A stretch of DNA of 64,000 nucleotides. Origin: Ideonella sp. GTDB taxonomy: Bacteria > Pseudomonadota > Gammaproteobacteria > Burkholderiales > Burkholderiaceae_C. Positions 1 through 64,000 of the stretch are shown here, one piece after another. A program made the position numbers and the translations under genes. The stretch lies in the NCBI GenBank assembly GCA_015075545.1, contig JABTUC010000005.1, forward strand, positions 62,001 through 126,000, in the 5' to 3' direction. How positions within the stretch are numbered: position 1 is the first letter of the stretch; every line of letters begins with the position of its first letter. The notes under the pieces are model-generated. The model had not been told where the DNA came from, ran no database searches, and was given only the letters and a program-made list of their open reading frames with translations.

Positions 1-160
1 GCGCGCTGCGCTCGAAGAGCCGCTGCCCGAGTTCGGACTCCAGTGCGCCCACGAGCTTGGCTACCGCCGCGGTGCTCACGCCGAAGCGCCGCGCGGCCGC
101 CGAGAAGCTCGACTCTTCCGCCGCCGCAGCGAAGTAGTGCAAGGCCCGCAGCTTGTCCAT
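1..160 (-). CDS. LysR-family transcriptional regulator, N-terminus only (runs off the window)
   Basis: The reverse strand starts at an ATG at 158-160 ([17 protein letters not shown]) and stays open to the window edge, giving 53 residues. The segment is the winged helix-turn-helix of LysR regulators: [19 protein letters not shown] is the recognition region, followed by the [13 protein letters not shown] pattern. It is divergent from the Bug-type gene at 284, the classic LysR/target arrangement, so it probably controlled that gene. The effector domain lies outside the window, so no ligand can be suggested. Confidence 0.85.
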
Positions 161-191
161 CGTTCGTCCCTCGGCTCGCCGCCAGGAGGGT

Positions 192-206
192 TCAACCGTT
201 GGTTGA
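192..206. promoter_or_regulatory. Inverted repeat in LysR/Bug divergent intergenic region
   Basis: TCAACC and GGTTGA, six-base perfect arms around a 3-base centre, lie between the divergent LysR fragment and the chimeric gene at 284. LysR proteins bind short dyads in this position, so this is a plausible operator. No footprint-type evidence is available from sequence, and the arms are short. Confidence 0.35.
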
Positions 207-283
207 CGTCGGCGGCAACGCGCGGAGTATTCCATCGCGGCCACGCGCTGCCTACAGTGAAGGCATCCACTGGGAGACCCGCC

Positions 284-1258
284 ATGAACATCCGCCGTCG
301 CACCGCACTCGTCTATGGCGCGGCCGCCTGTCTGAAGGCACCGGCGCTCGCCGCGGCCGAAGGCGGGTGGCCGAGCAGGCCCGTGCGCATCGTTGCCGGC
401 GGCGCTGCCAGCGTCACCGACATTCGCACCCGCTGGCTGGCTGAGCGATTGTCGGCCGCACTCGGGCAGCCGGTGGTGGTGGAGAACAACGCGGCGGCGG
501 GCGGCAACGTCGGCGCGGCCGAAGTGGCCCGCGCCGCGCCCGATGGCTACACGTTGCTGGCCTGGCACCAGGGTATTGCGGCGATCAGGCGCGGCTGGCG
601 TGAGCGGCACGAAGGCCAGCCGGGTTTCGATGCCTTGGCGCGCCAGCCCGAGCAGGCGGCCCAGTTTCACCGCGCGATGAACGAGCTGACGCGGCGCGTG
701 GCGGCCGATGTGCTCGATGCAGTTGACCTGAGCGCTGCACGCGGCGTCGTCGATGTCGGCGGCGGCAGCGGCGAACTGCTGGCGGCGCTCTTGGTTGCCC
801 AACCCAGCGCACGAGGCGTGCTGTTCGACCAGCAGCACGGCGTCGCGCACGGACCCGAACGCATGCGGCGCGGCGGGGTCGAGGCGCGTTGCGAGTTCGT
901 CGCCGGCAGCTTCTTCGATGCCGTGCCTGCGGGGGGCGACGTCTATCTGCTCAAGAGCGTGCTGCACAACTGGGACGATGCGCGCTGCATCGCACTGCTT
1001 GGCCGCTGCCGTGAGGCGATGGCGTCCGACGCGCGGCTGCTCGTGATCGAGCGCGTGATGGCGGCCGAGCCAAGCCCTTCGCCAGCCGATCGCGACGCGG
1101 CCCGCTCCGACCTCAACATGCTCGCCAATCTGAGCGGACGCGAGCGCACGCTGGACGAGTACCGCGCGCTACTGCATGCCACCGGCCTGCGCCTGGCGAC
1201 GGTGGCGCCCACGCACGGCCCGATGTCGGTGATCGAGGCGCGTGCGCAAGTTGATTGA
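284..1258 (+). CDS. Chimeric ORF: Bug (TctC) binding-protein N-terminus fused to O-methyltransferase C-terminus
   Basis: From the ATG at 284 (preceded by GGGAGA) the 324-residue ORF starts like a tripartite-tricarboxylate-type periplasmic binding protein: a signal-like N-terminus with Arg run, then [19 protein letters not shown] and [10 protein letters not shown]. At about residue 100-105 (near position 585) it changes abruptly to the C-terminal part of a class I SAM-dependent O-methyltransferase of the hydroxyneurosporene/plant-OMT type: [22 protein letters not shown] motif VVDVGGGSG at about residues 155-163, [11 protein letters not shown], and a C-terminal GPMSVIEAR. Bug proteins need about 300 residues and these methyltransferases need an N-terminal dimerisation domain, so neither half is complete. 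I read it as a deletion fusion, probably without the original function of either parent. Confidence 0.75.
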
Positions 1259-1267
1259 GGCACGAGC

Positions 1268-1609
1268 ATGGTCTTGAATCCGGACTGGATCGCTGCCGCG
1301 TTCACCGCCGTCAACTCGATCCGCGTCGTGTTCTACATCCCGCAGATCGTGGCCGTGGCACGAAGCGTGGATGGTGCTCGCGACTTGGCCTTGAGCACGT
1401 AGACCCTGTGGGCCTTGACCAATGGCCTGGGCGCGGCCTACGGGGCCGTCGTGGTTGGCGATACGTTGCTCGCCATCCCGTTTGCGCTCTCGGCGGTCGT
1501 CTGTTGCACGGTCATCGCACTTGCGCTCTCTAAACGAGCTGTGTTCATGCGGGCGCGCCCTCGGCATCGGTCCGAAGCACTGATGCCTTCTCGCGAAGCA
1601 CGTCGATGA
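1268..1609 (+). pseudogene. PQ-loop (SWEET-like) membrane protein, interrupted by an in-frame TAG
   Basis: Starting at the ATG at 1268, ten bases after the chimeric gene, the frame reads 44 codons (VNSIRVVFYIPQIVAVARS and on) and meets TAG at 1400-1402. The same frame then continues (TLWALTNGLGAAYGAVVVGD) to a stop at 1607-1609. The intact relative at 4341 has a tryptophan codon TGG at the TAG position, so one G-to-A change explains the stop. The rest stays open and conserved, so the lesion looks recent. The tail overlaps the 3' end of the convergent LysR gene. PQ-loop proteins are small membrane transporters or half-transporters; the substrate is unknown. Confidence 0.8.
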
Positions 1610-2510
1610 ACACATCGGCCGCCGGGCTCGCCACTCGGCCGCGCAGCCTGAACAGCATCGTCGGCGTGGCCCAGGCCGGCAGCGACACCGGCAACATGCG
1701 CAGGCTGGTGGTCTGGCGCAGGAACGGCAGCACCGTGTGCGGCACGCAGGTGACGAAATGTCCGCTGGCGAGCAGCCGCTGGCGCAGGCTGAGGGTGCTC
1801 GACTCGACGCGCCGCGCCGGCAGCGGCAGGCCCGCATCGGCAAAGGCCTGGAGCAGCGGCGAACCGGCCATCAGCTCGTTGCGCGAGAGGATCCAGCGCT
1901 CGCCTTGCAGCGCCGCCAGCGTCAGCTTGCGTCGCCCGGCCAGCGCATGCGCTTTGCCGACCACGATGTGCAGCCGCTCGCAGTACAGCGGCTCGGCCTC
2001 GATGTCGGAAGGCAAGGGCAGTGTGGCAGGGCGGGTGACCGCGAAGTCCACCAGACGCTGCGGCAGCATCTGCTCGATCAGTTCGCGCGACTGGGCAGCC
2101 TCGAAAGTGATGCGCATGTGCGGGTGGCTGTCGAGCAGGCCCTGCGCCGTCATCGCCAGGATGCCGGCCTGCTGTACGTCGCCGCCGCCCACGCGCACCT
2201 CGCCGGCCTCGGGGTCGGACAACCAGTCCAGCTCCAACAGCGCGTTGTGCAGCTCGTCGAGCATGGCTTGTGCGCGCCGGACCAGCACCTCGCCGTGAAT
2301 CGTGGGCTCGGTGCCGCGGCGGCCGCGTTCGAGCAGACGCACGCCCAGCGCGTCTTCGAGTTCGCGCATCGCTTTGGAGATGGCAGGCTGCGACAGGTGC
2401 AGCGCGCCCGCGGCTTTGCGCAGTCCACCCGCCTGCACCATGGCGAGCAAGGTCTCCAGGTCGCGCAGCCGCACGCGCCGGCGGCGCTGGGCAAGGGTCT
2501 TGTCGGTCAT
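1545..2510 (-). CDS. LysR-family transcriptional regulator
   Basis: This 321-residue protein has the usual LysR length. The DNA-binding domain is at about residues 14-75 (LRDLETLLAMVQAGGLRKAA, then HLSQPAISKAMRELEDALG and RLLERG). The remainder is the periplasmic-binding-protein-like effector domain. GVRLLERGRRGTEPT and the long hydrophobic second domain resemble regulators of aromatic catabolism such as the GbpR/CatR-like groups. It is divergent from the broken dioxygenase gene that begins about 90 bases away, so it probably activated that gene. The ATG at 2508-2510 is the natural start. Confidence 0.9.
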   Translation of the reverse strand: MTDKTLAQRRRRVRLRDLETLLAMVQAGGLRKAAGALHLSQPAISKAMRELEDALGVRLLERGRRGTEPTIHGEVLVRRAQAMLDELHNALLELDWLSDPEAGEVRVGGGDVQQAGILAMTAQGLLDSHPHMRITFEAAQSRELIEQMLPQRLVDFAVTRPATLPLPSDIEAEPLYCERLHIVVGKAHALAGRRKLTLAALQGERWILSRNELMAGSPLLQAFADAGLPLPARRVESSTLSLRQRLLASGHFVTCVPHTVLPFLRQTTSLRMLPVSLPAWATPTMLFRLRGRVASPAADVFIDVLREKASVLRTDAEGAPA

Positions 2511-2599
2511 GAGCGTCGTGTGAGGTGATCACGAACATGGATCACCCGATGGCGAAGTATCGCTTTTCGACGATCGATCGATCCACTACCTTGTCGGTC

Positions 2600-3200
2600 A
2601 TGGAGCACGCCAGCGTCCCGGGCCTCATGGACCAAGCGTCAGGTCTGCGGGGGATCACACGGCGGCGCACGCCCACGCTTCCGATGGGCCCGTACTACCC
2701 CCTGCGACCCGGGCGCCGTGCGTCGGGCTTGCTGTGGCAAAGGCGACGCACCGCCGGATGGCGCGCGGCGGCTGCGCCTGCAAGGCCGGATCGTCACCGT
2801 CGAGGGCGCGGCAGTGGTGGGTGCTCTGATCGAACTCTGGCAGGCGGACCCTGCCGGCCGATACCGCCATCCGAGCGCGCCCGAAATGGCGCTGGTGCTG
2901 CCGGGCTTCGCAGGCTGCGGCCGCGTGCGCAGCGCCAACGATGGCAGCTTTGCTTTCGACACGCTGGTCCCGGGCGGCTACGAAGAGGCTTCGACGCGGC
3001 GGGCACCGCACCTGCATCTGCAGATCAGCGGCCGATTCGACCGCCTCGTGACGCAGCTCTTCCTGCCGGGCCGCCGCGACAACGCCCGCGACCCGTGGTT
3101 TCGTGCCGCGCTCGATGCGCGCCTGCTCATCCCCACGGTACGCGCCGATGGCGCGGACCGACTGGTGCTCGAATGGACCGCGGTGTTGCGCCGCGGCTGA
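2600..3200 (+). pseudogene. Intradiol ring-cleavage dioxygenase, frameshifted
   Basis: The N-terminal part (from the ATG at 2600: RRTPTLPMGPYYPLRPG) and the C-terminal part are in different frames. They switch near 2741, where the protein should run from LLWQ into GDAPPDGARRLRLQG. The second part shows the protocatechuate/hydroxyquinol dioxygenase pattern: LIELWQADPAGRYRHP with a ligand-type Tyr, then FDTLVPGGYEEA, RAPHLHLQISG with the iron-ligand His pair, and TQLFLPGRRDN. One missing base accounts for the break. The family inserts O2 between the hydroxyls of catechol-type rings using Fe(III). A downstream start at GTG 2718 would lack the N-terminal tyrosine region. It lies divergent from a LysR gene and upstream of a Bug gene. 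Confidence 0.75.
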
Positions 3201-3212
3201 GAGGACCTTGCC

Positions 3213-4202
3213 ATGCCGGAGACCATCATGACGAACCGACGCTGCGTTCTGTTCTCACTCGCTCTGCTGGCTTCGACGCGCCAGGCGCTGGCCGAGCCGG
3301 CCATGGATGCCATGCGCTTCGTCGTCGGCTACCCGGCGGGCGGTACGCTCGACCTCATCGCCCGCAAGCTGGCCGAGAAGCTGGCGCCGCACCACGCTCG
3401 ACAGGTGCTGGTGGATAACAAGCCCGGCGCCGCCGGCCGGCTCGCGGTGGATGAGGTGCGACGCGCCACGCCTGACGGCAGCGTCGTCCTGCTGACGCCG
3501 GCATCGGTGGTGACCATGTACCCGCACGTCTATCGGCAACTCGCCTACGACCCTTTCGCCGATCTAGTGCCTGTGTCGCCGGTCTGCACTAGTGCCTTTG
3601 CGCTGGCCGTGGGCGCGCGCGTTCCGCAGAGCGTGACAACGGTCGAGGGCTTCGCTCGCTGGTGCAAGCCCAACCCGGCGGCCGCGCAGTGCGGCAACGC
3701 CGGCGCCGGCTCGATGCCGCACCTCATGGCCTTGTTGCTCGCCCGCGAATTGAAGTTGGATCTCGGCCATATCCCGTATCGGGGTGGGCAGTTGGCGATG
3801 CAGGCGGCAGCTGCGGGCGAGGTGACCGCAGCATTGGCCACCGAAGCGGCAGCGCGTGCCCTCGATCAAAGCGGACGCCTGCGGGTGCTGGCGACCAGCG
3901 GGCGCGAGCGTTCGCCGTTCTTCCCTTCGGTGCCTACGTTCGCGGGACAGGGTCTCGCCGCGTTGACGGTGAGCGAGTGGTTCGGCGTACTCGCGCCGGC
4001 GCGGACGCCGACGGCGACCGTGGAATCCACCGCGCGCGTGCTGCACGCTGCACTTCAAGATGGCCAAGTGCAAGAGACCTGGGCTCAGGCGGGCCTGCTT
4101 CCGGCGTCGAGCAGCCCGGCGCAGTTGGCGGCGACGATGCGCCAGGAGCACGCGTTCTGGGGCTCGCTGGTGAAGGCGACAGGATTTACGCCGGAAACAT
4201 GA
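3213..4202 (+). CDS. Bug-family (TctC) tripartite tricarboxylate transporter substrate-binding protein
   Basis: This 329-residue protein has a Sec signal (RRCVLFSLALLASTRQALA) and the diagnostic Bug motifs: MRFVVGYPAGGTLDLIARKLAEKL, VLVDNKPGAAGRLAVDEV, GSVVLLTPASVV, YPHVYRQLAYDPFADLVPV and GAGSMPHLMALLLAREL. These periplasmic proteins capture carboxylates for TctAB-type carriers or act as sensors. No tctA/tctB is nearby, which is common for the hugely expanded Bug family in Burkholderiales. Two starts are possible, ATG 3213 (GAGG eight bases upstream) and ATG 3228 (GGAG upstream); the signal peptide fits both. It sits 13 bases after the broken dioxygenase, suggesting the ligand was an aromatic acid or its product. 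Confidence 0.88.
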   Translation: MPETIMTNRRCVLFSLALLASTRQALAEPAMDAMRFVVGYPAGGTLDLIARKLAEKLAPHHARQVLVDNKPGAAGRLAVDEVRRATPDGSVVLLTPASVVTMYPHVYRQLAYDPFADLVPVSPVCTSAFALAVGARVPQSVTTVEGFARWCKPNPAAAQCGNAGAGSMPHLMALLLARELKLDLGHIPYRGGQLAMQAAAAGEVTAALATEAAARALDQSGRLRVLATSGRERSPFFPSVPTFAGQGLAALTVSEWFGVLAPARTPTATVESTARVLHAALQDGQVQETWAQAGLLPASSSPAQLAATMRQEHAFWGSLVKATGFTPET

Positions 4203-4258
4203 CGCTTCGCTTCAGCCTACGCGGCCAGTCGACGCCGAATGCCGGGATGCGATGGACC

Positions 4259-4318
4259 GCGTTGACGCCCACCCGCGGTGCGATGTCGGTGATCGAGGCG
4301 CGTGTGGACAGTCGCTGA
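4259..4318 (+). pseudogene. Remnant of O-methyltransferase 3' end
   Basis: In one forward frame this stretch ends LTPTRGAMSVIEARVDSR and stop. It matches the last residues of the chimeric gene ([18 protein letters not shown]), and 17 of its bases around GATGTCGGTGATCGAGG are identical. No methyltransferase precedes it; the intact Bug gene ends just 56 bases upstream. It is therefore the tail of a second copy of the methyltransferase, of which only the 3' end survives next to the PQ-loop gene. Confidence 0.7.
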
Positions 4319-4340
4319 GTTCCGCCACGCAGGCAATAGC

Positions 4341-5165
4341 ATGAGCGCCTTTCTCGACCCGCACTGGATCACCACCGCATTCGCCGCGGTCAACTCGATC
4401 CGCGTCGTGTTTTACCTGCCGCAGATCGTCGCGGTGGCGCGCAGCGTGGATGGCGCGCGCGACATCGCGCTCTCCACCTGGGCCATGTGGGCGCTGACCA
4501 ATGGACTGGGCACGGCCTACGGCATGGTCGTGGTCGGCGACACGTTGCTCGCCGTGTCGTTCGCACTGTCGATGCTGGCTTGCTGCGCGGTGATCGTGCT
4601 GGCGCTCGCCAAGCGCATGGCCGCTCATGCGAGGGCGGCGGCGCGAATCGAGCGCAGCAGCGCCGTTCGCGCGCGCGCCGATGGACTCTGCGGTAGGGAG
4701 CCCGGCATCGCATCGACCCATCGTCAGGCAGAGACACCGATGCGCGCTGCAATCTTTCTCTGCACGGCGACCCTTGCGGTCGTACTCGCGGCAGCGTTCT
4801 GGGTCCGGGCGCTCGACGACCCAAGCTACGTCGACCCGGGCACCGTGGCCAGCGCCGCCAAGCCGCCGCCGCTGCTAGGCGCCGACGGCACGCCGCAGCC
4901 CGCGGTGCCCGGCACGGTACCTGCCGACCCGAGCGAGCGCACGCAGGCCGCGCTCTACGCCACGCGGGTGCAGGCCGAGGCGCTCGAGAGCGCACTCGAC
5001 GGCGCGGTGGTCTGGGTCGAGGTCGACTGCTGCGACGCGCAGTTCTTGTCGGTGGCGATCGAGCGGGTCGATGCCCAGGGCACGGACCGCCACCTCGCGC
5101 TGGACGCGCCCGTGTTCGTGAGCGGCAAGAACCTGCGGCGCGCGGCACTGGTGCCGACCGTCTGA
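4341..5165 (+). CDS. PQ-loop membrane protein with a long C-terminal extension (possible two-gene fusion)
   Basis: Residues 1-95 are a small SWEET/PQ-loop-like membrane protein: three hydrophobic helices, RVVFYLPQIVAVARS with the PQ pair, and LSTWAMWALTNGLGTAYG. It is the intact counterpart of the interrupted gene at 1268. Without a stop the frame continues through a polar linker. Then, from an internal ATG at 4740 (MRAAIFLCTATLAVVLAAAF), comes a signal-anchor-like helix and a 140-residue unrecognised periplasmic-looking domain with a Cys-Cys pair (VEVDCCDAQFL). Either the two genes have fused by stop loss, or 4740-5165 is a separate gene whose start lies in the upstream frame. I recognise no function for the second half. 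Confidence 0.65.
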   Translation: MSAFLDPHWITTAFAAVNSIRVVFYLPQIVAVARSVDGARDIALSTWAMWALTNGLGTAYGMVVVGDTLLAVSFALSMLACCAVIVLALAKRMAAHARAAARIERSSAVRARADGLCGREPGIASTHRQAETPMRAAIFLCTATLAVVLAAAFWVRALDDPSYVDPGTVASAAKPPPLLGADGTPQPAVPGTVPADPSERTQAALYATRVQAEALESALDGAVVWVEVDCCDAQFLSVAIERVDAQGTDRHLALDAPVFVSGKNLRRAALVPTV

Positions 5166-5237
5166 CCGACAACGGCTACCTGTACGTCTTTCTGGTCAGG
5201 CGTTAGCTAGCCGGAGGCCTGCTGGATCGCGGGCTGA

Positions 5238-5570
5238 CTATTCCACCGCAAGGCGAACCGGCTTTCCAACGCGGCTCAGCATCTCGACCAGCGTATCGAT
5301 CGTGAACTTCGAGGTCTTCTGGTTCACGACATCGGAGACGCGAGGACGCGACACCATCAGGATTTGGGCGGCGTCAGCCTGGCGCAACTGATGCTCGGCG
5401 ATCCAGTTCGACAGCTCGGCCATGAGCTGCTGCTTGAGCAGCCGCGTGTCGTTGATCTGCTTGCGCGAAGCGGCATGCAGCTTCTTCGCCTCCGCCGCCG
5501 AGAAGCCCAGTTCGAGGAAGACGTTCGCGCCCGGCTTGGTGACGTGGCGGACTTCGGTGTCGATGGTCAT
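5238..5570 (-). CDS. HTH antitoxin of a HigBA-type toxin-antitoxin pair
   Basis: This 110-residue protein has an XRE/HigA-like helix-turn-helix in its second half: LRQADAAQILMVSRPRVSDVV followed by FTIDTLVEMLSRVGKPVRLAV, a pattern shared by antitoxins placed after Gp49/HigB-like toxins. The N-terminal part (GFSAAEAKKLHAASRKQIND) is helical. It overlaps the upstream toxin gene by ATGA at 5567-5570, so translation is coupled, with the toxin first as in higBA operons. It should bind both the toxin and the palindrome at 5922-5939. Confidence 0.85.
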   Translation of the reverse strand: MTIDTEVRHVTKPGANVFLELGFSAAEAKKLHAASRKQINDTRLLKQQLMAELSNWIAEHQLRQADAAQILMVSRPRVSDVVNQKTSKFTIDTLVEMLSRVGKPVRLAVE

Positions 5571-5920
5571 CGCTTGCCCCTTCTCGCGTTCACCACGGCG
5601 CGGTAGCGCGTCGCGGCGATGTCCTTGTCCTGCTTCGACGTGGCCTGCGTCTTCTTCTGGAAGCAGTGCAGGACGTAGACCGCTTCCTCGAACTTGGCGA
5701 CGTACATCACGCGGAAGATGCCCTTGGCATCGCTGATTCGCACCTCGCGCGTGCCGGCGCCGACCTCGTCGAACGGCTTCCAGTCTGTCGGGTCGAGTCC
5801 GGCCTGCACCCTGCTGAGTTGGAAACCCGCCTCGCGCCGAGGCTGCTTCGGAAACGCCAGCAGGTCGGTGTACGACGAGCCCACCCAACGAATCTCCTTG
5901 TCGTCCGTCGCCGAAGCCAT
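5567..5920 (-). CDS. RelE/HigB-type (phage Gp49-like) toxin
   Basis: The 117-residue protein carries the Gp49/HigB-like core: WVGSSYTDLLAFPKQPRREA, REVRISDAKGIFRVMYVAKF and the C-terminal VYVLHCFQKKTQATSKQDKD, the FxKKtxxT signature of this group. Homologues are ribosome-dependent mRNA interferases. The gene is first in a two-gene operon with its antitoxin and starts two bases from an inverted repeat that is the likely autoregulatory operator. It lies at the edge of the mobile-element remnant, the usual place for stabilisation modules. Confidence 0.87.
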   Translation of the reverse strand: MASATDDKEIRWVGSSYTDLLAFPKQPRREAGFQLSRVQAGLDPTDWKPFDEVGAGTREVRISDAKGIFRVMYVAKFEEAVYVLHCFQKKTQATSKQDKDIAATRYRAVVNARRGKR

Positions 5921-5921
5921 G

Positions 5922-5939
5922 TGTATAAGATTTTATACA
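5922..5939. promoter_or_regulatory. Operator of the HigBA-type module
   Basis: TGTATAA-GATT-TTATACA: perfect seven-base arms, strikingly A+T-rich in this G+C-rich region. It ends two bases upstream of the toxin start codon (read on the reverse strand). Its position and symmetry match the autorepression sites of HTH-antitoxin operons. The TATAA half may also supply the -10 element. Confidence 0.7.
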
Positions 5940-6154
5940 GCTTGAGTCGGTGGCGCAACCGCAACTCCCGTCGAAGTAAGCGAGCCGTCGCTGCGGCTCG
6001 GGCACGGCGGACGAGGTTGCAACGATGCGTGACGTGATGGCGCGCCTCTCGGGAAGACCTGGCATCGGGCGGAACGGCACGGCACTTCGAGGAACCGGAT
6101 GCCCGGTGTCGGCGGGTTCTTCCGCGATCGGCATGAGAGCGGCACGATCGCCCG

Positions 6155-7090
6155 ATGCGCCTGCTGCCGTGGGGAAGATCCAAGGTCGATCAGCTCGAGC
6201 TTCTCGACGCGGATCCCGCGCAGCCGTGCGAGCTTGGTTATGGCACGAAGCAGGCTCCCGCGCGACAAGCTGCACCCATGCGCTCGCCGAAGCGCTCGAT
6301 CGAGGATGAAGCCGGCGCCGGGCGCGCCCTGCTCGTGCCGCTCGATCGGCTGATCGAGGACCCGAACAACCCGCGCACCGAGTTTCCGGAAGCGGAGATC
6401 GACGAGCTGGCCGACAGCATGCGCGAGCACGGCATCCTGCAGCCGCTCGTCGTCTCGCCGGCCAACGCAACCGGACGCCACCGCATCCTTCACGGCGCCA
6501 AGCGCAGTCGCGCCGCGCGGCTTGCTGGGCTGAGCCAAGTCCCGGTCGTCGTGAGCGACGCGCCGCCCGATCCCTACGCGCAGGCCGCCGAGAACCAGAA
6601 GCGGCACGGTCTCACGCCGATGGACTTGGCGCGACTCATTCGTCGGCAGGCCGACGCCGGCGATTCGAACGCGACGATCGCCAAGCTCCTTGGCATCGAC
6701 CAGACGACGATCGCGCATCACCTTGCCTTGCTAGACCTGCCGCGCGAACTGAGCGACGCCATGCAGTCCGGGCGCTGCACGTCGCCGCGCACGCTCTTCG
6801 AGCTGAAGAAGCTGCACGAGGAGCAGCCCGAGCAGGTGAAGGCGCTTCTCGACGGCGCCCACCAGATCACCCGCGGTGCGGTCAACGCGGTTCGTTCCAG
6901 GGTCACGGCACCCCGGCGGGAGCTTCGACAAGCCGAGCCACAAGCGGCTCGCCTTGCACGGGCCGAGGCCGCCTGCGCGCGCCTGGAAGCTGCGCTCGAC
7001 CAGGTCGCCTCTGCCGATCCTCGTGTCGCGGACACCGACCTTCAAGCGCTGAAGCAGCGGGTCGCAAACCTCGGCAGTCGACTGCCCTGA
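6155..7090 (+). CDS. ParB/RepB/Spo0J-family partition protein of a mobile element
   Basis: From the ATG at 6155 this is 311 residues. The ParB/sulfiredoxin fold starts at about residue 58 (LLVPLDRLIEDPNNPRTEF), followed by IDELADSMREHGILQPLVV, the GRHRILHGAKRSRAARLAG motif (the counterpart of ParB Box II), then a KorB-like helix-turn-helix (NATIAKLLGIDQTTIAHHLA). The last 60 residues are Arg/Ala-rich and probably coiled coil. An alternative start at 6278 removes a poorly conserved leader and may be the real one. No parA is visible; orphan ParB proteins are common on conjugative and mobilizable elements, and this one lies directly ahead of the mobilization genes. Confidence 0.82.
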   Translation: MRLLPWGRSKVDQLELLDADPAQPCELGYGTKQAPARQAAPMRSPKRSIEDEAGAGRALLVPLDRLIEDPNNPRTEFPEAEIDELADSMREHGILQPLVVSPANATGRHRILHGAKRSRAARLAGLSQVPVVVSDAPPDPYAQAAENQKRHGLTPMDLARLIRRQADAGDSNATIAKLLGIDQTTIAHHLALLDLPRELSDAMQSGRCTSPRTLFELKKLHEEQPEQVKALLDGAHQITRGAVNAVRSRVTAPRRELRQAEPQAARLARAEAACARLEAALDQVASADPRVADTDLQALKQRVANLGSRLP

Positions 7091-7111
7091 GGGGTCGGAC
7101 AGTCCGACCCC
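7091..7111. repeat. Perfect 10-bp-arm palindrome right after the parB stop
   Basis: GGGGTCGGAC, one A, then GTCCGACCCC, beginning on the base after the TGA of the ParB gene. It could be a terminator stem (no T-run follows), a ParB-binding centromere-like site, or part of a transfer origin. The placement next to parB favours a partition or autoregulatory site. Confidence 0.55.
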
Positions 7112-7168
7112 CCGCCGTTCAGACGCAGCCTCGATCGAGAGTGGAGATGGAGAAGCCTCGAGAAGGAT

Positions 7169-7210
7169 GGATGGCAGGAAAGGCTGCACGCCGGTGAATG
7201 GATGCCATCC
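7169..7210. other. Candidate oriT inverted repeat ahead of the mobilization genes
   Basis: GGATGGCA (7169-7176) and TGCCATCC (7203-7210) are perfect eight-base arms spaced 26 bases apart, ending 22 bases before the MobC-like start codon. Relaxases of the MOBP type recognise an inverted repeat next to nic, normally just upstream of their accessory and relaxase genes, as here. No nic consensus was recognised, so this is a positional inference. Confidence 0.35.
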
Positions 7211-7232
7211 CTCCCGCGCCGCGAGGTTCGGC

Positions 7233-7763
7233 ATGACGAGCGCATCGCGTGACCGCGTGACGATCGACCTGCGCGGCATCGGCCCATCGGTGCGCGCCGC
7301 TGCCAGCGCGCGGCGCATGTGTGTCGCGGCCTACGCACGCCTGGCACTCGCCGAGGCCTCAGATCAGCCGGTTGCCGCGCTGCCGCCGGCCGCACCGATC
7401 GAACGAGCTGACGCCGTGATGAAGGTGACGCTTCGGCTGGACCCGCTCGACGCCGAGTTGCTGCTGCTTGGCGCGGCACACGTTGGGCTGTCGTATGGCG
7501 CCTTCGTCGCACGGCTGCTGCGGGGCATGCCGCTGCCAGCGCCCCTGGCCGAACGGGTCAAGGACCGCGAGGCACTGATCGTGTCGAGCGACCACCTGGC
7601 GACGCTGAGCGCTGACCTGGCGAGTCTGATCAGGATGCTGAAGCGGGGCGACGGCGAGGGCGCAGCGGGCTACCGCGCGTCAGCCGAGTCGCTGGTTGAC
7701 GACGTGCGCCGCCACCTCGAGTTGGCTTCTCGCGTGGTCGCCCGAAACGGAGGCGAGAGATGA
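7233..7763 (+). CDS. MobC-like relaxosome accessory protein
   Basis: The start at ATG 7233 follows GCGAGG by about seven bases and gives 176 residues. The N-terminal and central parts each read like a ribbon-helix-helix/MobC unit (VTIDLRGIGPSVRAAASARR and VMKVTLRLDPLDAELLLLGA, then GLSYGAFVARLLRG). The C-terminus is helical and charged. MobC proteins bind oriT and help the relaxase melt it. The stop overlaps the relaxase start (ATGA at 7760-7763), the arrangement expected of mobC-relaxase pairs. The family assignment rests on pattern and context. Confidence 0.65.
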   Translation: MTSASRDRVTIDLRGIGPSVRAAASARRMCVAAYARLALAEASDQPVAALPPAAPIERADAVMKVTLRLDPLDAELLLLGAAHVGLSYGAFVARLLRGMPLPAPLAERVKDREALIVSSDHLATLSADLASLIRMLKRGDGEGAAGYRASAESLVDDVRRHLELASRVVARNGGER

Positions 7764-8749
7764 ACGATCCGCGGACGATCGACGGCGTGCTCGTCGAGTG
7801 GGGCGAGCGCCTGTTCTATCCCGGCAACCGCCGCGTAACGCCGGCGGCGCAGGCTCGCCTTCGCCTACCACTCGGCGACCGCGCCGCGGCGGTGCGGCAG
7901 AAGATTCGCAACACGCTGTGCCGCTCCCCGCAGGTGATGGTCAAGGTCACCGGCGGCGGGCGGGGTATGGGCGCCATCGCGGCGCACTTCCGCTACATCA
8001 GCAAGCGCGGCCGGCTGCAGATGGAAGACGACCGGGGTGTCATCCGCGAAGGCCGCGAGGCGGTGGCCGAGGTCGCCGAGCAGTGGCGCTACGCGGGTTC
8101 GCTGATCCCGCAGCACAGCGAACGACGCGAAGCGTTCAACATCGTGCTGTCGATGCCGCGTGGCACCGACCCGCAGTTCGTGCTGCGTGCGGCCCGCGAC
8201 TTCGCCAAGGCCGAACTCGCCGACCACCGCTACGTGATGGTGCTTCACGAGCACCAGGCCAACCCGCACGTGCACCTGAGCGTGCGCGCCGAGTCGCGCC
8301 ACGGCAAGCGACTCAATCCGCGCAAGGCCGACCTGCACCGCTGGCGCGAGACCTTCGCAGAGAAACTGCGCAGCTATGGCCTACGCGCCGACGCGACACG
8401 GCAGGTCACGCGCGGAGACCTGCATCCCCAGCGCGAGTTGTGGCAGACATGGGCGCGTGACGAAGGGCGACTGCGGCGGCCCTTGCCGGGCCCTGAGCCG
8501 ACGAAGGGCGCAGCACTGCCCAAGTTGTCGGTGGAGGCCTGGGCCCGAATGGGCCGCGCACTCGCCGAGTCGGCAGCACCGGAGGACAGGGAGCTGGCGC
8601 AGGCGATCACACGGTACTTCTACCGCATGCCGGCGGCCATCGCCTGGTTGCGCGCCCAGCCGGCAAACAGGCAACGCGAGCTTGTGGGCATGGAGCGCAC
8701 GCGACAAGTCGTCGAGCGAACGCGACCCGGGCCCGAGATGGAGCGGTAG
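7760..8749 (+). CDS. Relaxase/mobilization nuclease (VirD2/MOBP-like)
   Basis: This is a 329-residue protein. The histidine cluster of relaxase motif III is clear: VMVLHEHQANPHVHLSVRAE at about residues 160-180. A Tyr (HFRYISKRGRLQME) sits in the N-terminal third, where motif I holds the nicking tyrosine. VKVTGGGRGMGAIAAHFRYI and the NPRKADLHRWRETFAEKLR region after the histidines match the plasmid relaxase group seen on proteobacterial mobilizable islands. The enzyme nicks oriT and leads the strand into a recipient cell through a helper's type IV secretion system. No coupling protein or T4SS is in the window, so the element is mobilizable at most. Confidence 0.85.
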   Translation: MNDPRTIDGVLVEWGERLFYPGNRRVTPAAQARLRLPLGDRAAAVRQKIRNTLCRSPQVMVKVTGGGRGMGAIAAHFRYISKRGRLQMEDDRGVIREGREAVAEVAEQWRYAGSLIPQHSERREAFNIVLSMPRGTDPQFVLRAARDFAKAELADHRYVMVLHEHQANPHVHLSVRAESRHGKRLNPRKADLHRWRETFAEKLRSYGLRADATRQVTRGDLHPQRELWQTWARDEGRLRRPLPGPEPTKGAALPKLSVEAWARMGRALAESAAPEDRELAQAITRYFYRMPAAIAWLRAQPANRQRELVGMERTRQVVERTRPGPEMER

Positions 8750-8790
8750 TCAGACCGACAAGGGGTGTCCTCGCCGCCGGACGGGCTCGC

Positions 8791-8820
8791 CGGGCAGGCC
8801 GCTGAACAGCCGCCTGCCCG
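8791..8820. repeat. Long stem-loop downstream of the relaxase gene
   Basis: The arms 8791-8804 and 8807-8820 pair over 14 bases with a single mismatch and a two-base centre (core CGGGCAGGC / GCCTGCCCG). It lies about 40 bases after the relaxase stop. It may terminate or protect the mobilization transcript. There is no T-run on the plus strand. Confidence 0.5.
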
Positions 8821-8851
8821 CCGCGCCGAGCGTCAGCGCACGTCGCGCCGC

Positions 8852-8891
8852 GTCAAGGGTGCGCTGGCGCCGGGCTGCGCCCGCCCTTGAC
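8852..8891. repeat. Second stem-loop downstream of the relaxase gene
   Basis: GTCAAGGG (8852-8859) pairs with CCCTTGAC (8884-8891), and the inner GCGC (8861-8864) pairs with GCGC (8877-8880). This structure sits between the relaxase and the convergent AlpA gene, so it could act as a bidirectional terminator or as part of the element's DNA-processing region. Confidence 0.45.
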
Positions 8892-8923
8892 CCGCCGCAC
8901 CGCGCGAAGTACCGGCGCCGCGC

Positions 8924-9151
8924 TCAGTGGCGATCAGCGTCGCGCGTGGCGCTCCACTGCTCGAGGTCGGACCAGCGCCACGCGATGGCCCGTGGGCCAA
9001 GGTGCACAGGACGTGGGAACTCGCCGCTTGCGACCAGGCGGTAGATGGTCGATCGGCCGAGGCCGGTGGTCTGCATCACGGCGGGCAGGCGTGCGAACAG
9101 CGGCGTCGCGCCAGTAGCGGCGCGGGAAGCGGCGGATGCAACGCGATTCAT
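8924..9151 (-). CDS. AlpA-family regulator / excisionase-like protein
   Basis: From the ATG at 9149-9151 the product has 75 residues. It shows the AlpA/MerR-like winged helix: LFARLPAVMQTTGLGRSTIYRLVASGEF, then PRPVHLGPRAIAWRWSDLEQW, the signature of AlpA proteins that control prophage and island integrases or act as recombination directionality factors. It is convergent with the relaxase. No integrase is present in the window, so it is either a remnant or works on an integrase elsewhere. An upstream in-frame GTG would add an unconserved Arg-rich leader. Confidence 0.85.
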   Translation of the reverse strand: MNRVASAASRAATGATPLFARLPAVMQTTGLGRSTIYRLVASGEFPRPVHLGPRAIAWRWSDLEQWSATRDADRH

Positions 9152-9293
9152 GCGTGTTCTCTGTCCAGCGAAGCGTAGGCGCCGTCGCGCCGTATCGGCG
9201 CGACGACTTTTCGAGCTGATTCGTCGTAACACTTTAGGCGCGCGAGCCGATGTCATGGCCGCTGGATTCAGCCGCGATTCCAGCGGGCCGGCC

Positions 9294-9482
9294 TCACGGC
9301 GCCCAGAGCCTCGCGAACGCGAACGACCACTGCCGGTGGTGCCGGATCGACAGCAGATGGACCGTCGAGCCCGTCAGCGTGTAGAGGATGAGGTAGTCGC
9401 CGTGCAGGTACTCGCGAAGCGCGTCGGCGGCACCGCTGGACAGCGCGGCGAGCTGGGCCAGGGCCTCGGCCGATTGCGGGAG
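9294..9482 (-). pseudogene. RelE/ParE-type toxin, C-terminal remnant
   Basis: Read on the reverse strand directly after the stop of the 67-codon ORF at 9483, the same frame gives LPQSAEALAQLAALS, then ALREYLHGDYLILYTL, VHLLSIRHHRQWSF and FARLWAP before a stop. That is the second half of a ParE toxin (strand pair plus the SIRHHRQ motif). The 40-45 N-terminal residues and any start codon are missing, so no toxin should be made. Confidence 0.75.
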
Positions 9483-9686
9483 TCAGCCACGCCGCGCGCG
9501 CGTCTTGCTCGTCTTGCTCGTCTTGCTCGTCTTACTCGTGGCCTTGCGCCGCTGCTGGAGCCGGGCGATGGCAGTGTCCGCGTCCTCCGTCCGCCCGGCC
9601 GCGATGTCGGCCAGGCCGCGCTCCGCGTCGTCGAGCAGCAGCAGGTGGATGCGTTCGCGATGACCTTCAGGCGCTGAAGAGGTCAC
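9483..9686 (-). CDS. Small antitoxin-like protein with a tandem Ser-Lys-Thr tail
   Basis: The 67-residue ORF starts inside the PIN-toxin stop (ATGA overlap at 9683-9686). Its middle (AERGLADIAAGRTEDADTAIARLQQRR) matches the helical C-terminal pattern of antitoxins paired with ParE. It ends in four Ser-Lys-Thr repeats coded by a nine-base tandem repeat. The DNA-binding N-terminus of such antitoxins is missing or replaced by a short leader. With the broken ParE behind it, I take it to be the degraded antitoxin half of a second module, perhaps still translated by coupling to the PIN gene. Confidence 0.5.
   Translation of the reverse strand: MTSSAPEGHRERIHLLLLDDAERGLADIAAGRTEDADTAIARLQQRRKATSKTSKTSKTSKTRARRG
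9502..9537. repeat. Nine-base tandem repeat, four units
   Basis: Three copies of GTCTTGCTC and one of GTCTTACTC in direct succession. On the reverse strand each unit codes for Ser-Lys-Thr, so unit changes keep the frame. It is a small slippage-prone coding repeat. Confidence 0.85.
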
Positions 9687-10087
9687 GTGAGCAACTCCAC
9701 GCCAGGCAAACGAGCCGCACCGGCGTCGAAGGTCAGGAAACGGCTGCGGCCGAGATGGGCGGCGCGCGCCGTCAGCAGGCAGTCGGCGAAGTCGGCGCCG
9801 GGGTGCTGAGCCCAGACGTAGAGCGCCTCTTCGACGGTGGGTGGGTGCTCGAACTCGACATCATTGCTTTCGAGCAGCCCGGTGAAAGCGTCGGCGATGC
9901 TCGCCTTGTCGAGCTTGTAGCGGCTGCGCAGCACCCATTCGGTTTCGAGCAGAGCCCCGAGCACGATCAGCACCGGCTCTTCAGCGGCGGAAGCCTGGTC
10001 CACTAAGCGTTGAGCGGCGGCGTACTGCGCTTCGTCATCGCGAACGAGGAGGCGCACCAACACGTTGGTGTCGATGGCGATGGTCAC
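9683..10087 (-). CDS. PIN-domain ribonuclease toxin (VapC family)
   Basis: The 134-residue protein has the PIN acidic residues: AIDTNVLVRLLVRDD at the N-terminus, ETEWVLRSRY in the middle, and GADFADCLLTARAAHLG with TFDAGAARLPGVELL at the end. VapC toxins are Mg-dependent RNases that cut tRNA or rRNA. The start is GTG at 10085-10087, overlapping the stop of a 22-codon ORF that links it to the AbrB-type antitoxin gene. It lies inside the mobile-element remnant. Confidence 0.88.
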   Translation of the reverse strand: MTIAIDTNVLVRLLVRDDEAQYAAAQRLVDQASAAEEPVLIVLGALLETEWVLRSRYKLDKASIADAFTGLLESNDVEFEHPPTVEEALYVWAQHPGADFADCLLTARAAHLGRSRFLTFDAGAARLPGVELLT

Positions 10088-10152
10088 TCCATCACCTTTG
10101 CGCTGCCCGCGGCGATCCGAACGACTTGTGCGGCGACCCGGTAGGGAGTCAT
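10084..10152 (-). CDS. 22-codon coupling ORF between antitoxin and PIN toxin genes
   Basis: The ATG at 10150-10152 overlaps the antitoxin stop (ATGA). The ORF reads MTPYRVAAQVVRIAAGSAKV plus two residues, and its TGA overlaps the GTG start of the toxin. Ribosomes leaving the antitoxin gene can therefore pass through it straight to the toxin. It may be only a translational bridge that keeps toxin output low and coupled to antitoxin synthesis. No protein family is recognised. Confidence 0.4.
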   Translation of the reverse strand: MTPYRVAAQVVRIAAGSAKVME

Positions 10153-10421
10153 CGCGCCTGCCGCTTCGTCGCCCGCGTTGACTTCCTCGCTGCGCTCGCC
10201 TTGAACGGATTCATGTCCTCGATGGCGACCTTGGGCTGCCCAGGGCGCGTGAGCGAGCCCGCCAAGTCCGCCAAGCGCCTTGTCCTCGGCCGCATGACGA
10301 CCGTGCCGTCGCTCAGCATCGTGAAGGCCATCTTGTCGCCCGACTTGAGCCCGAGCCGGTCGCGAATCTCCCGCGGCACCGTCACTTGGCCCTTGGTCGT
10401 CATCGTGGTGGCGTCAGCCAT
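10149..10421 (-). CDS. AbrB/MazE-type antitoxin (VapB family)
   Basis: From the ATG at 10419-10421 (GGAG about seven bases upstream) the protein has 90 residues. It opens with the swapped-hairpin AbrB domain (MTTKGQVTVPREIRDRLGLKSGDKMAF, then GTVVMRP). The C-terminal half (LADLAGSLTRPGQPKVAIEDM) is the flexible toxin-neutralising tail. A TTG twelve bases further upstream is in frame but less likely. It binds the dyad at 10436-10458 and neutralises the PIN toxin. Confidence 0.88.
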   Translation of the reverse strand: MADATTMTTKGQVTVPREIRDRLGLKSGDKMAFTMLSDGTVVMRPRTRRLADLAGSLTRPGQPKVAIEDMNPFKASAARKSTRATKRQAR

Positions 10422-10435
10422 ATCGAGCTCCAAGA

Positions 10436-10458
10436 ATTACGAGAGAGCGTATCGTAAT
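10436..10458. promoter_or_regulatory. Operator of the AbrB/PIN module
   Basis: ATTACGA (10436-10442) and TCGTAAT (10452-10458) are perfect seven-base arms separated by nine bases, 15 bases upstream of the antitoxin ATG. They are A+T-rich against the G+C-rich background and fit an AbrB-type autorepressor site. Confidence 0.65.
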
Positions 10459-10696
10459 ACCTGCGTGCGACGCGGTCAACGCAGTGGCGCGTCCGAGCCT
10501 TGTTGAAGCGCAGCCTTCGCAGCGCTCCGGTCTCCAAGCACCGCTCGGGCGGGGCTTGCGTGGCCCCGTCTGACGGCGCTCAGATCGGGGCCAAAGACCG
10601 GGCCACGCCGCACAGGGCTGTCAGTCGAATTCGAGCATCCATGCGCCTCCGCGTAGGATCGGGAAGTGATGATCGGCGATGAACTCAGATTCCAGC

Positions 10697-10738
10697 TCAC
10701 GGCGTCCAGAGCTTCGCGAGCGCGAACGACAACTGCCA
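10697..10738 (-). pseudogene. Second ParE-toxin tail fragment
   Basis: On the reverse strand this stretch reads WQLSFALAKLWTP and stop. It is nearly the same at DNA level as the end of the toxin remnant at 9294-9338 (QWSFAFARLWAP). The similarity stops where TRAP-permease sequence begins. The about 43-base copy marks another deleted toxin gene, or one end of a rearrangement. Confidence 0.6.
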
Positions 10739-10861
10739 GCGCGCCGAGCGCCGATGCTTCGTTGACGGTGACCAGGCCCGAATAGATCCCGCCCAGCACG
10801 ACCACGATCAGCACGCCAAAGGGGCCGATCGACTTCAACGAGGCTGCGCGCCGTTCGTTCC
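10739..10861 (-). pseudogene. Fragment of a TRAP transporter large permease (DctM-like)
   Basis: The reverse strand reads AASLKSIGPFGVLIVVVLGG followed by IYSGLVTVNEASALGALAVV. GGIYSGLxTxxEAxAxGA is the diagnostic DctM/TRAP large-subunit motif. Only about 40 of roughly 430 residues remain, cut on one side at the ParE tail and on the other before the UspA gene. It shows that a C4-dicarboxylate-type TRAP system once stood here. Confidence 0.7.
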
Positions 10862-10900
10862 AGTGCGGATATCCTTGGCGATCTGCCGAAGGAGAACACC

Positions 10901-11356
10901 ATGTTCAGTCGGGTTCTGTTTCCCACCGATGGCTCAGACGTCTCCCTTTCGGCGGCCGATGCCGCCATCACGATGGCCAAGCTCGGCGGGGCGCCGTTGC
11001 AGCCGGTGTACGTGGTCGAACCGTACCCGTTTACCGGTATCGGAGTGGCGCGGCCGGCGGGGTTCGACGACTACATGGCGGCCTCGCGCCGCGCGGCGGC
11101 AATAGGGTTCGAGCGCATCGAACGTCTTGCCGGAGCGCAAGGTGTACGTTGCGAGCCGCTGACGGTCGAGCACTCGCGCGCGGCCGAAGGCATCGTCGAG
11201 ACGGCGCAATCGATCGGTGCCGACCTGATCGTCATGGGCTCGCATGGTCGCAGCGGGGTGGCCAAGCTGGTGCTCGGCAGCGTGGCCACCAAGGTGCTGC
11301 AGCTCTCGCCGATCCCGGTTCTCGTCGTCAAGTCGGGCGAGGCCTCGGCGGCCTGA
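10901..11356 (+). CDS. Universal stress protein, UspA family
   Basis: The 151-residue single-domain Usp starts FSRVLFPTDGSDVSLSAADA (ATP-contacting Asp near the N-terminus) and ends with the nucleotide-binding loop GSHGRSGVAKLVLGSVATKV, matching Gx2Gx9G(S/T), then IPVLVVKSGE. It is an ATP-binding cytosolic stress protein. A GGAGAA sequence precedes the ATG. It stands alone between the mobile-element debris and the acyl-CoA synthetase. Confidence 0.93.
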   Translation: MFSRVLFPTDGSDVSLSAADAAITMAKLGGAPLQPVYVVEPYPFTGIGVARPAGFDDYMAASRRAAAIGFERIERLAGAQGVRCEPLTVEHSRAAEGIVETAQSIGADLIVMGSHGRSGVAKLVLGSVATKVLQLSPIPVLVVKSGEASAA

Positions 11357-11553
11357 AGCGTCTGAGCCGAAGCGCGCGCGGCGGCATCTCGCTCACTGGT
11401 ATACCTTCGGGCGGCGCCCTCCGACACTCGCCCTTGGGGTGACCCGGCGGCCTCGTGCGGCGCACAGGGTCCGGCCTGCCGATGATTGCTCGGTTGGCGA
11501 CGGGTGCCGGCATGCGCCGCCGGCCACCGCGGCGCGTCGGCTGCAGGCGGCCT

Positions 11554-13461
11554 TCAGGCCACTTCGTGACGTACCGTCAGCGGCGCCAGCCGCTCGTGCA
11601 CAGCGGCGGTCAGGCGTGCGCGCTCGGCGCCTTGCGAAGCGCCGAGCGTCACGCGGATCAAGTGGCCGTGCGTAGCGTCGCTCGCCACCTCGACGTGCAA
11701 TGGATCGCCACCATCGGTCAGCCCCTGCAGCAGGTGCCCGGCGGCCCGCTTCATCGCATCGACGCGCAGCGCCGGCTTGAAGATCTTGCCCACCGCGGTC
11801 AGCGGCATCGGGTCGACGAAGTGCAGGGCTACCGGCACCGCGGCGCGCTCGGGGGTGTGCTCGCGCAGGTAATCGATCAGCTCAGCCGGCAGGACAGTTG
11901 CGCCGGGCTTGAGTTGCACGTAGGCCACCGGCAGCTCGCCGGCGTAGGCGTCGGGCTGCCCGACCAGCGCGGCCAGCGCGACGGCCGGGTGACGGTACAG
12001 CAGCTCTTCGAGCGGCGCCGGATCGATGTTGTGCGCGCCACGGATGACCAGGTCTTTCGCGCGACCGGTGATCCACAGGTTGCCGTGCTCGTCGAGCCGG
12101 CCGAGGTCGCCCGAGTCGACCCAGCCGGGTTCGACGAAGGCGTCGCGGTTGTGCGCCTCGCTCAGGTAGCCGCCGAAGACACCAGGTCCGGCCATCGCGA
12201 CGACGCCGATCTCGTTGGTCGCGCAATCGCCGAGCAGCCTGCCATCGGCATCGAGCTTGACGACACGCGTGCGCGAGTACGGCAGTGGCGATCCGACCGA
12301 ACCGGCGGGGCATGGCATGTCGGGGTAGCCCATCGCGTGCACGCTGGAGGTCTCGGTCATGCCGTAGACCTCGAGCACCGGCAGTCCGAACTGCTGCTGG
12401 TAGGCGCGGATCACCGCCACCGGAATCGCCGATCCGCCGCCCGACACGTAGCGCAGACTGCTGGTGTCGCAGCCGTCGCGCGGCACCTGGAGTGCCGCGG
12501 CCAGCACGGTGGGCACTGCGCCGAACACCCTGGGACGGTAGCGTTGCACGAGCGCCCACACGTTTCGCACTGCGCGCGGCTCGCGCCAGCCCGCCGCACT
12601 GAGCACGACGATGTGTCCGCCGTTTGCCAGCGTGGCCAGCCCCTGCGTGAGTGCGCCGCCCACATGGAACAGCGGCAGCCCGAAAAGTATGCTGCTGCCA
12701 GGCTCGGCCAGCCCCATCAGGCGCAGCGCCCACGCCTGCGACACCTGATTGGCATGGCTGTGGCGCACCAGCTTCGGCGTGCCGGTGGTGCCGCCGGTGT
12801 GGAAGTAGCCGGCAGTCTCGTCGGACGCGGGCAGGCGGCCACTCGAGAGTTGCGTCGCGGGTTGCGAGTCGACCTGCGCGTCGAAGTCGTCGGCCACAGT
12901 CTCGGCGTTGGCACGCCCGCCGACCACCAGCACCGACTTCAAGCCTGGCAGCTGTCGCCGGATCGCGTTCACCTTGCCCCAGATGTCGGCGCCCGCGGCC
13001 GGTCCCACCGTCACCAGCACGCGGGTGCCGGCGGCGCGCAGGATGTCGGCAATCTGCCCGGCCGACAGCATCGGATTGACGGGGTTGGCCACTCCGACCG
13101 CCTGCGCGCCGAGCAACGCCACGAAGGCCTGCGGCAGCAGCGGCAGCAACAAGCTGACCGCACCGTCGCGGCCCAAGCCGAGGCTGTGGAACAGGTTGGC
13201 AGCCTGCGTCACGCGACGCAGGAACTGCTCGTGGTTCAGCGTCTGCGCGTTCTCGCCTGGATCGGCGTTGGGCAGAAAGCTGATGGCCGGCGCCGCCGGG
13301 TCGAGCGCTGCGCCGAGTTGCAGCGCCTCGTAGGTGCTGCGCGCAGCGATGCGATCTGCGTAAGCTGCCTGCGCCTCGAACGCCTGCACATCGGCAAGCG
13401 TGCCAAAGCGCGGCAGTTCCGCCCCGATCAGTCTGTCGAGCGCATGAGCTCGGGCCGCCAT
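11554..13461 (-). CDS. Acyl-CoA synthetase (AMP-binding family)
   Basis: This 635-residue protein is of the ANL superfamily. P-loop: YFHTGGTTGTPKLVRHSHAN at about residue 217. A5-type motif: VLEVYGMTETSSVHAMG. A7/A8 region: WVDSGDLGRLDEHGNLWITG followed by RAKDLVIRGAHNIDP. A10 lysine: LTAVGKIFKPALR. It activates a carboxylic acid to the acyl-AMP and acyl-CoA. The substrate is not obvious; the long N-terminus (FEAQAAYADRIAARSTYEAL) is typical of a group annotated as putative fatty-acyl or bile-acid-like CoA ligases in Burkholderiales. It stands alone, convergent with uspA. Confidence 0.9.
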   Translation of the reverse strand: MAARAHALDRLIGAELPRFGTLADVQAFEAQAAYADRIAARSTYEALQLGAALDPAAPAISFLPNADPGENAQTLNHEQFLRRVTQAANLFHSLGLGRDGAVSLLLPLLPQAFVALLGAQAVGVANPVNPMLSAGQIADILRAAGTRVLVTVGPAAGADIWGKVNAIRRQLPGLKSVLVVGGRANAETVADDFDAQVDSQPATQLSSGRLPASDETAGYFHTGGTTGTPKLVRHSHANQVSQAWALRLMGLAEPGSSILFGLPLFHVGGALTQGLATLANGGHIVVLSAAGWREPRAVRNVWALVQRYRPRVFGAVPTVLAAALQVPRDGCDTSSLRYVSGGGSAIPVAVIRAYQQQFGLPVLEVYGMTETSSVHAMGYPDMPCPAGSVGSPLPYSRTRVVKLDADGRLLGDCATNEIGVVAMAGPGVFGGYLSEAHNRDAFVEPGWVDSGDLGRLDEHGNLWITGRAKDLVIRGAHNIDPAPLEELLYRHPAVALAALVGQPDAYAGELPVAYVQLKPGATVLPAELIDYLREHTPERAAVPVALHFVDPMPLTAVGKIFKPALRVDAMKRAAGHLLQGLTDGGDPLHVEVASDATHGHLIRVTLGASQGAERARLTAAVHERLAPLTVRHEVA

Positions 13462-13539
13462 CGGGTACCCCTTGGTGCGGGCCGTGGGCGGTGCGCCGTG
13501 CCCCGGCGGCGCGACAGCGCACCCGAGGAGCGCGAACGC

Positions 13540-13761
13540 TCAGCCGGCGTCGCTGCTGTCGACCGGTTCGATGCCTTGCGCAAGGGAGCCCTTGGGCCCC
13601 TCGACGAGGTCGTAGCGCACGCGACGGCCCTGCTCGAGCGTGCGATAGCCCTCCATCCGGATGGCCGAGAAATGCGCGAAGACATCAGGCCCGCCGCCTT
13701 CGGGTTCGATGAACCCGAAACCCTTGGCATTGTTGAACCATTTGACTGTGCCTGTCGGCAT
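13540..13761 (-). CDS. Cold-shock protein (CspA family)
   Basis: The 73-residue protein is one OB-fold cold-shock domain with RNP1 (KGFGFIEP) and RNP2 (VFAHFSAI), starting [17 protein letters not shown]. It binds single-stranded RNA and DNA. A strong Shine-Dalgarno (GGAGGGGG) lies upstream of the ATG. Relative to E. coli CspA it has an Ala in the usual VFVHFSAI motif and a slightly longer, acidic tail. Confidence 0.95.
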
Positions 13762-14007
13762 GTCAGTCCCCCTCCGATCGCGTCTTGGCCTGCGAGTTCA
13801 ACCGCGTGGCCGAAACGCAAATTCTTCGTGGGCGTTCCCAAACGTGTCAAGACGGGGCGGACCCCGATGCGGCGCGACTCGCCGCCCATTTCGGGTCGGC
13901 GAAACAGAGCGCCTGCCTGTAGCCCTTTTCACGGCTTGACAGCGGGCTCGGCGGCACAACATGTCGGCCTGGACAACGCCATAAAGGGCAACTCGATAGA
14001 ATGACCC

Positions 14008-14364
14008 ATGCCTCCGGAGACCCCGAAACTGCCCCCCAAAGCGCCGTCCGTCACGCGTCAGAGCGGCGGGCAGGGGGCGGCCGTGGCCGAGCGCAAGACG
14101 GCCAAGACCAAACCGCCGCGCATGTTCCAGGTGGTGATGCTGAACGATGACTACACGCCGATGGAGTTCGTCGTGATGGTGTTGCAGCAGACATTCAAGC
14201 GCGATCTGGAGACGGCCACGCAGATCATGCTCAAGATCCACCACGAAGGGCGCGGCGTCTGCGGGGTCTACTCCAAGGACGTGGCGGCCACCAAGGTCGA
14301 ACTGGTCCTGGCGGCGGCGCGCCGCGCAGGCCACCCGTTGCAGTGCATTATGGAGGCTGCATGA
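14008..14364 (+). CDS. clpS: ClpS, adaptor of the ClpAP protease
   Basis: The 118-residue protein has a disordered Lys/Pro-rich N-terminus of about 35 residues and then the ClpS fold: [20 protein letters not shown] with the NDDYT/MEFV N-degron pocket, [20 protein letters not shown], and [19 protein letters not shown]. It delivers N-end-rule substrates to ClpA. Its stop overlaps the clpA start (ATGA, 14361-14364), the conserved order in proteobacteria. Confidence 0.97.
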
Positions 14365-16661
14365 TCGCGCAAGAGTTGGAAGTCAGCCTGCACATGGCCT
14401 TCGTCGAGGCCAGGCAGCAGCGCCACGAGTTCATCACCGTGGAGCATCTGCTGCTGGCGCTGCTCGACAACCCGTCGGCCGCCGAGGTGCTGCGCGCGTG
14501 TGCCGCCAACATCGAAGACCTGCGCAAGAGCCTGACCACCTTCATCAAGGAGAACACGCCCACGGTCGGCGGCACCGAAGAGGTCGACACCCAGCCCACG
14601 CTCGGATTCCAGCGCGTGATCCAGCGCGCGATCATGCACGTGCAGTCCACCGGCTCGGGCAAGAAGGAAGTCACCGGCGCCAACGTGCTGGTGGCGATCT
14701 TCGGCGAGAAGGATTCGCACGCGGTGTACTACCTGCACCAGCAGGGCGTGACGCGCCTGGACGTGGTGAACTACATCGCCCACGGCATCAAGAAGAGCGA
14801 CCCGCCCGAAACCCCCAAGAGCGGTGAAGGCGGCGCCGAGACCGAGAAGGAAGAGAGCGGCGACGGCAAGGGTTCGCCGCTCGAGCAGTTCACGCAGAAT
14901 CTGAACCAGCTCGCGCGCGACGGCAAGATCGACCCGCTGATCGGCCGCGAGGCCGAGGTCGAGCGCGTCATCCAGGTGCTGTGCCGCCGCCGCAAGAACA
15001 ACCCGCTGCTGGTCGGCGAGGCCGGTGTCGGCAAGACCGCCATCGCCGAGGGGCTGGCCTGGCGCATCACCCAGAACGACGTACCCGAAGTGCTGGCGCA
15101 GAGCACCGTGTACACGCTCGACATGGGCGCGCTGCTGGCCGGCACCAAGTACCGTGGCGATTTCGAGCAGCGCCTGAAGGGCGTGCTGAAGTCGCTGAAG
15201 GACCAGCCGCACGCGATCCTGTTCATCGACGAGATCCACACGCTGATCGGCGCCGGCGCCGCCTCGGGCGGCACGCTCGACGCGAGCAACCTGCTCAAGC
15301 CCGCGCTGTCGACCGGCGCGATGAAGTGCATCGGCGCCACCACCTTCACCGAGTACCGCGGCATCTTCGAGAAGGACGCCGCGCTGTCGCGGCGTTTCCA
15401 GAAGATCGACGTCGTCGAGCCGACGGTGGAGCAGACGGTCGAGATCTTGAAGGGCCTGAAGACGCGCTTCGAGGATCACCACAGCGTCAAGTACGCGCTC
15501 GGCGCGTTGCAGGCCGCGGCCGAACTCTCGGCCAAGTACATCAACGACCGCCACCTGCCCGACAAGGCGATCGACGTCATCGACGAAGCCGGTGCCGCGC
15601 AGCGCATCCTGCCCGTGGCCAAGCGCAAGAAGACGATCACCAAGAGCGAGGTCGAGGAGATCGTCGCCAAGATCGCTCGCATCCCGCCGGCCAGCGTGAG
15701 CAGCGACGACCGCAGCAAGCTGAAGAACCTCGACCGCGACCTGAAGAGCGTGGTGTTCGGCCAAGATCAGGCGATCGAAGCGCTCGCCGCTGCCATCAAG
15801 ATGGCGCGCTCGGGCCTGGGCAAGCCCGACAAGCCGATCGGCTCGTTCCTGTTCTCGGGCCCCACCGGCGTCGGCAAGACCGAGGTCGCCAAGCAGCTCG
15901 CCTACATCCTGGGCATCGAGCTGATCCGCTTCGACATGAGCGAGTACATGGAGCGCCACGCGGTGAGCCGGCTGATCGGCGCGCCGCCGGGCTACGTGGG
16001 GTTCGACCAGGGCGGCCTGCTGACGGAGGCGATCAGCAAGAAGCCGCACGCCGTACTGCTGATGGACGAGATCGAGAAGGCGCACCCCGACGTCTTCAAC
16101 GTGCTGCTGCAGGTGATGGACCACGGCACGCTGACCGACAACAACGGGCGCAAGGCCGACTTCCGCAACGTGATCATCGTGATGACCACCAACGCGGGTG
16201 CCGAGACGATGGGCAAGGCGACGATCGGCTTCACCACCAAGCGCGAGCAGGGCGACGAGATGGCCGACATCAAGCGGCTGTTCACGCCCGAGTTCCGCAA
16301 CCGGCTCGACGCCACGGTGAGCTTCCGCGCGCTCGACCACGAGATCATCCTGCGCGTGGTCGACAAGTTCCTGCTGCAGCTCGAGAGCCAGCTCGCCGAG
16401 AAGAAGGTCGAGGTCACCTTCACCGACGGCCTGCGCAAGCACCTGGCCGTGAAGGGGTTCGACCCGATGATGGGCGCGCGCCCGATGCAGCGCCTGATCC
16501 AGGACACGATCCGCCGCGCGCTGGCCGACGAGTTGCTGTTTGGCCGCCTGGTCGACGGTGGCCGCCTGACGGTCGACATCGACGACAAGGGCGAGGTGCT
16601 GCTCGACATCCAGCCGCCGCGCAAGAGCGACAAGCCCAAGACCGAGACGACCCAGGTGTAA
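14361..16661 (+). CDS. clpA: ClpA, AAA+ unfoldase of the ClpAP protease
   Basis: The product is 766 residues from the ATG at 14361. Order: N-domain with the Clp repeats ([20 protein letters not shown]), D1 AAA+ module (Walker [20 protein letters not shown], Walker [15 protein letters not shown]), and D2 module ([40 protein letters not shown]). It ends in a conserved [17 protein letters not shown] sensor-2 region. It unfolds ClpS-delivered and tagged substrates for ClpP; clpP is not in this window. An upstream in-frame ATG at 14343 would overlap clpS more and lacks the coupling geometry, so 14361 is preferred. A terminator follows. Confidence 0.97.
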
Positions 16662-16682
16662 GAGCCTCGCCGCCCACACGAG

Positions 16683-16711
16683 CGGCCCGCCTTCGGTGGG
16701 CCGTTTCGCTT
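16683..16711. terminator. Rho-independent terminator after clpA
   Basis: CGGCCCGCC (16683-16691), loop TTC, GGTGGGCCG (16695-16703), then TTTCGCTT. The nine-pair stem includes one G-T pair. It lies 21 bases after the clpA stop, and the reverse-strand mtfA gene ends within it, so the stem may serve both convergent genes. Confidence 0.75.
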
Positions 16712-17490
16712 CAGGCCGCGGCAGGGTCCTGTCGGAAGTACTCGGCGAACATCGCGTACAGCGCGGGTTGCTCGCGGCGCATCTCCGACGAGGCGACGAA
16801 GAACGCCTCGGCGGCCACTGCGAAGAACTCGTCGAGGCTTTCGGCGCCGTAGGGGTCGAGCACCGTGTCGCGCCCGCGCTCGACCCAGCGACAAAATCGC
16901 TCGTACTCCGATTGCAGCACGTCGAGCCATCGTTCGCGTGCCTGCACGTTGGGCAGCGGCGGCACGCCGTCGGCTTCGCCGTCGGCCATGTCGAGCACGT
17001 GCGCGAACTCGTGGATCACCACGTTGTACGCCCAGTCGGCCGAAACGCCTGCATCGCGCACGTCGGTCCACGACAGCATCAGCGGCCCGCCGCCCATCGC
17101 CTCGCCGCTCAGCACCTCGTCGTATTGGTGCACCACGCCGTCGTCGTCGACCACTTCGCGCGGCGCAACCACCTCGTCGGGGTGGACCACGATGCCGACG
17201 AAGCCACGGTACGGCGCCAGCCCGATGCGCAGCACCGGCAGGCACGCCTGCAGCGCGATGTGCAGCGCCATCGCGTCGGTCACCACGAGGCCGCCGGCGC
17301 CGCTGAACTCCTTCTCGTCGAGGAACAGGCTGGCCAGCCGGCGCAGTTCGGCGAGGTCGTCGCTGCTGCGCCGCGCCAGGAAGGGCAGCGACGCCAGCGC
17401 CTCGAGCCACAACGCGTCGGAGATCGCGCGGCGCTGCACGATGCGCTGCTCGCGCCGCGCGCGCAGCCGGCCGAGCCAGCGAGTGATCAT
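16711..17490 (-). CDS. mtfA: MtfA-like zinc peptidase (M90 family)
   Basis: The 259-residue protein contains the metallopeptidase motif HEFAHVLDMADGEADG at about two-thirds of its length, preceded by ADWAYNVVIHEFAH, with a downstream glutamate region (DEFFAVAAEAFF) supplying the third zinc ligand as in MtfA. In E. coli MtfA binds the repressor Mlc and has aminopeptidase activity. The ATG overlaps the lpxH stop (ATGA at 17487-17490), so the two genes are coupled. A longer open frame upstream is only the shadow of lpxH. Confidence 0.9.
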   Translation of the reverse strand: MITRWLGRLRARREQRIVQRRAISDALWLEALASLPFLARRSSDDLAELRRLASLFLDEKEFSGAGGLVVTDAMALHIALQACLPVLRIGLAPYRGFVGIVVHPDEVVAPREVVDDDGVVHQYDEVLSGEAMGGGPLMLSWTDVRDAGVSADWAYNVVIHEFAHVLDMADGEADGVPPLPNVQARERWLDVLQSEYERFCRWVERGRDTVLDPYGAESLDEFFAVAAEAFFVASSEMRREQPALYAMFAEYFRQDPAAA

Positions 17491-18284
17491 CGCGGGCCCG
17501 CGCCGAGGGCGATCGCGGGGGCCGTCTCCACGCCCTGTGCGCTGAGGCGGATGACGTTGCCGCGCGGCGCCGCGCCGTCGAAATCCCAGTCCGACAGCAC
17601 GTGGCGCACCGCGGCCGGCGACAGCGGCACACACCCGGGTCGGTGGGTATGGCCATGGATCAGCGTGTCGCTGCCCGCGGCGCCGAGCAGTTGCAGCGCG
17701 GCGGCGGCGTCGACATCGGCCCACAGCGCGGGCGATCGTTGCGCCTGGTGCGCGGTGCTGGCGTCGCGCATCGAGCGCGCGCGCGAGCGCCGTTCGGCCA
17801 GCGGCATCTGCAGCGCCGCGGCGCGCCAGGCCGGGTCTTGCACCATGGCGCGAAAGCGCTGGTACTCCACGTCTTCGAGGCACAGCGCGTCGCCGTGGCT
17901 CAGCACGGTGCGCCGGCCGAATGCATGCAGCACGGTGGCGTCGGGCAGCGCGCGCATGCCGCAATGCGCGAGCATCGCCTCGCCGAGCATGAAATCGCGA
18001 TTGCCCGGCATGAAGGCCACCGTCTTGCGCGCCGCCGTGGCGCGCAGCACCTCGGCGACGCGGTGCTCGAAGGCGTCGCTGCGCGAATCGTCGCCGACCC
18101 AGGCTTCGAACAGGTCGCCCAGGATGAATACCGCGTCGGCGTCGCTGCGCTGCATCTGCTCGCGCCAGGCGTCGAACGTGCGCGGCGCCTCGGGCTGCAG
18201 GTGCAGATCCGACAGCAGCTCGATCGTGCGCCATTGCGCCGGCGCGTCGAAGCGGTGCAGCGTCAGCGCTGCGGCGGCCGGCAT
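17487..18284 (-). CDS. lpxH: UDP-2,3-diacylglucosamine diphosphatase LpxH
   Basis: The 265-residue calcineurin-like phosphoesterase has all five metal motifs: LLSDLHL, FILGDLFEAWVGDD, FMPGNRDFMLG, VLSHGDALC and LIHGHTHRPG. LpxH hydrolyses UDP-2,3-diacylglucosamine to lipid X in lipid A synthesis at the inner-membrane face. The ATG at 18284 follows GAAGG; an adjacent GTG at 18287 is also in frame. The gene is downstream of the two cyclophilin genes, an order common in Burkholderiales. Confidence 0.94.
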   Translation of the reverse strand: MPAAAALTLHRFDAPAQWRTIELLSDLHLQPEAPRTFDAWREQMQRSDADAVFILGDLFEAWVGDDSRSDAFEHRVAEVLRATAARKTVAFMPGNRDFMLGEAMLAHCGMRALPDATVLHAFGRRTVLSHGDALCLEDVEYQRFRAMVQDPAWRAAALQMPLAERRSRARSMRDASTAHQAQRSPALWADVDAAAALQLLGAAGSDTLIHGHTHRPGCVPLSPAAVRHVLSDWDFDGAAPRGNVIRLSAQGVETAPAIALGAGPR

Positions 18285-18303
18285 CACTGCCTTCGGGCTT
18301 CGG

Positions 18304-18804
18304 CTACAGCTCGACAGCCTTGATGATCACCACGTCGGCGAGCGGCACGTCGTCGTGCATGCCTTTGCGGCCGGTGGCCACGCCCTCGATGCGGTCGACC
18401 ACGTCGTTGCCCGCAATCACGCGGCCGAATACCGCGTAGCCCCAGCCCTGCGGCGTCTCGGAGCGGAAGTCGAGGAACTCGTTGTCGACGGTGTTGATGA
18501 AGAACTGCGCGCTCGCCGAGTGGGGCGCCGAGGTGCGTGCCATCGACAGGGTGTGCTTCGCGTTCTTCAGGCCGTTGTTGGCTTCGTTGGCGATCGGTGC
18601 GCGAGTGGGTTTCTGCTTCATGCCCGGCTCGAAGCCGCCGCCTTGCACCATGAAGCCCTTGATCACACGGTGGAACACGGTGCCGTCGTAGTGTCCGGCA
18701 CGCACGTAGGCGAGGAAGTTCTCGCTGCTCACGGGCGCCTTGGCGTCGTCGAGCTCGATGCGGATCGTGCCCTCGCTGGTGGTCAACTCGACCGTCTTGC
18801 TCAT
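18304..18804 (-). CDS. ppiB: Cytoplasmic cyclophilin, peptidyl-prolyl isomerase B
   Basis: The 166-residue protein has no signal peptide. The cyclophilin core reads [20 protein letters not shown] (catalytic Arg), [20 protein letters not shown], and [20 protein letters not shown]. It catalyses proline cis-trans isomerisation in the cytoplasm. Its start overlaps the stop of the upstream secreted paralogue by four bases, so the pair probably arose by tandem duplication. Confidence 0.93.
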
Positions 18805-19370
18805 TTGCTGCTCTCCAAGGCGGCCTTGCGGATGACCACCGGTTGTTGCGGAACGTTCTGGAACGGGCCCTTGTTGCTCACCGGCACGGCGCGGATCCTG
18901 TCGACGACGTCCATCCCGGACACCACCGCCCCGAACACTGCATAGCCGTTGCCGTCGCGTGCATTGGCAGCGTCGAGGAAGGCGTTGTCGACCACGTTGA
19001 TGAAGAACTGTGCGGTTGCCGAATCGGGCACGTTGGTGCGAGCCATCGCGATGGTGCCGCGGATGTTGCTCAGGCCGTTGCGGCTCTCGAGCGCGATCGG
19101 CGCGCGCGTGGGCTTCTCGCGCATCTCGGCGTCGTAGCCGCCGCCCTGGATCATGAAGGTGGCGATCACGCGGTGGAACACGGTGCCGTCGTAGTGACCA
19201 TCCTTCACGTACTGCACGAAGTTGGCCACGGTCTTGGGCGCCTTCGCGGCGTCGAGCTGGACGACGATGTCGCCCATGCTGGTGGTGAACTTCACTTTCT
19301 GTGCCAACGCAGGGTGGCAGGCGAAGACGGCGATGAGCAACGTCATCAGCCAGCGGAAGAAGTTCGTCAT
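18801..19370 (-). CDS. Periplasmic cyclophilin, peptidyl-prolyl isomerase A type
   Basis: The 189-residue protein starts with a signal peptide ([23 protein letters not shown], cleaved near AQKVKF) and continues with the same cyclophilin core as the next gene ([20 protein letters not shown], then [17 protein letters not shown]). It should act on secreted proteins. The ATG at 19368-19370 was chosen because the signal peptide begins there; the longer open frame upstream runs through an unrelated TPR gene. It is followed by ppiB with an overlap of four bases. Confidence 0.92.
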
Positions 19371-19417
19371 CTCGGGCCCTCGTACGGTGTGATCGATGCC
19401 GATCGAATCGGCAGGGT

Positions 19418-19963
19418 TCAAGGTCTGGCAGGTTGGCTCGCGGCCACCATCTCGCGCGTCAGCGTGAGCTTGCGCTGCAGCGCCTCGCCGCTGCGGCCCG
19501 CGGCACCTGCGCGGTCGAACTCGCGCTGAGCCAGGCGAATGTACACGTCGCCCAGATTTTCGTGCGCCACGGCGTAGCCGGGGTTGTAGCGCAGCGCCGT
19601 CTCGAGCAACTCGCGGGCACGGTCGATGCGCCCCTGCGCCGCCAGCAGCACCGCCAGATTGTTGTACGGCTCGGGCAGATCGGGGAAATCCTCGATCAGC
19701 GCATTCAGGGCAGCCATCGCGTCGCTGGCGCGGCCCAACTCGGCGAGCATCACTGCGCGCTGGAAGCGCAGCGCCGCGTCGCGCGGCTTGTCGGCGATCG
19801 CCTTGTCGACGCGCTGCATCGCCAGGGTGGCGTCGCCCGCCCGAAACAGCTTGTCGATCTCGCGTGCCTCCTGCGCGCGCGGTGCGATCGACACCAGAGC
19901 GAAGGTCGCGGTGGCGACGTGGCGCCAGAGAGGTTGCACGAAGGCGTTCGATTGCGGTGGCAC
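19418..19963 (-). CDS. TPR-repeat periplasmic protein
   Basis: The 181-residue protein has an N-terminal hydrophobic stretch ending in an Ala-rich cleavage-like region and about three tetratricopeptide repeats ([60 protein letters not shown]). Such small TPR proteins act as protein-interaction scaffolds. The start is GTG at 19961-19963. It is first in the reverse-strand run TPR-ppiA-ppiB-lpxH-mtfA and divergent from cysS, an order conserved in related genomes. Confidence 0.85.
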
Positions 19964-20028
19964 GGCAGCGTCGCGCCGCTATACTCGATTCGATTGTACG
20001 AGGGTGGCGCGTCTGCCGAACGGGGCCC

Positions 20029-21402
20029 ATGAGCCTGAACGTCTACAACACGCTGACGCGCCGCGTCGAACCCTTCGTGCCGCTCGAGCCGGGCCATGTG
20101 CGCATGTATGTCTGCGGCATGACGATCTACGATCTGTGCCATGTCGGGCACGCGCGCATGATGATGGCGTTCGACGTCGTCTACCGCTGGCTGCTTGCGC
20201 TCGGGTACCGGGTCACCTACGTGCGCAACATCACCGACATCGAAGACAAGATCATCCGGCGCGCGCTCGAGCGCGGCATCACGATCCGCGCGCTCACCGA
20301 CGAGATGATCGCCGCGATGCGCAGCGACCTTGCCGCCATCGGCACCGCCGCGCCGACGCACGAGCCGCGCGCCACCGACTACGTGCCGCAGATGCTCTCG
20401 ATGATCGGCACGCTCGAGCGCAAGGGGTTCGCCTACCGGGCGCCCGGCGGCGACGTCAACTTCGCGGTGCGCAAGTTCCCTGGCTACGGCAAACTCTCGG
20501 GCAAGTCGATCGACGAGCTGCGCGCCGGCGAGCGCGTGGCGGTCGCCGAGGGCAAGGACGACCCGCTCGACTTCGTGCTGTGGAAGGCCGCCAAGCCCGA
20601 CGAGCCGGCCGACGCGCAGTTCGCGAGCCCCTACGGCGCGGGTCGCCCCGGCTGGCATATCGAGTGCTCGGCGATGAGCTGCGCGCTGCTCGGCGAGGTG
20701 TTCGACATCCATGGCGGCGGCATGGACCTGCAGTTCCCGCACCACGAGAACGAGATCGCGCAAAGCGAAGGCGCCTTCGGCAAGCCGTTCGTGCGCTACT
20801 GGCTGCACAACGGCTTTCTGAACGTCGACAACGAGAAGATGTCGAAGTCGCTCGGCAACTTCTTCACCGTCCGCGAGGTGCTGCAGCGCTACGACGGCGA
20901 GACGCTGCGCTTCTTCATGCTGCGCACGCACTACCGCAGCCCGTTCAACTTCAGCGATGCGCACCTCGACGACGCACGCGCCGCGCTGACGCGGCTGTAC
21001 ACCGCGCTGCAATCGGTGCCGCCGAACGATGCCGCGCTCGACTGGTCGCACCCGCGCGCCGCGGCCTTCCGCGCGGCGATGAACGACGACTTCAATACGC
21101 CCGCCGCGCTGGCGGTGCTGTTCGAGCTGGCCGGCGAGGCCAATCGCACACGCGATGGCGCCGCCAGCACGCTGATGCGGCAGCTCGCAGGAACACTCGG
21201 CTTCCTGCAGCAGGAGCCGCGCGCCTACCTGCAAGGCGGCGTCACGCTCGACGAGGCGGTCATCCAGATGCGCATCGCAGAACGTGCGAAGGCCAAGGCG
21301 GCGCGCGACTTCGCGGCGGCCGATCGCATTCGCGACGAACTGGCCGCGCACGGCGTGGTGCTGAAGGATTCGGCTCAGGGCACGACCTGGGTCCGGGCCT
21401 GA
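20029..21402 (+). CDS. cysS: Cysteinyl-tRNA synthetase
   Basis: The 457-residue class I synthetase has the HIGH-type motif in [16 protein letters not shown] and KMSKS in [16 protein letters not shown]. Zinc ligands appear as the Cys of [10 protein letters not shown], the Cys of [10 protein letters not shown] and the His/Glu pair of [13 protein letters not shown]. The C-terminal anticodon-binding domain ends [12 protein letters not shown]. It charges tRNA-Cys with cysteine. The ATG at 20029 is preferred over the upstream open frame because conserved sequence starts there. Confidence 0.97.
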
Positions 21403-21421
21403 TCGGGGCAGGGTTCGCACG

Positions 21422-22072
21422 ATGGCACGCGCCAGCGCCGCCGCCGCACCCGATTACTGGGACGACGCCTGCCGGCACCTCGGCAAGCGCGACCGCGTGA
21501 TGCGCAAGCTGATTCCGAAGTTCGGCGAGGCTCGACTGCAAAGTCGGGGCGACGCCTTCACGACGCTGGCGCGTTCGATCGTCGGCCAGCAGATCTCGGT
21601 GAAGGCGGCACAGGCAGTATGGGACAAGTTCGTCGCCGCGATCGGCACGCCGTCGGTACGGGTTTCGCCGGGTGCGGTCTTGGAGGCCAGCACGTCGATC
21701 CTGCGTGCCGCGGGGCTCTCGGCGCGCAAAGTGGAGTACCTGTCGGATCTGGCGCGCCACTTCGAGGACGGCCGTGTCCACGTCAAGCAGTGGCAACAGA
21801 TGGACGACGAGGCGATCGTCGACGAGCTGGTGTCGATCCGCGGCATCGGCCGCTGGACGGCCGAGATGTTCCTGATCTTCCATCTGATGCGCCCCGACGT
21901 GCTGCCGCTCGACGACCTCGGTCTGCTCAAGGGCATCAGCGTCAACTACTTCAGCGGTGAGCCGGTTTCGAGGGCCGAGGTGCGCGAGGTCGGCGAGGCG
22001 TGGAGCCCATTCCGCTCGGTGGCCACGTGGTACATTTGGCGCAGCCTCGACCCGCTGCCCGTGGACTATTGA
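21422..22072 (+). CDS. DNA-3-methyladenine glycosylase (AlkA/HhH-GPD family)
   Basis: The 216-residue protein has the family core: [20 protein letters not shown] near residue 45, the helix-hairpin-helix in [20 protein letters not shown], and catalytic Asp in [14 protein letters not shown]. It removes alkylated bases in base-excision repair. It lies 19 bases after cysS and 25 bases before accA, so it is probably part of the same transcript. There is no iron-sulfur cluster tail, so it is not EndoIII/MutY. Confidence 0.92.
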
Positions 22073-22097
22073 TGGTTCGCGAGCCTCGACCCCATCG

Positions 22098-23069
22098 ATG
22101 AGCAAGCGCCACTTCCTCGAGTTCGAGCAGCCGATCGCCGAACTCGAAACCAAGATCGAAGAGCTGCGCTACGTCCAGAACGAGTCGGCGGTCGACATCT
22201 CCGAGGAGATCGATCGACTCGACAAGAAGAGCCTGCAGCTCACCAAGGAGATCTACTCCAGCCTCAGCCCCTGGCAGGTGACGCAGATCGCGCGTCATCC
22301 GCAGCGGCCCTACACGCTCGACTACGCCGGCGAGATCTTCACCGACTTCGCCGAACTGCACGGCGACCGCATGTTCGCCGACGACGCGTCGATTGTCGGC
22401 GGCATGGCACGCTTCAACGGCCAGTCGTGCATGCTGGTGGGCCACCAGAAGGGGCGCGACACCAAGGAGCGCGGTCTGCGCAACTTCGGCATGCCGCGGC
22501 CCGAGGGTTACCGCAAGGCGCTGCGGTTGATGAAGCTGGCCGAAAAGTTCGGTCTGCCGATCTTCACCTTCGTCGACACTCCAGGGGCCTATCCGGGCAT
22601 CGGCGCCGAGGAGCGCGGGCAGTCCGAGGCGATCGGCCGCAACATCTACGAGATGAGCCAGCTCAAGGTGCCGATCGTCAGCACCATCATCGGCGAGGGT
22701 GGCTCCGGCGGCGCGCTGGCGATCAGCGTCGCCGACCAGGTGGTGATGCTGCAGTACTCGATCTATTCGGTGATCTCGCCCGAAGGTTGCGCGTCGATCC
22801 TGTGGAAGAGCGCCGAGCGCGCGGCCGACGCCGCAGAGGCGCTGGGCATCACCGCGCACCGGCTCAAGGCGCTGGGCATCGTCGACAAGATCGTCAACGA
22901 GCCGGTCGGCGGTGCGCACCGCGACCCCAAGCACATGAGCGCGCAGCTCAAGCGCGCGCTCGGCGATGCGCTGCGTCAGGTGTCCGACCTCGACGCGAAG
23001 GCGCTGTTGAAGCGCCGCTACGAGCGGCTGATGGCCTACGGCCGCTTCACCGACACCAAGGACCGGTGA
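22098..23069 (+). CDS. accA: Acetyl-CoA carboxylase carboxyltransferase subunit alpha
   Basis: The product is 323 residues, the usual AccA length. It opens [20 protein letters not shown] and contains the carboxyltransferase core: [39 protein letters not shown]-type helix, [20 protein letters not shown] and the oxyanion loop [11 protein letters not shown]. With AccD it transfers CO2 from carboxybiotin to acetyl-CoA in fatty acid synthesis. The ATG at 22098 is the conserved start. It is followed by tilS, as in many betaproteobacteria. Confidence 0.97.
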
Positions 23070-23194
23070 TGCCCCGATGCGTCTCGGCGGCTGCCTCCCG
23101 GTGCGGCGCCGAAGCTCGAACCGCGTTGCCCGCTCGGGCTCGCGTGCATCGGTGATCGCGTTGCTGCGCTGCCGCGCCTCGCGGCGCTGAGGCG

Positions 23195-24517
23195 GTGACT
23201 TCGCGGCAGCGGCGGGTGGTCGCGGTCGCCTACAGCGCCGGCCGCGACTCCACCGCGCTGCTGCACGCCGCGGCGCACGCCGCGCGCGATCTCGGCGTCG
23301 AGGTGGTGGCATTGCACGTCCACCACGGGCTCATGCCGCAGGCCGATGCCTGGCTCGAGTTCGCTTCGGCGCAAGTGGCGCGCTGGCGCAAGGCGGGACT
23401 GCCGGTGCGCCTGGTATCCACGCGCCTGACGGGCAAGCCGGCCAAGGGCGATAGCGTCGAGGCGTGGGCGCGCCGCGAGCGCCGCATGGCGCTGGCGCGG
23501 ATGGCGCGCGACGAGGCTGCCGGCGCGATCCTGCTGGCGCACCATCGGCGCGACCAGGCCGAGACGGTGCTGCTGCAGGCGCTGCGTGGCGCGGGGCCGG
23601 CGGGGCTGGCAGCAATGCCGCGCGCGGTCGAACGCGACGGCCTGTGGTGGCTGCGGCCGTGGCTCGAGCAGCCGCGCGAGGCGATCGAAGCATACGTGCG
23701 AACCCACCGGCTGCGCTTTGTCGACGATGCCTCCAACGCCGATCGACGGCTGGCGCGCGGCCGTCTGCGCGAGGCCGTGTGGGACGCGCTGACGCAGGCC
23801 TTCGGCGACACCGAGGTCGCGCTCGTGGCCGTCGCGCGCCGCGCACAGCAGGCAAAAGCGCTGCTGTGCGAAGTGGCGTCGAGCGACCTTGCCACGATGA
23901 CCGACGACCAGGGGCGGCTCGACGTTGCGCGCTGGCGTGTGCTGAGCGCCGCCCGACGCGCCAACGCGCTGCGCGCCTGGCTGCACGCCGCGCTGGGGCG
24001 CGGCCCTCCCGAGTCGCTGGTCGAGCGCCTGTTGGTGGAAATTCTGCGCGTGCGCCAGGCGCGCTGGCCGGCCGACGGTGCTCGCGAGCTGATGCTCTAC
24101 CGCGCTCGCCTGGCGGTGACGCCGCCGGCGCCGCGGCGCACGGGCGCGGCGCCGGGCGAGCTGCTGCTCGATCTTTCGCGCCCGGGGCATCATGCGCTGC
24201 CCGGCTTTCGCGGCACGCTGGAGGTCGCGCGTGCAGCCGATGGGGTGCCGGCCGCGTTGTTGCGCTCGTGTCGCGTGGTGGCGCGCCAGGGTGGCGAGCG
24301 CTGGCAGGCGCTGCCGCGCAGCGTGCCGCGCAGCCTGAAGAAGCAGTACCAGGCGGCGGCCATTCCCGCCGCGCAGCGCGACGGCCCGCTGGTCTACGCA
24401 GCGGATCGGTTGCTGTTCGTGCCTGGGCTCGGGCTCGATGCACGCGTGCGGGCACCTGGACGCCGCGGAACGCTGGCGCTGCGCTGGCACGCCGACGGCA
24501 CCAGACCCGGCGGATAA
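23195..24517 (+). CDS. tilS: tRNA(Ile)-lysidine synthase
   Basis: The 440-residue protein has the PP-loop ATPase signature as AYSAGRDSTALLHA at about residues 12-25. The consensus is SGGxDS, so the first Gly is Ala here. HVHHGLMPQADAWLEF and LLAHHRRDQAETVLLQALRG-type sequence follow. A C-terminal TilS domain ends in LRWHADGTRPGG. It converts cytidine 34 of tRNA-Ile(CAU) to lysidine. The start is GTG at 23195; 125 bases separate it from accA. The position between accA and aspartokinase is conserved. Confidence 0.93.
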   Translation: MTSRQRRVVAVAYSAGRDSTALLHAAAHAARDLGVEVVALHVHHGLMPQADAWLEFASAQVARWRKAGLPVRLVSTRLTGKPAKGDSVEAWARRERRMALARMARDEAAGAILLAHHRRDQAETVLLQALRGAGPAGLAAMPRAVERDGLWWLRPWLEQPREAIEAYVRTHRLRFVDDASNADRRLARGRLREAVWDALTQAFGDTEVALVAVARRAQQAKALLCEVASSDLATMTDDQGRLDVARWRVLSAARRANALRAWLHAALGRGPPESLVERLLVEILRVRQARWPADGARELMLYRARLAVTPPAPRRTGAAPGELLLDLSRPGHHALPGFRGTLEVARAADGVPAALLRSCRVVARQGGERWQALPRSVPRSLKKQYQAAAIPAAQRDGPLVYAADRLLFVPGLGLDARVRAPGRRGTLALRWHADGTRPGG

Positions 24518-24619
24518 AATCCACCGGCTCCCGAACACCCGTGGCGGATCGTGCCCGGTCGCGGGGCGCTCTCAACTCTGGGCCCGCAACCGCGCCGACC
24601 GGCGCGGCGCATCACGGTC

Positions 24620-25954
24620 ATGGCACTCATCGTTCACAAGTACGGCGGCACCTCGATGGGCTCGACCGAGCGCATCCGCAATGTCGCCAGGCGCGTCGCC
24701 AAGTGGGTGCGCGCGGGGCACCAGCTGGTGGTGGTGCCCTCGGCGATGAGCGGCGAGACCAATCGGCTGCTCGCCCTGGCCAAGGAGGTGTCGCCCGAGA
24801 AGATGACCTCCGAGGCGATGCGCGAACTCGACATGATCGCCGCCACCGGCGAGCAGGTGTCGGTGGGGCTGCTGGCGCTGGCGCTGCAGGCCGAGGGCGT
24901 GCGATCGGTGAGCTACGCCGGCTGGCAGGTGCCGATCGAGACCGACAGCGCGTACACCAAGGCGCGCATCGAACGCATCGACGACGCGCGCGTGCGCGCC
25001 GACCTTGCCGCCGGCAAGGTGGTGATCATCACCGGCTTCCAGGGCATCGACGGCGAAGGCCATGTCACCACGCTCGGGCGCGGCGGCTCCGACACCAGCG
25101 CAGTGGCGGTGGCCGCGGCGATGAAGGCCGCCGAGTGCCTGATCTACACCGACGTCGACGGCGTCTACACCACCGACCCGCGCATCGTGCCCGAGGCGCG
25201 GCGCCTGACGACCATCACCTTCGAGGAAATGCTCGAGATGGCGAGCCTCGGCTCCAAAGTGCTGCAGATCCGCTCGGTGGAATTCGCCGGCAAGTTCAAG
25301 GTGCCGACGCGCGTGCTCTCCAGCCTCACCGATCCCCTGCTGCCGGTGGCCGAGGAGGCGCAGGCCGGCACGCTCATCACTTTCGAGGAAGACCCGCACA
25401 TGGCGATGGAAAAAGCCGTCATCTCCGGCGTCGCGTTCAACCGCGACGAAGCCAAGATCACCGTGCACGACGTGCCCGACCGCCCCGGCATCGCCTACGC
25501 GATCCTCGGCCCGGTGGCCGACGCCAATATCGAGGTCGACGTCATCGTGCAGAACGTCGGCCACGACGGCATGACCGACCTGTCGTTCACGCTCGGGCGC
25601 AACGACCTCGCCGCCGCGCTGAAGATCCTGCGCGACCAGGTGCAGCCGCACATCAAGTGCCGCGAGGTGACCGGGGACGACCGCATCGCCAAGGTGTCCG
25701 CGGTCGGCGTCGGCATGCGCTCGCACGCCGGCATCGCCGCGAAGATGTTCCGCACCCTGGCCGAGGAGGGCATCAACATCCAGATGATCTCGACCTCGGA
25801 GATCAAGATCTCGGTGGTGATCGACGAGAAGTACATGGAGCTCGCGGTGCGCGCGCGCACAAGGCGTTCGAGCTCGAGCAGCCGCAAGCCGCCTGAGGCC
25901 GGGCCGCACCTCGACGCGCGGCGTAGAATCCGCGCGCTGGCATTGGAGACGTGA
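24620..25954 (+). CDS. lysC: Aspartate kinase, frameshifted near the C-terminus
   Basis: The ATG at 24620 gives ALIVHKYGGTSMGSTERIRN, then the kinase core (GFQGIDGEGHVTTLGRGGSD) and two ACT domains (FNRDEAKITVHDVPDRPGIA; GVGMRSHAGIAAKMFRTLAE). It phosphorylates aspartate for Lys/Thr/Met and diaminopimelate synthesis. As read the frame is 444 residues and runs into the tRNA gene. The family C-terminus (AVRALHKAFELEQ) is present, but its last part lies in another frame that stops at 25896. Restoring one T near 25860 (GCGC[T]GCACAAGG) gives the normal about 425-residue protein. It is either a sequencing error or a recent mutation outside the catalytic core. Confidence 0.93.
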   Translation: MALIVHKYGGTSMGSTERIRNVARRVAKWVRAGHQLVVVPSAMSGETNRLLALAKEVSPEKMTSEAMRELDMIAATGEQVSVGLLALALQAEGVRSVSYAGWQVPIETDSAYTKARIERIDDARVRADLAAGKVVIITGFQGIDGEGHVTTLGRGGSDTSAVAVAAAMKAAECLIYTDVDGVYTTDPRIVPEARRLTTITFEEMLEMASLGSKVLQIRSVEFAGKFKVPTRVLSSLTDPLLPVAEEAQAGTLITFEEDPHMAMEKAVISGVAFNRDEAKITVHDVPDRPGIAYAILGPVADANIEVDVIVQNVGHDGMTDLSFTLGRNDLAAALKILRDQVQPHIKCREVTGDDRIAKVSAVGVGMRSHAGIAAKMFRTLAEEGINIQMISTSEIKISVVIDEKYMELAVRARTRRSSSSSRKPPEAGPHLDARRRIRALALET

Positions 25955-26037
25955 CCGAGAGGCCGAAGGTGCTCCCCTGCTAAGGGAGTATGCGGGCAAA
26001 ACCTGCATCGTGGGTTCGAATCCCACCGTCTCCGCCA
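25945..26037 (+). tRNA. tRNA-Ser(GCU)
   Basis: A class II tRNA. Acceptor strands are GGAGACG and CGTCTCC, with discriminator G and encoded CCA (26035-26037). The anticodon stem CTCCC encloses loop CTGCTAA with anticodon GCT. A long variable arm follows (AGTATGCGGGCAAAACCTGC region) and the T-arm GTGGGTTCGAATCCCAC is canonical. It reads AGC/AGU codons. The aspartokinase open frame overlaps its first ten bases only because of the frameshift described there. Confidence 0.97.
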
Positions 26038-26122
26038 CCACAGCCCCGCAGGTCGCGGGGCGCCGCCCCCAGGCTCGAATCGCCGCGGTGGGCCCGGACG
26101 CGCGCCCTTTTCGTCGCCGGGC

Positions 26123-26344
26123 TCAGGCTTTCGCGCTCACCTCGTCGTTGAGCCCCGGTACGCCGAGCAGCGCGCGTTCGGCGGGCGACTCGGGAACCAT
26201 GCGCACCTCGCGCGATGCATCGACGCGGGTGGCGCCAGGGTAAGCGATGGCCTGCCAGGGGGTGAGTTTGGAGCGCGAGGGGTGCGGCTCGCCGCCGACG
26301 TGGTCGCTCGGCAGCAGGTAAGTGAAGAACTCGACAGAGCGCAT
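26123..26344 (-). CDS. Small hypothetical protein
   Basis: From the ATG at 26342-26344 the reverse strand codes for 73 residues (MRSVEFFTYLLPSDHVGGEP, then WQAIAYPGATRV and a polar end). No signal peptide or membrane helix is seen. The opening EFFTYLLPSD pattern reminds me of short uncharacterised Burkholderiales proteins, but I cannot assign a family. It lies between tRNA-Ser and the thioesterase gene. Confidence 0.5.
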   Translation of the reverse strand: MRSVEFFTYLLPSDHVGGEPHPSRSKLTPWQAIAYPGATRVDASREVRMVPESPAERALLGVPGLNDEVSAKA

Positions 26345-26554
26345 AGATCGGTCCTGCGTTGCGCCTGGTTGGGAGTGCAGTGTCGTCCAGGTCGGCGGCC
26401 CGTGCAACCCACCGGTGTTCCGAGTCCCTGCCAGCGGTGTCAGAGGGCGCGCGCCACGGAGAAGGGCGGTCGCGCCGCGTGGGAGTGTGGTTGCCGGGAG
26501 GCGTTCGCGTCTCTGTCACACTGCGATTCCTCCGATCATCCGAACACGAAGCCC

Positions 26555-26983
26555 ATGGCGTCGATATGGAAGCGACCGATCTCGGTCGAACTGCTCAACG
26601 CGCTGCATGTCGGCACCACGGTATCGCACCTGGGCATCGAGTTCCTCGAGGTCGGCGACGACTTCATCCGCGCGCGCGCGCCGGTCGATGCGCGCACGAT
26701 CCAGCCGATGGGTATCCTGCACGGCGGCATTTCGGTGCTGCTGGCCGAGTCGCTGGGGTCGTGCGGTGCCGCCTTCTCGATGTCGCCGCAGTACCGCACG
26801 GTAGGTCTCGACATCAACGCGAACCACCTGCGCAGCGTCACCGACGGCTGGGTCACCGGCATCAGCCGCCCCATCCACCGCGGCCGCAGCACGCACGTGT
26901 GGCACATCGATCTGAGCAACGACAACGGTCAGCTTGTCTGCGTGTCGCGCATCACGATGGCCATTCTCGCGCCGGAAGGCTGA
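26555..26983 (+). CDS. Hotdog-fold thioesterase (PaaI/YdiI/MenI-like)
   Basis: From the ATG at 26555 the 142-residue protein has the acyl-CoA thioesterase hotdog signature: GTTVSHLGIEFLEVGDDFIR, then TIQPMGILHGGISVLLAESL with catalytic Glu in the HGG-xxx-LAE helix, and GISRPIHRGRSTHVWHIDL. It hydrolyses aromatic or short acyl-CoA thioesters. The longer upstream open frame is not conserved-looking and crosses the intergenic region, so it was excluded. Confidence 0.9.
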   Translation: MASIWKRPISVELLNALHVGTTVSHLGIEFLEVGDDFIRARAPVDARTIQPMGILHGGISVLLAESLGSCGAAFSMSPQYRTVGLDINANHLRSVTDGWVTGISRPIHRGRSTHVWHIDLSNDNGQLVCVSRITMAILAPEG

Positions 26984-27054
26984 TGTTGGCGCGCGCAGCG
27001 CGAATCGTGCCCAGCGATGAATGAGCGATCATCCGCGTTCAGGAGGTGCAGACG

Positions 27055-27312
27055 ATGTCGGTTCAGGGCTTGCAGGTGAGCCTGGTCTTCGGTGCCGAGG
27101 ATCAGGCCTGGATCCGGCGCGAAGGCATCGCGGTGCCGCGCTTCTGGCACGGACACGGCGCAGTGCCGGTGGTGGGCGACGTCGTGCGATTCGGCGGCCG
27201 GCAGTTCGCGGTCCGGGCGCGCGTGTGGGAGCACGACGGGCAATCGCCCGTGCTGCGCGTGTTCGTCGGCGATGCGCGCGCGCCGAGCGATACCTCGCTC
27301 GGCACTCTCTAG
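27055..27312 (+). CDS. Hypothetical 85-residue protein
   Basis: A strong Shine-Dalgarno (AGGAGGTG at 27041-27048) precedes the ATG at 27055. The protein (SVQGLQVSLVFGAEDQAWIR, VVGDVVRFGGRQFAVRARVW) looks like a small beta-barrel or SH3-like domain with no cysteines or membrane segments. No function is recognised. It sits between a thioesterase and a RidA-like gene on the same strand. Confidence 0.65.
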   Translation: MSVQGLQVSLVFGAEDQAWIRREGIAVPRFWHGHGAVPVVGDVVRFGGRQFAVRARVWEHDGQSPVLRVFVGDARAPSDTSLGTL

Positions 27313-27361
27313 GGTTTGCGGAGCGGGTGCCTCGTTTGTCATCCCGAGAAAGGTCATTTCA

Positions 27362-27847
27362 GTGTCGACCATCGAAGCTCGAATCGCCGCCCTGGGCTTG
27401 AAGCTGCCGGGGCCGCTGCAGTCTCCCGCGGGCATCAAGCTGCCGTTTCAGTTCGTGCATGTGGTGGGCAGCCGCGCGTTCGTCTCGGGCCACGGGCCGC
27501 AGAACGCCGACGGCTCGATCGCCGCCCCGCTGGGCAAGGTAGGCCGCGAACTGACGCTGGAGCAGGGCTACGCGCAGGCGCGCTGCGTCGCACTCACCAT
27601 CCTCGGCAGTCTGCAACGCACGCTGGGCGATCTCGATCGCGTGCACCAATGGTGCCGTGTGTTCGGCATGGTCAATTCGGCGCCCGGGTTCAACCGGCAG
27701 CCCGCCGTCATCAACGGCTTCTCGGAGTTGATCCTCGAGTTGTGGGGCCCGCAGCGAGGAGCGCATGCGCGCAGCGCCGTGGGCATGGCCGAACTGCCCT
27801 TCGACATTCCGGTGGAGATCGAGGCCGAGGTCGAGTTGAAGGGGTAG
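27362..27847 (+). CDS. RidA/YjgF-like (YoaB-type) protein
   Basis: From the GTG at 27362 the product has 161 residues and follows the longer RidA subgroup pattern: IEARIAALGLKLPGPLQSPA, VVGSRAFVSGHGPQNADGSI, LTLEQGYAQARCVALTILGS, and a C-terminal SAVGMAELPFDIPVEIEAEV in which the usual catalytic Arg-Ser environment is RSAVGMAELP. RidA proteins deaminate reactive enamine/imine intermediates of PLP enzymes. It lies six bases before the DUF2277 gene. Confidence 0.87.
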   Translation: MSTIEARIAALGLKLPGPLQSPAGIKLPFQFVHVVGSRAFVSGHGPQNADGSIAAPLGKVGRELTLEQGYAQARCVALTILGSLQRTLGDLDRVHQWCRVFGMVNSAPGFNRQPAVINGFSELILELWGPQRGAHARSAVGMAELPFDIPVEIEAEVELKG

Positions 27848-27852
27848 GGCGC

Positions 27853-28158
27853 ATGTGCCGGAACATCAGAACCTTGTTCAATTTCGAGCCACCGGCCACG
27901 GAGCTGGAGATCCGCGACGCATCGCTGCAGTTCGTGCGCAAGCTGAGCGGCTTCGCGGTGCCGTCGAAGGCCAACGAGGCAGCGTTCGACGAGGCCGTGC
28001 AGAAGGTGGCCGCCGCGGCGCGCGAGCTGATCGGGTCGCTCGTGACCCACGCGCCGCCACGCAACCGCGACGACGAGGTCGCCAAGGCAAGAGCCCGCGC
28101 GGCACTGCGCTTCGGCGGGCGCGACGTGGCGCCGGCGCAGTCCGGTGGCCGGCCTTGA
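27853..28158 (+). CDS. DUF2277 domain protein
   Basis: The 101-residue protein begins with the DUF2277 hallmark MCRNIRTLFNFEPPATELEI and continues DASLQFVRKLSGFAVPSKAN and LLGSL-type helices. DUF2277 proteins are short, cytosolic and uncharacterised. It is translationally close to the RidA-like gene (five-base gap) and its 3' part overlaps the region upstream of the racemase gene. Confidence 0.88.
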   Translation: MCRNIRTLFNFEPPATELEIRDASLQFVRKLSGFAVPSKANEAAFDEAVQKVAAAARELIGSLVTHAPPRNRDDEVAKARARAALRFGGRDVAPAQSGGRP

Positions 28159-28222
28159 GGCCGGCGCTCGAGTGGCCGCACTGTTCGCAAGCCGACCAGC
28201 GTCTTCTGCCAGCGAGCCCGCG

Positions 28223-28918
28223 ATGAGCGCAAACGCCCTGCCTTTGCCGATCGGCATCGTCGCCTGCTCGGCCGAAGGCGCGGCATTGTGCTATCGCACG
28301 GTGTGCGTCGAGGCTGCGCAGCGCATGGGCGCGCACGCGCATCCCGAGGTGGCGATGCACTCGCACGCGCTGGCCGGCTATGTGCGCCGAATCGATCGCG
28401 GCGACTGGGCTGGCGTCGCCGAGCTGATGCTCGATTCGGCGCGCAAGCTGACGGCCATCGGTGCGCAACTGCTGATCTGTCCCGACAACACGATCCACCA
28501 GGCAATGCCGCTGGTGTTGCCGCACACGCCGCGGCCGTGGTTGCACATCGCCGACGTGGTGATGGCCGAGGCCGCGGCGCGCGGCTACCGTCGCCCTGGC
28601 CTCACCGGCACCCGCTGGCTGGTCGACAGCGCGGTGTACCCCGACGCCTGCATGCGCCCGGCTCCGGCCGAGCGCGACGAGGTGCACCGCATCATCATGG
28701 ACGAGCTGGTCAACGGCGTGTTCGCGCCGGCGTCGGTGGCTGCGCTGCGGCGCGTGATCGACCGCTTGCGCGAGCGCGGCTGCGACGCGGTGGTGCTCGG
28801 CTGCACCGAGCTGCCGCTCGTGCTCGGCGACTCCAACTCGAGCCTGCCGACGCTCGACTCCACGCGGCTGCTGGCGCGCGCCGCGCTGCGCGCGTCGCTG
28901 CAGGGTATGGCGCCATAG
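28223..28918 (+). CDS. Aspartate/glutamate racemase-family protein
   Basis: From the ATG at 28223 the product has 231 residues. Both catalytic cysteines of the Asp/Glu racemase fold are present: LLICPDNTIHQAMPLVLPHT and AVVLGCTELPLVLGDSNSSL. The N-terminal PIGIVACSAEGAALCYRTVC also fits. The family interconverts D- and L-amino acids without cofactor, or acts as hydantoin or maleate isomerases. An upstream in-frame start at 28145 would overlap the DUF2277 gene. Confidence 0.87.
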   Translation: MSANALPLPIGIVACSAEGAALCYRTVCVEAAQRMGAHAHPEVAMHSHALAGYVRRIDRGDWAGVAELMLDSARKLTAIGAQLLICPDNTIHQAMPLVLPHTPRPWLHIADVVMAEAAARGYRRPGLTGTRWLVDSAVYPDACMRPAPAERDEVHRIIMDELVNGVFAPASVAALRRVIDRLRERGCDAVVLGCTELPLVLGDSNSSLPTLDSTRLLARAALRASLQGMAP

Positions 28919-28948
28919 CTGAGGGCCCCTCGACCGGAGCCTCTGCCC

Positions 28949-29326
28949 ATGCCGAGCCGCGAAACCCTGGAGCGCTTCATCGCCCGCGTCGAGAGCAATG
29001 CCCACGCCGAGGCGATCGAGGAGTTCTACACCGAGGATGCCTCGATGCGCGAGAACATGGACCCGCCGCGCAGCGGCCGCGACGCGCTCGCGGCCCACGA
29101 GCGTGCGGTGCTGGCTCGCGTGCGATCGGTGCACTCGCGCTGCGTGCGGCCGCTGCTCGTCGACGGCGACGTCGTCGTCGTGCGCTGGATCTTCCGCTTC
29201 GAGGGCCTCGACGGCCGCGTGCGCGAGCTCGAAGAACTGGCCTACCAGCGCTGGCGCGGCGAGCGCATCGCGCAGGAGCAGTTCTTCTACGATCCGGCCC
29301 AGTTCGCGTGGCGCGACCGCGGGTAG
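28949..29326 (+). CDS. SnoaL-like / NTF2-fold protein
   Basis: The 125-residue protein has the cone-shaped NTF2 fold pattern: ETLERFIARVESNAHAEAIE, FYTEDASMRENMDPPRSGRD, and ELAYQRWRGERIAQEQFFYD. Members are polyketide cyclases, ketosteroid-isomerase-like enzymes or orphan ligand-binding proteins. No catalytic assignment can be made. It starts 30 bases after the racemase gene and closes this forward-strand run. Confidence 0.83.
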   Translation: MPSRETLERFIARVESNAHAEAIEEFYTEDASMRENMDPPRSGRDALAAHERAVLARVRSVHSRCVRPLLVDGDVVVVRWIFRFEGLDGRVRELEELAYQRWRGERIAQEQFFYDPAQFAWRDRG

Positions 29327-29434
29327 GCGCCACGCCTGTCGCGCGTCGACGCTGAGTTCAGCGCGCGAGGCCGCCGATCGGCACGGCGTCCATCGCGCGT
29401 CGCATTCGGCAACGAACGGTCTTCGACGCGCGCG

Positions 29435-30832
29435 TCAGCCCTCGTCGACCAGGCAGGCGTCGAGGATGTCGATCGCGGCGTCCACCTGCGCCCGCGTGGT
29501 GATCAGCGGCGGCGTCAGCGTCAGCACGTGGCCCATCGTGGTCTTGAACGACAGGCCCCGCGACAGCGCGCGGTAGAGCACGCGGTCGGCCGCATCGGGA
29601 GCGGGTGTCTTGGCGCAGCGGTCGTGCACCAGCTCGACGCCGAGCAGCAGGCCGCGGCCGCGCACGTCGCCGACGAGAGTGTGGCGCTGCCGCAGCTCGT
29701 GCAGGCGCTGCAGGGCGTGCGCGCCGATTCTTGCCGCGTGTTCGACCAGGCCTTCGCGCTCGATCACCTGCAGCGTGGCGAGCGCGGCGGCGGCGGTGAC
29801 CGGGTTCTTCTCATGGGTGTAGTGGCCGAACGCGTAGTCGCCGGCGACGTCGAGGTCGGCGCGTGCGACACACGCCGCGATCGGCAGCACACCGCCGCCG
29901 AGCGCCTTGCCGAGGACCACGATGTCGGGCGCCACGGCGTCGTGCTCGGCGGCGAAGAAACGCCCGGTCTTGCCCAGGCCGGTGGGGATCTCGTCGAAGA
30001 TCAGCAGCGTGCCGTGCGCGCGACACGTGGCGTGCACCGCCTGCCAGTAGCCTGGCGGCGGCAGGTACGGCACCGCGCGCGCCGGCTCGGCGATGACGGC
30101 GGCGACGTCGCGCTCGCGCTCGAGCACGTAGCGCACCATCGACGCGCACGCGAGCTGGCACTGATCGAGCCGTGGCTGGTTGTCGGCATCGACTCGGTGC
30201 CCGTACGGGCAGCGGTAGCAGCCGAACGGCGCCACGTGTTCGCTGCCCGGCAGCAGCGGCCCGATCGGGCCGCTGCGGAACAGCGACTCGCCGCCGACGC
30301 TCGACGCGCCGAACCCGGCGCCGTGGAACGCATCCCAGAAGCTCAGCGTCTTGAAGCGTCCCGTCGCCGCGCGCGCCAGCTTGATCGCCACCTCGACGGC
30401 GTCGGTGCCGCCGGTGGTGAACAGCACCTTGGCGTCGTGGCCGGTGAGGGCGCGGAACCGCGCGCCCAGCGCCTCGGCCAGTTCGACCGCACGCTCGCTG
30501 GCGAAGCGCCGTGGCGCGAAGCTCAACTCGTCGAGCTGCCGCTTGATCGCCGCCAGCACGTGCGGGTGCGCATAGCCGACGTGGTGCACGTTGTTGCCGT
30601 GAAAGTCCATGTAGCGGCGGCCGGCGGTGTCCTCGATCCAGATGCCCTCGGCCTTGGCGACGGCATCGAGGCATGGCGTCGACACCGACTGGTGCAGGAA
30701 CGCCGCCGCATCGCGCGCCAGCAGGGCGCGGGTGGCGGCATCGAGGTGCTCGGCCTGCCATTGCGAGCGCAGCGGCGAGGCGTTGGTGTCGCCTTCGCTG
30801 GCTGTCGGTTCGGGTTTCACCCGCGTGGTCAT
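29435..30832 (-). CDS. PLP class III aminotransferase-fold enzyme, PbfA-like (1-hydroxy-2-aminoethylphosphonate lyase candidate)
   Basis: The 465-residue fold-type I PLP enzyme shows IEDTAGRRYMDFHGNNVHHV, DAKVLFTTGGTDAVEVAIKL, RFKTLSFWDAFHGAGFGASS and the PLP lysine in VVLGKALGGGVLPIA. The segments SFAPRRFASERAVELAEAL and GPIGPLLPGSEHVAPFGCYR resemble the (R)-1-hydroxy-2-aminoethylphosphonate ammonia-lyase PbfA, which yields phosphonoacetaldehyde and occurs next to phnW-type genes. Here a full 2-AEP route lies 7-23 kb away. An ordinary omega-aminotransferase is the alternative. TIGR/InterPro matching or assay would separate them. Confidence 0.7.
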   Translation of the reverse strand: MTTRVKPEPTASEGDTNASPLRSQWQAEHLDAATRALLARDAAAFLHQSVSTPCLDAVAKAEGIWIEDTAGRRYMDFHGNNVHHVGYAHPHVLAAIKRQLDELSFAPRRFASERAVELAEALGARFRALTGHDAKVLFTTGGTDAVEVAIKLARAATGRFKTLSFWDAFHGAGFGASSVGGESLFRSGPIGPLLPGSEHVAPFGCYRCPYGHRVDADNQPRLDQCQLACASMVRYVLERERDVAAVIAEPARAVPYLPPPGYWQAVHATCRAHGTLLIFDEIPTGLGKTGRFFAAEHDAVAPDIVVLGKALGGGVLPIAACVARADLDVAGDYAFGHYTHEKNPVTAAAALATLQVIEREGLVEHAARIGAHALQRLHELRQRHTLVGDVRGRGLLLGVELVHDRCAKTPAPDAADRVLYRALSRGLSFKTTMGHVLTLTPPLITTRAQVDAAIDILDACLVDEG

Positions 30833-30869
30833 GGCCGCGCATGATAGGCGCGGTGCGCGCCCGGGTGCG

Positions 30870-31565
30870 TCAGGCGATGCGTTCGCGAAGACGCAGCACC
30901 GGCCAGCCGTGCTGGGCAGCGATCATTGCCAGCCGGTCGTCGGGGTTCGCTGCCACCGGGTGCTGCACCGCCTGCAGCAGCGGCAGGTCGTTGATCGAGT
31001 CGCTGTAGAAGGTGCTCCGGCAATCGGACAGGGCGATGCCCTGCCCGTACAACCACTCGTGCAGCCGCGTCACCTTGCCTTCGCGCATGTTGAGCGTGCC
31101 GGCGATGCGGCCAGTGAAGCGGCCGTCGGCATCGACCTCGCAATCGGTGGCGATCAGGTGCGGGATCCCGAGCTGCGCTGCCGTCAGCTCGGTGATGAAG
31201 CGGTTGGTCGCCGTGGTCAGCACCAGCAGATCGCCGGCGCCGCGGTGGCGCTCGACGAGGGCTCGCGCCGCCGCGCCGATACGCGGGGCGACCACGCCTT
31301 CGAGGAACTCGCGGCGCAGCGGCTCCCACTGCGCAGGCGTGCGGCCGGCCAGCGTGGAGACGTAGAACGCGCAGAATTCCGCTGCGCCGACGGTGCCGGC
31401 GCGGTATTCGGCCTCCATGCGATGGTTGCGTGCCTCGAACGCGCCGCGCTCGAGCTCGCCGCGGCGCAACAGGAAGTCGCACCACAGCACGTCGCTGTCG
31501 CCGTCGAGCAGCGTGTGATCGAGGTCGAACAGCGTGAGAGGAAGCAACCGCACCACGGCGCTCAA
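30870..31565 (-). CDS. HAD-IB family hydrolase (SerB-like phosphatase)
   Basis: The 231-residue protein has HAD motif I in LTLFDLDHTLLDGDSDVLWC (nucleophile Asp), motif II in LLVLTTATNRFITELTAAQL, and motif III/IV in TFYSDSINDLPLLQAVQHPV. The helical cap and length match the HAD-IB (phosphoserine phosphatase-like) group. It is not PhnX-like. The start is uncertain: a TTG at 31565 or GTG at 31556/31553 all fit. It is on the same strand as the lyase gene and downstream of the aldehyde dehydrogenase, separated by stem-loops. Confidence 0.87.
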   Translation of the reverse strand: MSAVVRLLPLTLFDLDHTLLDGDSDVLWCDFLLRRGELERGAFEARNHRMEAEYRAGTVGAAEFCAFYVSTLAGRTPAQWEPLRREFLEGVVAPRIGAAARALVERHRGAGDLLVLTTATNRFITELTAAQLGIPHLIATDCEVDADGRFTGRIAGTLNMREGKVTRLHEWLYGQGIALSDCRSTFYSDSINDLPLLQAVQHPVAANPDDRLAMIAAQHGWPVLRLRERIA

Positions 31566-31593
31566 CGCAAGGTCAAGCGGACACCGCGGAACC

Positions 31594-31649
31594 GGCTTCG
31601 CCGGGTCGCTGGTGTCGCCCCCTTGGGGGGGAGGCGGCCGCTAGGCCGC
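31594..31649. repeat. Cluster of REP-like stem-loops after the aldehyde dehydrogenase gene
   Basis: Three small stems follow each other: CCGGC/GCCGG (31594-31606), CCCCC-TT-GGGGG (31617-31628) and GCGGCC-GCTA-GGCCGC (31634-31649). The last overlaps the aldehyde dehydrogenase stop codon. Such G/C-run stems are typical Burkholderiales intergenic repeats and may terminate the catabolic transcript ahead of the HAD gene. Confidence 0.55.
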
Positions 31650-33026
31650 ATCGGGGGGGAGCCTGAGATGCCAGGCCTTGGTGCGCGTGAAGGCGCGGAT
31701 GCCGTGCGTCGACAGCGTCAGGCCGATACCGGAGTCGCCGACGCCTGACCACGGCAGCCGCGGGCTGACGCGGTCGCAGCAGTTCCAGTAGACGCTGCCG
31801 GCGTTCACGCGCGCCAGCAGCTCGCGCGCCCTGGCTTCGTCCCGCGTGTACACGCCGGCGGTGAGACCGTAGCGCGTGTCGTTCATCAGCGCCACCGCCT
31901 CGTCGTCGCCGCGTACCTTCTGGATGCCGATGATCGGGCCGAAGCTCTCTTCGCGCATCAGCTCCATCGTGTGGTCGACCTGCGCGAACACCGTCGGCGC
32001 GTACCAGTTGCCGGGCCCCGGCAGGCGCCGGCCACCGGTGAGCAGCCGGGCGCCTCTGGCCTTGGCGTCGGCCACCTGCGCATCGAGCACTGCGAGCTGC
32101 GGCGCGCGCGTGATCGCCCCGATGTAGGTGTCGGGCGCCATCGGGTCGCCGACCTTGAAGCCGCGCACCGTGGCGGCGAAGTGCTCGACGAAGGCGTCGT
32201 GCAGCGACTCGTGCACGTAGATGCGCTCGACCGAGCAGCAGCTCTGGCCGGTGTTGTACATCGCGCCGTCGGCCAGGCTCTCGGCGGCGGCCTTGGCGTC
32301 GGCATCGGCGCGAACGTAGGTGGGATCCTTGCCGCCGAGCTCGAGCTGCAGCTTCACGAGCCTGGGCGCCAGCGCCTGCGCGATGCGCACGCCGGTGGCG
32401 TGGCTGCCGGTGAAGAACAGGCCGTCGATGCGCTGCGCCAGCAACGCAGCGCCGACCTCGCCGGCGCCGACGAGCGGCTGCATCACCTCGCGCGGCACGC
32501 CGGCCTCGTGCAGCAGCCGCGTGATGTGCATGCCGCTCAGCGTGGCGAACTCCGAGGGTTTGTAGAGCACCGCGTTGCCGGCGAGCAGCGCCGGCACGAT
32601 CACGTTGCAGCCGACGAAGTACGGGTAGTTCCACGCCGAGATGTTGGCCACCACGCCCAGTGGCACGTGGCCGATGCGCTCGCGCATGCCGGCGTCGTCG
32701 AACACCGCTTCGTCGGCGATGGCGCGCTCGGTCTGCGCGAGGAAGAAGTCGATGCGCGGCAGCAGGCCGCTGAGCTCGTTGCGCGACTGCGTGATCGGCT
32801 TGCCGACCTCGGCGGTGAGCGTGACGGCGAGCGTGTCGGCCTGCGCCACCAGCGCGGCGCGAAAGCGTTCGATCGCCGCCAGCCGCTCGCGCAGCGGCAT
32901 GGCCGCCCACGCGGGCTGCGCGGCGCGCGCGGCCTGGGCCTTGCGCGCCACCGAGGCGGCATCGTCGGTGGCGCGCTCGCCGACGACGGCGCCGGTGGCG
33001 GGGTTGTGGATGGTCAGGGTGGGCAT
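31641..33026 (-). CDS. NAD(P)-dependent aldehyde dehydrogenase
   Basis: The 461-residue ALDH has the catalytic Cys in NTGQSCCSVERIYVHESL, the general-base Glu in LVKLQLELGGKDPTYV, the Rossmann loop FTGSHATGVRIAQALAP and the substrate-channel region SAWNYPYFVGCNVIVPALLA. It is the last gene of the run ligase - (toxin pair) - iron alcohol dehydrogenase - two PuuD-like hydrolases - ALDH, separated from the hydrolase by three bases. The expected role is to oxidise a gamma-glutamyl-amino aldehyde. It differs from the PhnY-type enzyme at 51451. Confidence 0.9.
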   Translation of the reverse strand: MPTLTIHNPATGAVVGERATDDAASVARKAQAARAAQPAWAAMPLRERLAAIERFRAALVAQADTLAVTLTAEVGKPITQSRNELSGLLPRIDFFLAQTERAIADEAVFDDAGMRERIGHVPLGVVANISAWNYPYFVGCNVIVPALLAGNAVLYKPSEFATLSGMHITRLLHEAGVPREVMQPLVGAGEVGAALLAQRIDGLFFTGSHATGVRIAQALAPRLVKLQLELGGKDPTYVRADADAKAAAESLADGAMYNTGQSCCSVERIYVHESLHDAFVEHFAATVRGFKVGDPMAPDTYIGAITRAPQLAVLDAQVADAKARGARLLTGGRRLPGPGNWYAPTVFAQVDHTMELMREESFGPIIGIQKVRGDDEAVALMNDTRYGLTAGVYTRDEARARELLARVNAGSVYWNCCDRVSPRLPWSGVGDSGIGLTLSTHGIRAFTRTKAWHLRLPPDAA

Positions 33027-33029
33027 CGT

Positions 33030-33839
33030 TCAGGCCGTGTGTTGCGCGCGGGTCTGCCGGGCGGCGAGCAGGAAGTCGTGCAGCAAAGGGGCATCGTCGA
33101 AATTGTCGGCCGGCGTGTGGAACTCGGGGTGCCACTGCACCGCGGCCACGTACGGTGGCCCGCTGCGGCGTACCGCCTCGATCATGCCGTCGTCGGGGCA
33201 GCAGGCCTCGACCACGAAGCCGGGCGCCAGATCCCTGATTGCCTGGTGGTGGATCGAATTGACGATGCCGTGGTGTACGCCGGGGTACAACTGCGCCAGC
33301 CGCGAGTGGGGCACCAGCTCGATGTCGTGGAAGTGGCGCTCGAACCGCGAGCCGTCGCGGTGTGCGCGCGACGCCGGCCGCTGCGTGGCGATGTCCTGCA
33401 GCAGCGTGCCGCCGTACATCACGTTGAGCAACTGCAGGCCGCGGCAGATGCCGAACACCGGCTTGCCGGCGCGCACGAAGGCGTCGATCAGCTCGATCTC
33501 GTAGCGGTCGCGAACGCGGTCGCCCGCCCAGTCGGGGTGCAGCGGCGTCTCGCCGTAGGTTTCGGGGGCGACGTCGTTGCCGCCTTGCAGCAGCAGGCCG
33601 TCGAGCGTGGCGGCGTAGTCGTCGAGGTCGAGGTCGCTGCGGGTGACGATGCTGTCCTTGGTGACGGCGGGGATCATCACCGCCATCGCGTGGCCCGACA
33701 GCACCCAGTGCGCCACCGACTGCTCGAGGTAGTGCAGGTTCTTGGCCCAGATGCCGCTGATCTGGATGCCGGCGGTGCCCGGCATGTAGATGCGCGCCGA
33801 AACGCCGATCAGCAGCGGGCGCTCGGGCCGGCCCTTCAT
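33030..33839 (-). CDS. Gamma-glutamyl-amide hydrolase, PuuD-like (peptidase C26), copy 1
   Basis: From the ATG at 33837-33839 the 269-residue class I glutamine-amidotransferase-fold enzyme has nucleophile Cys in KPVFGICRGLQLLNVMYGGT and the His/Glu pair in YVAAVQWHPEFHTPADN. PuuD releases gamma-aminobutyrate from its gamma-glutamyl form; paralogues act on other gamma-glutamyl amides. The start overlaps the stop of copy 2 by ATGA. SIHHQAIRDLAPGF is the second conserved family block. Confidence 0.9.
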   Translation of the reverse strand: MKGRPERPLLIGVSARIYMPGTAGIQISGIWAKNLHYLEQSVAHWVLSGHAMAVMIPAVTKDSIVTRSDLDLDDYAATLDGLLLQGGNDVAPETYGETPLHPDWAGDRVRDRYEIELIDAFVRAGKPVFGICRGLQLLNVMYGGTLLQDIATQRPASRAHRDGSRFERHFHDIELVPHSRLAQLYPGVHHGIVNSIHHQAIRDLAPGFVVEACCPDDGMIEAVRRSGPPYVAAVQWHPEFHTPADNFDDAPLLHDFLLAARQTRAQHTA

Positions 33840-34618
33840 GGTGTGGCGCGGGCGGTCTGCGCCGCGCTCAGAAAGTCGCTCAGGATCGGTGCGTCGTCGA
33901 TCACGCCTTGTTCGGCCGGCTTGTGGAACTCCGGGTGCCACTGCACCGCCGCCACGTAGCTCGGCCCGCGCCAGCGCACCGCCTCGATCAACTCGTCGTC
34001 GGGGCAGCGCGCCTCGACGACGAAGTCGCCCGCCAGTCTGGCGATGCCCTGGTGGTGCACACTGTTGACGGTGACGCGCGAGGTGCCGGGGTAGAGGTTC
34101 GCCAGCCGCGTGCCCGGCACGAACTCGACCGCGTGGAAGTGCTGGTCGTACAGCCCCGCATTGCGGTGCGCCAGCGACTGCGGCTGCTGCGAGGCGATGT
34201 CCTGCAGCAGCGTGCCGCCGAAAGCGACGTTGAGCACCTGCAGGCCGCGGCAGACGCCGAACACCGGCTTGGCGCGGGCGATGAAGGCGCGTGCCAGCGC
34301 GGTCTCATACTCGTCGCGCACGCGGTCGCCCGCCCACTGCGGCTTCAGGGGCTCCTCGCCGTAGTGGCCGGGCCACATGTCGGAGCCGCCCATCAGCACC
34401 AGGCCGTCGAGCCAGGCCGCGTAGTCGTCGAAGCCCACCGTGCCGCGCGAGGTGTCGCCCAGCGGCGAGGGCACCATCACCGGCAGCGCGCCTTGCGAAG
34501 CCACCCAGTGCGCCACCGACTGTTCGATGTACTGCAGCGTCTTGCCGGTGAAGATCGGGCGCTGCGCGTCGGCGTGGAAGAAGCACGCCGAGATCGCGAT
34601 CTTGAGGCGGTCGGACAT
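33836..34618 (-). CDS. Gamma-glutamyl-amide hydrolase, PuuD-like (peptidase C26), copy 2
   Basis: The 260-residue paralogue of the next gene has Cys in KPVFGVCRGLQVLNVAFGGT, His/Glu in VAAVQWHPEFHKPAEQG, and shared blocks EQSVAHWVASQGALPVMVPS and DRVRDEYE. The ATG at 34616-34618 lies two bases past the alcohol dehydrogenase stop, so the genes are co-transcribed. Two adjacent copies suggest two substrates or a heteromer. The opening SDRLKIAISACFFHADAQRP differs from copy 1. Confidence 0.9.
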   Translation of the reverse strand: MSDRLKIAISACFFHADAQRPIFTGKTLQYIEQSVAHWVASQGALPVMVPSPLGDTSRGTVGFDDYAAWLDGLVLMGGSDMWPGHYGEEPLKPQWAGDRVRDEYETALARAFIARAKPVFGVCRGLQVLNVAFGGTLLQDIASQQPQSLAHRNAGLYDQHFHAVEFVPGTRLANLYPGTSRVTVNSVHHQGIARLAGDFVVEARCPDDELIEAVRWRGPSYVAAVQWHPEFHKPAEQGVIDDAPILSDFLSAAQTARATP

Positions 34619-34620
34619 GC

Positions 34621-35760
34621 TCACATGGCGGCGAGGAAGAAGCGCTCGTAGTCTGCCTCGACCGTGGGCCGCGGGTTGGTCTGCGCGGTGAAATCCTGCG
34701 CGGCCAGCGGCACCAGCTGCGGCAGGTGCGCGCGGGTGACGCCGTGCCTGGCCAGCCCGCCGGCGATGCCGATGCGCTGCTTGAGCGCGCGCAGCCAGCC
34801 AATGAAGCCTGCACCGTCGGCGTCGGGGCCGATGCCGGCGGCGTGCGACAGCTCGGCGAACTTGGCGGGCACCGCCTCGCGGTTCCAGTCGAGCACGGTG
34901 TCGATCATCAGGGCGTTGGCCAGGCCGTGGTGCAGGTCGCACACCGCACCCAGCGCGTGCGCGCAGGCGTGCACCGAGCCGAGGTCTTTCTGGAACGCGA
35001 TGGCGCCCATCATCGAGCTCATCATCATGTCGGCGCGCGCGGCCAGGTTGCCGGGCTCGTGCACCGCGGTGGCGAGCGCGCGCGCGCCGATGCGCAGACC
35101 CTCGAGCGCGATGCCGTCGCACAGCGGGTGGTACGCCGGCGACAGGTAGCTCTCGATGTTGTGCGTCAGGGCGTCCATGCCGGTGGCTGCGGTGACGGCC
35201 GCGGGCAGTGCCAGCGTCAGCTCGGGGTCGGCGAATACCGCCCGGGCGAGGATCTTCGGGTCGAACACGGTGCGCTTGCGGTGGGTGTCGTTCTCCGACA
35301 CCACGGCGGAGCGGCCGACCTCGGAGCCGGTGCCCGAGGTGGTGGGCAGCGCCACGAAGTACGGCAGCGCGTGGCGGATCGGCCGCACGTTCGGGTGATC
35401 CCACACGTACTCGAGCACGTCGCCGTCGTGCGTGGCCATCACGCCGACGACCTTGGCCACGTCGAGCGCGGCGCCGCCGCCGAAGCCAACGACGCAGTCG
35501 GCGCGGTGTGCCTTGAATGCCTCTGCTCCGGCCATCACCATGGCGCAGGTCGGGTTGCCGTGGATGCCGTCGAACACCGCGACGTCCAGCTCGCGCAGGT
35601 GGCTCCTGAACTCGGCCAGCACCGGCAGCGCGGCGAGCGCGCGGTCGGTGACGATCAGCGGGCGCCTCAGGCCCTGCTCGAGCACGTGCGCGGCCACGAG
35701 CGTGCGCGCGCCGGTGCCGAAGTGGATCGGGGTGGGGAAGGCGAATCGGGTGATGGACAT
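34621..35760 (-). CDS. Iron-containing alcohol dehydrogenase
   Basis: The 379-residue group III ADH has the dinucleotide motif VGFGGGAALDVAKVVGVMAT, TTSGTGSEVGRSAVV, MDALTHNIESYLSP, and the metal-binding histidines in VHACAHALGAVCDLHHGLANA. The family oxidises small alcohols with NAD and Fe(II). In this gene order it would oxidise a gamma-glutamylated amino alcohol to the aldehyde. In phosphonate pathways, related ADHs interconvert 2-hydroxyethylphosphonate and phosphonoacetaldehyde, an alternative role given the nearby phn genes. Confidence 0.9.
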   Translation of the reverse strand: MSITRFAFPTPIHFGTGARTLVAAHVLEQGLRRPLIVTDRALAALPVLAEFRSHLRELDVAVFDGIHGNPTCAMVMAGAEAFKAHRADCVVGFGGGAALDVAKVVGVMATHDGDVLEYVWDHPNVRPIRHALPYFVALPTTSGTGSEVGRSAVVSENDTHRKRTVFDPKILARAVFADPELTLALPAAVTAATGMDALTHNIESYLSPAYHPLCDGIALEGLRIGARALATAVHEPGNLAARADMMMSSMMGAIAFQKDLGSVHACAHALGAVCDLHHGLANALMIDTVLDWNREAVPAKFAELSHAAGIGPDADGAGFIGWLRALKQRIGIAGGLARHGVTRAHLPQLVPLAAQDFTAQTNPRPTVEADYERFFLAAM

Positions 35761-35763
35761 GAG

Positions 35764-36162
35764 TCAGTTCAGCATGACGATGCCGGGGATCTTGGTCGCG
35801 CGGCGGTCGAAACTCACCGTGTGGTCGCAGCCACTGCGTCGGTCCAGCGCGGCGATCAAGGCGTCGGAAAAGTCGACGCCGGTCTGCTCGAAGGTATCCA
35901 CCGCGATCCACACGGCTTCGGATTCCTGCACGACGAACTGAGGCCCGACGAGCAACTGGGTCACCACCGCTGCGACCTCGGCACGGTCGGCCGCGTAGGA
36001 CGAACGCAGCACCCACACCAGCTCGGCCAGCGAAATCAGCGACACGTGGCCAGGAGCCTCCGGGCCCAGCGTGCGATCGATCAGCCTGGCCGCGGTGCGC
36101 GACTGCGCCGGATCGTCGTCGGCGAAGTAGCGCAGCAGCACGGTGGTGTCGAGCCCGATCAC
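35764..36162 (-). CDS. PIN-domain toxin (VapC family) inside the catabolic operon
   Basis: The 132-residue PIN protein has acidic residues in IGLDTTVLLRYFADDDPAQS, LAELVWVLRSSY, GVDFSDALIAALDRRSGC and VSFDRRATKIPGIVML. It should be an RNase. It overlaps the AbrB antitoxin gene by ATGA at 36159-36162 and ends three bases before the alcohol dehydrogenase start, so the toxin pair is spliced between the ligase and dehydrogenase genes without a visible break. Confidence 0.88.
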   Translation of the reverse strand: MIGLDTTVLLRYFADDDPAQSRTAARLIDRTLGPEAPGHVSLISLAELVWVLRSSYAADRAEVAAVVTQLLVGPQFVVQESEAVWIAVDTFEQTGVDFSDALIAALDRRSGCDHTVSFDRRATKIPGIVMLN

Positions 36163-36443
36163 CGCCGCCTGGCTTTCGATCCGGCCTCGCGCCGCATCTG
36201 CGCTTCGCTGCGGCTGCCCATGCCTGCGATGACGCGGTTCATCTCGTCGATCGAGAGCGCTCGTTTGCGCCGGCCTTTGAACATCCCGCGCAGGGCGGTC
36301 ACGTCGCCCTTGATCACCACGAGGCGGTAGCCGTCGTGCGTCGGTACGAACTGCACCTTGTCGCCCGGACCCACGCCCAGCTCCTCGCGCACGGCCTTGG
36401 GCAGGGTGATCTGGCTCTTGCTGGTGATGGTGGCGGTTTCCAT
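36159..36443 (-). CDS. AbrB-type antitoxin (VapB family)
   Basis: From the ATG at 36441-36443 (METATITSKSQITLPKAVRE) the 94-residue protein has the AbrB swapped-hairpin domain and a basic tail (LRGMFKGRRKRALSIDEMNR). An in-frame ATG at 36471-36473 would add ten residues, but the operator-like dyad lies across it, so the shorter form is preferred. It neutralises the PIN toxin encoded next and probably autoregulates. Confidence 0.87.
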   Translation of the reverse strand: METATITSKSQITLPKAVREELGVGPGDKVQFVPTHDGYRLVVIKGDVTALRGMFKGRRKRALSIDEMNRVIAGMGSRSEAQMRREAGSKARRR

Positions 36444-36455
36444 GCCGGGGATGCG

Positions 36456-36483
36456 GTAAGGCGCTTGTGGCATTGTGCCTTAC
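36456..36483. promoter_or_regulatory. Operator of the second AbrB/PIN module
   Basis: GTAAGGC (36456-36462) and GCCTTAC (36477-36483), perfect seven-base arms with a 14-base spacer, sit 13 bases upstream of the antitoxin ATG. Placement and arm length parallel the dyad of the 10-kb module, although the sequence differs. Confidence 0.6.
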
Positions 36484-36496
36484 GGTGCCGGGCGCC

Positions 36497-37870
36497 TCAA
36501 ATGATCTCGAAATACCGCTTGAGCTCCCAGTCGGTCACCGCGTCCTGCCACTGCCGGTGCTCCCACTGGCGCGTGGCGGCGAAGTGGTCGACGAAGGTGT
36601 CGCCGAGCCAGTCGCGCGCGATCGCCGACTCCTTGAAGGTGTGCGTGGTGCGCAGCAGCGAGCGCGGTGCGCGCGGGATGTGCTCGCTGCCTTCGTTGGT
36701 GCCGGTGATCGGCGGCGCGGTGAGCTTCAGCCCCTTCTCGACGCCGTGCATGCCGGCAGCCACCACCGCGGCCATCGCCAGGTACGGGTTGATGTCGGCG
36801 CCGGGGCAGCGCGTTTCGAGCCGCGTGCTCTTCGGGCTGGCGGCGATGACGCGGAAGCTCGCGGTGCGGTTGTCCAGGCCCCAGGTCGGCTTGACCGGCG
36901 CCCAGAAGCCGTCGACCAGCCGCTTGTAGCTGTTGACGGTGGGCCAGAACATCGGCGCGAACTCCATCAGGCACGCCACCTGACCGGCGAGGTAGCTCTC
37001 GAACAGCTTGCTCATGCGCCGCTTGCTCTTCTCGTCGAAGAACAGGTTGCGCTTGCCGTCGGACAGGCTCTGGTGGATGTGGCCCGAGCAGCCGGGGTAG
37101 CGCTGGCTCCACTTGGCCATAAAGCTCGGCATGATGCCGAAGCGCTTGCCGATCTCCTTGGCGCCGGTCTTGAAGAGGATCGCGCGGTCGGCCGCTTCGA
37201 GCGCCTCGCTGAAGGCGATGGCCGCTTCGTAGACGCCGGGGCCGGTCTCGGTGTGCAGGCCCTCGATCGGCACCTTGAACGCGAGCATCTCGTCCATCAG
37301 CGCGTTGAAGAACTCGCGGCTGTCGCCCATGCGCAGCAGCGAGTAGCCGAACATGCCCGGGGTCAGCGTGGTGGGGTTGATGCCCTGCTTGGCGGCCCAG
37401 CTTGCCGGTGTCTCGGCGAAGTTGAACCACTCGAACTCGACACCGGCCATCACCTCGAAGCCGAGCTTGCGCGCGCGCTGCAGCACACGCTTCAGCATCT
37501 GCCGCGGACACACCGGGTACGGCGTGCCGTCGGCGTTGACGAACTCGCCGAGGAAGAACGGCACGTTGCCGTCCCACGGCACCGTGCGCGCGGTGTCGAG
37601 GTCGAGCCGCGCCAGCGCGTCGGGAAAGCCGTGCTGCCAGCCGGTGACCTGCGTGTTGTCGTAGCACTGGTCGTGCGAGTCCCAGCCGAACACCACGTCG
37701 CAGAAGCCGAAGCCGCCCTTGGGGTGCGGCTCGGCGGCGCCGAGGAACTTGTCGACGTGCAGGAGCTTGCCGCGCAGGATGCCGTCGATGTCGCTGACCG
37801 CGACCTTGACCTTGCGGGCGCCGGACTTGCGGATGGCGTCGAGCGCCGGATGTTCTTTCTGGGTGGCCAT
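36497..37870 (-). CDS. Glutamine-synthetase-like gamma-glutamyl-amide ligase
   Basis: The 457-residue GS-fold ligase has the beta-Grasp start VAVSDIDGILRGKLLHVDKF, metal and ATP motifs GFEVMAGVEFEWFNFAET, the GS signature region CSGHIHQSLSDGKRNLFF, and TRLETRCPGADINPYLAMAA. It has no adenylylation-site tail and is shorter than type I GlnA, as in PuuA, IpuC and gamma-glutamyl-ethanolamide synthetases. It joins glutamate to an amine (polyamine, ethanolamine or alaninol type) with ATP. With the alcohol and aldehyde dehydrogenases and PuuD-like hydrolases it forms a full gamma-glutamyl route. Confidence 0.88.
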   Translation of the reverse strand: MATQKEHPALDAIRKSGARKVKVAVSDIDGILRGKLLHVDKFLGAAEPHPKGGFGFCDVVFGWDSHDQCYDNTQVTGWQHGFPDALARLDLDTARTVPWDGNVPFFLGEFVNADGTPYPVCPRQMLKRVLQRARKLGFEVMAGVEFEWFNFAETPASWAAKQGINPTTLTPGMFGYSLLRMGDSREFFNALMDEMLAFKVPIEGLHTETGPGVYEAAIAFSEALEAADRAILFKTGAKEIGKRFGIMPSFMAKWSQRYPGCSGHIHQSLSDGKRNLFFDEKSKRRMSKLFESYLAGQVACLMEFAPMFWPTVNSYKRLVDGFWAPVKPTWGLDNRTASFRVIAASPKSTRLETRCPGADINPYLAMAAVVAAGMHGVEKGLKLTAPPITGTNEGSEHIPRAPRSLLRTTHTFKESAIARDWLGDTFVDHFAATRQWEHRQWQDAVTDWELKRYFEII

Positions 37871-37889
37871 GGTCGATCGTCTGCTTCTT

Positions 37890-39008
37890 CTAGAGCGCGG
37901 GTGTACCGTCGGGAATGCCCATCTCGCGCAGCGTGTCGGCCACCGCGGCGACGGCCTGCTGCATCTCGTTGTGCCCGATCGCGCCGATGCAGCCGACGCG
38001 GAAGGTCTCGAGCTGCGTCAGCTTGCCGGGGTAGAGGATGAAGCCGCGCTGCTTGGCCGCGGCGTAGAAGCGCTTGAAGTCGTACGACGGGTGCGCCGGG
38101 GCGTGGAAGGTGACGATGATCGGCGCCTGGATCTCGGGCTTCAGGAACGGCTTGAAGCCCAGTGCGCCCATGCCGTCGACCAGCGTGCGGTAGTTGCCGG
38201 CGTAGCGCGCCAGCCGCGCGGGCTGACCGCCTTCCTCGACGAACTGCGCCACCGCTTCGGCCAGCGCCACCACCACGTGGGTGGGCGGCGTGAAGCGCCA
38301 CTGGCCGGTTTTCTCCATGTAGACGTGCTGGTCGTGCAGGTCCATCGCCAGGCTCTGGCTGTTGCCGGCACAGGCTTCGAGCACCGCCTTGCGGATGAAG
38401 ACGAAGCCCATGCCCGGCACGCCTTCGAGGCACTTGCCGCTGGCGGCGACGAGCGCATCGAAGCGGATGTGGCGCGCATCGATCGGCAGCGCGCCGAAGC
38501 TCGACATGGCGTCGACGATCAGCCCCTTGCCGTGCCTTGCGCAGACCTGCGCGATCTCGGCCAGCGGGTTCTCGACCCCGGTTCCTGTTTCGCAGTGCAC
38601 CAGCACCACGTGGGTGATCGACGGGTCGGCCTTCAGACGCTCGTCGACCGCGGCGGCCGCCACCGGCGCGTCCTCGGCGAACGGCATCACGGTGGCCTTG
38701 CGGCCCATCATCTGCGTCAGCTTGGCGGCGCGCTTGCAGTACGCGCCGTTGTCGGGCACCAGCACGTGGCCGGCCTTGGGCACCAGCGTCGCCACCGCGG
38801 CCTCGACGCTGAAGGTGCCGCTGCCCTGCAGCGGCACCAGCACGTGGCTGTCGTGGCCGTGCACGATGTCGAGCAGCCGGCTGCGCAGCGCGGCTGTGAC
38901 GGCGTTGAAGTCGGCGTCCCACGAGCCCCAGTCCTTCAGCATCGCGAGCTTGGTGCGCAGCGTGGTGGTCAGTGGGCCGGGGGTGAGCAGGATGCGGTCG
39001 CGGTCCAT
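37890..39008 (-). CDS. phnW: 2-aminoethylphosphonate:pyruvate transaminase
   Basis: The 372-residue fold-type I PLP enzyme matches PhnW closely: [73 protein letters not shown]-lysine segment [20 protein letters not shown] and [17 protein letters not shown]. It converts 2-AEP and pyruvate to phosphonoacetaldehyde and alanine. It is 19 bases upstream of the GS-like ligase on the same strand, and its product feeds the PhnY and PhnA enzymes encoded at 50-53 kb. Confidence 0.93.
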
Positions 39009-39058
39009 CGATGCAGGCCTTTCGATGTCGTTCGGTGGTTCTTGCGGTGTCCGGGTGG

Positions 39059-40264
39059 TCAGCGTCGCAGCACGGCGCGGTACGCCTCGCGCTTGAGGTC
39101 AGCGACGAACGGGTCGGCGTAGCCGAACCAGCGCTGCGTCATCAGCGCGCCGGCCAGGCGGTGGCGTGGCGAAATCCACCATTGCGTTGCGGCCACGCCG
39201 CCCCAATAGCACTCGCCAGTCGAATCGGGGTGTTCGCTGGCCGCCGGCGTCACGACCACACCGCCAGCCAGGCCGAAGCCCTTGCCGGTGAGTTCGCCGA
39301 CCCCGGGGAAGGCGATGAATCTGCCGGGCGGGAGCTGGTTGTGAATCATTGCCTCGAAGGTCGACGGCTTCAGGAGCGTCGACGCGCGCGATGCTGCAGC
39401 GGGCATCAGTGCGCGCAGCAGCTTCACCATGTCGCCCAGGCTCGATACCAGGCCACCGCCGCCTGACAACCGCGCCACCGGCCGCAGGTTGGCCTGCGGC
39501 GGGAGCAGACGCTCGGCGCGCTCGAGACCGGGTCGCATCGGGTCGGTCAGGCTGGCACCGACGTACAGTGCCGCCAGCCGTTCACGCTCGCCCTCGGGCA
39601 CCACGAAGGCGGTGTCGGTCATGTGCAGCGGTTGCAGGATGCGCTCGTCGATGAAGCGGTCGAAGCGTTGCCCGCTGCACACCTCGACCAGCCGGGCCAG
39701 CACGTCGGTGGCCACCGAGTACATCCAGTCGGTGCCGGGCTCGAAGGCCAGCGGCAAGCCGCCCAGTACATCGACCATCTGTGCCAGCGTGGTGTCCACC
39801 GCCAGCACGCGCTGCTTCACATAAGCCGTGAACAACGTGGTGCCGGGATCGAACATGCCATAGCTGAGGCCGGCGGTATGCGTGAGCAGATGGCGGATGG
39901 TGATCGGCGAGCGTGCCGGCACCGTGTCGTCGATCCTGCGGGCGCCATGGCGCAGCACCCGGCGGTGAGCCAGCGCCGGCAGGAAGCGCTCGACCGGCTC
40001 GTCGAGATCGAAGCGCCCGTCCTCGTGCAGCAACAGCACGGCGCAGCTCGTCACGAGCTTGGTGTTGGAGAAAACGCGAAACAGGTGGTCTTCGCGCAAC
40101 GCAAGGCCGCGTTCGCGGTCGGCCATCCCGGTGCAGTGCGTGTGCACCTTGCCGTCGCCGGTGAGCACCGCCACCGATACGCCGGGAAGCAGGTCGGCGT
40201 CGACCCAGCGCTGCATCGCTGCGTGCAACGCGGAGAAGTCGGGGTCGCCAACGCGGTTGATCAA
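39059..40264 (-). CDS. Serine beta-lactamase-like hydrolase (class C / EstB type)
   Basis: The 401-residue protein has the SxxK active site in [20 protein letters not shown] and the Tyr block [20 protein letters not shown], where YSV is the YxN equivalent. [16 protein letters not shown] and [15 protein letters not shown] also fit. Such proteins are esterases, D-amino-peptidases or transesterases. No signal peptide is seen, so it is cytosolic. The start is a TTG at 40264; an internal ATG ([12 protein letters not shown]) is a possible alternative. Its link to the phosphonate genes on either side is unclear. Confidence 0.87.
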
Positions 40265-40545
40265 CGCAAGTCTCGGCGGGTTTGGATGTCGGGCGGCTGG
40301 CTGCGCCGGCCGGCCGCCGCAGTGCAGCTTCTGTCAATGACCGTCGAACTTCCCGTCAGCGGGCGGGGAATTCTAGTCAGGCTTCCTGGTCGAAGCGGCA
40401 CGCCCCGGCGCGGTCGCTCAATGGTCGCGCAGCTGCGTATGAATCGGTTGTCAAGCGTATGCTTTTGGCCCGACGGGTGCCGGCGGCCGAGGCGGCTCTT
40501 GCACCCGATCGTCGGCCGCGTTGACCCGCACACGAGGAGACGACG

Positions 40546-42273
<1,728 letters not shown>

Positions 42274-42304
42274 ACGCGCGGCCGCGCCGCGAGCGCCCCC
42301 GCTG

Positions 42305-44014
42305 TCAGCGCTGCTTCCATGCCTGCGTGCGGCGGTCGATCCAGCGGCCGAGCAACGTGAACAGCACGGTGGCGATCGCCGAGGCCGCGGCGATCAGCAC
42401 CGCCATCGCCGCGGCGGGGCTCAGCTCGCCGGCCTCGTCCATGTTGAGGATCGCGATCGACGCCAGCCGCGTCTCGGGCGAATACAGGAACACGACCGCC
42501 GAGATCGTGGTCATCGCGTTGATGAAGAAGTAGCGGGCGATATCGACCAGCGACGGTGTGCAGATCGGCAGTGTCACGCGCCAGAAGGTGCGATACCACG
42601 GCACCTTCAACGATGCCGACACGGCCTCGAACTCGGTGTCGAGCGCCTTCAGGGTCGTCACCGCGGTGAGGTGGCCGGTGGTGTAGAAGTGCACCGCGGT
42701 GCACAGCGTCATCAGCGTCAGCGTGTGGTACAGGCCGTTGAGCGGGTTGGCCGGCGCGTTGAAGAAGAAGATGTAGCCCAACCCCAGCACCAGCCCGGGC
42801 ACCGCCATCGGCGTGATCGCCAGCATGCGCAGCGCGCCGCGCAGGCCGTCGAGGCCGCGCGTCTTCTCCTGCAGGTAGGCGCCGACGAAGACCATCGCCG
42901 TGCCCGCCAGCGCGGTGCCGGCGGCCATCTTCAGGCTGTTGAGGAAGCCGGTGGCGACATCGTTGTCGATCAGGCCGTAGATGTAGTGCTTGAGGCTCGG
43001 CGTCAGGTTGTAGGGCCAGAAGGTGACCAGCGAGGCGAACACCGCCATCGCCAGCATCGCCAGCATCAGCAGCGCGATCACGCTGCAGAAGGCCGTCATC
43101 GCGGCGTCGAAGCCGCGCGACGGCCGCGGCACGTAGGGCACGGCGCGCGCGGTCAGCATCGCGGTCTGCCGGCGCTGCACCACATAGTCGATACCGAAGG
43201 TCAGCGCCGCCGGCGCCAGCAGCAGGATGGCGACCACCGCGCCGCCGGAGAAATCCTGCTGGCCGATCACCAGCTTGAAGACGTCGGTGGCCAGCACGTT
43301 GAAGCTGCCGCCGATCACCTTCGGGATGCCGAAGTCGGTGATCGCCAGCGTGAAGGTCACCAGCGCGGCCGACATCAGGCCGTAGCGCGCGCCGGGCAGC
43401 GTGATGGTGAAGAACTTGCGCCAGCGCGTAGTGCCCATGGCGTCGGCCGCCTCGTACAGCCGCGCGTCGGCCAGCGCCAGCGCCGAGATCAGGATCATCA
43501 GCGTGTGCGGAAACGTCGCCAGGCTCTCGGCCAGCACGATGCCCGGCGCGCCGTAGATCTGATCGATGCCGAGGTCCTGCATCGCGTCTTTCAGCACGCC
43601 CTGGTTGCCGAACCAGTAGAGCAGCGACAGCGCCGACAGCAGCGACGGCGCCAGCAGCGGCACCAGCGCGATGCCGCGGAACAGCCCCTTGGCCGGCATG
43701 CACGAGCGCGTCAGCGCATAGGCGAAGCCGAACGCCAGCGGCACGACGATCGCGGTCACCGTGGCCGACACCCACAGGCTGTTCCACACGCTTTGCAGCA
43801 GCGCCGGCGTGCGCGCATAGGAGACGAAGTTGGCCGCGCCGACGAAACGGCCGGTGTCGTCCTCGACCGCCTGGCGCAGGATCGCCAGCAGCGGCAGCGC
43901 CAGGAACGCCACCAGCACCGCCAGGATGGCGACGATGGCCGCCTGCGCCGCGCGGTCGCTCCAGTGCAGCTTCAGTCGCAGGGCGGCCGGCTGTCTGCGC
44001 AGTACCGCAGCCAT
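42305..44014 (-). CDS. 2-AEP ABC transporter, fused permease (PhnU-PhnV type)
   Basis: The 569-residue protein is two binding-protein-dependent permease domains in one chain, each with about six helices and an EAA loop: [20 protein letters not shown] and [20 protein letters not shown]. The fused architecture is that of the putative 2-aminoethylphosphonate importer permease. It spans the inner membrane between the ATPase gene (2-base gap) and its own stop. The pair of loops should dock the ATPase dimer. Confidence 0.9.
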
Positions 44015-44016
44015 GT

Positions 44017-45069
44017 TCAGAACACCCGCACGCGCTCTTGCAGCAGGCGCAGTCGCAGGTTCGAGCCCACCGCGAGCGATTGCTCGGCCAGGTAGTTCAG
44101 CGACAGGTACACGGTGAGTCGGTGCGGCGCGAACGCCGGCGAGGCGACGTGCACGTGGCAGTACGAGCCGAGGAACTCGATCTTCTCGATCGCCGCGTCG
44201 AATCCCAGCGGGTCGTCGTCGGCGATCGGCCGCGCCAGCACGTCTTCGGGCCGCAGGTAGACGCGCACCTCGCGGTCGGCGCCGTCGGCGCCCCAGTTCA
44301 GCGTGCCGGCGTGCAGCCGACCGGCGCGCACCTGGCCGGGCAGCACGTTGACCTTGCCGACGAAATCGGCCACGAACGGCGACGCCGGCTCGCGATAGAT
44401 CTCCAGCGGCGTGCCGATCTGCTCGATCACGCCGTGGTTCATCACCACGATGCGGTCGGCTACCGACAGCGCCTCTTCCTGGTCGTGGGTGACCATGATG
44501 GTGGTGACGCCGAGCTTGCGCTGCAGTGCGCGGATCTCCTGCCGCAGGCGCACGCGCTCGAGCGCGTCGAGCGCCGACAGCGGCTCGTCGAGCAGCAGCA
44601 GGCCGGGCGACGTGGCCAGCGCGCGCGCCAGCGCGATGCGTTGCTGCTGGCCGCCCGAGAGCTGCGCCGGGTACTTGCGCTCGCTGCCGGGCAGCCCCAC
44701 CAGCCGCAGCAACTCGGCCACGCGCTGCGCGATCTGCGGCTTGGGCATCTTGCGATTGACCAGCCCGTAGGCCACGTTGTCGGCCACGCTCAGATTGGGA
44801 AACAGCGCGTAGCTCTGGAACACGATGCCGTAGTCGCGCTGCGCCGGCGGCAGGCGCGAGATGTCACGCTCGTTCTGCCAGATCTCGCCGCGGGTCTGCA
44901 CCTCGAGCCCGGCGATCACCCGCAGCAGCGTGGTCTTGCCGCAGCCCGAGGGGCCGAGGAAGCACATGAACTCGCCCTTGCGCACGCCCAGCTCGATATG
45001 CCGCAGCGCGACGAAGCTGCCGAACGCCTTGTGGATGCCGCGCAGTTCGATCGAGTGGTCGGGGCTCAT
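44017..45069 (-). CDS. 2-AEP ABC transporter ATP-binding protein (PhnT type)
   Basis: The 350-residue ATPase has Walker A FLGPSGCGKTTLLRVIAGL, signature LSGGQQQRIALARAL, Walker B LLLLDEPLSALD, the H-loop in TIMVTHDQEEALSVADRI, and a C-terminal TOBE-type regulatory region. It powers uptake with the fused permease and the binding protein upstream. The gene order binding protein-ATPase-permease is the standard for phosphonate importers of the PhnSTUV type. Confidence 0.92.
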   Translation of the reverse strand: MSPDHSIELRGIHKAFGSFVALRHIELGVRKGEFMCFLGPSGCGKTTLLRVIAGLEVQTRGEIWQNERDISRLPPAQRDYGIVFQSYALFPNLSVADNVAYGLVNRKMPKPQIAQRVAELLRLVGLPGSERKYPAQLSGGQQQRIALARALATSPGLLLLDEPLSALDALERVRLRQEIRALQRKLGVTTIMVTHDQEEALSVADRIVVMNHGVIEQIGTPLEIYREPASPFVADFVGKVNVLPGQVRAGRLHAGTLNWGADGADREVRVYLRPEDVLARPIADDDPLGFDAAIEKIEFLGSYCHVHVASPAFAPHRLTVYLSLNYLAEQSLAVGSNLRLRLLQERVRVF

Positions 45070-45139
45070 GGGTGAGTGCCGAGGCGGCGCGCACGCACGC
45101 CGGGCGCCGCTGGCGCCGCGGCGGTGCGCAGCGCCCGCG

Positions 45140-46174
45140 TCAGCGCTTCTCGGACTTGGCGTTGTAGCGCTTGTTCCACTCGGCGAGGATGCGCTCGCGG
45201 TTGCTGGCCGAATAGTTGAAGTCCATCTTGATCAGCCGCGACTCGTAGTCGGCGGGGATGTTGGCCAGCTTCGGCGCCACGCCGGGTTGCGCGGTGATCG
45301 CGAAGTTCTTGCCGTACAGCATCATCGCGTCCTTGCTGCTGGCCCAGTCGGCCAGCTTCTTGGCGGCATCGAGCTTCTTGGTGCCCTTGTGGATCGCGAA
45401 CGCCTCGAGGTCCCAGCCCAGGCCTTCTTTCGGGAACACGAGGTCGATCGGCGCACCCTTGCTCTTGTTGCTGTGGCCGCGGTACTCGAACGAGATGCCG
45501 GCCACGTACTCGCCGGCGGCGGCCATGTTGCACGGCTTGGAGCCCGAGTGCGTGTACTGCGCGATGTTCTCGTGCAGGCCGTCCATGTACTTCCAGCCGC
45601 CGCCCTTGCCGCCGTCGTCGCCCCACATCTGCAGCCAGGCGACGACGTCGAAGTAGCCGGTGCCCGAGCTGGCCGGGTTGGGCATCACCACCTGGCCCTT
45701 GTAGACGGGCTTGAGCAGGTCCTTCCACCCTTCGGGCTTGGGGATGTTGCGCTTCTTGGCCTCGATGGTGTTGAAGCACACCACCGCGCCGTAGACGTCC
45801 ATGCCCCACCACGCCGGCGGGTTCTTCTTGTCGCGGTACTGGCTCATGATGGCGTCGAGATTCAGCGGCGCATAGGGCTCGAGCATGCCTTGCTGATCGA
45901 ACAGGGCCAGGCCCGATGCCGCCACGCCCCAGATGACGTCGGCCTGCGGGTTGGACTTCTCGGCCAGCAGCTTGGCAATCACCACGCCGGTGGAGTCGCG
46001 CACGAACTTGAGTTCGATGTTCGGTTGGGCCTTGGCGAAGCCGTCCTGGTAGGCCTTGATCTGGTCGGTCTCGAGCGCGGTGTAGACGAGCAGGCTGGTC
46101 TTCTGTGCGAACGCACTGCCGCCGAAGGCCAGGGTGGCGGCGGCCAGCAGGGGGGCGATGCCCGGAATGCGCAT
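45140..46174 (-). CDS. 2-AEP ABC transporter periplasmic binding protein (PhnS type)
   Basis: The 344-residue protein has a signal peptide ending in GGSAFA|QKTS, then TSLLVYTALETDQIKAYQDG, SPADVIWGVAASGLAL-type segments, EYVAGISFEYRGHSNKSKGA and DLVFPKEGLGWDLEAFAIHK. It belongs to the ferric/phosphonate/polyamine-type extracellular-binding proteins used for 2-AEP. It is first in the reverse-strand operon. A strong TTGACA-17-TTAGCG promoter (46281-46309) and the ATTGTTGACAAT dyad (46323-46334) lie upstream. Confidence 0.9.
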   Translation of the reverse strand: MRIPGIAPLLAAATLAFGGSAFAQKTSLLVYTALETDQIKAYQDGFAKAQPNIELKFVRDSTGVVIAKLLAEKSNPQADVIWGVAASGLALFDQQGMLEPYAPLNLDAIMSQYRDKKNPPAWWGMDVYGAVVCFNTIEAKKRNIPKPEGWKDLLKPVYKGQVVMPNPASSGTGYFDVVAWLQMWGDDGGKGGGWKYMDGLHENIAQYTHSGSKPCNMAAAGEYVAGISFEYRGHSNKSKGAPIDLVFPKEGLGWDLEAFAIHKGTKKLDAAKKLADWASSKDAMMLYGKNFAITAQPGVAPKLANIPADYESRLIKMDFNYSASNRERILAEWNKRYNAKSEKR

Positions 46175-46280
46175 GGATCTTCTCCTCGGTATGGCGGTGG
46201 ACAGGGCAGGTTACGGCTGCGGCGGCGCCACGCAAGGCATGACAACCCGGTGTCCGACGCCCGTTTCCTCCGGGCCGTCA

Positions 46281-46309
46281 CGCTAACGCGCCACGTTTCG
46301 TGGTGTCAA
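46281..46309 (-). promoter_or_regulatory. Sigma-70-type promoter of the importer operon
   Basis: On the reverse strand TTGACA (46304-46309), 17 bases, TTAGCG (46281-46286). The -35 is perfect and spacing ideal, while the -10 is weak. It points towards the binding-protein gene at 46174. The GntR-type dyad begins 14 bases upstream of the -35. Confidence 0.55.
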
Positions 46310-46322
46310 CGGTATTTTGCCG

Positions 46323-46334
46323 ATTGTTGACAAT
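46323..46334. promoter_or_regulatory. GntR-type operator between importer and Na/Pi transporter genes
   Basis: ATTGTTGACAAT, a dyad ATTGT-2-ACAAT, recurs identically, with the same following bases (xTGCAAA), upstream of the GntR gene at 49358-49369. On the plus strand its TTGACA is also a perfect -35, followed 17 bases later by TTCAAT. A bound repressor would therefore block the promoter of the Na/Pi transporter gene and sit close to the divergent importer promoter. Confidence 0.7.
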
Positions 46335-46502
46335 GTGCAAAACCGCGGCTTCAATCGGGGCCGCGGGGGAGAGGCTCGCTGCGCGGCCGTGCGCTTGGCA
46401 CACAGAGGGTGGTTGCCGCCGGCACGAGCGACTCGCGCAACGCGCACAATGGCCGCGGTCCGGCCGGCATCGCGAGCCGGACGGGCGCGACTATCGGATT
46501 TC

Positions 46503-48188
46503 ATGGTTCATCTGCTCAATCTGTTTGCTGCGATCGCCCTGCTGGTGTGGGGGACGCAGATCGTGCGCACCGGCATCCTGCGCGTCTTCGGCGAGAGCCT
46601 GCGTCATGTGCTGGCCGTCGGCATGCGCACGCGGGTGCAGGCGATGCTGGCCGGCATCGGCGTGACCAGCCTCGTGCAGAGCGCCACCGCCACCTGCCTG
46701 ATCGCCACCTCGTTCCTCGGCCGTGCGCTGGTCACGCTGCCGGCGGCGCTGGCGGTGATGCTGGGCGCCGACGTCGGCAGCGCGGCGATGACGGTGGTGT
46801 TCTCGTTCGACCTGTCGTGGCTGTCACCGCTGTTGATCTTCGGCGGTGTGGTGGCCTTCATTTCGCGCGAGAAGACCACGTTCGGGCAGCTCGGCCGGGT
46901 GGCGATCGGGCTCGGGCTGATCCTGCTGTCGTTGCAGTTGATCGTTGCCGCAACGCGGCCGCTGGTGGAGTCGCCCGCGGTGCGCGTGCTGCTCGAGGCG
47001 CTGCCGCAGGACGTGATGCTCGACATGCTGGTGGGCGCCCTGCTCGCCGTGGCGGCGTACTCGAGCCTGGCCATCGTGCTGCTGGTGGCGACGCTGGCGG
47101 TGTCGGGCGCGGTGACGGTGCCGATCGCCCTCGGACTGGTGCTGGGCGCCAACCTCGGCAGCGCACTGCTGGCGGTGATGCTGACGTCGAAGTCGGCGCT
47201 CGTCGAGCGGCGCCTGCCGATCGGCAATCTGCTGTTCAAGCTGGTTGGCGCGCTGTGCGCGATTCCGCTGCTGCCGGTGGCGCAGGATGCGTTGCGGCTG
47301 GTCAGCCACCAGGTGCACCAGCAGGTGGTGCTGTTCCACCTGCTGTTCAACATCGTGCTGACGCTGGTGTTCATCGGCCTCACCGGGGTGGCTGCCAAGC
47401 TGCTGCTGAAGCTGCTGCCCGAGCCGCGGGTGGGCGCGACGGCGCAGCGGCCGCGGCATCTGGATCCATCGGCGCTGACCACGCCGAGCCTGGCGATCAG
47501 TTGCGCGGCGCGCGAGGCGCTGTACCAGGCCGACGTGGTGGAGACGATGCTGCGCGGCATCGTGCCGGTGCTGCGCAGCAACGACCTCGCGCTGGCCGAG
47601 CAACTGCGCCAGATGGACGACACGGTCGACGAGCTCTACACGTCGATCAAGCTGTATCTGACGCAGATCTCGCGCCAGGCGCTGTCGGAGCGCGAAGGCC
47701 GACGCTGGACCGACGTGATGTCGTTCACCATCAACATGGAGCAGATCGGCGACATCATCGAGCGCGTGCTGCAGGACATCGAGGACAAGAAGATCCGCCC
47801 CAACCGCCGGCTGTCGGACGCCGGCATGGGCGAGATCTGTCACCTGCACGAGCGCCTGGTGGCGAACCTGCGGCTGGCGATGAGCGTGTTCCTCGACGGC
47901 CACGTGCGCGACGCGCGCAAGCTGCTCGAGGAGAAGGCGCGCTTCCGCGACCTGCAGCACGAGTACGCCGCCAGCCACATCGCGCGGCTGCAGGACAACA
48001 CGCCGCAGAGCATCGAGACCAGTTCGCTGCACCTCGACCTCATCAGCGACTTGAAGCGCATCAACTCGCACATCTGCTCGATCGCCTACCCGATCCTCGA
48101 ATCGGCCGGCGCGCTCACCGCCACGCGCATCCGCGCCTCGGTGCTGACGCCGGGCGAGTCGGACCTGCAGAAGCTGGGCGACAGCTGA
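46503..48188 (+). CDS. Na/Pi cotransporter family protein with PhoU-like domain
   Basis: From the ATG at 46503 the product has 561 residues: MVHLLNLFAAIALLVWGTQI, the first Na/Pi repeat TSLVQSATATCLIATSFLGR with the QSxT motif, and a second repeat AAYSSLAIVLLVATLAVSGA in which the usual Gln is replaced. About 170 C-terminal residues form a PhoU-like helical domain (RQMDDTVDELYTSIKLYLTQ). NptA/YjbB-type proteins move phosphate, in or out. It lies between the 2-AEP importer and GntR-PhnA-PhnY genes and shares their operator, fitting disposal of Pi freed from phosphonate. Confidence 0.9.
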   Translation: MVHLLNLFAAIALLVWGTQIVRTGILRVFGESLRHVLAVGMRTRVQAMLAGIGVTSLVQSATATCLIATSFLGRALVTLPAALAVMLGADVGSAAMTVVFSFDLSWLSPLLIFGGVVAFISREKTTFGQLGRVAIGLGLILLSLQLIVAATRPLVESPAVRVLLEALPQDVMLDMLVGALLAVAAYSSLAIVLLVATLAVSGAVTVPIALGLVLGANLGSALLAVMLTSKSALVERRLPIGNLLFKLVGALCAIPLLPVAQDALRLVSHQVHQQVVLFHLLFNIVLTLVFIGLTGVAAKLLLKLLPEPRVGATAQRPRHLDPSALTTPSLAISCAAREALYQADVVETMLRGIVPVLRSNDLALAEQLRQMDDTVDELYTSIKLYLTQISRQALSEREGRRWTDVMSFTINMEQIGDIIERVLQDIEDKKIRPNRRLSDAGMGEICHLHERLVANLRLAMSVFLDGHVRDARKLLEEKARFRDLQHEYAASHIARLQDNTPQSIETSSLHLDLISDLKRINSHICSIAYPILESAGALTATRIRASVLTPGESDLQKLGDS

Positions 48189-48279
48189 AGCCGGCGATGG
48201 CGCGGCGCGGCCGGCGGGTCCCGATGTGCGCCTCGGCCGGGGCGTACCGCAGCGCCGAGCGGCTCGCCGCGGGCCGCGC

Positions 48280-49152
48280 ATGACGCTCACCTGGCCCATC
48301 GTGCTGGCGGTGCTGATCGGCGCCGTGCTGCACGCCGGCTGGAACGCGCTGGTCAAGTCCAGCGGCGACAAGGAGCTCGACACCGCGCTGGTGCACTTCC
48401 TGGGGGGTGCAGTCGCGCTGCCGGCGCTGCTGGCGACGGGTGCGCCGCCGGCCGCCACCTGGCCGTTCATTGCCAGTTCGCTGGTCGTGCACGTCGCGTA
48501 CTACGTGACGCTGGCCGGCGCCTACAAGCACGGCGATCTCGGCCTGACGTATCCGATCATGCGTGGCAGCGCGCCGCTGCTGGTGGCGCTGGGCAGTTCG
48601 GTGGTGCTCGGCGAATCGCTGTCGCCGCTGGCCTGGGCCGGCGTGGCCGGGGTGACCTCGGGGGTGGCGATGGTCGGCCTGGCGCATCCCGGCGAAGCGT
48701 TGCACCACCGCCGCGCGCTCGGCTTCGCGCTCACCAACGCCGTGATCATCATGACCTATACCTTCATCGACGGCAGCGGCGTGCGCGCCGCGGTGGGCGC
48801 CGGCGGCAGCGCGGCCAGCTATGTGTTCCTGCTGTTCGTGCTCGATGCCATTCCGTATCCGGCAATGGTGGTGTTGCGGCGCAACGCCGTCGGGCGGCGC
48901 GCGATCCTCGACTACGCGCGCCGGCGCTGGCCACTGGCGGCGCTCGGCGGCACGGCGTCGATCGGCTCGTACGCGATCGCGCTGTGGGCGATGACGCGCG
49001 CGCCGGTGGCCGCCGTGTCGGCGCTGCGCGAGACCTCGGTGCTGTTCGCCACGCTGCTCGGCGCATGGCTGCTGAAGGAGCGGCTCGGCGCGCAGCGGCT
49101 GGCAGGAGCGCTGGTCATCGTGGCCGGCGTCGTGGCGTTGCGCTTCGGCTGA
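48280..49152 (+). CDS. DMT-superfamily (EamA) transporter
   Basis: The 290-residue protein has about ten hydrophobic helices in two EamA repeats (VLHAGWNALVKSSGDKELDT; AVSALRETSVLFATLLGAWL). It is an inner-membrane exporter of a small metabolite. It follows the Na/Pi transporter gene by about 90 bases and precedes the palindromic element and the GntR gene, so it belongs to the phosphonate locus by position. Its substrate is unknown. Confidence 0.9.
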   Translation: MTLTWPIVLAVLIGAVLHAGWNALVKSSGDKELDTALVHFLGGAVALPALLATGAPPAATWPFIASSLVVHVAYYVTLAGAYKHGDLGLTYPIMRGSAPLLVALGSSVVLGESLSPLAWAGVAGVTSGVAMVGLAHPGEALHHRRALGFALTNAVIIMTYTFIDGSGVRAAVGAGGSAASYVFLLFVLDAIPYPAMVVLRRNAVGRRAILDYARRRWPLAALGGTASIGSYAIALWAMTRAPVAAVSALRETSVLFATLLGAWLLKERLGAQRLAGALVIVAGVVALRFG

Positions 49153-49312
49153 GAAGCTGTGAACGAATCATCCACACCCGCTCGTCACGCCAGAGGGCGC
49201 CCGCTCGTCGTTGCAAATGCTCGCCATATCCCGCGATATGGCTGCGCTTTGCGCCTAGATCGGGCGCCCTCTGGCGCGCCGCTCGGGCGCGGCCGATTCA
49301 TTCACAGCTTCT
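49152..49312. repeat. MITE/REP-like element with terminal inverted repeats
   Basis: The outer arms AGAAGCTGTGAACGAATC (49152-49169) and GATTCATTCACAGCTTCT (49295-49312) pair over 18 bases with one mismatch. Inner arms CGCCAGAGGGCGCCCG (49188-49203) and CGGGCGCCCTCTGGCG (49261-49276) pair perfectly. A small dyad CCATATC-CCGC-GATATGG lies at the centre. The first arm base overlaps the transporter stop codon. The nested symmetry and 161-base size suggest a non-autonomous mobile repeat, probably in many copies. Confidence 0.75.
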
Positions 49313-49357
49313 GAGGCGGGTGCCGGCCCCGACGGGGCAGACCGCCGCACTGGGTAT

Positions 49358-49369
49358 ATTGTTGACAAT
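49358..49369. promoter_or_regulatory. GntR-type operator upstream of the regulator gene
   Basis: ATTGTTGACAAT, identical to the site at 46323-46334, lies 47 bases upstream of the GntR ATG. Its TTGACA (49362-49367) is a perfect -35 with TACGCT at 17-base spacing, so binding would autorepress the gene. Palindromes of the form TTGTxxACAA are typical for GntR/FCD proteins. Confidence 0.7.
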
Positions 49370-49416
49370 CTGCAAACTGCCCCTTACGCTCGGCCGCTAC
49401 CGCCTCCCGACCGACG

Positions 49417-50151
49417 ATGCCCAGCTCTGCCGACCCCAGCAAGCGCGCGCCCGCGGCGGCGGCGATCGAGCTGCTGCGCGAGAACTCGCTGGCGATGCTG
49501 GCGCAGCGCGAACTCGAGCGGCGCATCGTGGCCGGCGAGCTGGCGGTCGGGGCCAAGCTCAACGAGGTCGAGATCGCGCAGACGCTGGGCGTCTCGCGCG
49601 GCCCGGTGCGCGAGGCGTTCCGCGCCCTCGACCAGGCCGGCCTCGTGCGCGTGGAGAAGAATCGCGGCGTCTTCGTGCGCCAGGTGTCGCTGCAGGAGGC
49701 CAACGAGATCTACGAGGTGCGCGCCGCGCTCGAGGGCCTGATCGGCCGGTTGGCGGCGCAGCGCATCGACGCCGACGAGCTCGAACAGCTGCGCGCGATC
49801 GTCAAGAAGATGGCCGCGCTCGACAAATCGCGCAAGGCCGAGGCGTACTTCGCGCTCAACCTCGAGTTCCACGAGCTGGTGGCGCGCGCCGCGCGCAACG
49901 CGTCGCTGCTGCGGCACTACCGGCGCGTGGTCAACGAGCTGGGCCTGTACCGCCGCGAGACGCTCACGCGCAACAGCGAGCTCATCGGCGTGTCGACGCG
50001 CGAGCACGAGGCGATCGTCGCCGCGCTGGCCAAGGGCGACGAGCGGCAGGCCGAGCGGCTGCTGGTCGAGCACGTGCTGCTCAGCCGCGAGCGCCTGCAC
50101 GGCGCGCTGGCGGCCAAGCCGGCGCGCGCGGCACGCGTCGAATCGTCGTGA
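49417..50151 (+). CDS. GntR/FCD-family regulator of the phosphonate locus (PhnR-like)
   Basis: The 244-residue protein has an N-terminal GntR winged helix (LERRIVAGELAVGAKLNEVE, then TLGVSRGPVREAFRALDQAG and RVEKNRGVFVRQV) and a C-terminal FCD effector domain (EIYEVRAALEGLIGRLAAQR with metal-type histidines LEFHELVARAARN and REHEAIV). It is encoded directly upstream of phnA, in the same order as the phosphonate-utilisation regulator of Burkholderia. It should respond to 2-AEP or a downstream metabolite and act at the two ATTGTTGACAAT sites. Confidence 0.9.
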   Translation: MPSSADPSKRAPAAAAIELLRENSLAMLAQRELERRIVAGELAVGAKLNEVEIAQTLGVSRGPVREAFRALDQAGLVRVEKNRGVFVRQVSLQEANEIYEVRAALEGLIGRLAAQRIDADELEQLRAIVKKMAALDKSRKAEAYFALNLEFHELVARAARNASLLRHYRRVVNELGLYRRETLTRNSELIGVSTREHEAIVAALAKGDERQAERLLVEHVLLSRERLHGALAAKPARAARVESS

Positions 50152-50183
50152 GCGCGCGCAATCAATCTTCCGGGAAGCATGCG

Positions 50184-51443
50184 ATGGCAGGCGAGCAATC
50201 TTCGGTCACCGTCAACGGCGTTGCCTACCGCTGGCCGCGGCGGCCGGTGGTGGTGGTGTGCATCGACGGCGGCGACCCGGCGTACCTGAGGCGCTTTCTC
50301 GACGACGGCGCGCTGCCACACATTGCGCGCTTCGTCGCCGAGGGTTTCGGCACCGTGGCCGACGGCTCGATGCCGTCGTTCACCTGCCCGAACAACATGT
50401 CGATCATCACCGGCACGCCGACTTCGAAGCACGGCATCTCGGGCAACTTCTACCTCGACACCGCCACCTGGCAGCCGGTGGTGATGACCGGCCCCGAGCT
50501 GCTGCGCGGCGACACCATCCTCGCGAAGTTCGCCGACGCCGGCGCCAAGGTGGTCTCGATCACCGCGAAGGACAAGCTGCGCAGGCAGCTCGGCAAGGGG
50601 CTCGACGTGCGCCAGGGCCACGTGTCGTTCTCGTCGGAGTACGCGAGCAGCTGCACGCTGGCCGACAACGGCATCGAGAACGTGCTCGAGTTCGTCGGCA
50701 TGCCGCAGCCCGGCATGTACTCGATGGAGCTGTCGCTGTTCGTGCTCGAGGCGGGCGTGAAGCTGCTCGCGCAGCGCCGGCCCGACCTGCTGTACCTGTC
50801 GCTCACCGACTGGGTGCAGCACAAGTACGCACCCGAGGAGGCCGAGGCGCTGCGCTTCTACCGCGCGCTCGACGACGCCTTCGGCCGCCTGGCCGCGCTC
50901 GATGCGACGGTGGCGCTCACCGCCGACCACGGCATGAGCGACAAGAGCAACGCCGCCGGCGAACCCAACGTGATCTGGCTGCAGGACATCCTCGACGCCA
51001 GGTTCGGTGCCGGCACCACCACCGTGATCTGCCCGATCACCGACGCCTTCGTCGGCCACCACGGCGCGCTCGGTGGCTTCGTGCGGGTGTGGAGCCGCGG
51101 TGCGGTGAGCGCGCGCCAGATCATCGAGCACATCGCGGGCATCGACGGCATCGAGATGGCGCTCGACCGCGAGGCCGTGTGCGCGCGCTTCGACATGCCG
51201 GTCGACCGCGAGGGCGACGTGGCGGTGGTGGCGCGCCACGACGTTTGCATCGGCAGTTCGGCGTCGGCGCACGATCTGTCGGGGCTCGAGGGCCATCGGC
51301 TGCGCACGCACGGCGGCGTATCGGAGACCCAGGTGCCGCTGATCCTCAACCGGCCGCTGACCGAGGCCTACAAGCTCAAGGCCGCGGGGCAGCGGCTGAA
51401 GAGCTGGCAGATCTTCGATTTCGCGATCAACGGCACGGCCTGA
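50184..51443 (+). CDS. phnA: Phosphonoacetate hydrolase
   Basis: From the ATG at 50184 the 419-residue alkaline-phosphatase-superfamily enzyme shows VVVCIDGGDPAYLRRFLDDG, nucleophile Thr in MPSFTCPNNMSIITGTPTSK, metal ligands in SLTDWVQHKYAPEEAE and ALTADHGMSDKSNAAG, and LRTHGGVSETQVPLILNRPL. It hydrolyses phosphonoacetate to acetate and phosphate with zinc. It is the last step of the 2-AEP route, between the regulator and PhnY genes. A weaker ATG four bases upstream in another frame was rejected. Confidence 0.93.
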   Translation: MAGEQSSVTVNGVAYRWPRRPVVVVCIDGGDPAYLRRFLDDGALPHIARFVAEGFGTVADGSMPSFTCPNNMSIITGTPTSKHGISGNFYLDTATWQPVVMTGPELLRGDTILAKFADAGAKVVSITAKDKLRRQLGKGLDVRQGHVSFSSEYASSCTLADNGIENVLEFVGMPQPGMYSMELSLFVLEAGVKLLAQRRPDLLYLSLTDWVQHKYAPEEAEALRFYRALDDAFGRLAALDATVALTADHGMSDKSNAAGEPNVIWLQDILDARFGAGTTTVICPITDAFVGHHGALGGFVRVWSRGAVSARQIIEHIAGIDGIEMALDREAVCARFDMPVDREGDVAVVARHDVCIGSSASAHDLSGLEGHRLRTHGGVSETQVPLILNRPLTEAYKLKAAGQRLKSWQIFDFAINGTA

Positions 51444-51450
51444 CCCCGCG

Positions 51451-52914
51451 ATGAAGCTTGCGACATCCCCTGCAGCCAAGGAGCTCGGCGCCGAGGTGCG
51501 ACGCGAGGCGATGCGCATCGCCGGCGACGCGGTGCACAGCGAGCGCGTGATCGCGGTGCACTACCCGTACAGCGGCGAGATCGTCGCCACCGTGCCGCGC
51601 GCCGGCGTCGACGACGTGCGCCGCGCGATCCGCATCGCGCGCGACTACCGGCCCAGGCTGACGCGCCACGAGCGCTACCGCATCCTGATGCGCGCCGGCG
51701 AGCTGATCGCGCAGCGCAAGGACGCGATCGCGCGGCAGATCACGCTCGAATCGGGGCTGTGCCTGAAGGATTCGACCTACGAAGTCGGCCGCGCCAGCGA
51801 CGTGCTGCTGTTCGCCGCGCAGCAGGCGCTGGTCGACGACGGCCAGAGCTTCGCCTGCGACCTCACGCACCACGGCAAGCAGCGCCGCGTGCACACGATG
51901 CGCGAGCCGCTGCAGGGCGTGATCAGCGCGATCACGCCGTTCAACCACCCGCTGAACCAGGTGATCCACAAGGTGGCGCCGGCGGTGGCCACCAACAACC
52001 GCATGGTGCTCAAACCCAGCGAGAAGACGCCGCTGGCGGCGCTGACGCTGGCCGACATCCTGTACGAGGCCGGGCTGCCGCCGCCGATGCTGTCGGTGGT
52101 GACCGGCGAGCCCGCCGAGATCGCAGACGAGATGCTGACGCACCCCGACGTCGACCTCGTCAGCTTCACCGGCGGCGTGGCGATCGGCAAGCACATCGCG
52201 GCGCGTGCGGTCTACAAGCGGCAGGTGCTCGAGCTCGGCGGCAACGATCCGCTGGTGGTGATGGACGACGCCGACGTCAACAAGGCGGCCGACCTCGCCG
52301 CCAGCGGCTCGTACAAGAACAGCGGCCAGCGCTGCACCGCGGTCAAGCGCATCTTCGTGCACCAGCGACTGGCCGACGACTTCACGCAGGCGCTGCTCGA
52401 GCGCACCCGGGCGTGGCGCCACGGCGACCCGCTGGACCCCAAGGTCGACATGGGCACGGTGATCGACGAACGTGCGGCGATGCTGTTCGAGCGCCGCGTT
52501 GCCGATGCGGTGGCGCAAGGCGCGCGGCTGCTGCACGGCAACCAGCGCGAGGGTGCGCTGTACGCACCGACGCTGCTCGATCAGGTGCGCGGCGCGATGG
52601 AGGTGGTGCAGCAGGAAACCTTCGGCCCGGTGTCGCCGGTGATGACCTTCAAGGACGTCGACGACGCCATCGCCCAGGTCAACTCCACCGCCTTCGGCCT
52701 GTCGTCGGGCGTGTGCAGCAACCGGCTCGACGACATCATGCGCTTCGTGCGCGAACTGCACGTGGGGTCGGTCAACGTCTGGGAGGTGCCGGGGTACCGC
52801 CTGGAATCCACGCCGTTCGGCGGCATCAAGGATTCCGGCCTCGGCTACAAGGAGGGCGTGCAGGAGGCCTGCAAGAGCTTCACCAACGTGAAGACGTATT
52901 CGCTGCCTTGGTAA
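51451..52914 (+). CDS. phnY: Phosphonoacetaldehyde dehydrogenase
   Basis: The 487-residue ALDH has catalytic Cys in YKNSGQRCTAVKRIFVHQRL, Glu in KRQVLELGGNDPLVVMDDAD, and the PhnY-type C-terminus NVWEVPGYRLESTPFGGIKD followed by SGLGYKEGVQEACKSFTNVK. It oxidises phosphonoacetaldehyde to phosphonoacetate with NAD. It follows phnA by seven bases. With PhnW (37.9 kb) and PhnA it gives the C-P hydrolytic pathway that does not need PhnX. Confidence 0.92.
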   Translation: MKLATSPAAKELGAEVRREAMRIAGDAVHSERVIAVHYPYSGEIVATVPRAGVDDVRRAIRIARDYRPRLTRHERYRILMRAGELIAQRKDAIARQITLESGLCLKDSTYEVGRASDVLLFAAQQALVDDGQSFACDLTHHGKQRRVHTMREPLQGVISAITPFNHPLNQVIHKVAPAVATNNRMVLKPSEKTPLAALTLADILYEAGLPPPMLSVVTGEPAEIADEMLTHPDVDLVSFTGGVAIGKHIAARAVYKRQVLELGGNDPLVVMDDADVNKAADLAASGSYKNSGQRCTAVKRIFVHQRLADDFTQALLERTRAWRHGDPLDPKVDMGTVIDERAAMLFERRVADAVAQGARLLHGNQREGALYAPTLLDQVRGAMEVVQQETFGPVSPVMTFKDVDDAIAQVNSTAFGLSSGVCSNRLDDIMRFVRELHVGSVNVWEVPGYRLESTPFGGIKDSGLGYKEGVQEACKSFTNVKTYSLPW

Positions 52915-52952
52915 GGCGGCCAGCGATCGGCTGCTCGTTGGCAGGTCGAGAC

Positions 52953-52970
52953 TGTCGGAATTCTTTACGA
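52953..52970. promoter_or_regulatory. Candidate enhancer site of the PEP-CTERM gene
   Basis: TGTCGGAATTCTTTACGA, an imperfect dyad centred on GAATTC, lies about 110 bases upstream of the -24 element of the sigma-54 promoter, at a distance usual for bacterial enhancer-binding proteins such as PrsR. The match is visual only. Confidence 0.35.
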
Positions 52971-53078
52971 TCCATCCCTGGCCGGGGTTTGAGGCTAAGG
53001 GTTCTCACCGATCGGGCTATTCTCCAAGTGCTTGATACGGCCTGCATTCTCTGGCGTTAATCACAGGCCAATGATCGC

Positions 53079-53095
53079 CTGGCACGAACCATGCT
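53079..53095 (+). promoter_or_regulatory. Sigma-54 (RpoN) promoter of the PEP-CTERM gene
   Basis: CTGGCACGAACCATGCT matches YTGGCACGN4TTGCW at every fixed position except the first T of the -12 block. It lies 41 bases upstream of the ATG at 53136. PEP-CTERM genes in betaproteobacteria are known to be controlled by RpoN with the PrsK/PrsR two-component system, so both sequence and context agree. Confidence 0.7.
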
Positions 53096-53135
53096 TTGGT
53101 TCAATTGCTTGTCAGCATCGAACGGGGTGGAACAA

Positions 53136-53681
53136 ATGAAGAAGCTCGCAACTGCGGTAGCACTGACGGCAGCACTTGGGTTTGCGTATGCCGCCCCGAC
53201 GGAGACGGTCAACGGGATCGGGATCGCTGCAAACGACATCACCTACCTTTCGTTCCACTGGAACGGTGATGACGACGGCTTCCGGATCGGCACCTTCGGC
53301 AGTTCGGCCGATCCGGAGCTCTTCCTGCTCAATTGGGCTGGAACCTCGGTATTGGCGAACAACGACGATTCAGGGCCCGGTCTCGAATCTCTCTTGTCTT
53401 ACGCGGGCGGGGCGGGTGACTATTGGCTCGGTATCGGTCGATACAACACGACCAACGCCGAAGTCATCGCCGGCGTCAACCCTGGATTGGGTGCGTTCAC
53501 CACCAATCTGCGTTTTCGCGCGAACGATGAATACGGTCACCACCACGGCGACTTCACCAACATCGGCGCGCCGACGACGACCCCGCCCAGCCAGCGTGTA
53601 CCGGAGCCTGCCACTCTGGTGCTGGCGGGTTTGGCGCTGGGTGTTGCCGGACTGGTCGGCCGCCGCCGCAAGAGCGAGTGA
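53136..53681 (+). CDS. PEP-CTERM sorting-domain protein
   Basis: The 181-residue exported protein has a signal peptide (MKKLATAVALTAALGFAYAA). The body contains two cell-surface-like beta segments (NDITYLSFHWNGDDDGFRIG; AGGAGDYWLGIGRYNTTNAE) and a His-rich patch EYGHHHGDF. The C-terminus is the exosortase signal: VPEPATLVLAGLALGVAGLV then GRRRKSE. Exosortase/archaeosortase-type transpeptidases anchor or release such proteins with exopolysaccharide. No epsH/xrt gene lies in the window. A GGGGTGG Shine-Dalgarno precedes the ATG. Confidence 0.92.
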   Translation: MKKLATAVALTAALGFAYAAPTETVNGIGIAANDITYLSFHWNGDDDGFRIGTFGSSADPELFLLNWAGTSVLANNDDSGPGLESLLSYAGGAGDYWLGIGRYNTTNAEVIAGVNPGLGAFTTNLRFRANDEYGHHHGDFTNIGAPTTTPPSQRVPEPATLVLAGLALGVAGLVGRRRKSE

Positions 53682-53711
53682 TCTGACACCGACGCTTTCA
53701 GTCCGCAACGA

Positions 53712-53743
53712 GCGGCCCGGTCGTCCCGGGCCGCTTTGCTTTG
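53712..53743 (+). terminator. Rho-independent terminator after the PEP-CTERM gene
   Basis: GCGGCCCGG (53712-53720), loop TCGTC, CCGGGCCGC (53726-53734), then TTTGCTTTG. A perfect nine-pair G+C stem followed by a T-rich run 31 bases after the stop codon. Confidence 0.8.
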
Positions 53744-53827
53744 CCATTGGCTTCGAGCGTGCTGAAATCCAGCGCGTGAATTGTGCAAAGCTGCGGATCG
53801 GCCCGAGGTGAGTTGCCCCGTAGACCC

Positions 53828-56251
53828 ATGACGCTGCCGTCGTGTGCCCGCATCGTCATCGTCGGCGGCGGCATCGCCGGCTGCTCGACCGCCTACCACC
53901 TCGCCCGGCTCGGCATCGGCGACGTGCTGCTGCTCGAGCAGGGCAGGCTCACCTGCGGCACCACCTGGCACGCCGCCGGGCTGGTGGGCCAGATGCGGCC
54001 CAACCGCAACATGACCGCGATGAGCAGGTACGGCATCGAGCTGTACTCGACGCTCGAAGCGGAGACGGGGCTGGCCACCGGCTGGAAGCAATGCGGCAGC
54101 GTCAACGTCGCCGCCACGCCCGAGCGCTGGCAGGTGCTGAAGAAGCAGGCGGCGCTGGCGCGCAGCTTCGGCGTCGAGGTGCAGTTGATCACGCCGCGCG
54201 AGGCGGGCGACATTGTGCCGGTGATGCGCACCGACGACCTGCACGGCGCGATGTGGATCCCCGGCGACGGCAAGGCCAACCCGGCCGACCTGTGCATGAG
54301 CCTGGCCAAGGGCGCGCGCAACCGCGGCGTGCGAATCGTCGAAGGCATCGAGGTCACCGGCGTCAGCAGCGAGCGCGACGGCAGCGGCCGCCGCGTCGCC
54401 GCCGTGCGCACCGCGCAGGGCGACGTGCGCTGCGAGGTGCTGGTCAACTGCGCGGGCCAGTGGGCGCGGCAGTTCGGCGCCCTGGCCGGCGTCGGCGTGC
54501 CGCTGTATTCGGCCGAGCACTTCTACATCGTCACCGACCGGATCGACGGCGTGCATCCGATGCTGCCCGTGGTGCGCGACCCCGACGGCTGCATCTACTA
54601 CAAGGAGGAGGTCGGCGGCCTGCTGATGGGCGGCTTCGAGCCCAAGGCCAAGCCGTGGCGGGTCGACCCGATCCCGAGCACCTTTCAGTTCCAGTTGCTC
54701 GACGAAGACTGGGATCAGTTCGAGCCGTTGATGACCAACGCGATCCACCGCACCCCGTGCCTGGAGAGCGCGCGGGTCAAGATGCTGCTCAACGGCCCCG
54801 AGAGCTTCACCCCCGACGGCAACTTCATCGTCGGCGAGGCGCCGGGGTTGCGCGGCTATTTCGTCTGCGCGGGCTTCAACTCCGCGGGCATCGCCAACTC
54901 CGGCGGTGCGGGGCGGCTGATCGCGCAGTGGATCGTCGACGGCGAGGCGCCGGGCGACCTGTGGGACGTCGACCTGCGGCGCTTCGGCTCGTTCGCTGTC
55001 AACCGCAAGGCGCTCGCCGAGCGCACCGCCGAGACGCTCGGCCTGCACTATGCGATGCGCTGGCCGCGGCAGGAGTTGCAATCGGCACGGCCGCTGCGCA
55101 CCTCGCCGCTGTACGACCTGCTCGACGCCAAGGGCGCGCAGTGGGGCAGCAAGAACGGCTGGGAGCGCGTCAATTACTTCGAGCCTGACACGGCAGCCCG
55201 GCCACCGCACACCCTCGGCGTGCCCGGCTGGTTGCCATGGGTGCAGGCCGAGCAGCGCGCCACGCGCGAGGCGGTAGCGATCTACGACCAGACTTCGTTC
55301 GGCAAGCTGCTGGTGCAGGGGCGCAGCGCGGCGGCGCTGCTGCAGCGGCTGTGCGCCAACGACGTCGACGTGGCGGCCGGCAAGATGGTCTACACCGCGA
55401 TGCTCAATGCACGCGGCGGCTTCGAGAGCGACCTCACCGTGCTGCGGCTGGGCGAGGAGCGCTTCCAGCTCATCACCGGCTCGGCGCAGCCGCAGCGCGA
55501 CCTCGACTGGATCGAGCGTCACATCGAGCCGCACGAGCACGCGGTGGTCACCGACGTCAGCGCGCTGACCGCGGTGCTTTCGGTGATGGGGCCGCTCGCC
55601 GATGAGCTGCTGGGCCGCGTCTGCCCCGATGACCTGCCGGGGCTGAAGTTTTCCCATACGCGCGAGGTCGACGTCGGGCTGGCGCGCGTGCGCGCCGCGC
55701 GCATGAGCTACGTCGGCGGCCCGGGGTACGAGCTGTATGTGCCGATCGAGATGGCGCGCCATGTCTACCTCGCATTGCATGAGGCGGGTGCCGATCTCGG
55801 CCTGACCGACGCGGGGTACTACGCGATCGACGCGCTGCGCATCGAGGCGGGCCGGCGCGCCTGGGGCGCCGAACTCGGGCCCGACGACACGCCGTGGGAG
55901 GCCGGCCTCGGCTTCGCGGTCAAGCTCGACAAGCCGGCGGCGTTCATCGGCCGCGAGGCGCTGCTGGCCGCGCGCGAGAAAGCTCCGCGCAAGAAGCTGG
56001 TGAGCGTGGTGTTCGACGATCCCTCGGTCTACGCCTGGGGCGGCGAGGCAGTGCACCTCGACGGCGAGCCGGTGGGCGAGCTGTCGTCGGCGGGCTGGAG
56101 CCTCGCCGCGGGCGCGTGCGCCAGCCTCGGCTACGTGCGCGGCGCAGCGGCGCAGCAAGCGCACGGCGGCACGCCGGTCACGGTCGATCTCTGGGGCGAG
56201 GCTGTCGCGGCCCAGCTGTGGGACCGCGCGCCGCGCGATCGCGGCGCCTGA
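53828..56251 (+). CDS. FAD-dependent oxidoreductase with GcvT domain (sarcosine/dimethylglycine dehydrogenase-like)
   Basis: This is an 807-residue protein. N-terminal DAO-type Rossmann fold: RIVIVGGGIAGCSTAYHLAR, then GTTWHAAGLVGQMRPNRNMT with the His-containing flavinylation-like segment. It ends in the folate-binding GcvT half (YDQTSFGKLLVQGRSAAALL; GPGYELYVPIEMARHVYLAL; GAELGPDDTPWEAGLGFAVK). Such enzymes oxidatively N-demethylate dimethylglycine or sarcosine and pass formaldehyde to tetrahydrofolate. The ATG at 53828 follows the intergenic terminator. It lies tail to tail with the glycerol ABC operon and the pilin gene. Confidence 0.88.
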   Translation: MTLPSCARIVIVGGGIAGCSTAYHLARLGIGDVLLLEQGRLTCGTTWHAAGLVGQMRPNRNMTAMSRYGIELYSTLEAETGLATGWKQCGSVNVAATPERWQVLKKQAALARSFGVEVQLITPREAGDIVPVMRTDDLHGAMWIPGDGKANPADLCMSLAKGARNRGVRIVEGIEVTGVSSERDGSGRRVAAVRTAQGDVRCEVLVNCAGQWARQFGALAGVGVPLYSAEHFYIVTDRIDGVHPMLPVVRDPDGCIYYKEEVGGLLMGGFEPKAKPWRVDPIPSTFQFQLLDEDWDQFEPLMTNAIHRTPCLESARVKMLLNGPESFTPDGNFIVGEAPGLRGYFVCAGFNSAGIANSGGAGRLIAQWIVDGEAPGDLWDVDLRRFGSFAVNRKALAERTAETLGLHYAMRWPRQELQSARPLRTSPLYDLLDAKGAQWGSKNGWERVNYFEPDTAARPPHTLGVPGWLPWVQAEQRATREAVAIYDQTSFGKLLVQGRSAAALLQRLCANDVDVAAGKMVYTAMLNARGGFESDLTVLRLGEERFQLITGSAQPQRDLDWIERHIEPHEHAVVTDVSALTAVLSVMGPLADELLGRVCPDDLPGLKFSHTREVDVGLARVRAARMSYVGGPGYELYVPIEMARHVYLALHEAGADLGLTDAGYYAIDALRIEAGRRAWGAELGPDDTPWEAGLGFAVKLDKPAAFIGREALLAAREKAPRKKLVSVVFDDPSVYAWGGEAVHLDGEPVGELSSAGWSLAAGACASLGYVRGAAAQQAHGGTPVTVDLWGEAVAAQLWDRAPRDRGA

Positions 56252-56275
56252 CCTGGCTTTGGAAGTGCGCGCCCG

Positions 56276-56755
56276 TCAGCCGGCGCGGCAGTTCAGCGGC
56301 AAGTATTTGGCCGCGACATCGGTGCGGTCGGCGCCCTTGGCGCTCATGTTGCCCGGCACCGGCGCGCTACCGCACACCCACGCGATCGGCACCATCGGTG
56401 CGGCGTCGACCACGGCCGGACGGAAGCTCAGCGTCTTGCCCTTGAGGGCGCCGTTGGCCTGGTTGCCGAACACCACGTGCACCGCGCCGGCTTCGACGCG
56501 AATCGACGACACGTAGTTGCCGACCAGCTTGTCCGCGTCGGGCAGCCCCGCGCCGGCATTGTCGACCGGCAGCGTCTGCGTCGCCGACCAGCGGCCAGAC
56601 ACGGCGGTCTTGGCGACGTTGATCAAGGCCGACGAGTCGACGATCTGCTGGCGCACCATGGGCCCCTGGAAGCTCGGCAGCGCCAGCGTCGCCAGGATCG
56701 CCAGCACGGCGACGGCGACCATCAATTCGATCAGCGTGAATCCGGCGTTGCGCAT
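56276..56755 (-). CDS. Type IV pilin-like protein (PilA family)
   Basis: The 159-residue protein has a short leader and the prepilin peptidase site MRNAG|FTLIELMVAVAVLAILA (Glu5 present), then a PilA-type globular domain with two cysteines near the end (WVCGSAPVPGN; YLPLNCRAG) that can form the D-loop disulfide. It is exported and assembled by type IV pilus machinery; no pil assembly gene is nearby, so it is an orphan major or minor pilin. It points away from the glycerol operon's last gene. Confidence 0.9.
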   Translation of the reverse strand: MRNAGFTLIELMVAVAVLAILATLALPSFQGPMVRQQIVDSSALINVAKTAVSGRWSATQTLPVDNAGAGLPDADKLVGNYVSSIRVEAGAVHVVFGNQANGALKGKTLSFRPAVVDAAPMVPIAWVCGSAPVPGNMSAKGADRTDVAAKYLPLNCRAG

Positions 56756-56874
56756 CGGCTCTCGAGGCGAGGGCGCTGCATTATTGGCAAGGCCGAGGCA
56801 GGTCGGTGTCGACCGTGTGGACGGGATGCGCAGTCGTGCACGCACCGCGGGTGGGCGAGGAGCGCAGCAACGCC

Positions 56875-56892
56875 CGGCGGCGCAGGCCGCCG
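56875..56892. terminator. Stem-loop at the end of the glycerol ABC operon
   Basis: CGGCGGC, loop GCAG, GCCGCCG: a seven-pair stem beginning 15 bases past the DUF2160 stop (reverse strand). No clear T-run follows, so it may be a Rho-dependent or protective stem rather than a classic terminator. Confidence 0.4.
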
Positions 56893-56906
56893 CGATCGCG
56901 CGCGCG

Positions 56907-57206
56907 TCAGACGAAGCGAAACACCAGCAGCGCCAGCACGATCGACGCCATCGTCGCACCCCACACCGGCGCCGGCACCAGCGCCAGCCACAGCAGGTGC
57001 AGGTAACCCGCCGCGAGCAGCGAGATGAACAGGCGGTCGCCGCGCGTGGTGCGCAGGCCGAGCACGCCGCGACGCGGTGCGCCGCCCGGCACGCGCCACT
57101 CCCACACCGCCATGATCAGCAGCAGCAGCGCGATCACGCCGAAGAACGCCGCGGTCTGCCACGTCCAGGCCATCCAGCTGAGTCCGGCACCGACGTTGGG
57201 TTGCAC
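56907..57206 (-). CDS. DUF2160 small membrane protein of the glycerol ABC operon
   Basis: The 99-residue protein has three hydrophobic segments (WMAWTWQTAAFFGVIALLLL; RLFISLLAAGYLHLLWLALV; ATMASIVLALLVFRFV) and the DUF2160 pattern of the small subunit that accompanies GlpS/T/P/Q-type glycerol importers. It is last in the operon, 15 bases after the permease gene. Its function is unknown; it may stabilise the permease pair. Confidence 0.85.
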   Translation of the reverse strand: MQPNVGAGLSWMAWTWQTAAFFGVIALLLLIMAVWEWRVPGGAPRRGVLGLRTTRGDRLFISLLAAGYLHLLWLALVPAPVWGATMASIVLALLVFRFV

Positions 57207-57221
57207 ACCTGCTCCTGCTGA

Positions 57222-58022
<801 letters not shown>

Positions 58023-58694
58023 GTCAGGCCTCCTTGCGAGTTCCGCGCCCACTGCACCGGCCGAGGGAGGCAAAGCCGACAGCGGGTATGCGCCGACGCT
58101 CGTGCGGGTGCTCCATGCGCAGAGCAGAGCATGCAAGGCTGTGGGCGGGCAGGCCGGCGCGCGCTACCACGGGCGCCTCGGCCCTGCGGGCCGAGGTCCC
58201 CTGCGCTGCTCGCGGCCCAAGGGCGGCTCCGCCCCTCGCCCTCGCATGGCCGGCACGCTGCTCGCGCAGCGTGCCTATGCTCGGAGCTCGACATGCTCGC
58301 CGTCGCGACGCGCTTGGGCGCGTCGCGATGCCCCTTGGTCCGCTGCGCTGCTCGGCGCCCTCCAAGCGCGCCCCGGCCTGCCCGCCCGCAGCCTTGCCGG
58401 CACCACCGTGGCATGCGTCGACAAACACCACGAGCGCCACAGCGCGGTGGGCGGTACCCGGTGGGGGCGACTTGTGGGGCGGCGAGAAGCGGAGCAGCGC
58501 AAGGGGAAGTCCGGCCCGCAAGGGCCGGACCGGCGAGGAGCCGTGAAGTCGTGGCGCGTTCAGCGCCACGACGAGCGGTACCGCAGCCGCCCTTGCGATG
58601 CGAGCATCGCAGCGCAGTCGGCCCGCAGGGCCGACCGCCACAGTAGGAGCCCCCATCGGGTACCGCTCACCGCGCCGCGCCAAACTCAAATCAC
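58023..58694. repeat. 672-bp array of stem-loops between the two permease genes
   Basis: This gap, where a few bases would be usual, contains no recognisable gene. Perfect stems lie at 58176-58196, 58252-58275 (10 bp), 58303-58328 (11 bp), 58509-58530, 58548-58572 (10 bp), 58594-58611 and 58617-58635. The arms 58133-58164 and 58366-58397 form a 32-base inverted repeat with two mismatches around a 200-base loop. GAGCGGTACC/GGTACCGCTC (58573-58582, 58659-58668) enclose the last two. A long reverse open frame exists but has no family match I recognise. The pattern suggests a composite repeat insertion. Confidence 0.8.
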
Positions 58695-59564
<870 letters not shown>

Positions 59565-59580
59565 GCGAAGTACGCGCCGT

Positions 59581-60663
<1,083 letters not shown>

Positions 60664-60678
60664 GCGTGCGCTCTTCCT

Positions 60679-61740
60679 TCAGGCCGCGAGCCGGCGCCCC
60701 TGGTCGTCGAAGTACAGGCAGTGCTCGACGTCGAGCGCGAACGTGGCCGCCTCGCCGACGGTGTGGCTGCGCACGCCCTGCGCCAGCGACACCCAAGTGC
60801 CGCCGGCGAGGCCGAAGTGGATCACGCTTTCGGAGCCGGAGATCTCGCTGATCAGCACCGGCCCGCTCACCGGCACGCCACGACCGCCAGCCGGGCGCAC
60901 GTGGTGCGGCCGCAGCGCGACCGTGATGTCGCCGTCGCGCACGGCTTGCAGCGCCGGCGGTGCATGCCAGCGCACCGCGTCGCCGAGCGCGATCTGCGCG
61001 CCGTGCTTGGTGGCGCGCGCCACGTTGATCGGCGGGTCGGAGAACACGCGCGCACTGGTCAGATCGGCGGGTTCGCGGTAGACGCCGATCGCCGGGCCGA
61101 ACTGCGTCACGCGGCCCTCGTGCAGCGTGGCCACGCGGCCGCCGAGCAGCAGCGCCTCGCCGGGCTCGGTGGTGGCGTACACCACCGTGCAACCACGATC
61201 GGCGAACAGCCGCGGCAGCTCGTCGCGCAGCGCCTCGCGCAGCTTGTAGTCGAGGTTGGCCAGCGGCTCGTCGAGCAGCACCAGGTCGGCGTCCTTGACC
61301 AGCGCACGCGCCAGCGCCGTGCGCTGCTGCTGGCCGCCCGATAGCTCGGCGGGCCTGCGATCGAGCAGCGGGCCGAGCTTCAGCAGCTCGGCGATGCGAC
61401 CGACACGCGCCTTGACCTCGGCTGCAGGCGTGCGCGTCACGCGCAGCGGCGACGCGATGTTCTCGAACACGCTCAGGTTCGGGTAGTTGATGAACTGCTG
61501 GTACACCATCGACACGCGGCGGCGCTGCACCGGCTGGCCGGTGACGTTGCGCCCGTCGAACCAGACCTCGCCGCTGGTCGGCCTGACCAGGCCGGCCATC
61601 AGCCGCAGCAGCGTCGTCTTGCCGGCAAGCGTTTCGCCGAGCAGGGTGTTGAAGCCGCGCTCGCCCAACGCGAGGTCGGTGGGGTGGATGTGGACGTCGC
61701 CGCCGACCTGCAGCGCGACCTGGCGCAGAGCGAGCGTCAT
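60679..61740 (-). CDS. Glycerol ABC transporter ATPase (GlpS-like)
   Basis: The 353-residue ATPase has a non-canonical Walker A, LLGETLAGKTTLLRLMAGLV (GxTLAGKT), but an intact signature LSGGQQQRTALARALVKDAD, Walker B LVLLDEPLANLDYKL, and TTEPGEALLLGGRVATLHEG where the H-loop His is a Thr/Glu context. The complementary defects in the two ATPases suggest one composite active site per sandwich face. It is the first ATPase after the binding protein, separated by a strong stem-loop. Confidence 0.87.
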   Translation of the reverse strand: MTLALRQVALQVGGDVHIHPTDLALGERGFNTLLGETLAGKTTLLRLMAGLVRPTSGEVWFDGRNVTGQPVQRRRVSMVYQQFINYPNLSVFENIASPLRVTRTPAAEVKARVGRIAELLKLGPLLDRRPAELSGGQQQRTALARALVKDADLVLLDEPLANLDYKLREALRDELPRLFADRGCTVVYATTEPGEALLLGGRVATLHEGRVTQFGPAIGVYREPADLTSARVFSDPPINVARATKHGAQIALGDAVRWHAPPALQAVRDGDITVALRPHHVRPAGGRGVPVSGPVLISEISGSESVIHFGLAGGTWVSLAQGVRSHTVGEAATFALDVEHCLYFDDQGRRLAA

Positions 61741-61804
61741 GGCGGTGCGGGCACGACAGGCACGGGTGGTCGCACGGTGGTGGGCGGCAGCCGGCCGTTC
61801 GAGG

Positions 61805-61829
61805 CGAGGGGGCGCAGCGCGCCCCCTCG
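61805..61829 (-). terminator. Stem-loop between binding-protein and ATPase genes
   Basis: CGAGGGGGCGC, loop AGC, GCGCCCCCTCG: a perfect 11-pair stem 28 bases after the binding-protein stop on the reverse strand. No T-run follows, so it more likely slows RNA decay or attenuates, giving more binding protein than membrane components. Confidence 0.65.
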
Positions 61830-61856
61830 TGGCTCGGGCCGGAAGCCGGTGTCGCC

Positions 61857-63671
61857 TTACTTGGTTGCCGCCCAGCGCTTGACGATCTCCTCGTACGCCA
61901 TCGTCACGCCCTTGGGCTTCTCGTTGGCGAGCTTGGCCTTCGGACCGTCGGGCTTGCCGAGCCACTGCTTCGGATCGACCGGCTTGTTCAGCCGTGGCCC
62001 GCAGCCGCCGTAGGTCTTGGCCTTCTCGTCGGCCTCCTGCATGCGCGCCATCACCTGGTCCATCTCTTCGGCCAGGCGGTCCATCGCCTTCTGCGGCGTG
62101 AACGCACCGGAGTTGACGTCGCCAATCTGCTGCCACCAGAGCTGCGCGAGCTTCGGATAGTCGGGCACGTTGATCCCGGTGGGCGTCCACATCACGCGGT
62201 CGGGCGAGCGGTAGAACTCCACCATGCCGCCGAGCTTGGGCGCGCGCTCGGTGAACGACGCGTGGCGCACCGTGCTGTCGCGGATGAAGGTGAGACCGAC
62301 GTGGCTCTTCTTGGTGTCGACGGTCTTGCTGGTCACGAACTGCGCGTACAGCCAGGCCGCCTTGGCGCGCGCCGTCGGCGTGCTCTTGAACAGCGTCCAC
62401 GAGCCGGCGTCTTGATAGCCGAGCTTCATGCCTTCGACCCAGTACGAGCCTTTGGGGCTCGGCGCCATGCGCCACAGCGGGTTGCCGTTGTCGTCGACGG
62501 TGTTGTTGCCGTCCTTCTTGGGCGCCACCATCGACGCGGTGAACGCGGTGTACCAGAACACCTGCTGCGCCACGTTGCCCTGCGCCAGCGCGGGCAGCGA
62601 CTGGTAGAAGTCGTAGTCGGCGGCGCCGGGCGGCGCGTACTTGCGCAGCCACTCGTCCCACTTGGCGATCGCGTACACCGACGCCGGGCCGTTGGTCTCG
62701 CCGCCGCGCGACACGCTCGCGCCCTGCGGGTTGCACGAACCCTCGGGCATGCGGATGCCCCACTCGTCGATCGGGCGGCCGTTGGGCAGGCCCTTGCTCG
62801 AGGCGCCGGCCATCGACAGCCAGGCGTCGGTCATGCGCCAGCCGAGGTCGGGCGCGCGCTTGCCGTAGTCCATGTGGCCGTAGATGCGCTTGCCGTCGAT
62901 CTCCTTCACGTCGACGCTGAAGAAGTGCGCGATGTCCTCGTAGGCACTCCAGTTCACCGGTACGCCGAGTTCGTAGCCGTACTTGGCCTTGAACTTGGCC
63001 TTCAGCTCGGGCTTGTCGAACCAGTCCTTGCGGAACCAGTAGAGGTTGGCGAACTGCTGGTCGGGGAGCTGCCACACCTTGCCGTCGGGGCCGGTGGTGA
63101 AGCTGATACCGATGAAATCCTTGATGTCGAGGCCGGGGTTGGTGACGTCCTTGCCTTCACCGGCCATCCAGTCGCTCAAGTTGACCGCCGACTGCAGCCG
63201 CGAGTGCGTGCCGATCAGGTCGGAGTCGTTGATGTAGCCGTCGTAGAGGTTGCGGTTGGTCTGCATCTGCGTCTGCACTGCCTGCACGACCTCGCCCTCG
63301 CCGAGCAACTGGTGGTTGACCTTGATGCCGGTGATCTCCTGGAACGCCTTGGCCAGCGTCTTGCTCTCGTACTCGTGCGTCGGGATCGTCTCCGACAGCA
63401 CGTTGATCTCCATGCCCGCGAACGGCTTGGCCGCGGCGATGAACCACTGCATCTCCTTGAGCTGGTCTTCTTTCGACAGCACCGAGGGCTGGAACTCGCT
63501 GTCGATCCAGCGCTTGGCGGCTTCTTCCGAGCCCTGCGCGGCCGGTGCCTGCGTGGCCGCCGGCGCTGCCGCGGGCGCGGCGGCCGCGGGTGCTTCCTCT
63601 TTCTTGCCGCAACTCATCAGGACCACCGTGGCCGCCAGGGCCACTGCCGTCAGAACCGGTCTCCTATCCAT
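61857..63671 (-). CDS. Glycerol ABC transporter substrate-binding lipoprotein (GlpV-like)
   Basis: The 604-residue protein has a lipoprotein signal with lipobox LMSC at residues 18-21 (ATVVLMSC|GKKEEAP). An Ala/Pro linker precedes a large binding fold (EINVLSETIPTHEYESKTLA; YINDSDLIGTHSRLQSAVNL; RMPEGSCNPQGASVSRGGET; YGGCGPRLNKPVDPKQWLG). GlpV-type glycerol-binding proteins are this long. It sits downstream of glpD on the same strand and starts the uptake operon. Confidence 0.9.
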   Translation of the reverse strand: MDRRPVLTAVALAATVVLMSCGKKEEAPAAAAPAAAPAATQAPAAQGSEEAAKRWIDSEFQPSVLSKEDQLKEMQWFIAAAKPFAGMEINVLSETIPTHEYESKTLAKAFQEITGIKVNHQLLGEGEVVQAVQTQMQTNRNLYDGYINDSDLIGTHSRLQSAVNLSDWMAGEGKDVTNPGLDIKDFIGISFTTGPDGKVWQLPDQQFANLYWFRKDWFDKPELKAKFKAKYGYELGVPVNWSAYEDIAHFFSVDVKEIDGKRIYGHMDYGKRAPDLGWRMTDAWLSMAGASSKGLPNGRPIDEWGIRMPEGSCNPQGASVSRGGETNGPASVYAIAKWDEWLRKYAPPGAADYDFYQSLPALAQGNVAQQVFWYTAFTASMVAPKKDGNNTVDDNGNPLWRMAPSPKGSYWVEGMKLGYQDAGSWTLFKSTPTARAKAAWLYAQFVTSKTVDTKKSHVGLTFIRDSTVRHASFTERAPKLGGMVEFYRSPDRVMWTPTGINVPDYPKLAQLWWQQIGDVNSGAFTPQKAMDRLAEEMDQVMARMQEADEKAKTYGGCGPRLNKPVDPKQWLGKPDGPKAKLANEKPKGVTMAYEEIVKRWAATK

Positions 63672-63732
63672 CGCTGCTCCTCGTCGGTTTGAAATCCCTC
63701 GCGGTCCATGGCACCGCGCGGCGATCGTGTGA

Positions 63733-63753
63733 TCGAAACAAAACGAATGTCAA
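63733..63753 (-). promoter_or_regulatory. Candidate promoter/DeoR-type operator ahead of the glycerol operon
   Basis: On the reverse strand TTGACA (63748-63753) is followed by ATTCG and TTTCG repeats, in a tract TTCGTTTTGTTTCGA that resembles the TTCG-rich operators of DeoR-family glycerol repressors (GlpR). The -10 is weak (ACACGA at 17 bases). It lies between the glpD stop and the binding-protein gene. Confidence 0.35.
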
Positions 63754-63769
63754 TCGGCGAAACGCCCGA

Positions 63770-64000
63770 TCATTTCGCGGCTAAACGAACAGTTGCGCCG
63801 CTTGCCTCGGCGTGCTCGTCGAGCCACCGTGCGACCGTCGCGCGCTGCTCGGCGTTGTAGTGCAGCCCCAACTTGCTGCGCCGCCACAACACATCGTTGA
63901 CGGCACGCGCCCATTCGCGGCGGCACAGGTAGCGCAGCTCGGCCTCGTGCAGCCCGGGCGCCACCTCGGGGCCGAGCCCTGCGGGGTCGTCGAGCAGGTG
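63770..64000 (-). CDS. glpD: Glycerol-3-phosphate dehydrogenase, C-terminal part (runs off the window)
   Basis: The last 77 residues are visible, reading in from the window edge (HLLDDPAGLGPEVAPGLHEA), then ELRYLCRREWARAVNDVLWR, RRSKLGLHYNAEQRATVARW and stop. REWA-x-x-xxDVLWRRSKLGL is the conserved C-terminal block of FAD-dependent aerobic GlpD. It oxidises glycerol-3-phosphate to dihydroxyacetone phosphate at the inner membrane. The position upstream of the glycerol importer operon confirms the substrate assignment of that transporter. Confidence 0.88.
   Translation of the reverse strand, partial: HLLDDPAGLGPEVAPGLHEAELRYLCRREWARAVNDVLWRRSKLGLHYNAEQRATVARWLDEHAEASGATVRLAAK

What the first reader, a model, noticed from the sequence alone, without database searches (positions are those of the whole stretch)
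29435..63671. A possible polar-head-group salvage island
Within 35 kb lie a complete 2-AEP route (importer, PhnW, PhnY, PhnA), a PbfA-like lyase, a gamma-glutamyl route suited to ethanolamine-like amino alcohols, a sarcosine/dimethylglycine dehydrogenase-like enzyme and a two-ATPase glycerol importer next to glpD. These four substrates (2-AEP, amino alcohol, N-methylglycine, glycerol) are the head-group and backbone pieces of phospho- and phosphonolipids. Seen: the genes and their order. Known: each pathway alone. Inferred: that they form one lipid-scavenging function.
Basis: partly seen in the sequence, partly recalled or inferred. Interest (0 to 1): 0.7.

Follow-up and report, generated by a model that had tools for sequence, protein, structure and literature searches.

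The report
Aminophosphonate cluster with ethanolamine, demethylase modules
Beside its known genes for eating the phosphonate 2-AEP, this bacterium keeps a conserved gene set probably for ethanolamine and a folate-type flavoenzyme that may strip methyl groups from methylated 2-AEP, whereas the nearby glycerol importer looks like a mere neighbour.

Summary
The genes are real. The window holds a complete PhnWYA-type 2-AEP cluster (importer, PhnW, PhnA, PhnY) with PbfA, a glutamine-synthetase-like/Fe-ADH/ALDH/amidohydrolase set, a DMGDH-type flavoenzyme, and a two-ATPase importer beside glpD.

Comparison with relatives splits the proposed island. Linked: in the 16 of 119 other family genomes that carry both, the GS-like gene lies in the phn cluster (16 of 16). 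The DMGDH-like gene lies by phn genes in 13 of 15, and its clade is phn-linked in Alpha- and Betaproteobacteria. Not linked: the glycerol importer, seen near phn genes in 1 of 80 flavoenzyme loci.

In two GS-less relatives the 2-AEP cluster carries ethanolamine ammonia-lyase, once in the GS module's own slot; this points to ethanolamine as the module's substrate. The flavoenzyme was in no fetched locus found beside the other FAD enzymes that sit near phnW elsewhere, and 19 of 20 genomes with its clade also have PhnW. I propose a folate-coupled demethylase returning N-methyl-AEP to AEP (inferred, untested). The head-group idea is partly supported: aminoethyl head groups, without glycerol. My paper searches found no description of either module in 2-AEP clusters.

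The parts
29435..30832 (-). [quoted passage not shown]
   Evidence: NF049939, 642.6 bits, cut-off 525
30870..31556 (-). HAD-IB phosphatase; proposed (weakly) phosphoethanolamine phosphatase
   Evidence: TIGR01490 over cut-off; below histidinol-phosphatase equivalogs; beside EutBC in G011
31641..33026 (-). Aldehyde dehydrogenase of the gamma-glutamyl module
   Evidence: ALDH family, no equivalog cut-off reached; linked to GS in relatives
33030..33839 (-). GATase/Peptidase_C26 amidohydrolase 1 (gamma-glutamyl hydrolase type)
   Evidence: PF07722
33836..34618 (-). GATase/Peptidase_C26 amidohydrolase 2
   Evidence: PF07722
34621..35760 (-). Iron-type alcohol dehydrogenase of the gamma-glutamyl module
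   Evidence: PF00465; orthologue missing in the EutBC genome G011
36497..37870 (-). Glutamine-synthetase-like ligase, proposed ethanolamine gamma-glutamylase
   Evidence: PF00120; PDB 11zs and 5dm3 best; in the phn cluster in 16 of 16 relatives with PhnW
37890..39008 (-). PhnW, 2-AEP:pyruvate transaminase
   Evidence: TIGR02326, 495.0 bits, cut-off 400.8
42305..44014 (-). 2-AEP importer permease PhnU2
   Evidence: TIGR03262 over cut-off
44017..45069 (-). 2-AEP importer ATPase PhnT2
   Evidence: TIGR03265 over cut-off
45140..46174 (-). 2-AEP importer binding protein PhnS2
   Evidence: TIGR03261 over cut-off
46503..48188 (+). Na/Pi cotransporter-type protein, possible exit for surplus phosphate
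   Evidence: TIGR00704 over cut-off; recurrent in phn clusters
48280..49152 (+). EamA-type membrane protein of the phosphonate-associated TIGR03340 kind
   Evidence: 233.3 bits, below cut-off 288.15; in 62 of 80 flavoenzyme loci
49417..50151 (+). PhnR-like GntR regulator
   Evidence: TIGR03338 255.2 bits, below cut-off 271.5
50250..51443 (+). PhnA, phosphonoacetate hydrolase
   Evidence: TIGR02335 over cut-off
51511..52914 (+). PhnY, phosphonoacetaldehyde dehydrogenase
   Evidence: TIGR03250 over cut-off
53828..56251 (+). DMGDH-type flavoenzyme (DAO, FAO_M, GCV_T), proposed folate-coupled N-methyl-AEP demethylase
   Evidence: Domains; model matches rat DMGDH, TM 0.93, 33% identity; phn-linked clade
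56907..63671 (-). Two-ATPase importer beside glpD: a neighbour, judged not part of the linked system
   Evidence: unlinked in relatives, adjacent in 1 of 80 loci

Best explanation
This is a 2-AEP (PhnWYA) catabolic cluster with two conserved accessory modules that widen it to other aminoethyl head groups. (1) A gamma-glutamyl module probably degrades ethanolamine: it is ligated to glutamate, the alcohol is oxidised twice, and the amide is hydrolysed to glycine and glutamate; the HAD enzyme may first free ethanolamine from phosphoethanolamine. (2) The DMGDH-type flavoenzyme probably oxidises N-methyl-AEP or N,N-dimethyl-AEP, hands the methyl carbon to tetrahydrofolate and releases AEP for PhnW. 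PbfA adds hydroxy-AEP. Shown: gene identities, linkage, clade structure, domain architecture, EutBC in two GS-less clusters. Inferred: both substrates, the HAD role, joint regulation. The glycerol-type importer is a lineage-specific neighbour.
For: GS in the phn cluster in 16 of 16 family genomes with both genes. EutB and EutC in the GS slot in G011 and in the G075 cluster; G011 lacks the module's ADH. A permease close to the ethanolamine-permease model in L052, with relatives in L033 and L044. Flavoenzyme by phn genes in 13 of 15 and in 47 of 53 loci with 6 kb or more upstream, PhnX-only clusters included. Four of five phylum hits at 56% or more within 3 kb of phnW; 0 of 17 hits at 53% or less in genomes with PhnW within 20 kb. 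One clade, support 1.0. Full-length DMGDH fold, FAD-histidine and folate-site residues kept. Other FAD amine enzymes sit by phnW only where this one is absent, in the loci and sample examined. PhnW present in 19 of 20 genomes with the clade.
Against: No activity is known for any of the accessory enzymes. Three loci with long flanks (L095, L134, L151) and the genomes G118 and G436 carry the clade enzyme with no phn gene seen nearby. G110 shows none on an 8-kb contig. In G101 GS is followed directly by HAD and PbfA, with the ADH elsewhere. Seven of 23 GS genomes have no PhnW. HAD is absent beside EutBC in G075 and lies next to a topoisomerase-like gene in several loci. Clade-specific residues were not mapped to the pocket.
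Confidence: 0.5

Rival explanations
1. One reading: one lipid-scavenging island of four modules, glycerol import included, with the flavoenzyme serving sarcosine or dimethylglycine from choline lipids.
For: All genes lie within 35 kb in the window, and L077 repeats the order including the importer. The flavoenzyme has the DMGDH architecture.
Against: Glycerol binding protein not seen near PhnW in any of 10 genomes with both (three on one contig, 0.61 Mb or more apart); adjacent in 1 of 80 loci. The flavoenzyme follows phosphonate genes, and the DMGDH-like clades at 53% identity or less do not.
Confidence: 0.1
2. The flavoenzyme is an ordinary dimethylglycine/sarcosine dehydrogenase that became a fixed neighbour of phn genes, for instance to provide one-carbon units.
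For: Full-length match to DMGDH with FAD and folate sites kept; a few clade members have no phn neighbour.
Against: Association holds across Alpha- and Betaproteobacteria, with PhnA/PhnY or PhnX, and in different gene orders; no choline or betaine genes were recognised in the clusters mapped by similarity.
Confidence: 0.25
3. The gamma-glutamyl module acts on a phosphonate or other amine (AEP, hydroxy-AEP, methylamine from N-methyl-AEP) and not on ethanolamine.
For: Its enzymes reach no specific NCBIfam cut-off; fixed position after phnW; in G101 GS is followed by HAD and PbfA.
Against: EutBC in the same slot in G011 and in the G075 cluster; ethanolamine-permease-like gene nearby in three loci; the alcohol and aldehyde dehydrogenases suit an amino alcohol; GS also occurs in 7 genomes without PhnW.
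Confidence: 0.2

Closest known systems
PhnWYA and PhnWX 2-AEP clusters with ancillary enzymes PbfA, PbfB, PbfC, PbfD, PbfF (PMC8154272, PMC10590968, PMC12366243; passages and single sections seen)
   Same: Importer, PhnW, PhnA, PhnY and PbfA are present and over their cut-offs; an FAD amine enzyme is part of the cluster.
   Different: The FAD enzyme is a full-length DMGDH type with a folate domain, not a stand-alone PF01266 enzyme; an ethanolamine-type module is added. In the passages seen, PbfC and PbfD give phosphonoacetaldehyde and methylamine; here AEP and a folate-bound carbon are proposed.
Gamma-glutamyl ethanolamine pathway (Phaeobacter, PMC10132767, passages seen; GlnA4 of Streptomyces, PMC6529630, listing only)
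   Same: Same four kinds of enzyme: GS-like ligase, alcohol dehydrogenase, aldehyde dehydrogenase, amidohydrolase.
   Different: No TRAP importer; it sits inside a 2-AEP cluster with an added HAD phosphatase; substrate not tested.
Dimethylglycine dehydrogenase / oxidase (PDB 4pab, 5l46, 1pj5)
   Same: Domain order, fold (TM 0.90-0.93), FAD-histidine motif and folate residues.
   Different: 31-33% identity; its own clade, tied to phosphonate genes.
Two-ATPase glycerol importer GlpSTPQ(U)V of rhizobia (recalled, no call)
   Same: Two ATPases, two permeases, DUF2160 protein, binding protein, glpD next to it.
   Different: Not part of the linked system.

Membership tests
PhnWYA 2-AEP catabolic cluster | phnW, phnY and phnA together with a 2-AEP importer | tested here: met
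   All over curated cut-offs
PhnWYA 2-AEP catabolic cluster | growth on 2-AEP | not testable with these tools
   Needs a culture
Gamma-glutamyl ethanolamine pathway | GS-like ligase, alcohol and aldehyde dehydrogenases and amidohydrolase in one operon | tested here: met
   31641-37870; order kept in relatives
Gamma-glutamyl ethanolamine pathway | ethanolamine as substrate | tested here: inconclusive
   Context only: EutBC in the same slot or cluster
Dimethylglycine dehydrogenase family | DAO + FAO_M + GCV_T architecture and fold | tested here: met
Dimethylglycine dehydrogenase family | FAD-binding histidine motif and folate-site residues | tested here: met
   His48 in all 97 sequences without a gap there; Asp535 98 of 99, Glu635 99 of 99; that these are the catalytic positions is recalled
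Dimethylglycine dehydrogenase family | activity on dimethylglycine | not testable with these tools
   Needs purified enzyme
PbfC-type N-methyl-AEP dehydrogenase | single PF01266 enzyme close to the Azospirillum B510 protein | tested here: not met
   The window enzyme carries a folate domain and, as a query, did not mark the B510 FAD enzyme's place, which a PbfC-like query from L201 did at 44%
Four-module head-group island (reader) | all four modules linked in relatives | tested here: not met
   Glycerol importer not linked
Two-ATPase glycerol importer | two ATPases, two permeases, DUF2160 protein, binding protein | tested here: met
   glycerol specificity not tested

The most novel reading that the evidence does not exclude
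A clade of folate-coupled DMGDH-type flavoenzymes, found in Alpha- and Betaproteobacterial 2-AEP clusters, demethylates N-methyl-AEPs to AEP and feeds the methyl carbon into one-carbon metabolism: a further, demethylating solution to N-methyl-AEP beside PbfB, PbfC and PbfD. Its clusters often also degrade ethanolamine or phosphoethanolamine, so that one locus handles aminoethyl head groups whether phosphonate or phosphate.
Probability: 0.4. Interest if true: 0.7.

Novelty: new variant of a known kind. Interest (0 to 1): 0.55.

Why it matters
The routes for N-methyl-AEP described in the papers seen oxidise it to phosphonoacetaldehyde and methylamine. A demethylating, folate-linked route would tie phosphonate use to one-carbon metabolism. 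A recurrent ethanolamine module inside 2-AEP clusters would suggest that bacteria treat phosphonolipid and phospholipid head groups as one resource. Both predictions can be tested with single purified enzymes and with cultured relatives such as Polaromonas and Sinorhizobium.

Tried and rejected
Rejected: glycerol import as part of the system. Rejected: a role for the two small ORFs between GS and ADH; they match a PIN domain and a MazE antitoxin. Considered: the gamma-glutamyl module being phosphonate-specific because G101 has GS-HAD-PbfA; weakened because G101 keeps the ADH orthologue (71%) on another contig, although the ALDH beside it there is only 40% identical. Considered: clade-specific residues as a substrate signature (nine positions; Lys149 in 98 of 99 against Gln in 23 of 24); left open because they were not mapped to the pocket. 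The stretch 58024-58694 gave no gene and is a dispersed repeat. No Rfam match at gathering score except the tRNA. Literature searches listed no paper that, in what I saw, describes either accessory module in 2-AEP clusters; supplements could not be read, so an entry in the tables of PMC10590968 is not excluded.

Caveats on counts. The 99-member clade contains at least 8 genomes twice (same contigs from two collections). The 80 genome-contig loci are the best 80 of 120, all 69% identical or more. One search scored at most two candidates per genome. For G118 I read 19.9 of 37.6 kb of the contig. The comparison of PhnW presence with TIGR03364 (12 of 23) is loose, because only 3 of those TIGR03364 genes lie near phnW. 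That TIGR03364 proteins are PbfD-like is a guess. The topoisomerase-like gene and several gap genes were named by eye, not by a search.
Full report
What is there. The window is G000:C9:62001-126000 of an incomplete (85%) genome in 13 contigs. The same-genus genome G098 agrees in contig length with a MAG titled Ideonella sp.. HMM scans confirm PbfA, PhnW, the PhnSTU2 importer, PhnA and PhnY, each over its curated cut-off. They also show a minus-strand run of GS-like ligase, Fe-ADH, two GATase-type amidohydrolases, ALDH and a HAD-IB phosphatase, and a DAO+FAO_M+GCV_T protein. The last item in the finding is a two-ATPase importer. The ORF at its right end is the binding protein, and most of glpD lies beyond the window edge (735.5 bits).

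Linkage test in the family. I used one sample of 120 genomes, own included. GS-like orthologues at 78% identity or more occur in 23 others and PhnW in 24 others. Sixteen carry both, and in those 16 the GS gene lies in the phn cluster: 15, and G055 by a piece of the gene at a contig edge beside phnW. The usual order is phnSTU-phnW-GS-ADH-GAT-ALDH-HAD. Of the seven GS genomes without PhnW, six have some phn-associated neighbour (EamA protein, Na/Pi, PhnR- or PhnS2-like), and one (G112) has only a 7-kb contig. Three more distant GS homologues (45-49%) are not near phn genes. The flavoenzyme gene occurs in 15 others and is beside PhnA, PhnY or PhnW in 13. G118 has another context, and G110 only an 8-kb contig without phn genes.

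The glycerol part. The binding protein occurs in 48 others, 10 of which have PhnW. Three of these have both on one contig, 0.61, 0.99 and 2.9 Mb apart; in seven they lie on different contigs, which by itself does not exclude a broken neighbourhood. Among 80 flavoenzyme loci only L077 has the importer next to it, and the same-genus genome G098 has no match to the binding protein. The adjacency looks recent and local.

Why ethanolamine. In G011, which lacks the GS gene, the slot between phnW and HAD holds EutB (714.3 bits, cut-off 554) and EutC (323.7, cut-off 230). In G075, also without GS, EutB and EutC (685.6 and 308.4 bits) stand at the other end of the phn cluster. G011 also lacks the module's ADH: its best match is 40% identical and is a 4-hydroxybutyrate dehydrogenase over cut-off. 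L052 has a permease at 372.8 bits to the ethanolamine permease model, just under its cut-off of 381.75, with relatives in L033 and L044. The same kinds of enzyme are raised during growth on phosphorylethanolamine in Phaeobacter (PMC10132767, passages). Ethanolamine is therefore the best substrate guess; it remains an inference. HAD as a phosphoethanolamine phosphatase is weaker: it stays beside EutBC in G011 but was not found near EutBC in G075, and in several loci it lies next to a topoisomerase-like gene.

The flavoenzyme and phosphonate genes. Of 80 genome-contig loci, 53 have more than 6 kb before the gene. In 41 of these a PhnA, PhnY, PhnW or PhnX gene is present, and 6 more have only a PhnX-like gene, of which the two tested pass the phosphonatase cut-off: 47 of 53. 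L104, L106 and L125 keep only accessory genes, and L095, L134 and L151 none. In a phylum sample of 349 genomes, own included, five other hits are 56% identical or more, and four of them lie within 3 kb of phnW (G169, G189, G442, G213; not G436). Of 59 hits at 53% or less, 17 are in genomes with PhnW and none of those is within 20 kb of it (nearest G350, 28 kb). A Sinorhizobium meliloti plasmid shows the gene beside a LysR gene, Na/Pi, phnW, phnA, phnY and the importer. A tree of 123 sequences puts these in one clade of 99 with support 1.0, apart from 24 others. The clade holds some genomes twice and a few members without phn neighbours.

Mechanism. The model (mean pLDDT 87.5) matches rat DMGDH over its length (TM 0.93, 33% identity). 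The FAD-histidine motif and the folate-site residues are kept (which residues are catalytic is recalled). PbfB, PbfC and PbfD are distant PF01266 enzymes, 20.6-24.7% (SarDH 26.5% for PbfC) identical to sarcosine dehydrogenase in that domain; PbfC and PbfD turn N-methyl-AEP into phosphonoacetaldehyde and methylamine (PMC10590968, section 8 and passages; PMC10574752, passages). Where the DMGDH-type gene is absent, other FAD enzymes sit by phnW in some genomes: TIGR03364 proteins in G067 and G078 and a SolA-like one in G117, 3 of 7 such loci examined. The G117 protein is 44% identical to the FAD enzyme of the Azospirillum B510 phn cluster, the organism of the characterised PbfC. None of the fetched loci with the DMGDH-type gene gave a match to these. 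In the phylum sample three other genomes have TIGR03364 and one a PbfC-like gene within 6 kb of phnW, and none has two types there. A Paraburkholderia cluster has yet another, TIGR03329.

Why demethylation. A demethylase yields AEP and so needs PhnW; an enzyme that yields phosphonoacetaldehyde does not. PhnW is present in 19 of 20 other genomes with the clade (14 of 15 in the family, 5 of 5 in the phylum sample). The exception, G112, is 76% complete. For TIGR03364 the figure is 12 of 23, a loose comparison because most of those genes are not near phnW. The direction fits, but it proves nothing about chemistry.

Verdict. The conserved unit is a 2-AEP cluster widened to ethanolamine (likely) and N-methyl-AEP (possible); glycerol is a neighbour. 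The 2-AEP pathway and the gamma-glutamyl ethanolamine pathway are each known. Their recurrent association, and the phosphonate-linked DMGDH clade, did not appear in the papers that my searches listed.

Noticed in passing
58024-58694: A 670-bp non-coding stretch rich in inverted repeats sits between the two permease genes of the importer. It has about 14 other places of 290 bp or more (71-94% identity) in the genome, 69 matches in all, and by the gene positions in L077 seems absent there.
   Followed up: partly
35764-36443: A PIN-domain protein and a MazE-type antitoxin protein inserted between the GS and ADH genes; similar pairs at the same place in L038 and L049.
   Followed up: partly
L059:211-1242: In G101 a 2-hydroxyacid-dehydrogenase-like gene stands just before phnR; it could be a PbfF-type racemase gene in a betaproteobacterium.
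   Followed up: no
L065:4971-5519: An HD-domain oxygenase gene over the TIGR03276 cut-off lies just before the EamA gene; relatives occur in 37 of 80 flavoenzyme loci, but none was seen in the window's cluster.
   Followed up: partly
L067:6632-8035 and L135:15080-16213: Rieske-type proteins weakly like glycine betaine monooxygenase lie near the flavoenzyme gene in G110 and in Limnohabitans loci. They could act on trimethylated substrates.
   Followed up: no
39059-42273: A beta-lactamase-fold hydrolase and an acyl-CoA ligase lie between phnW and the importer; they did not recur at that place in the relatives mapped.
   Followed up: no
53091-53681: A small PEP-CTERM protein gene between phnY and the flavoenzyme gene.
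   Followed up: no
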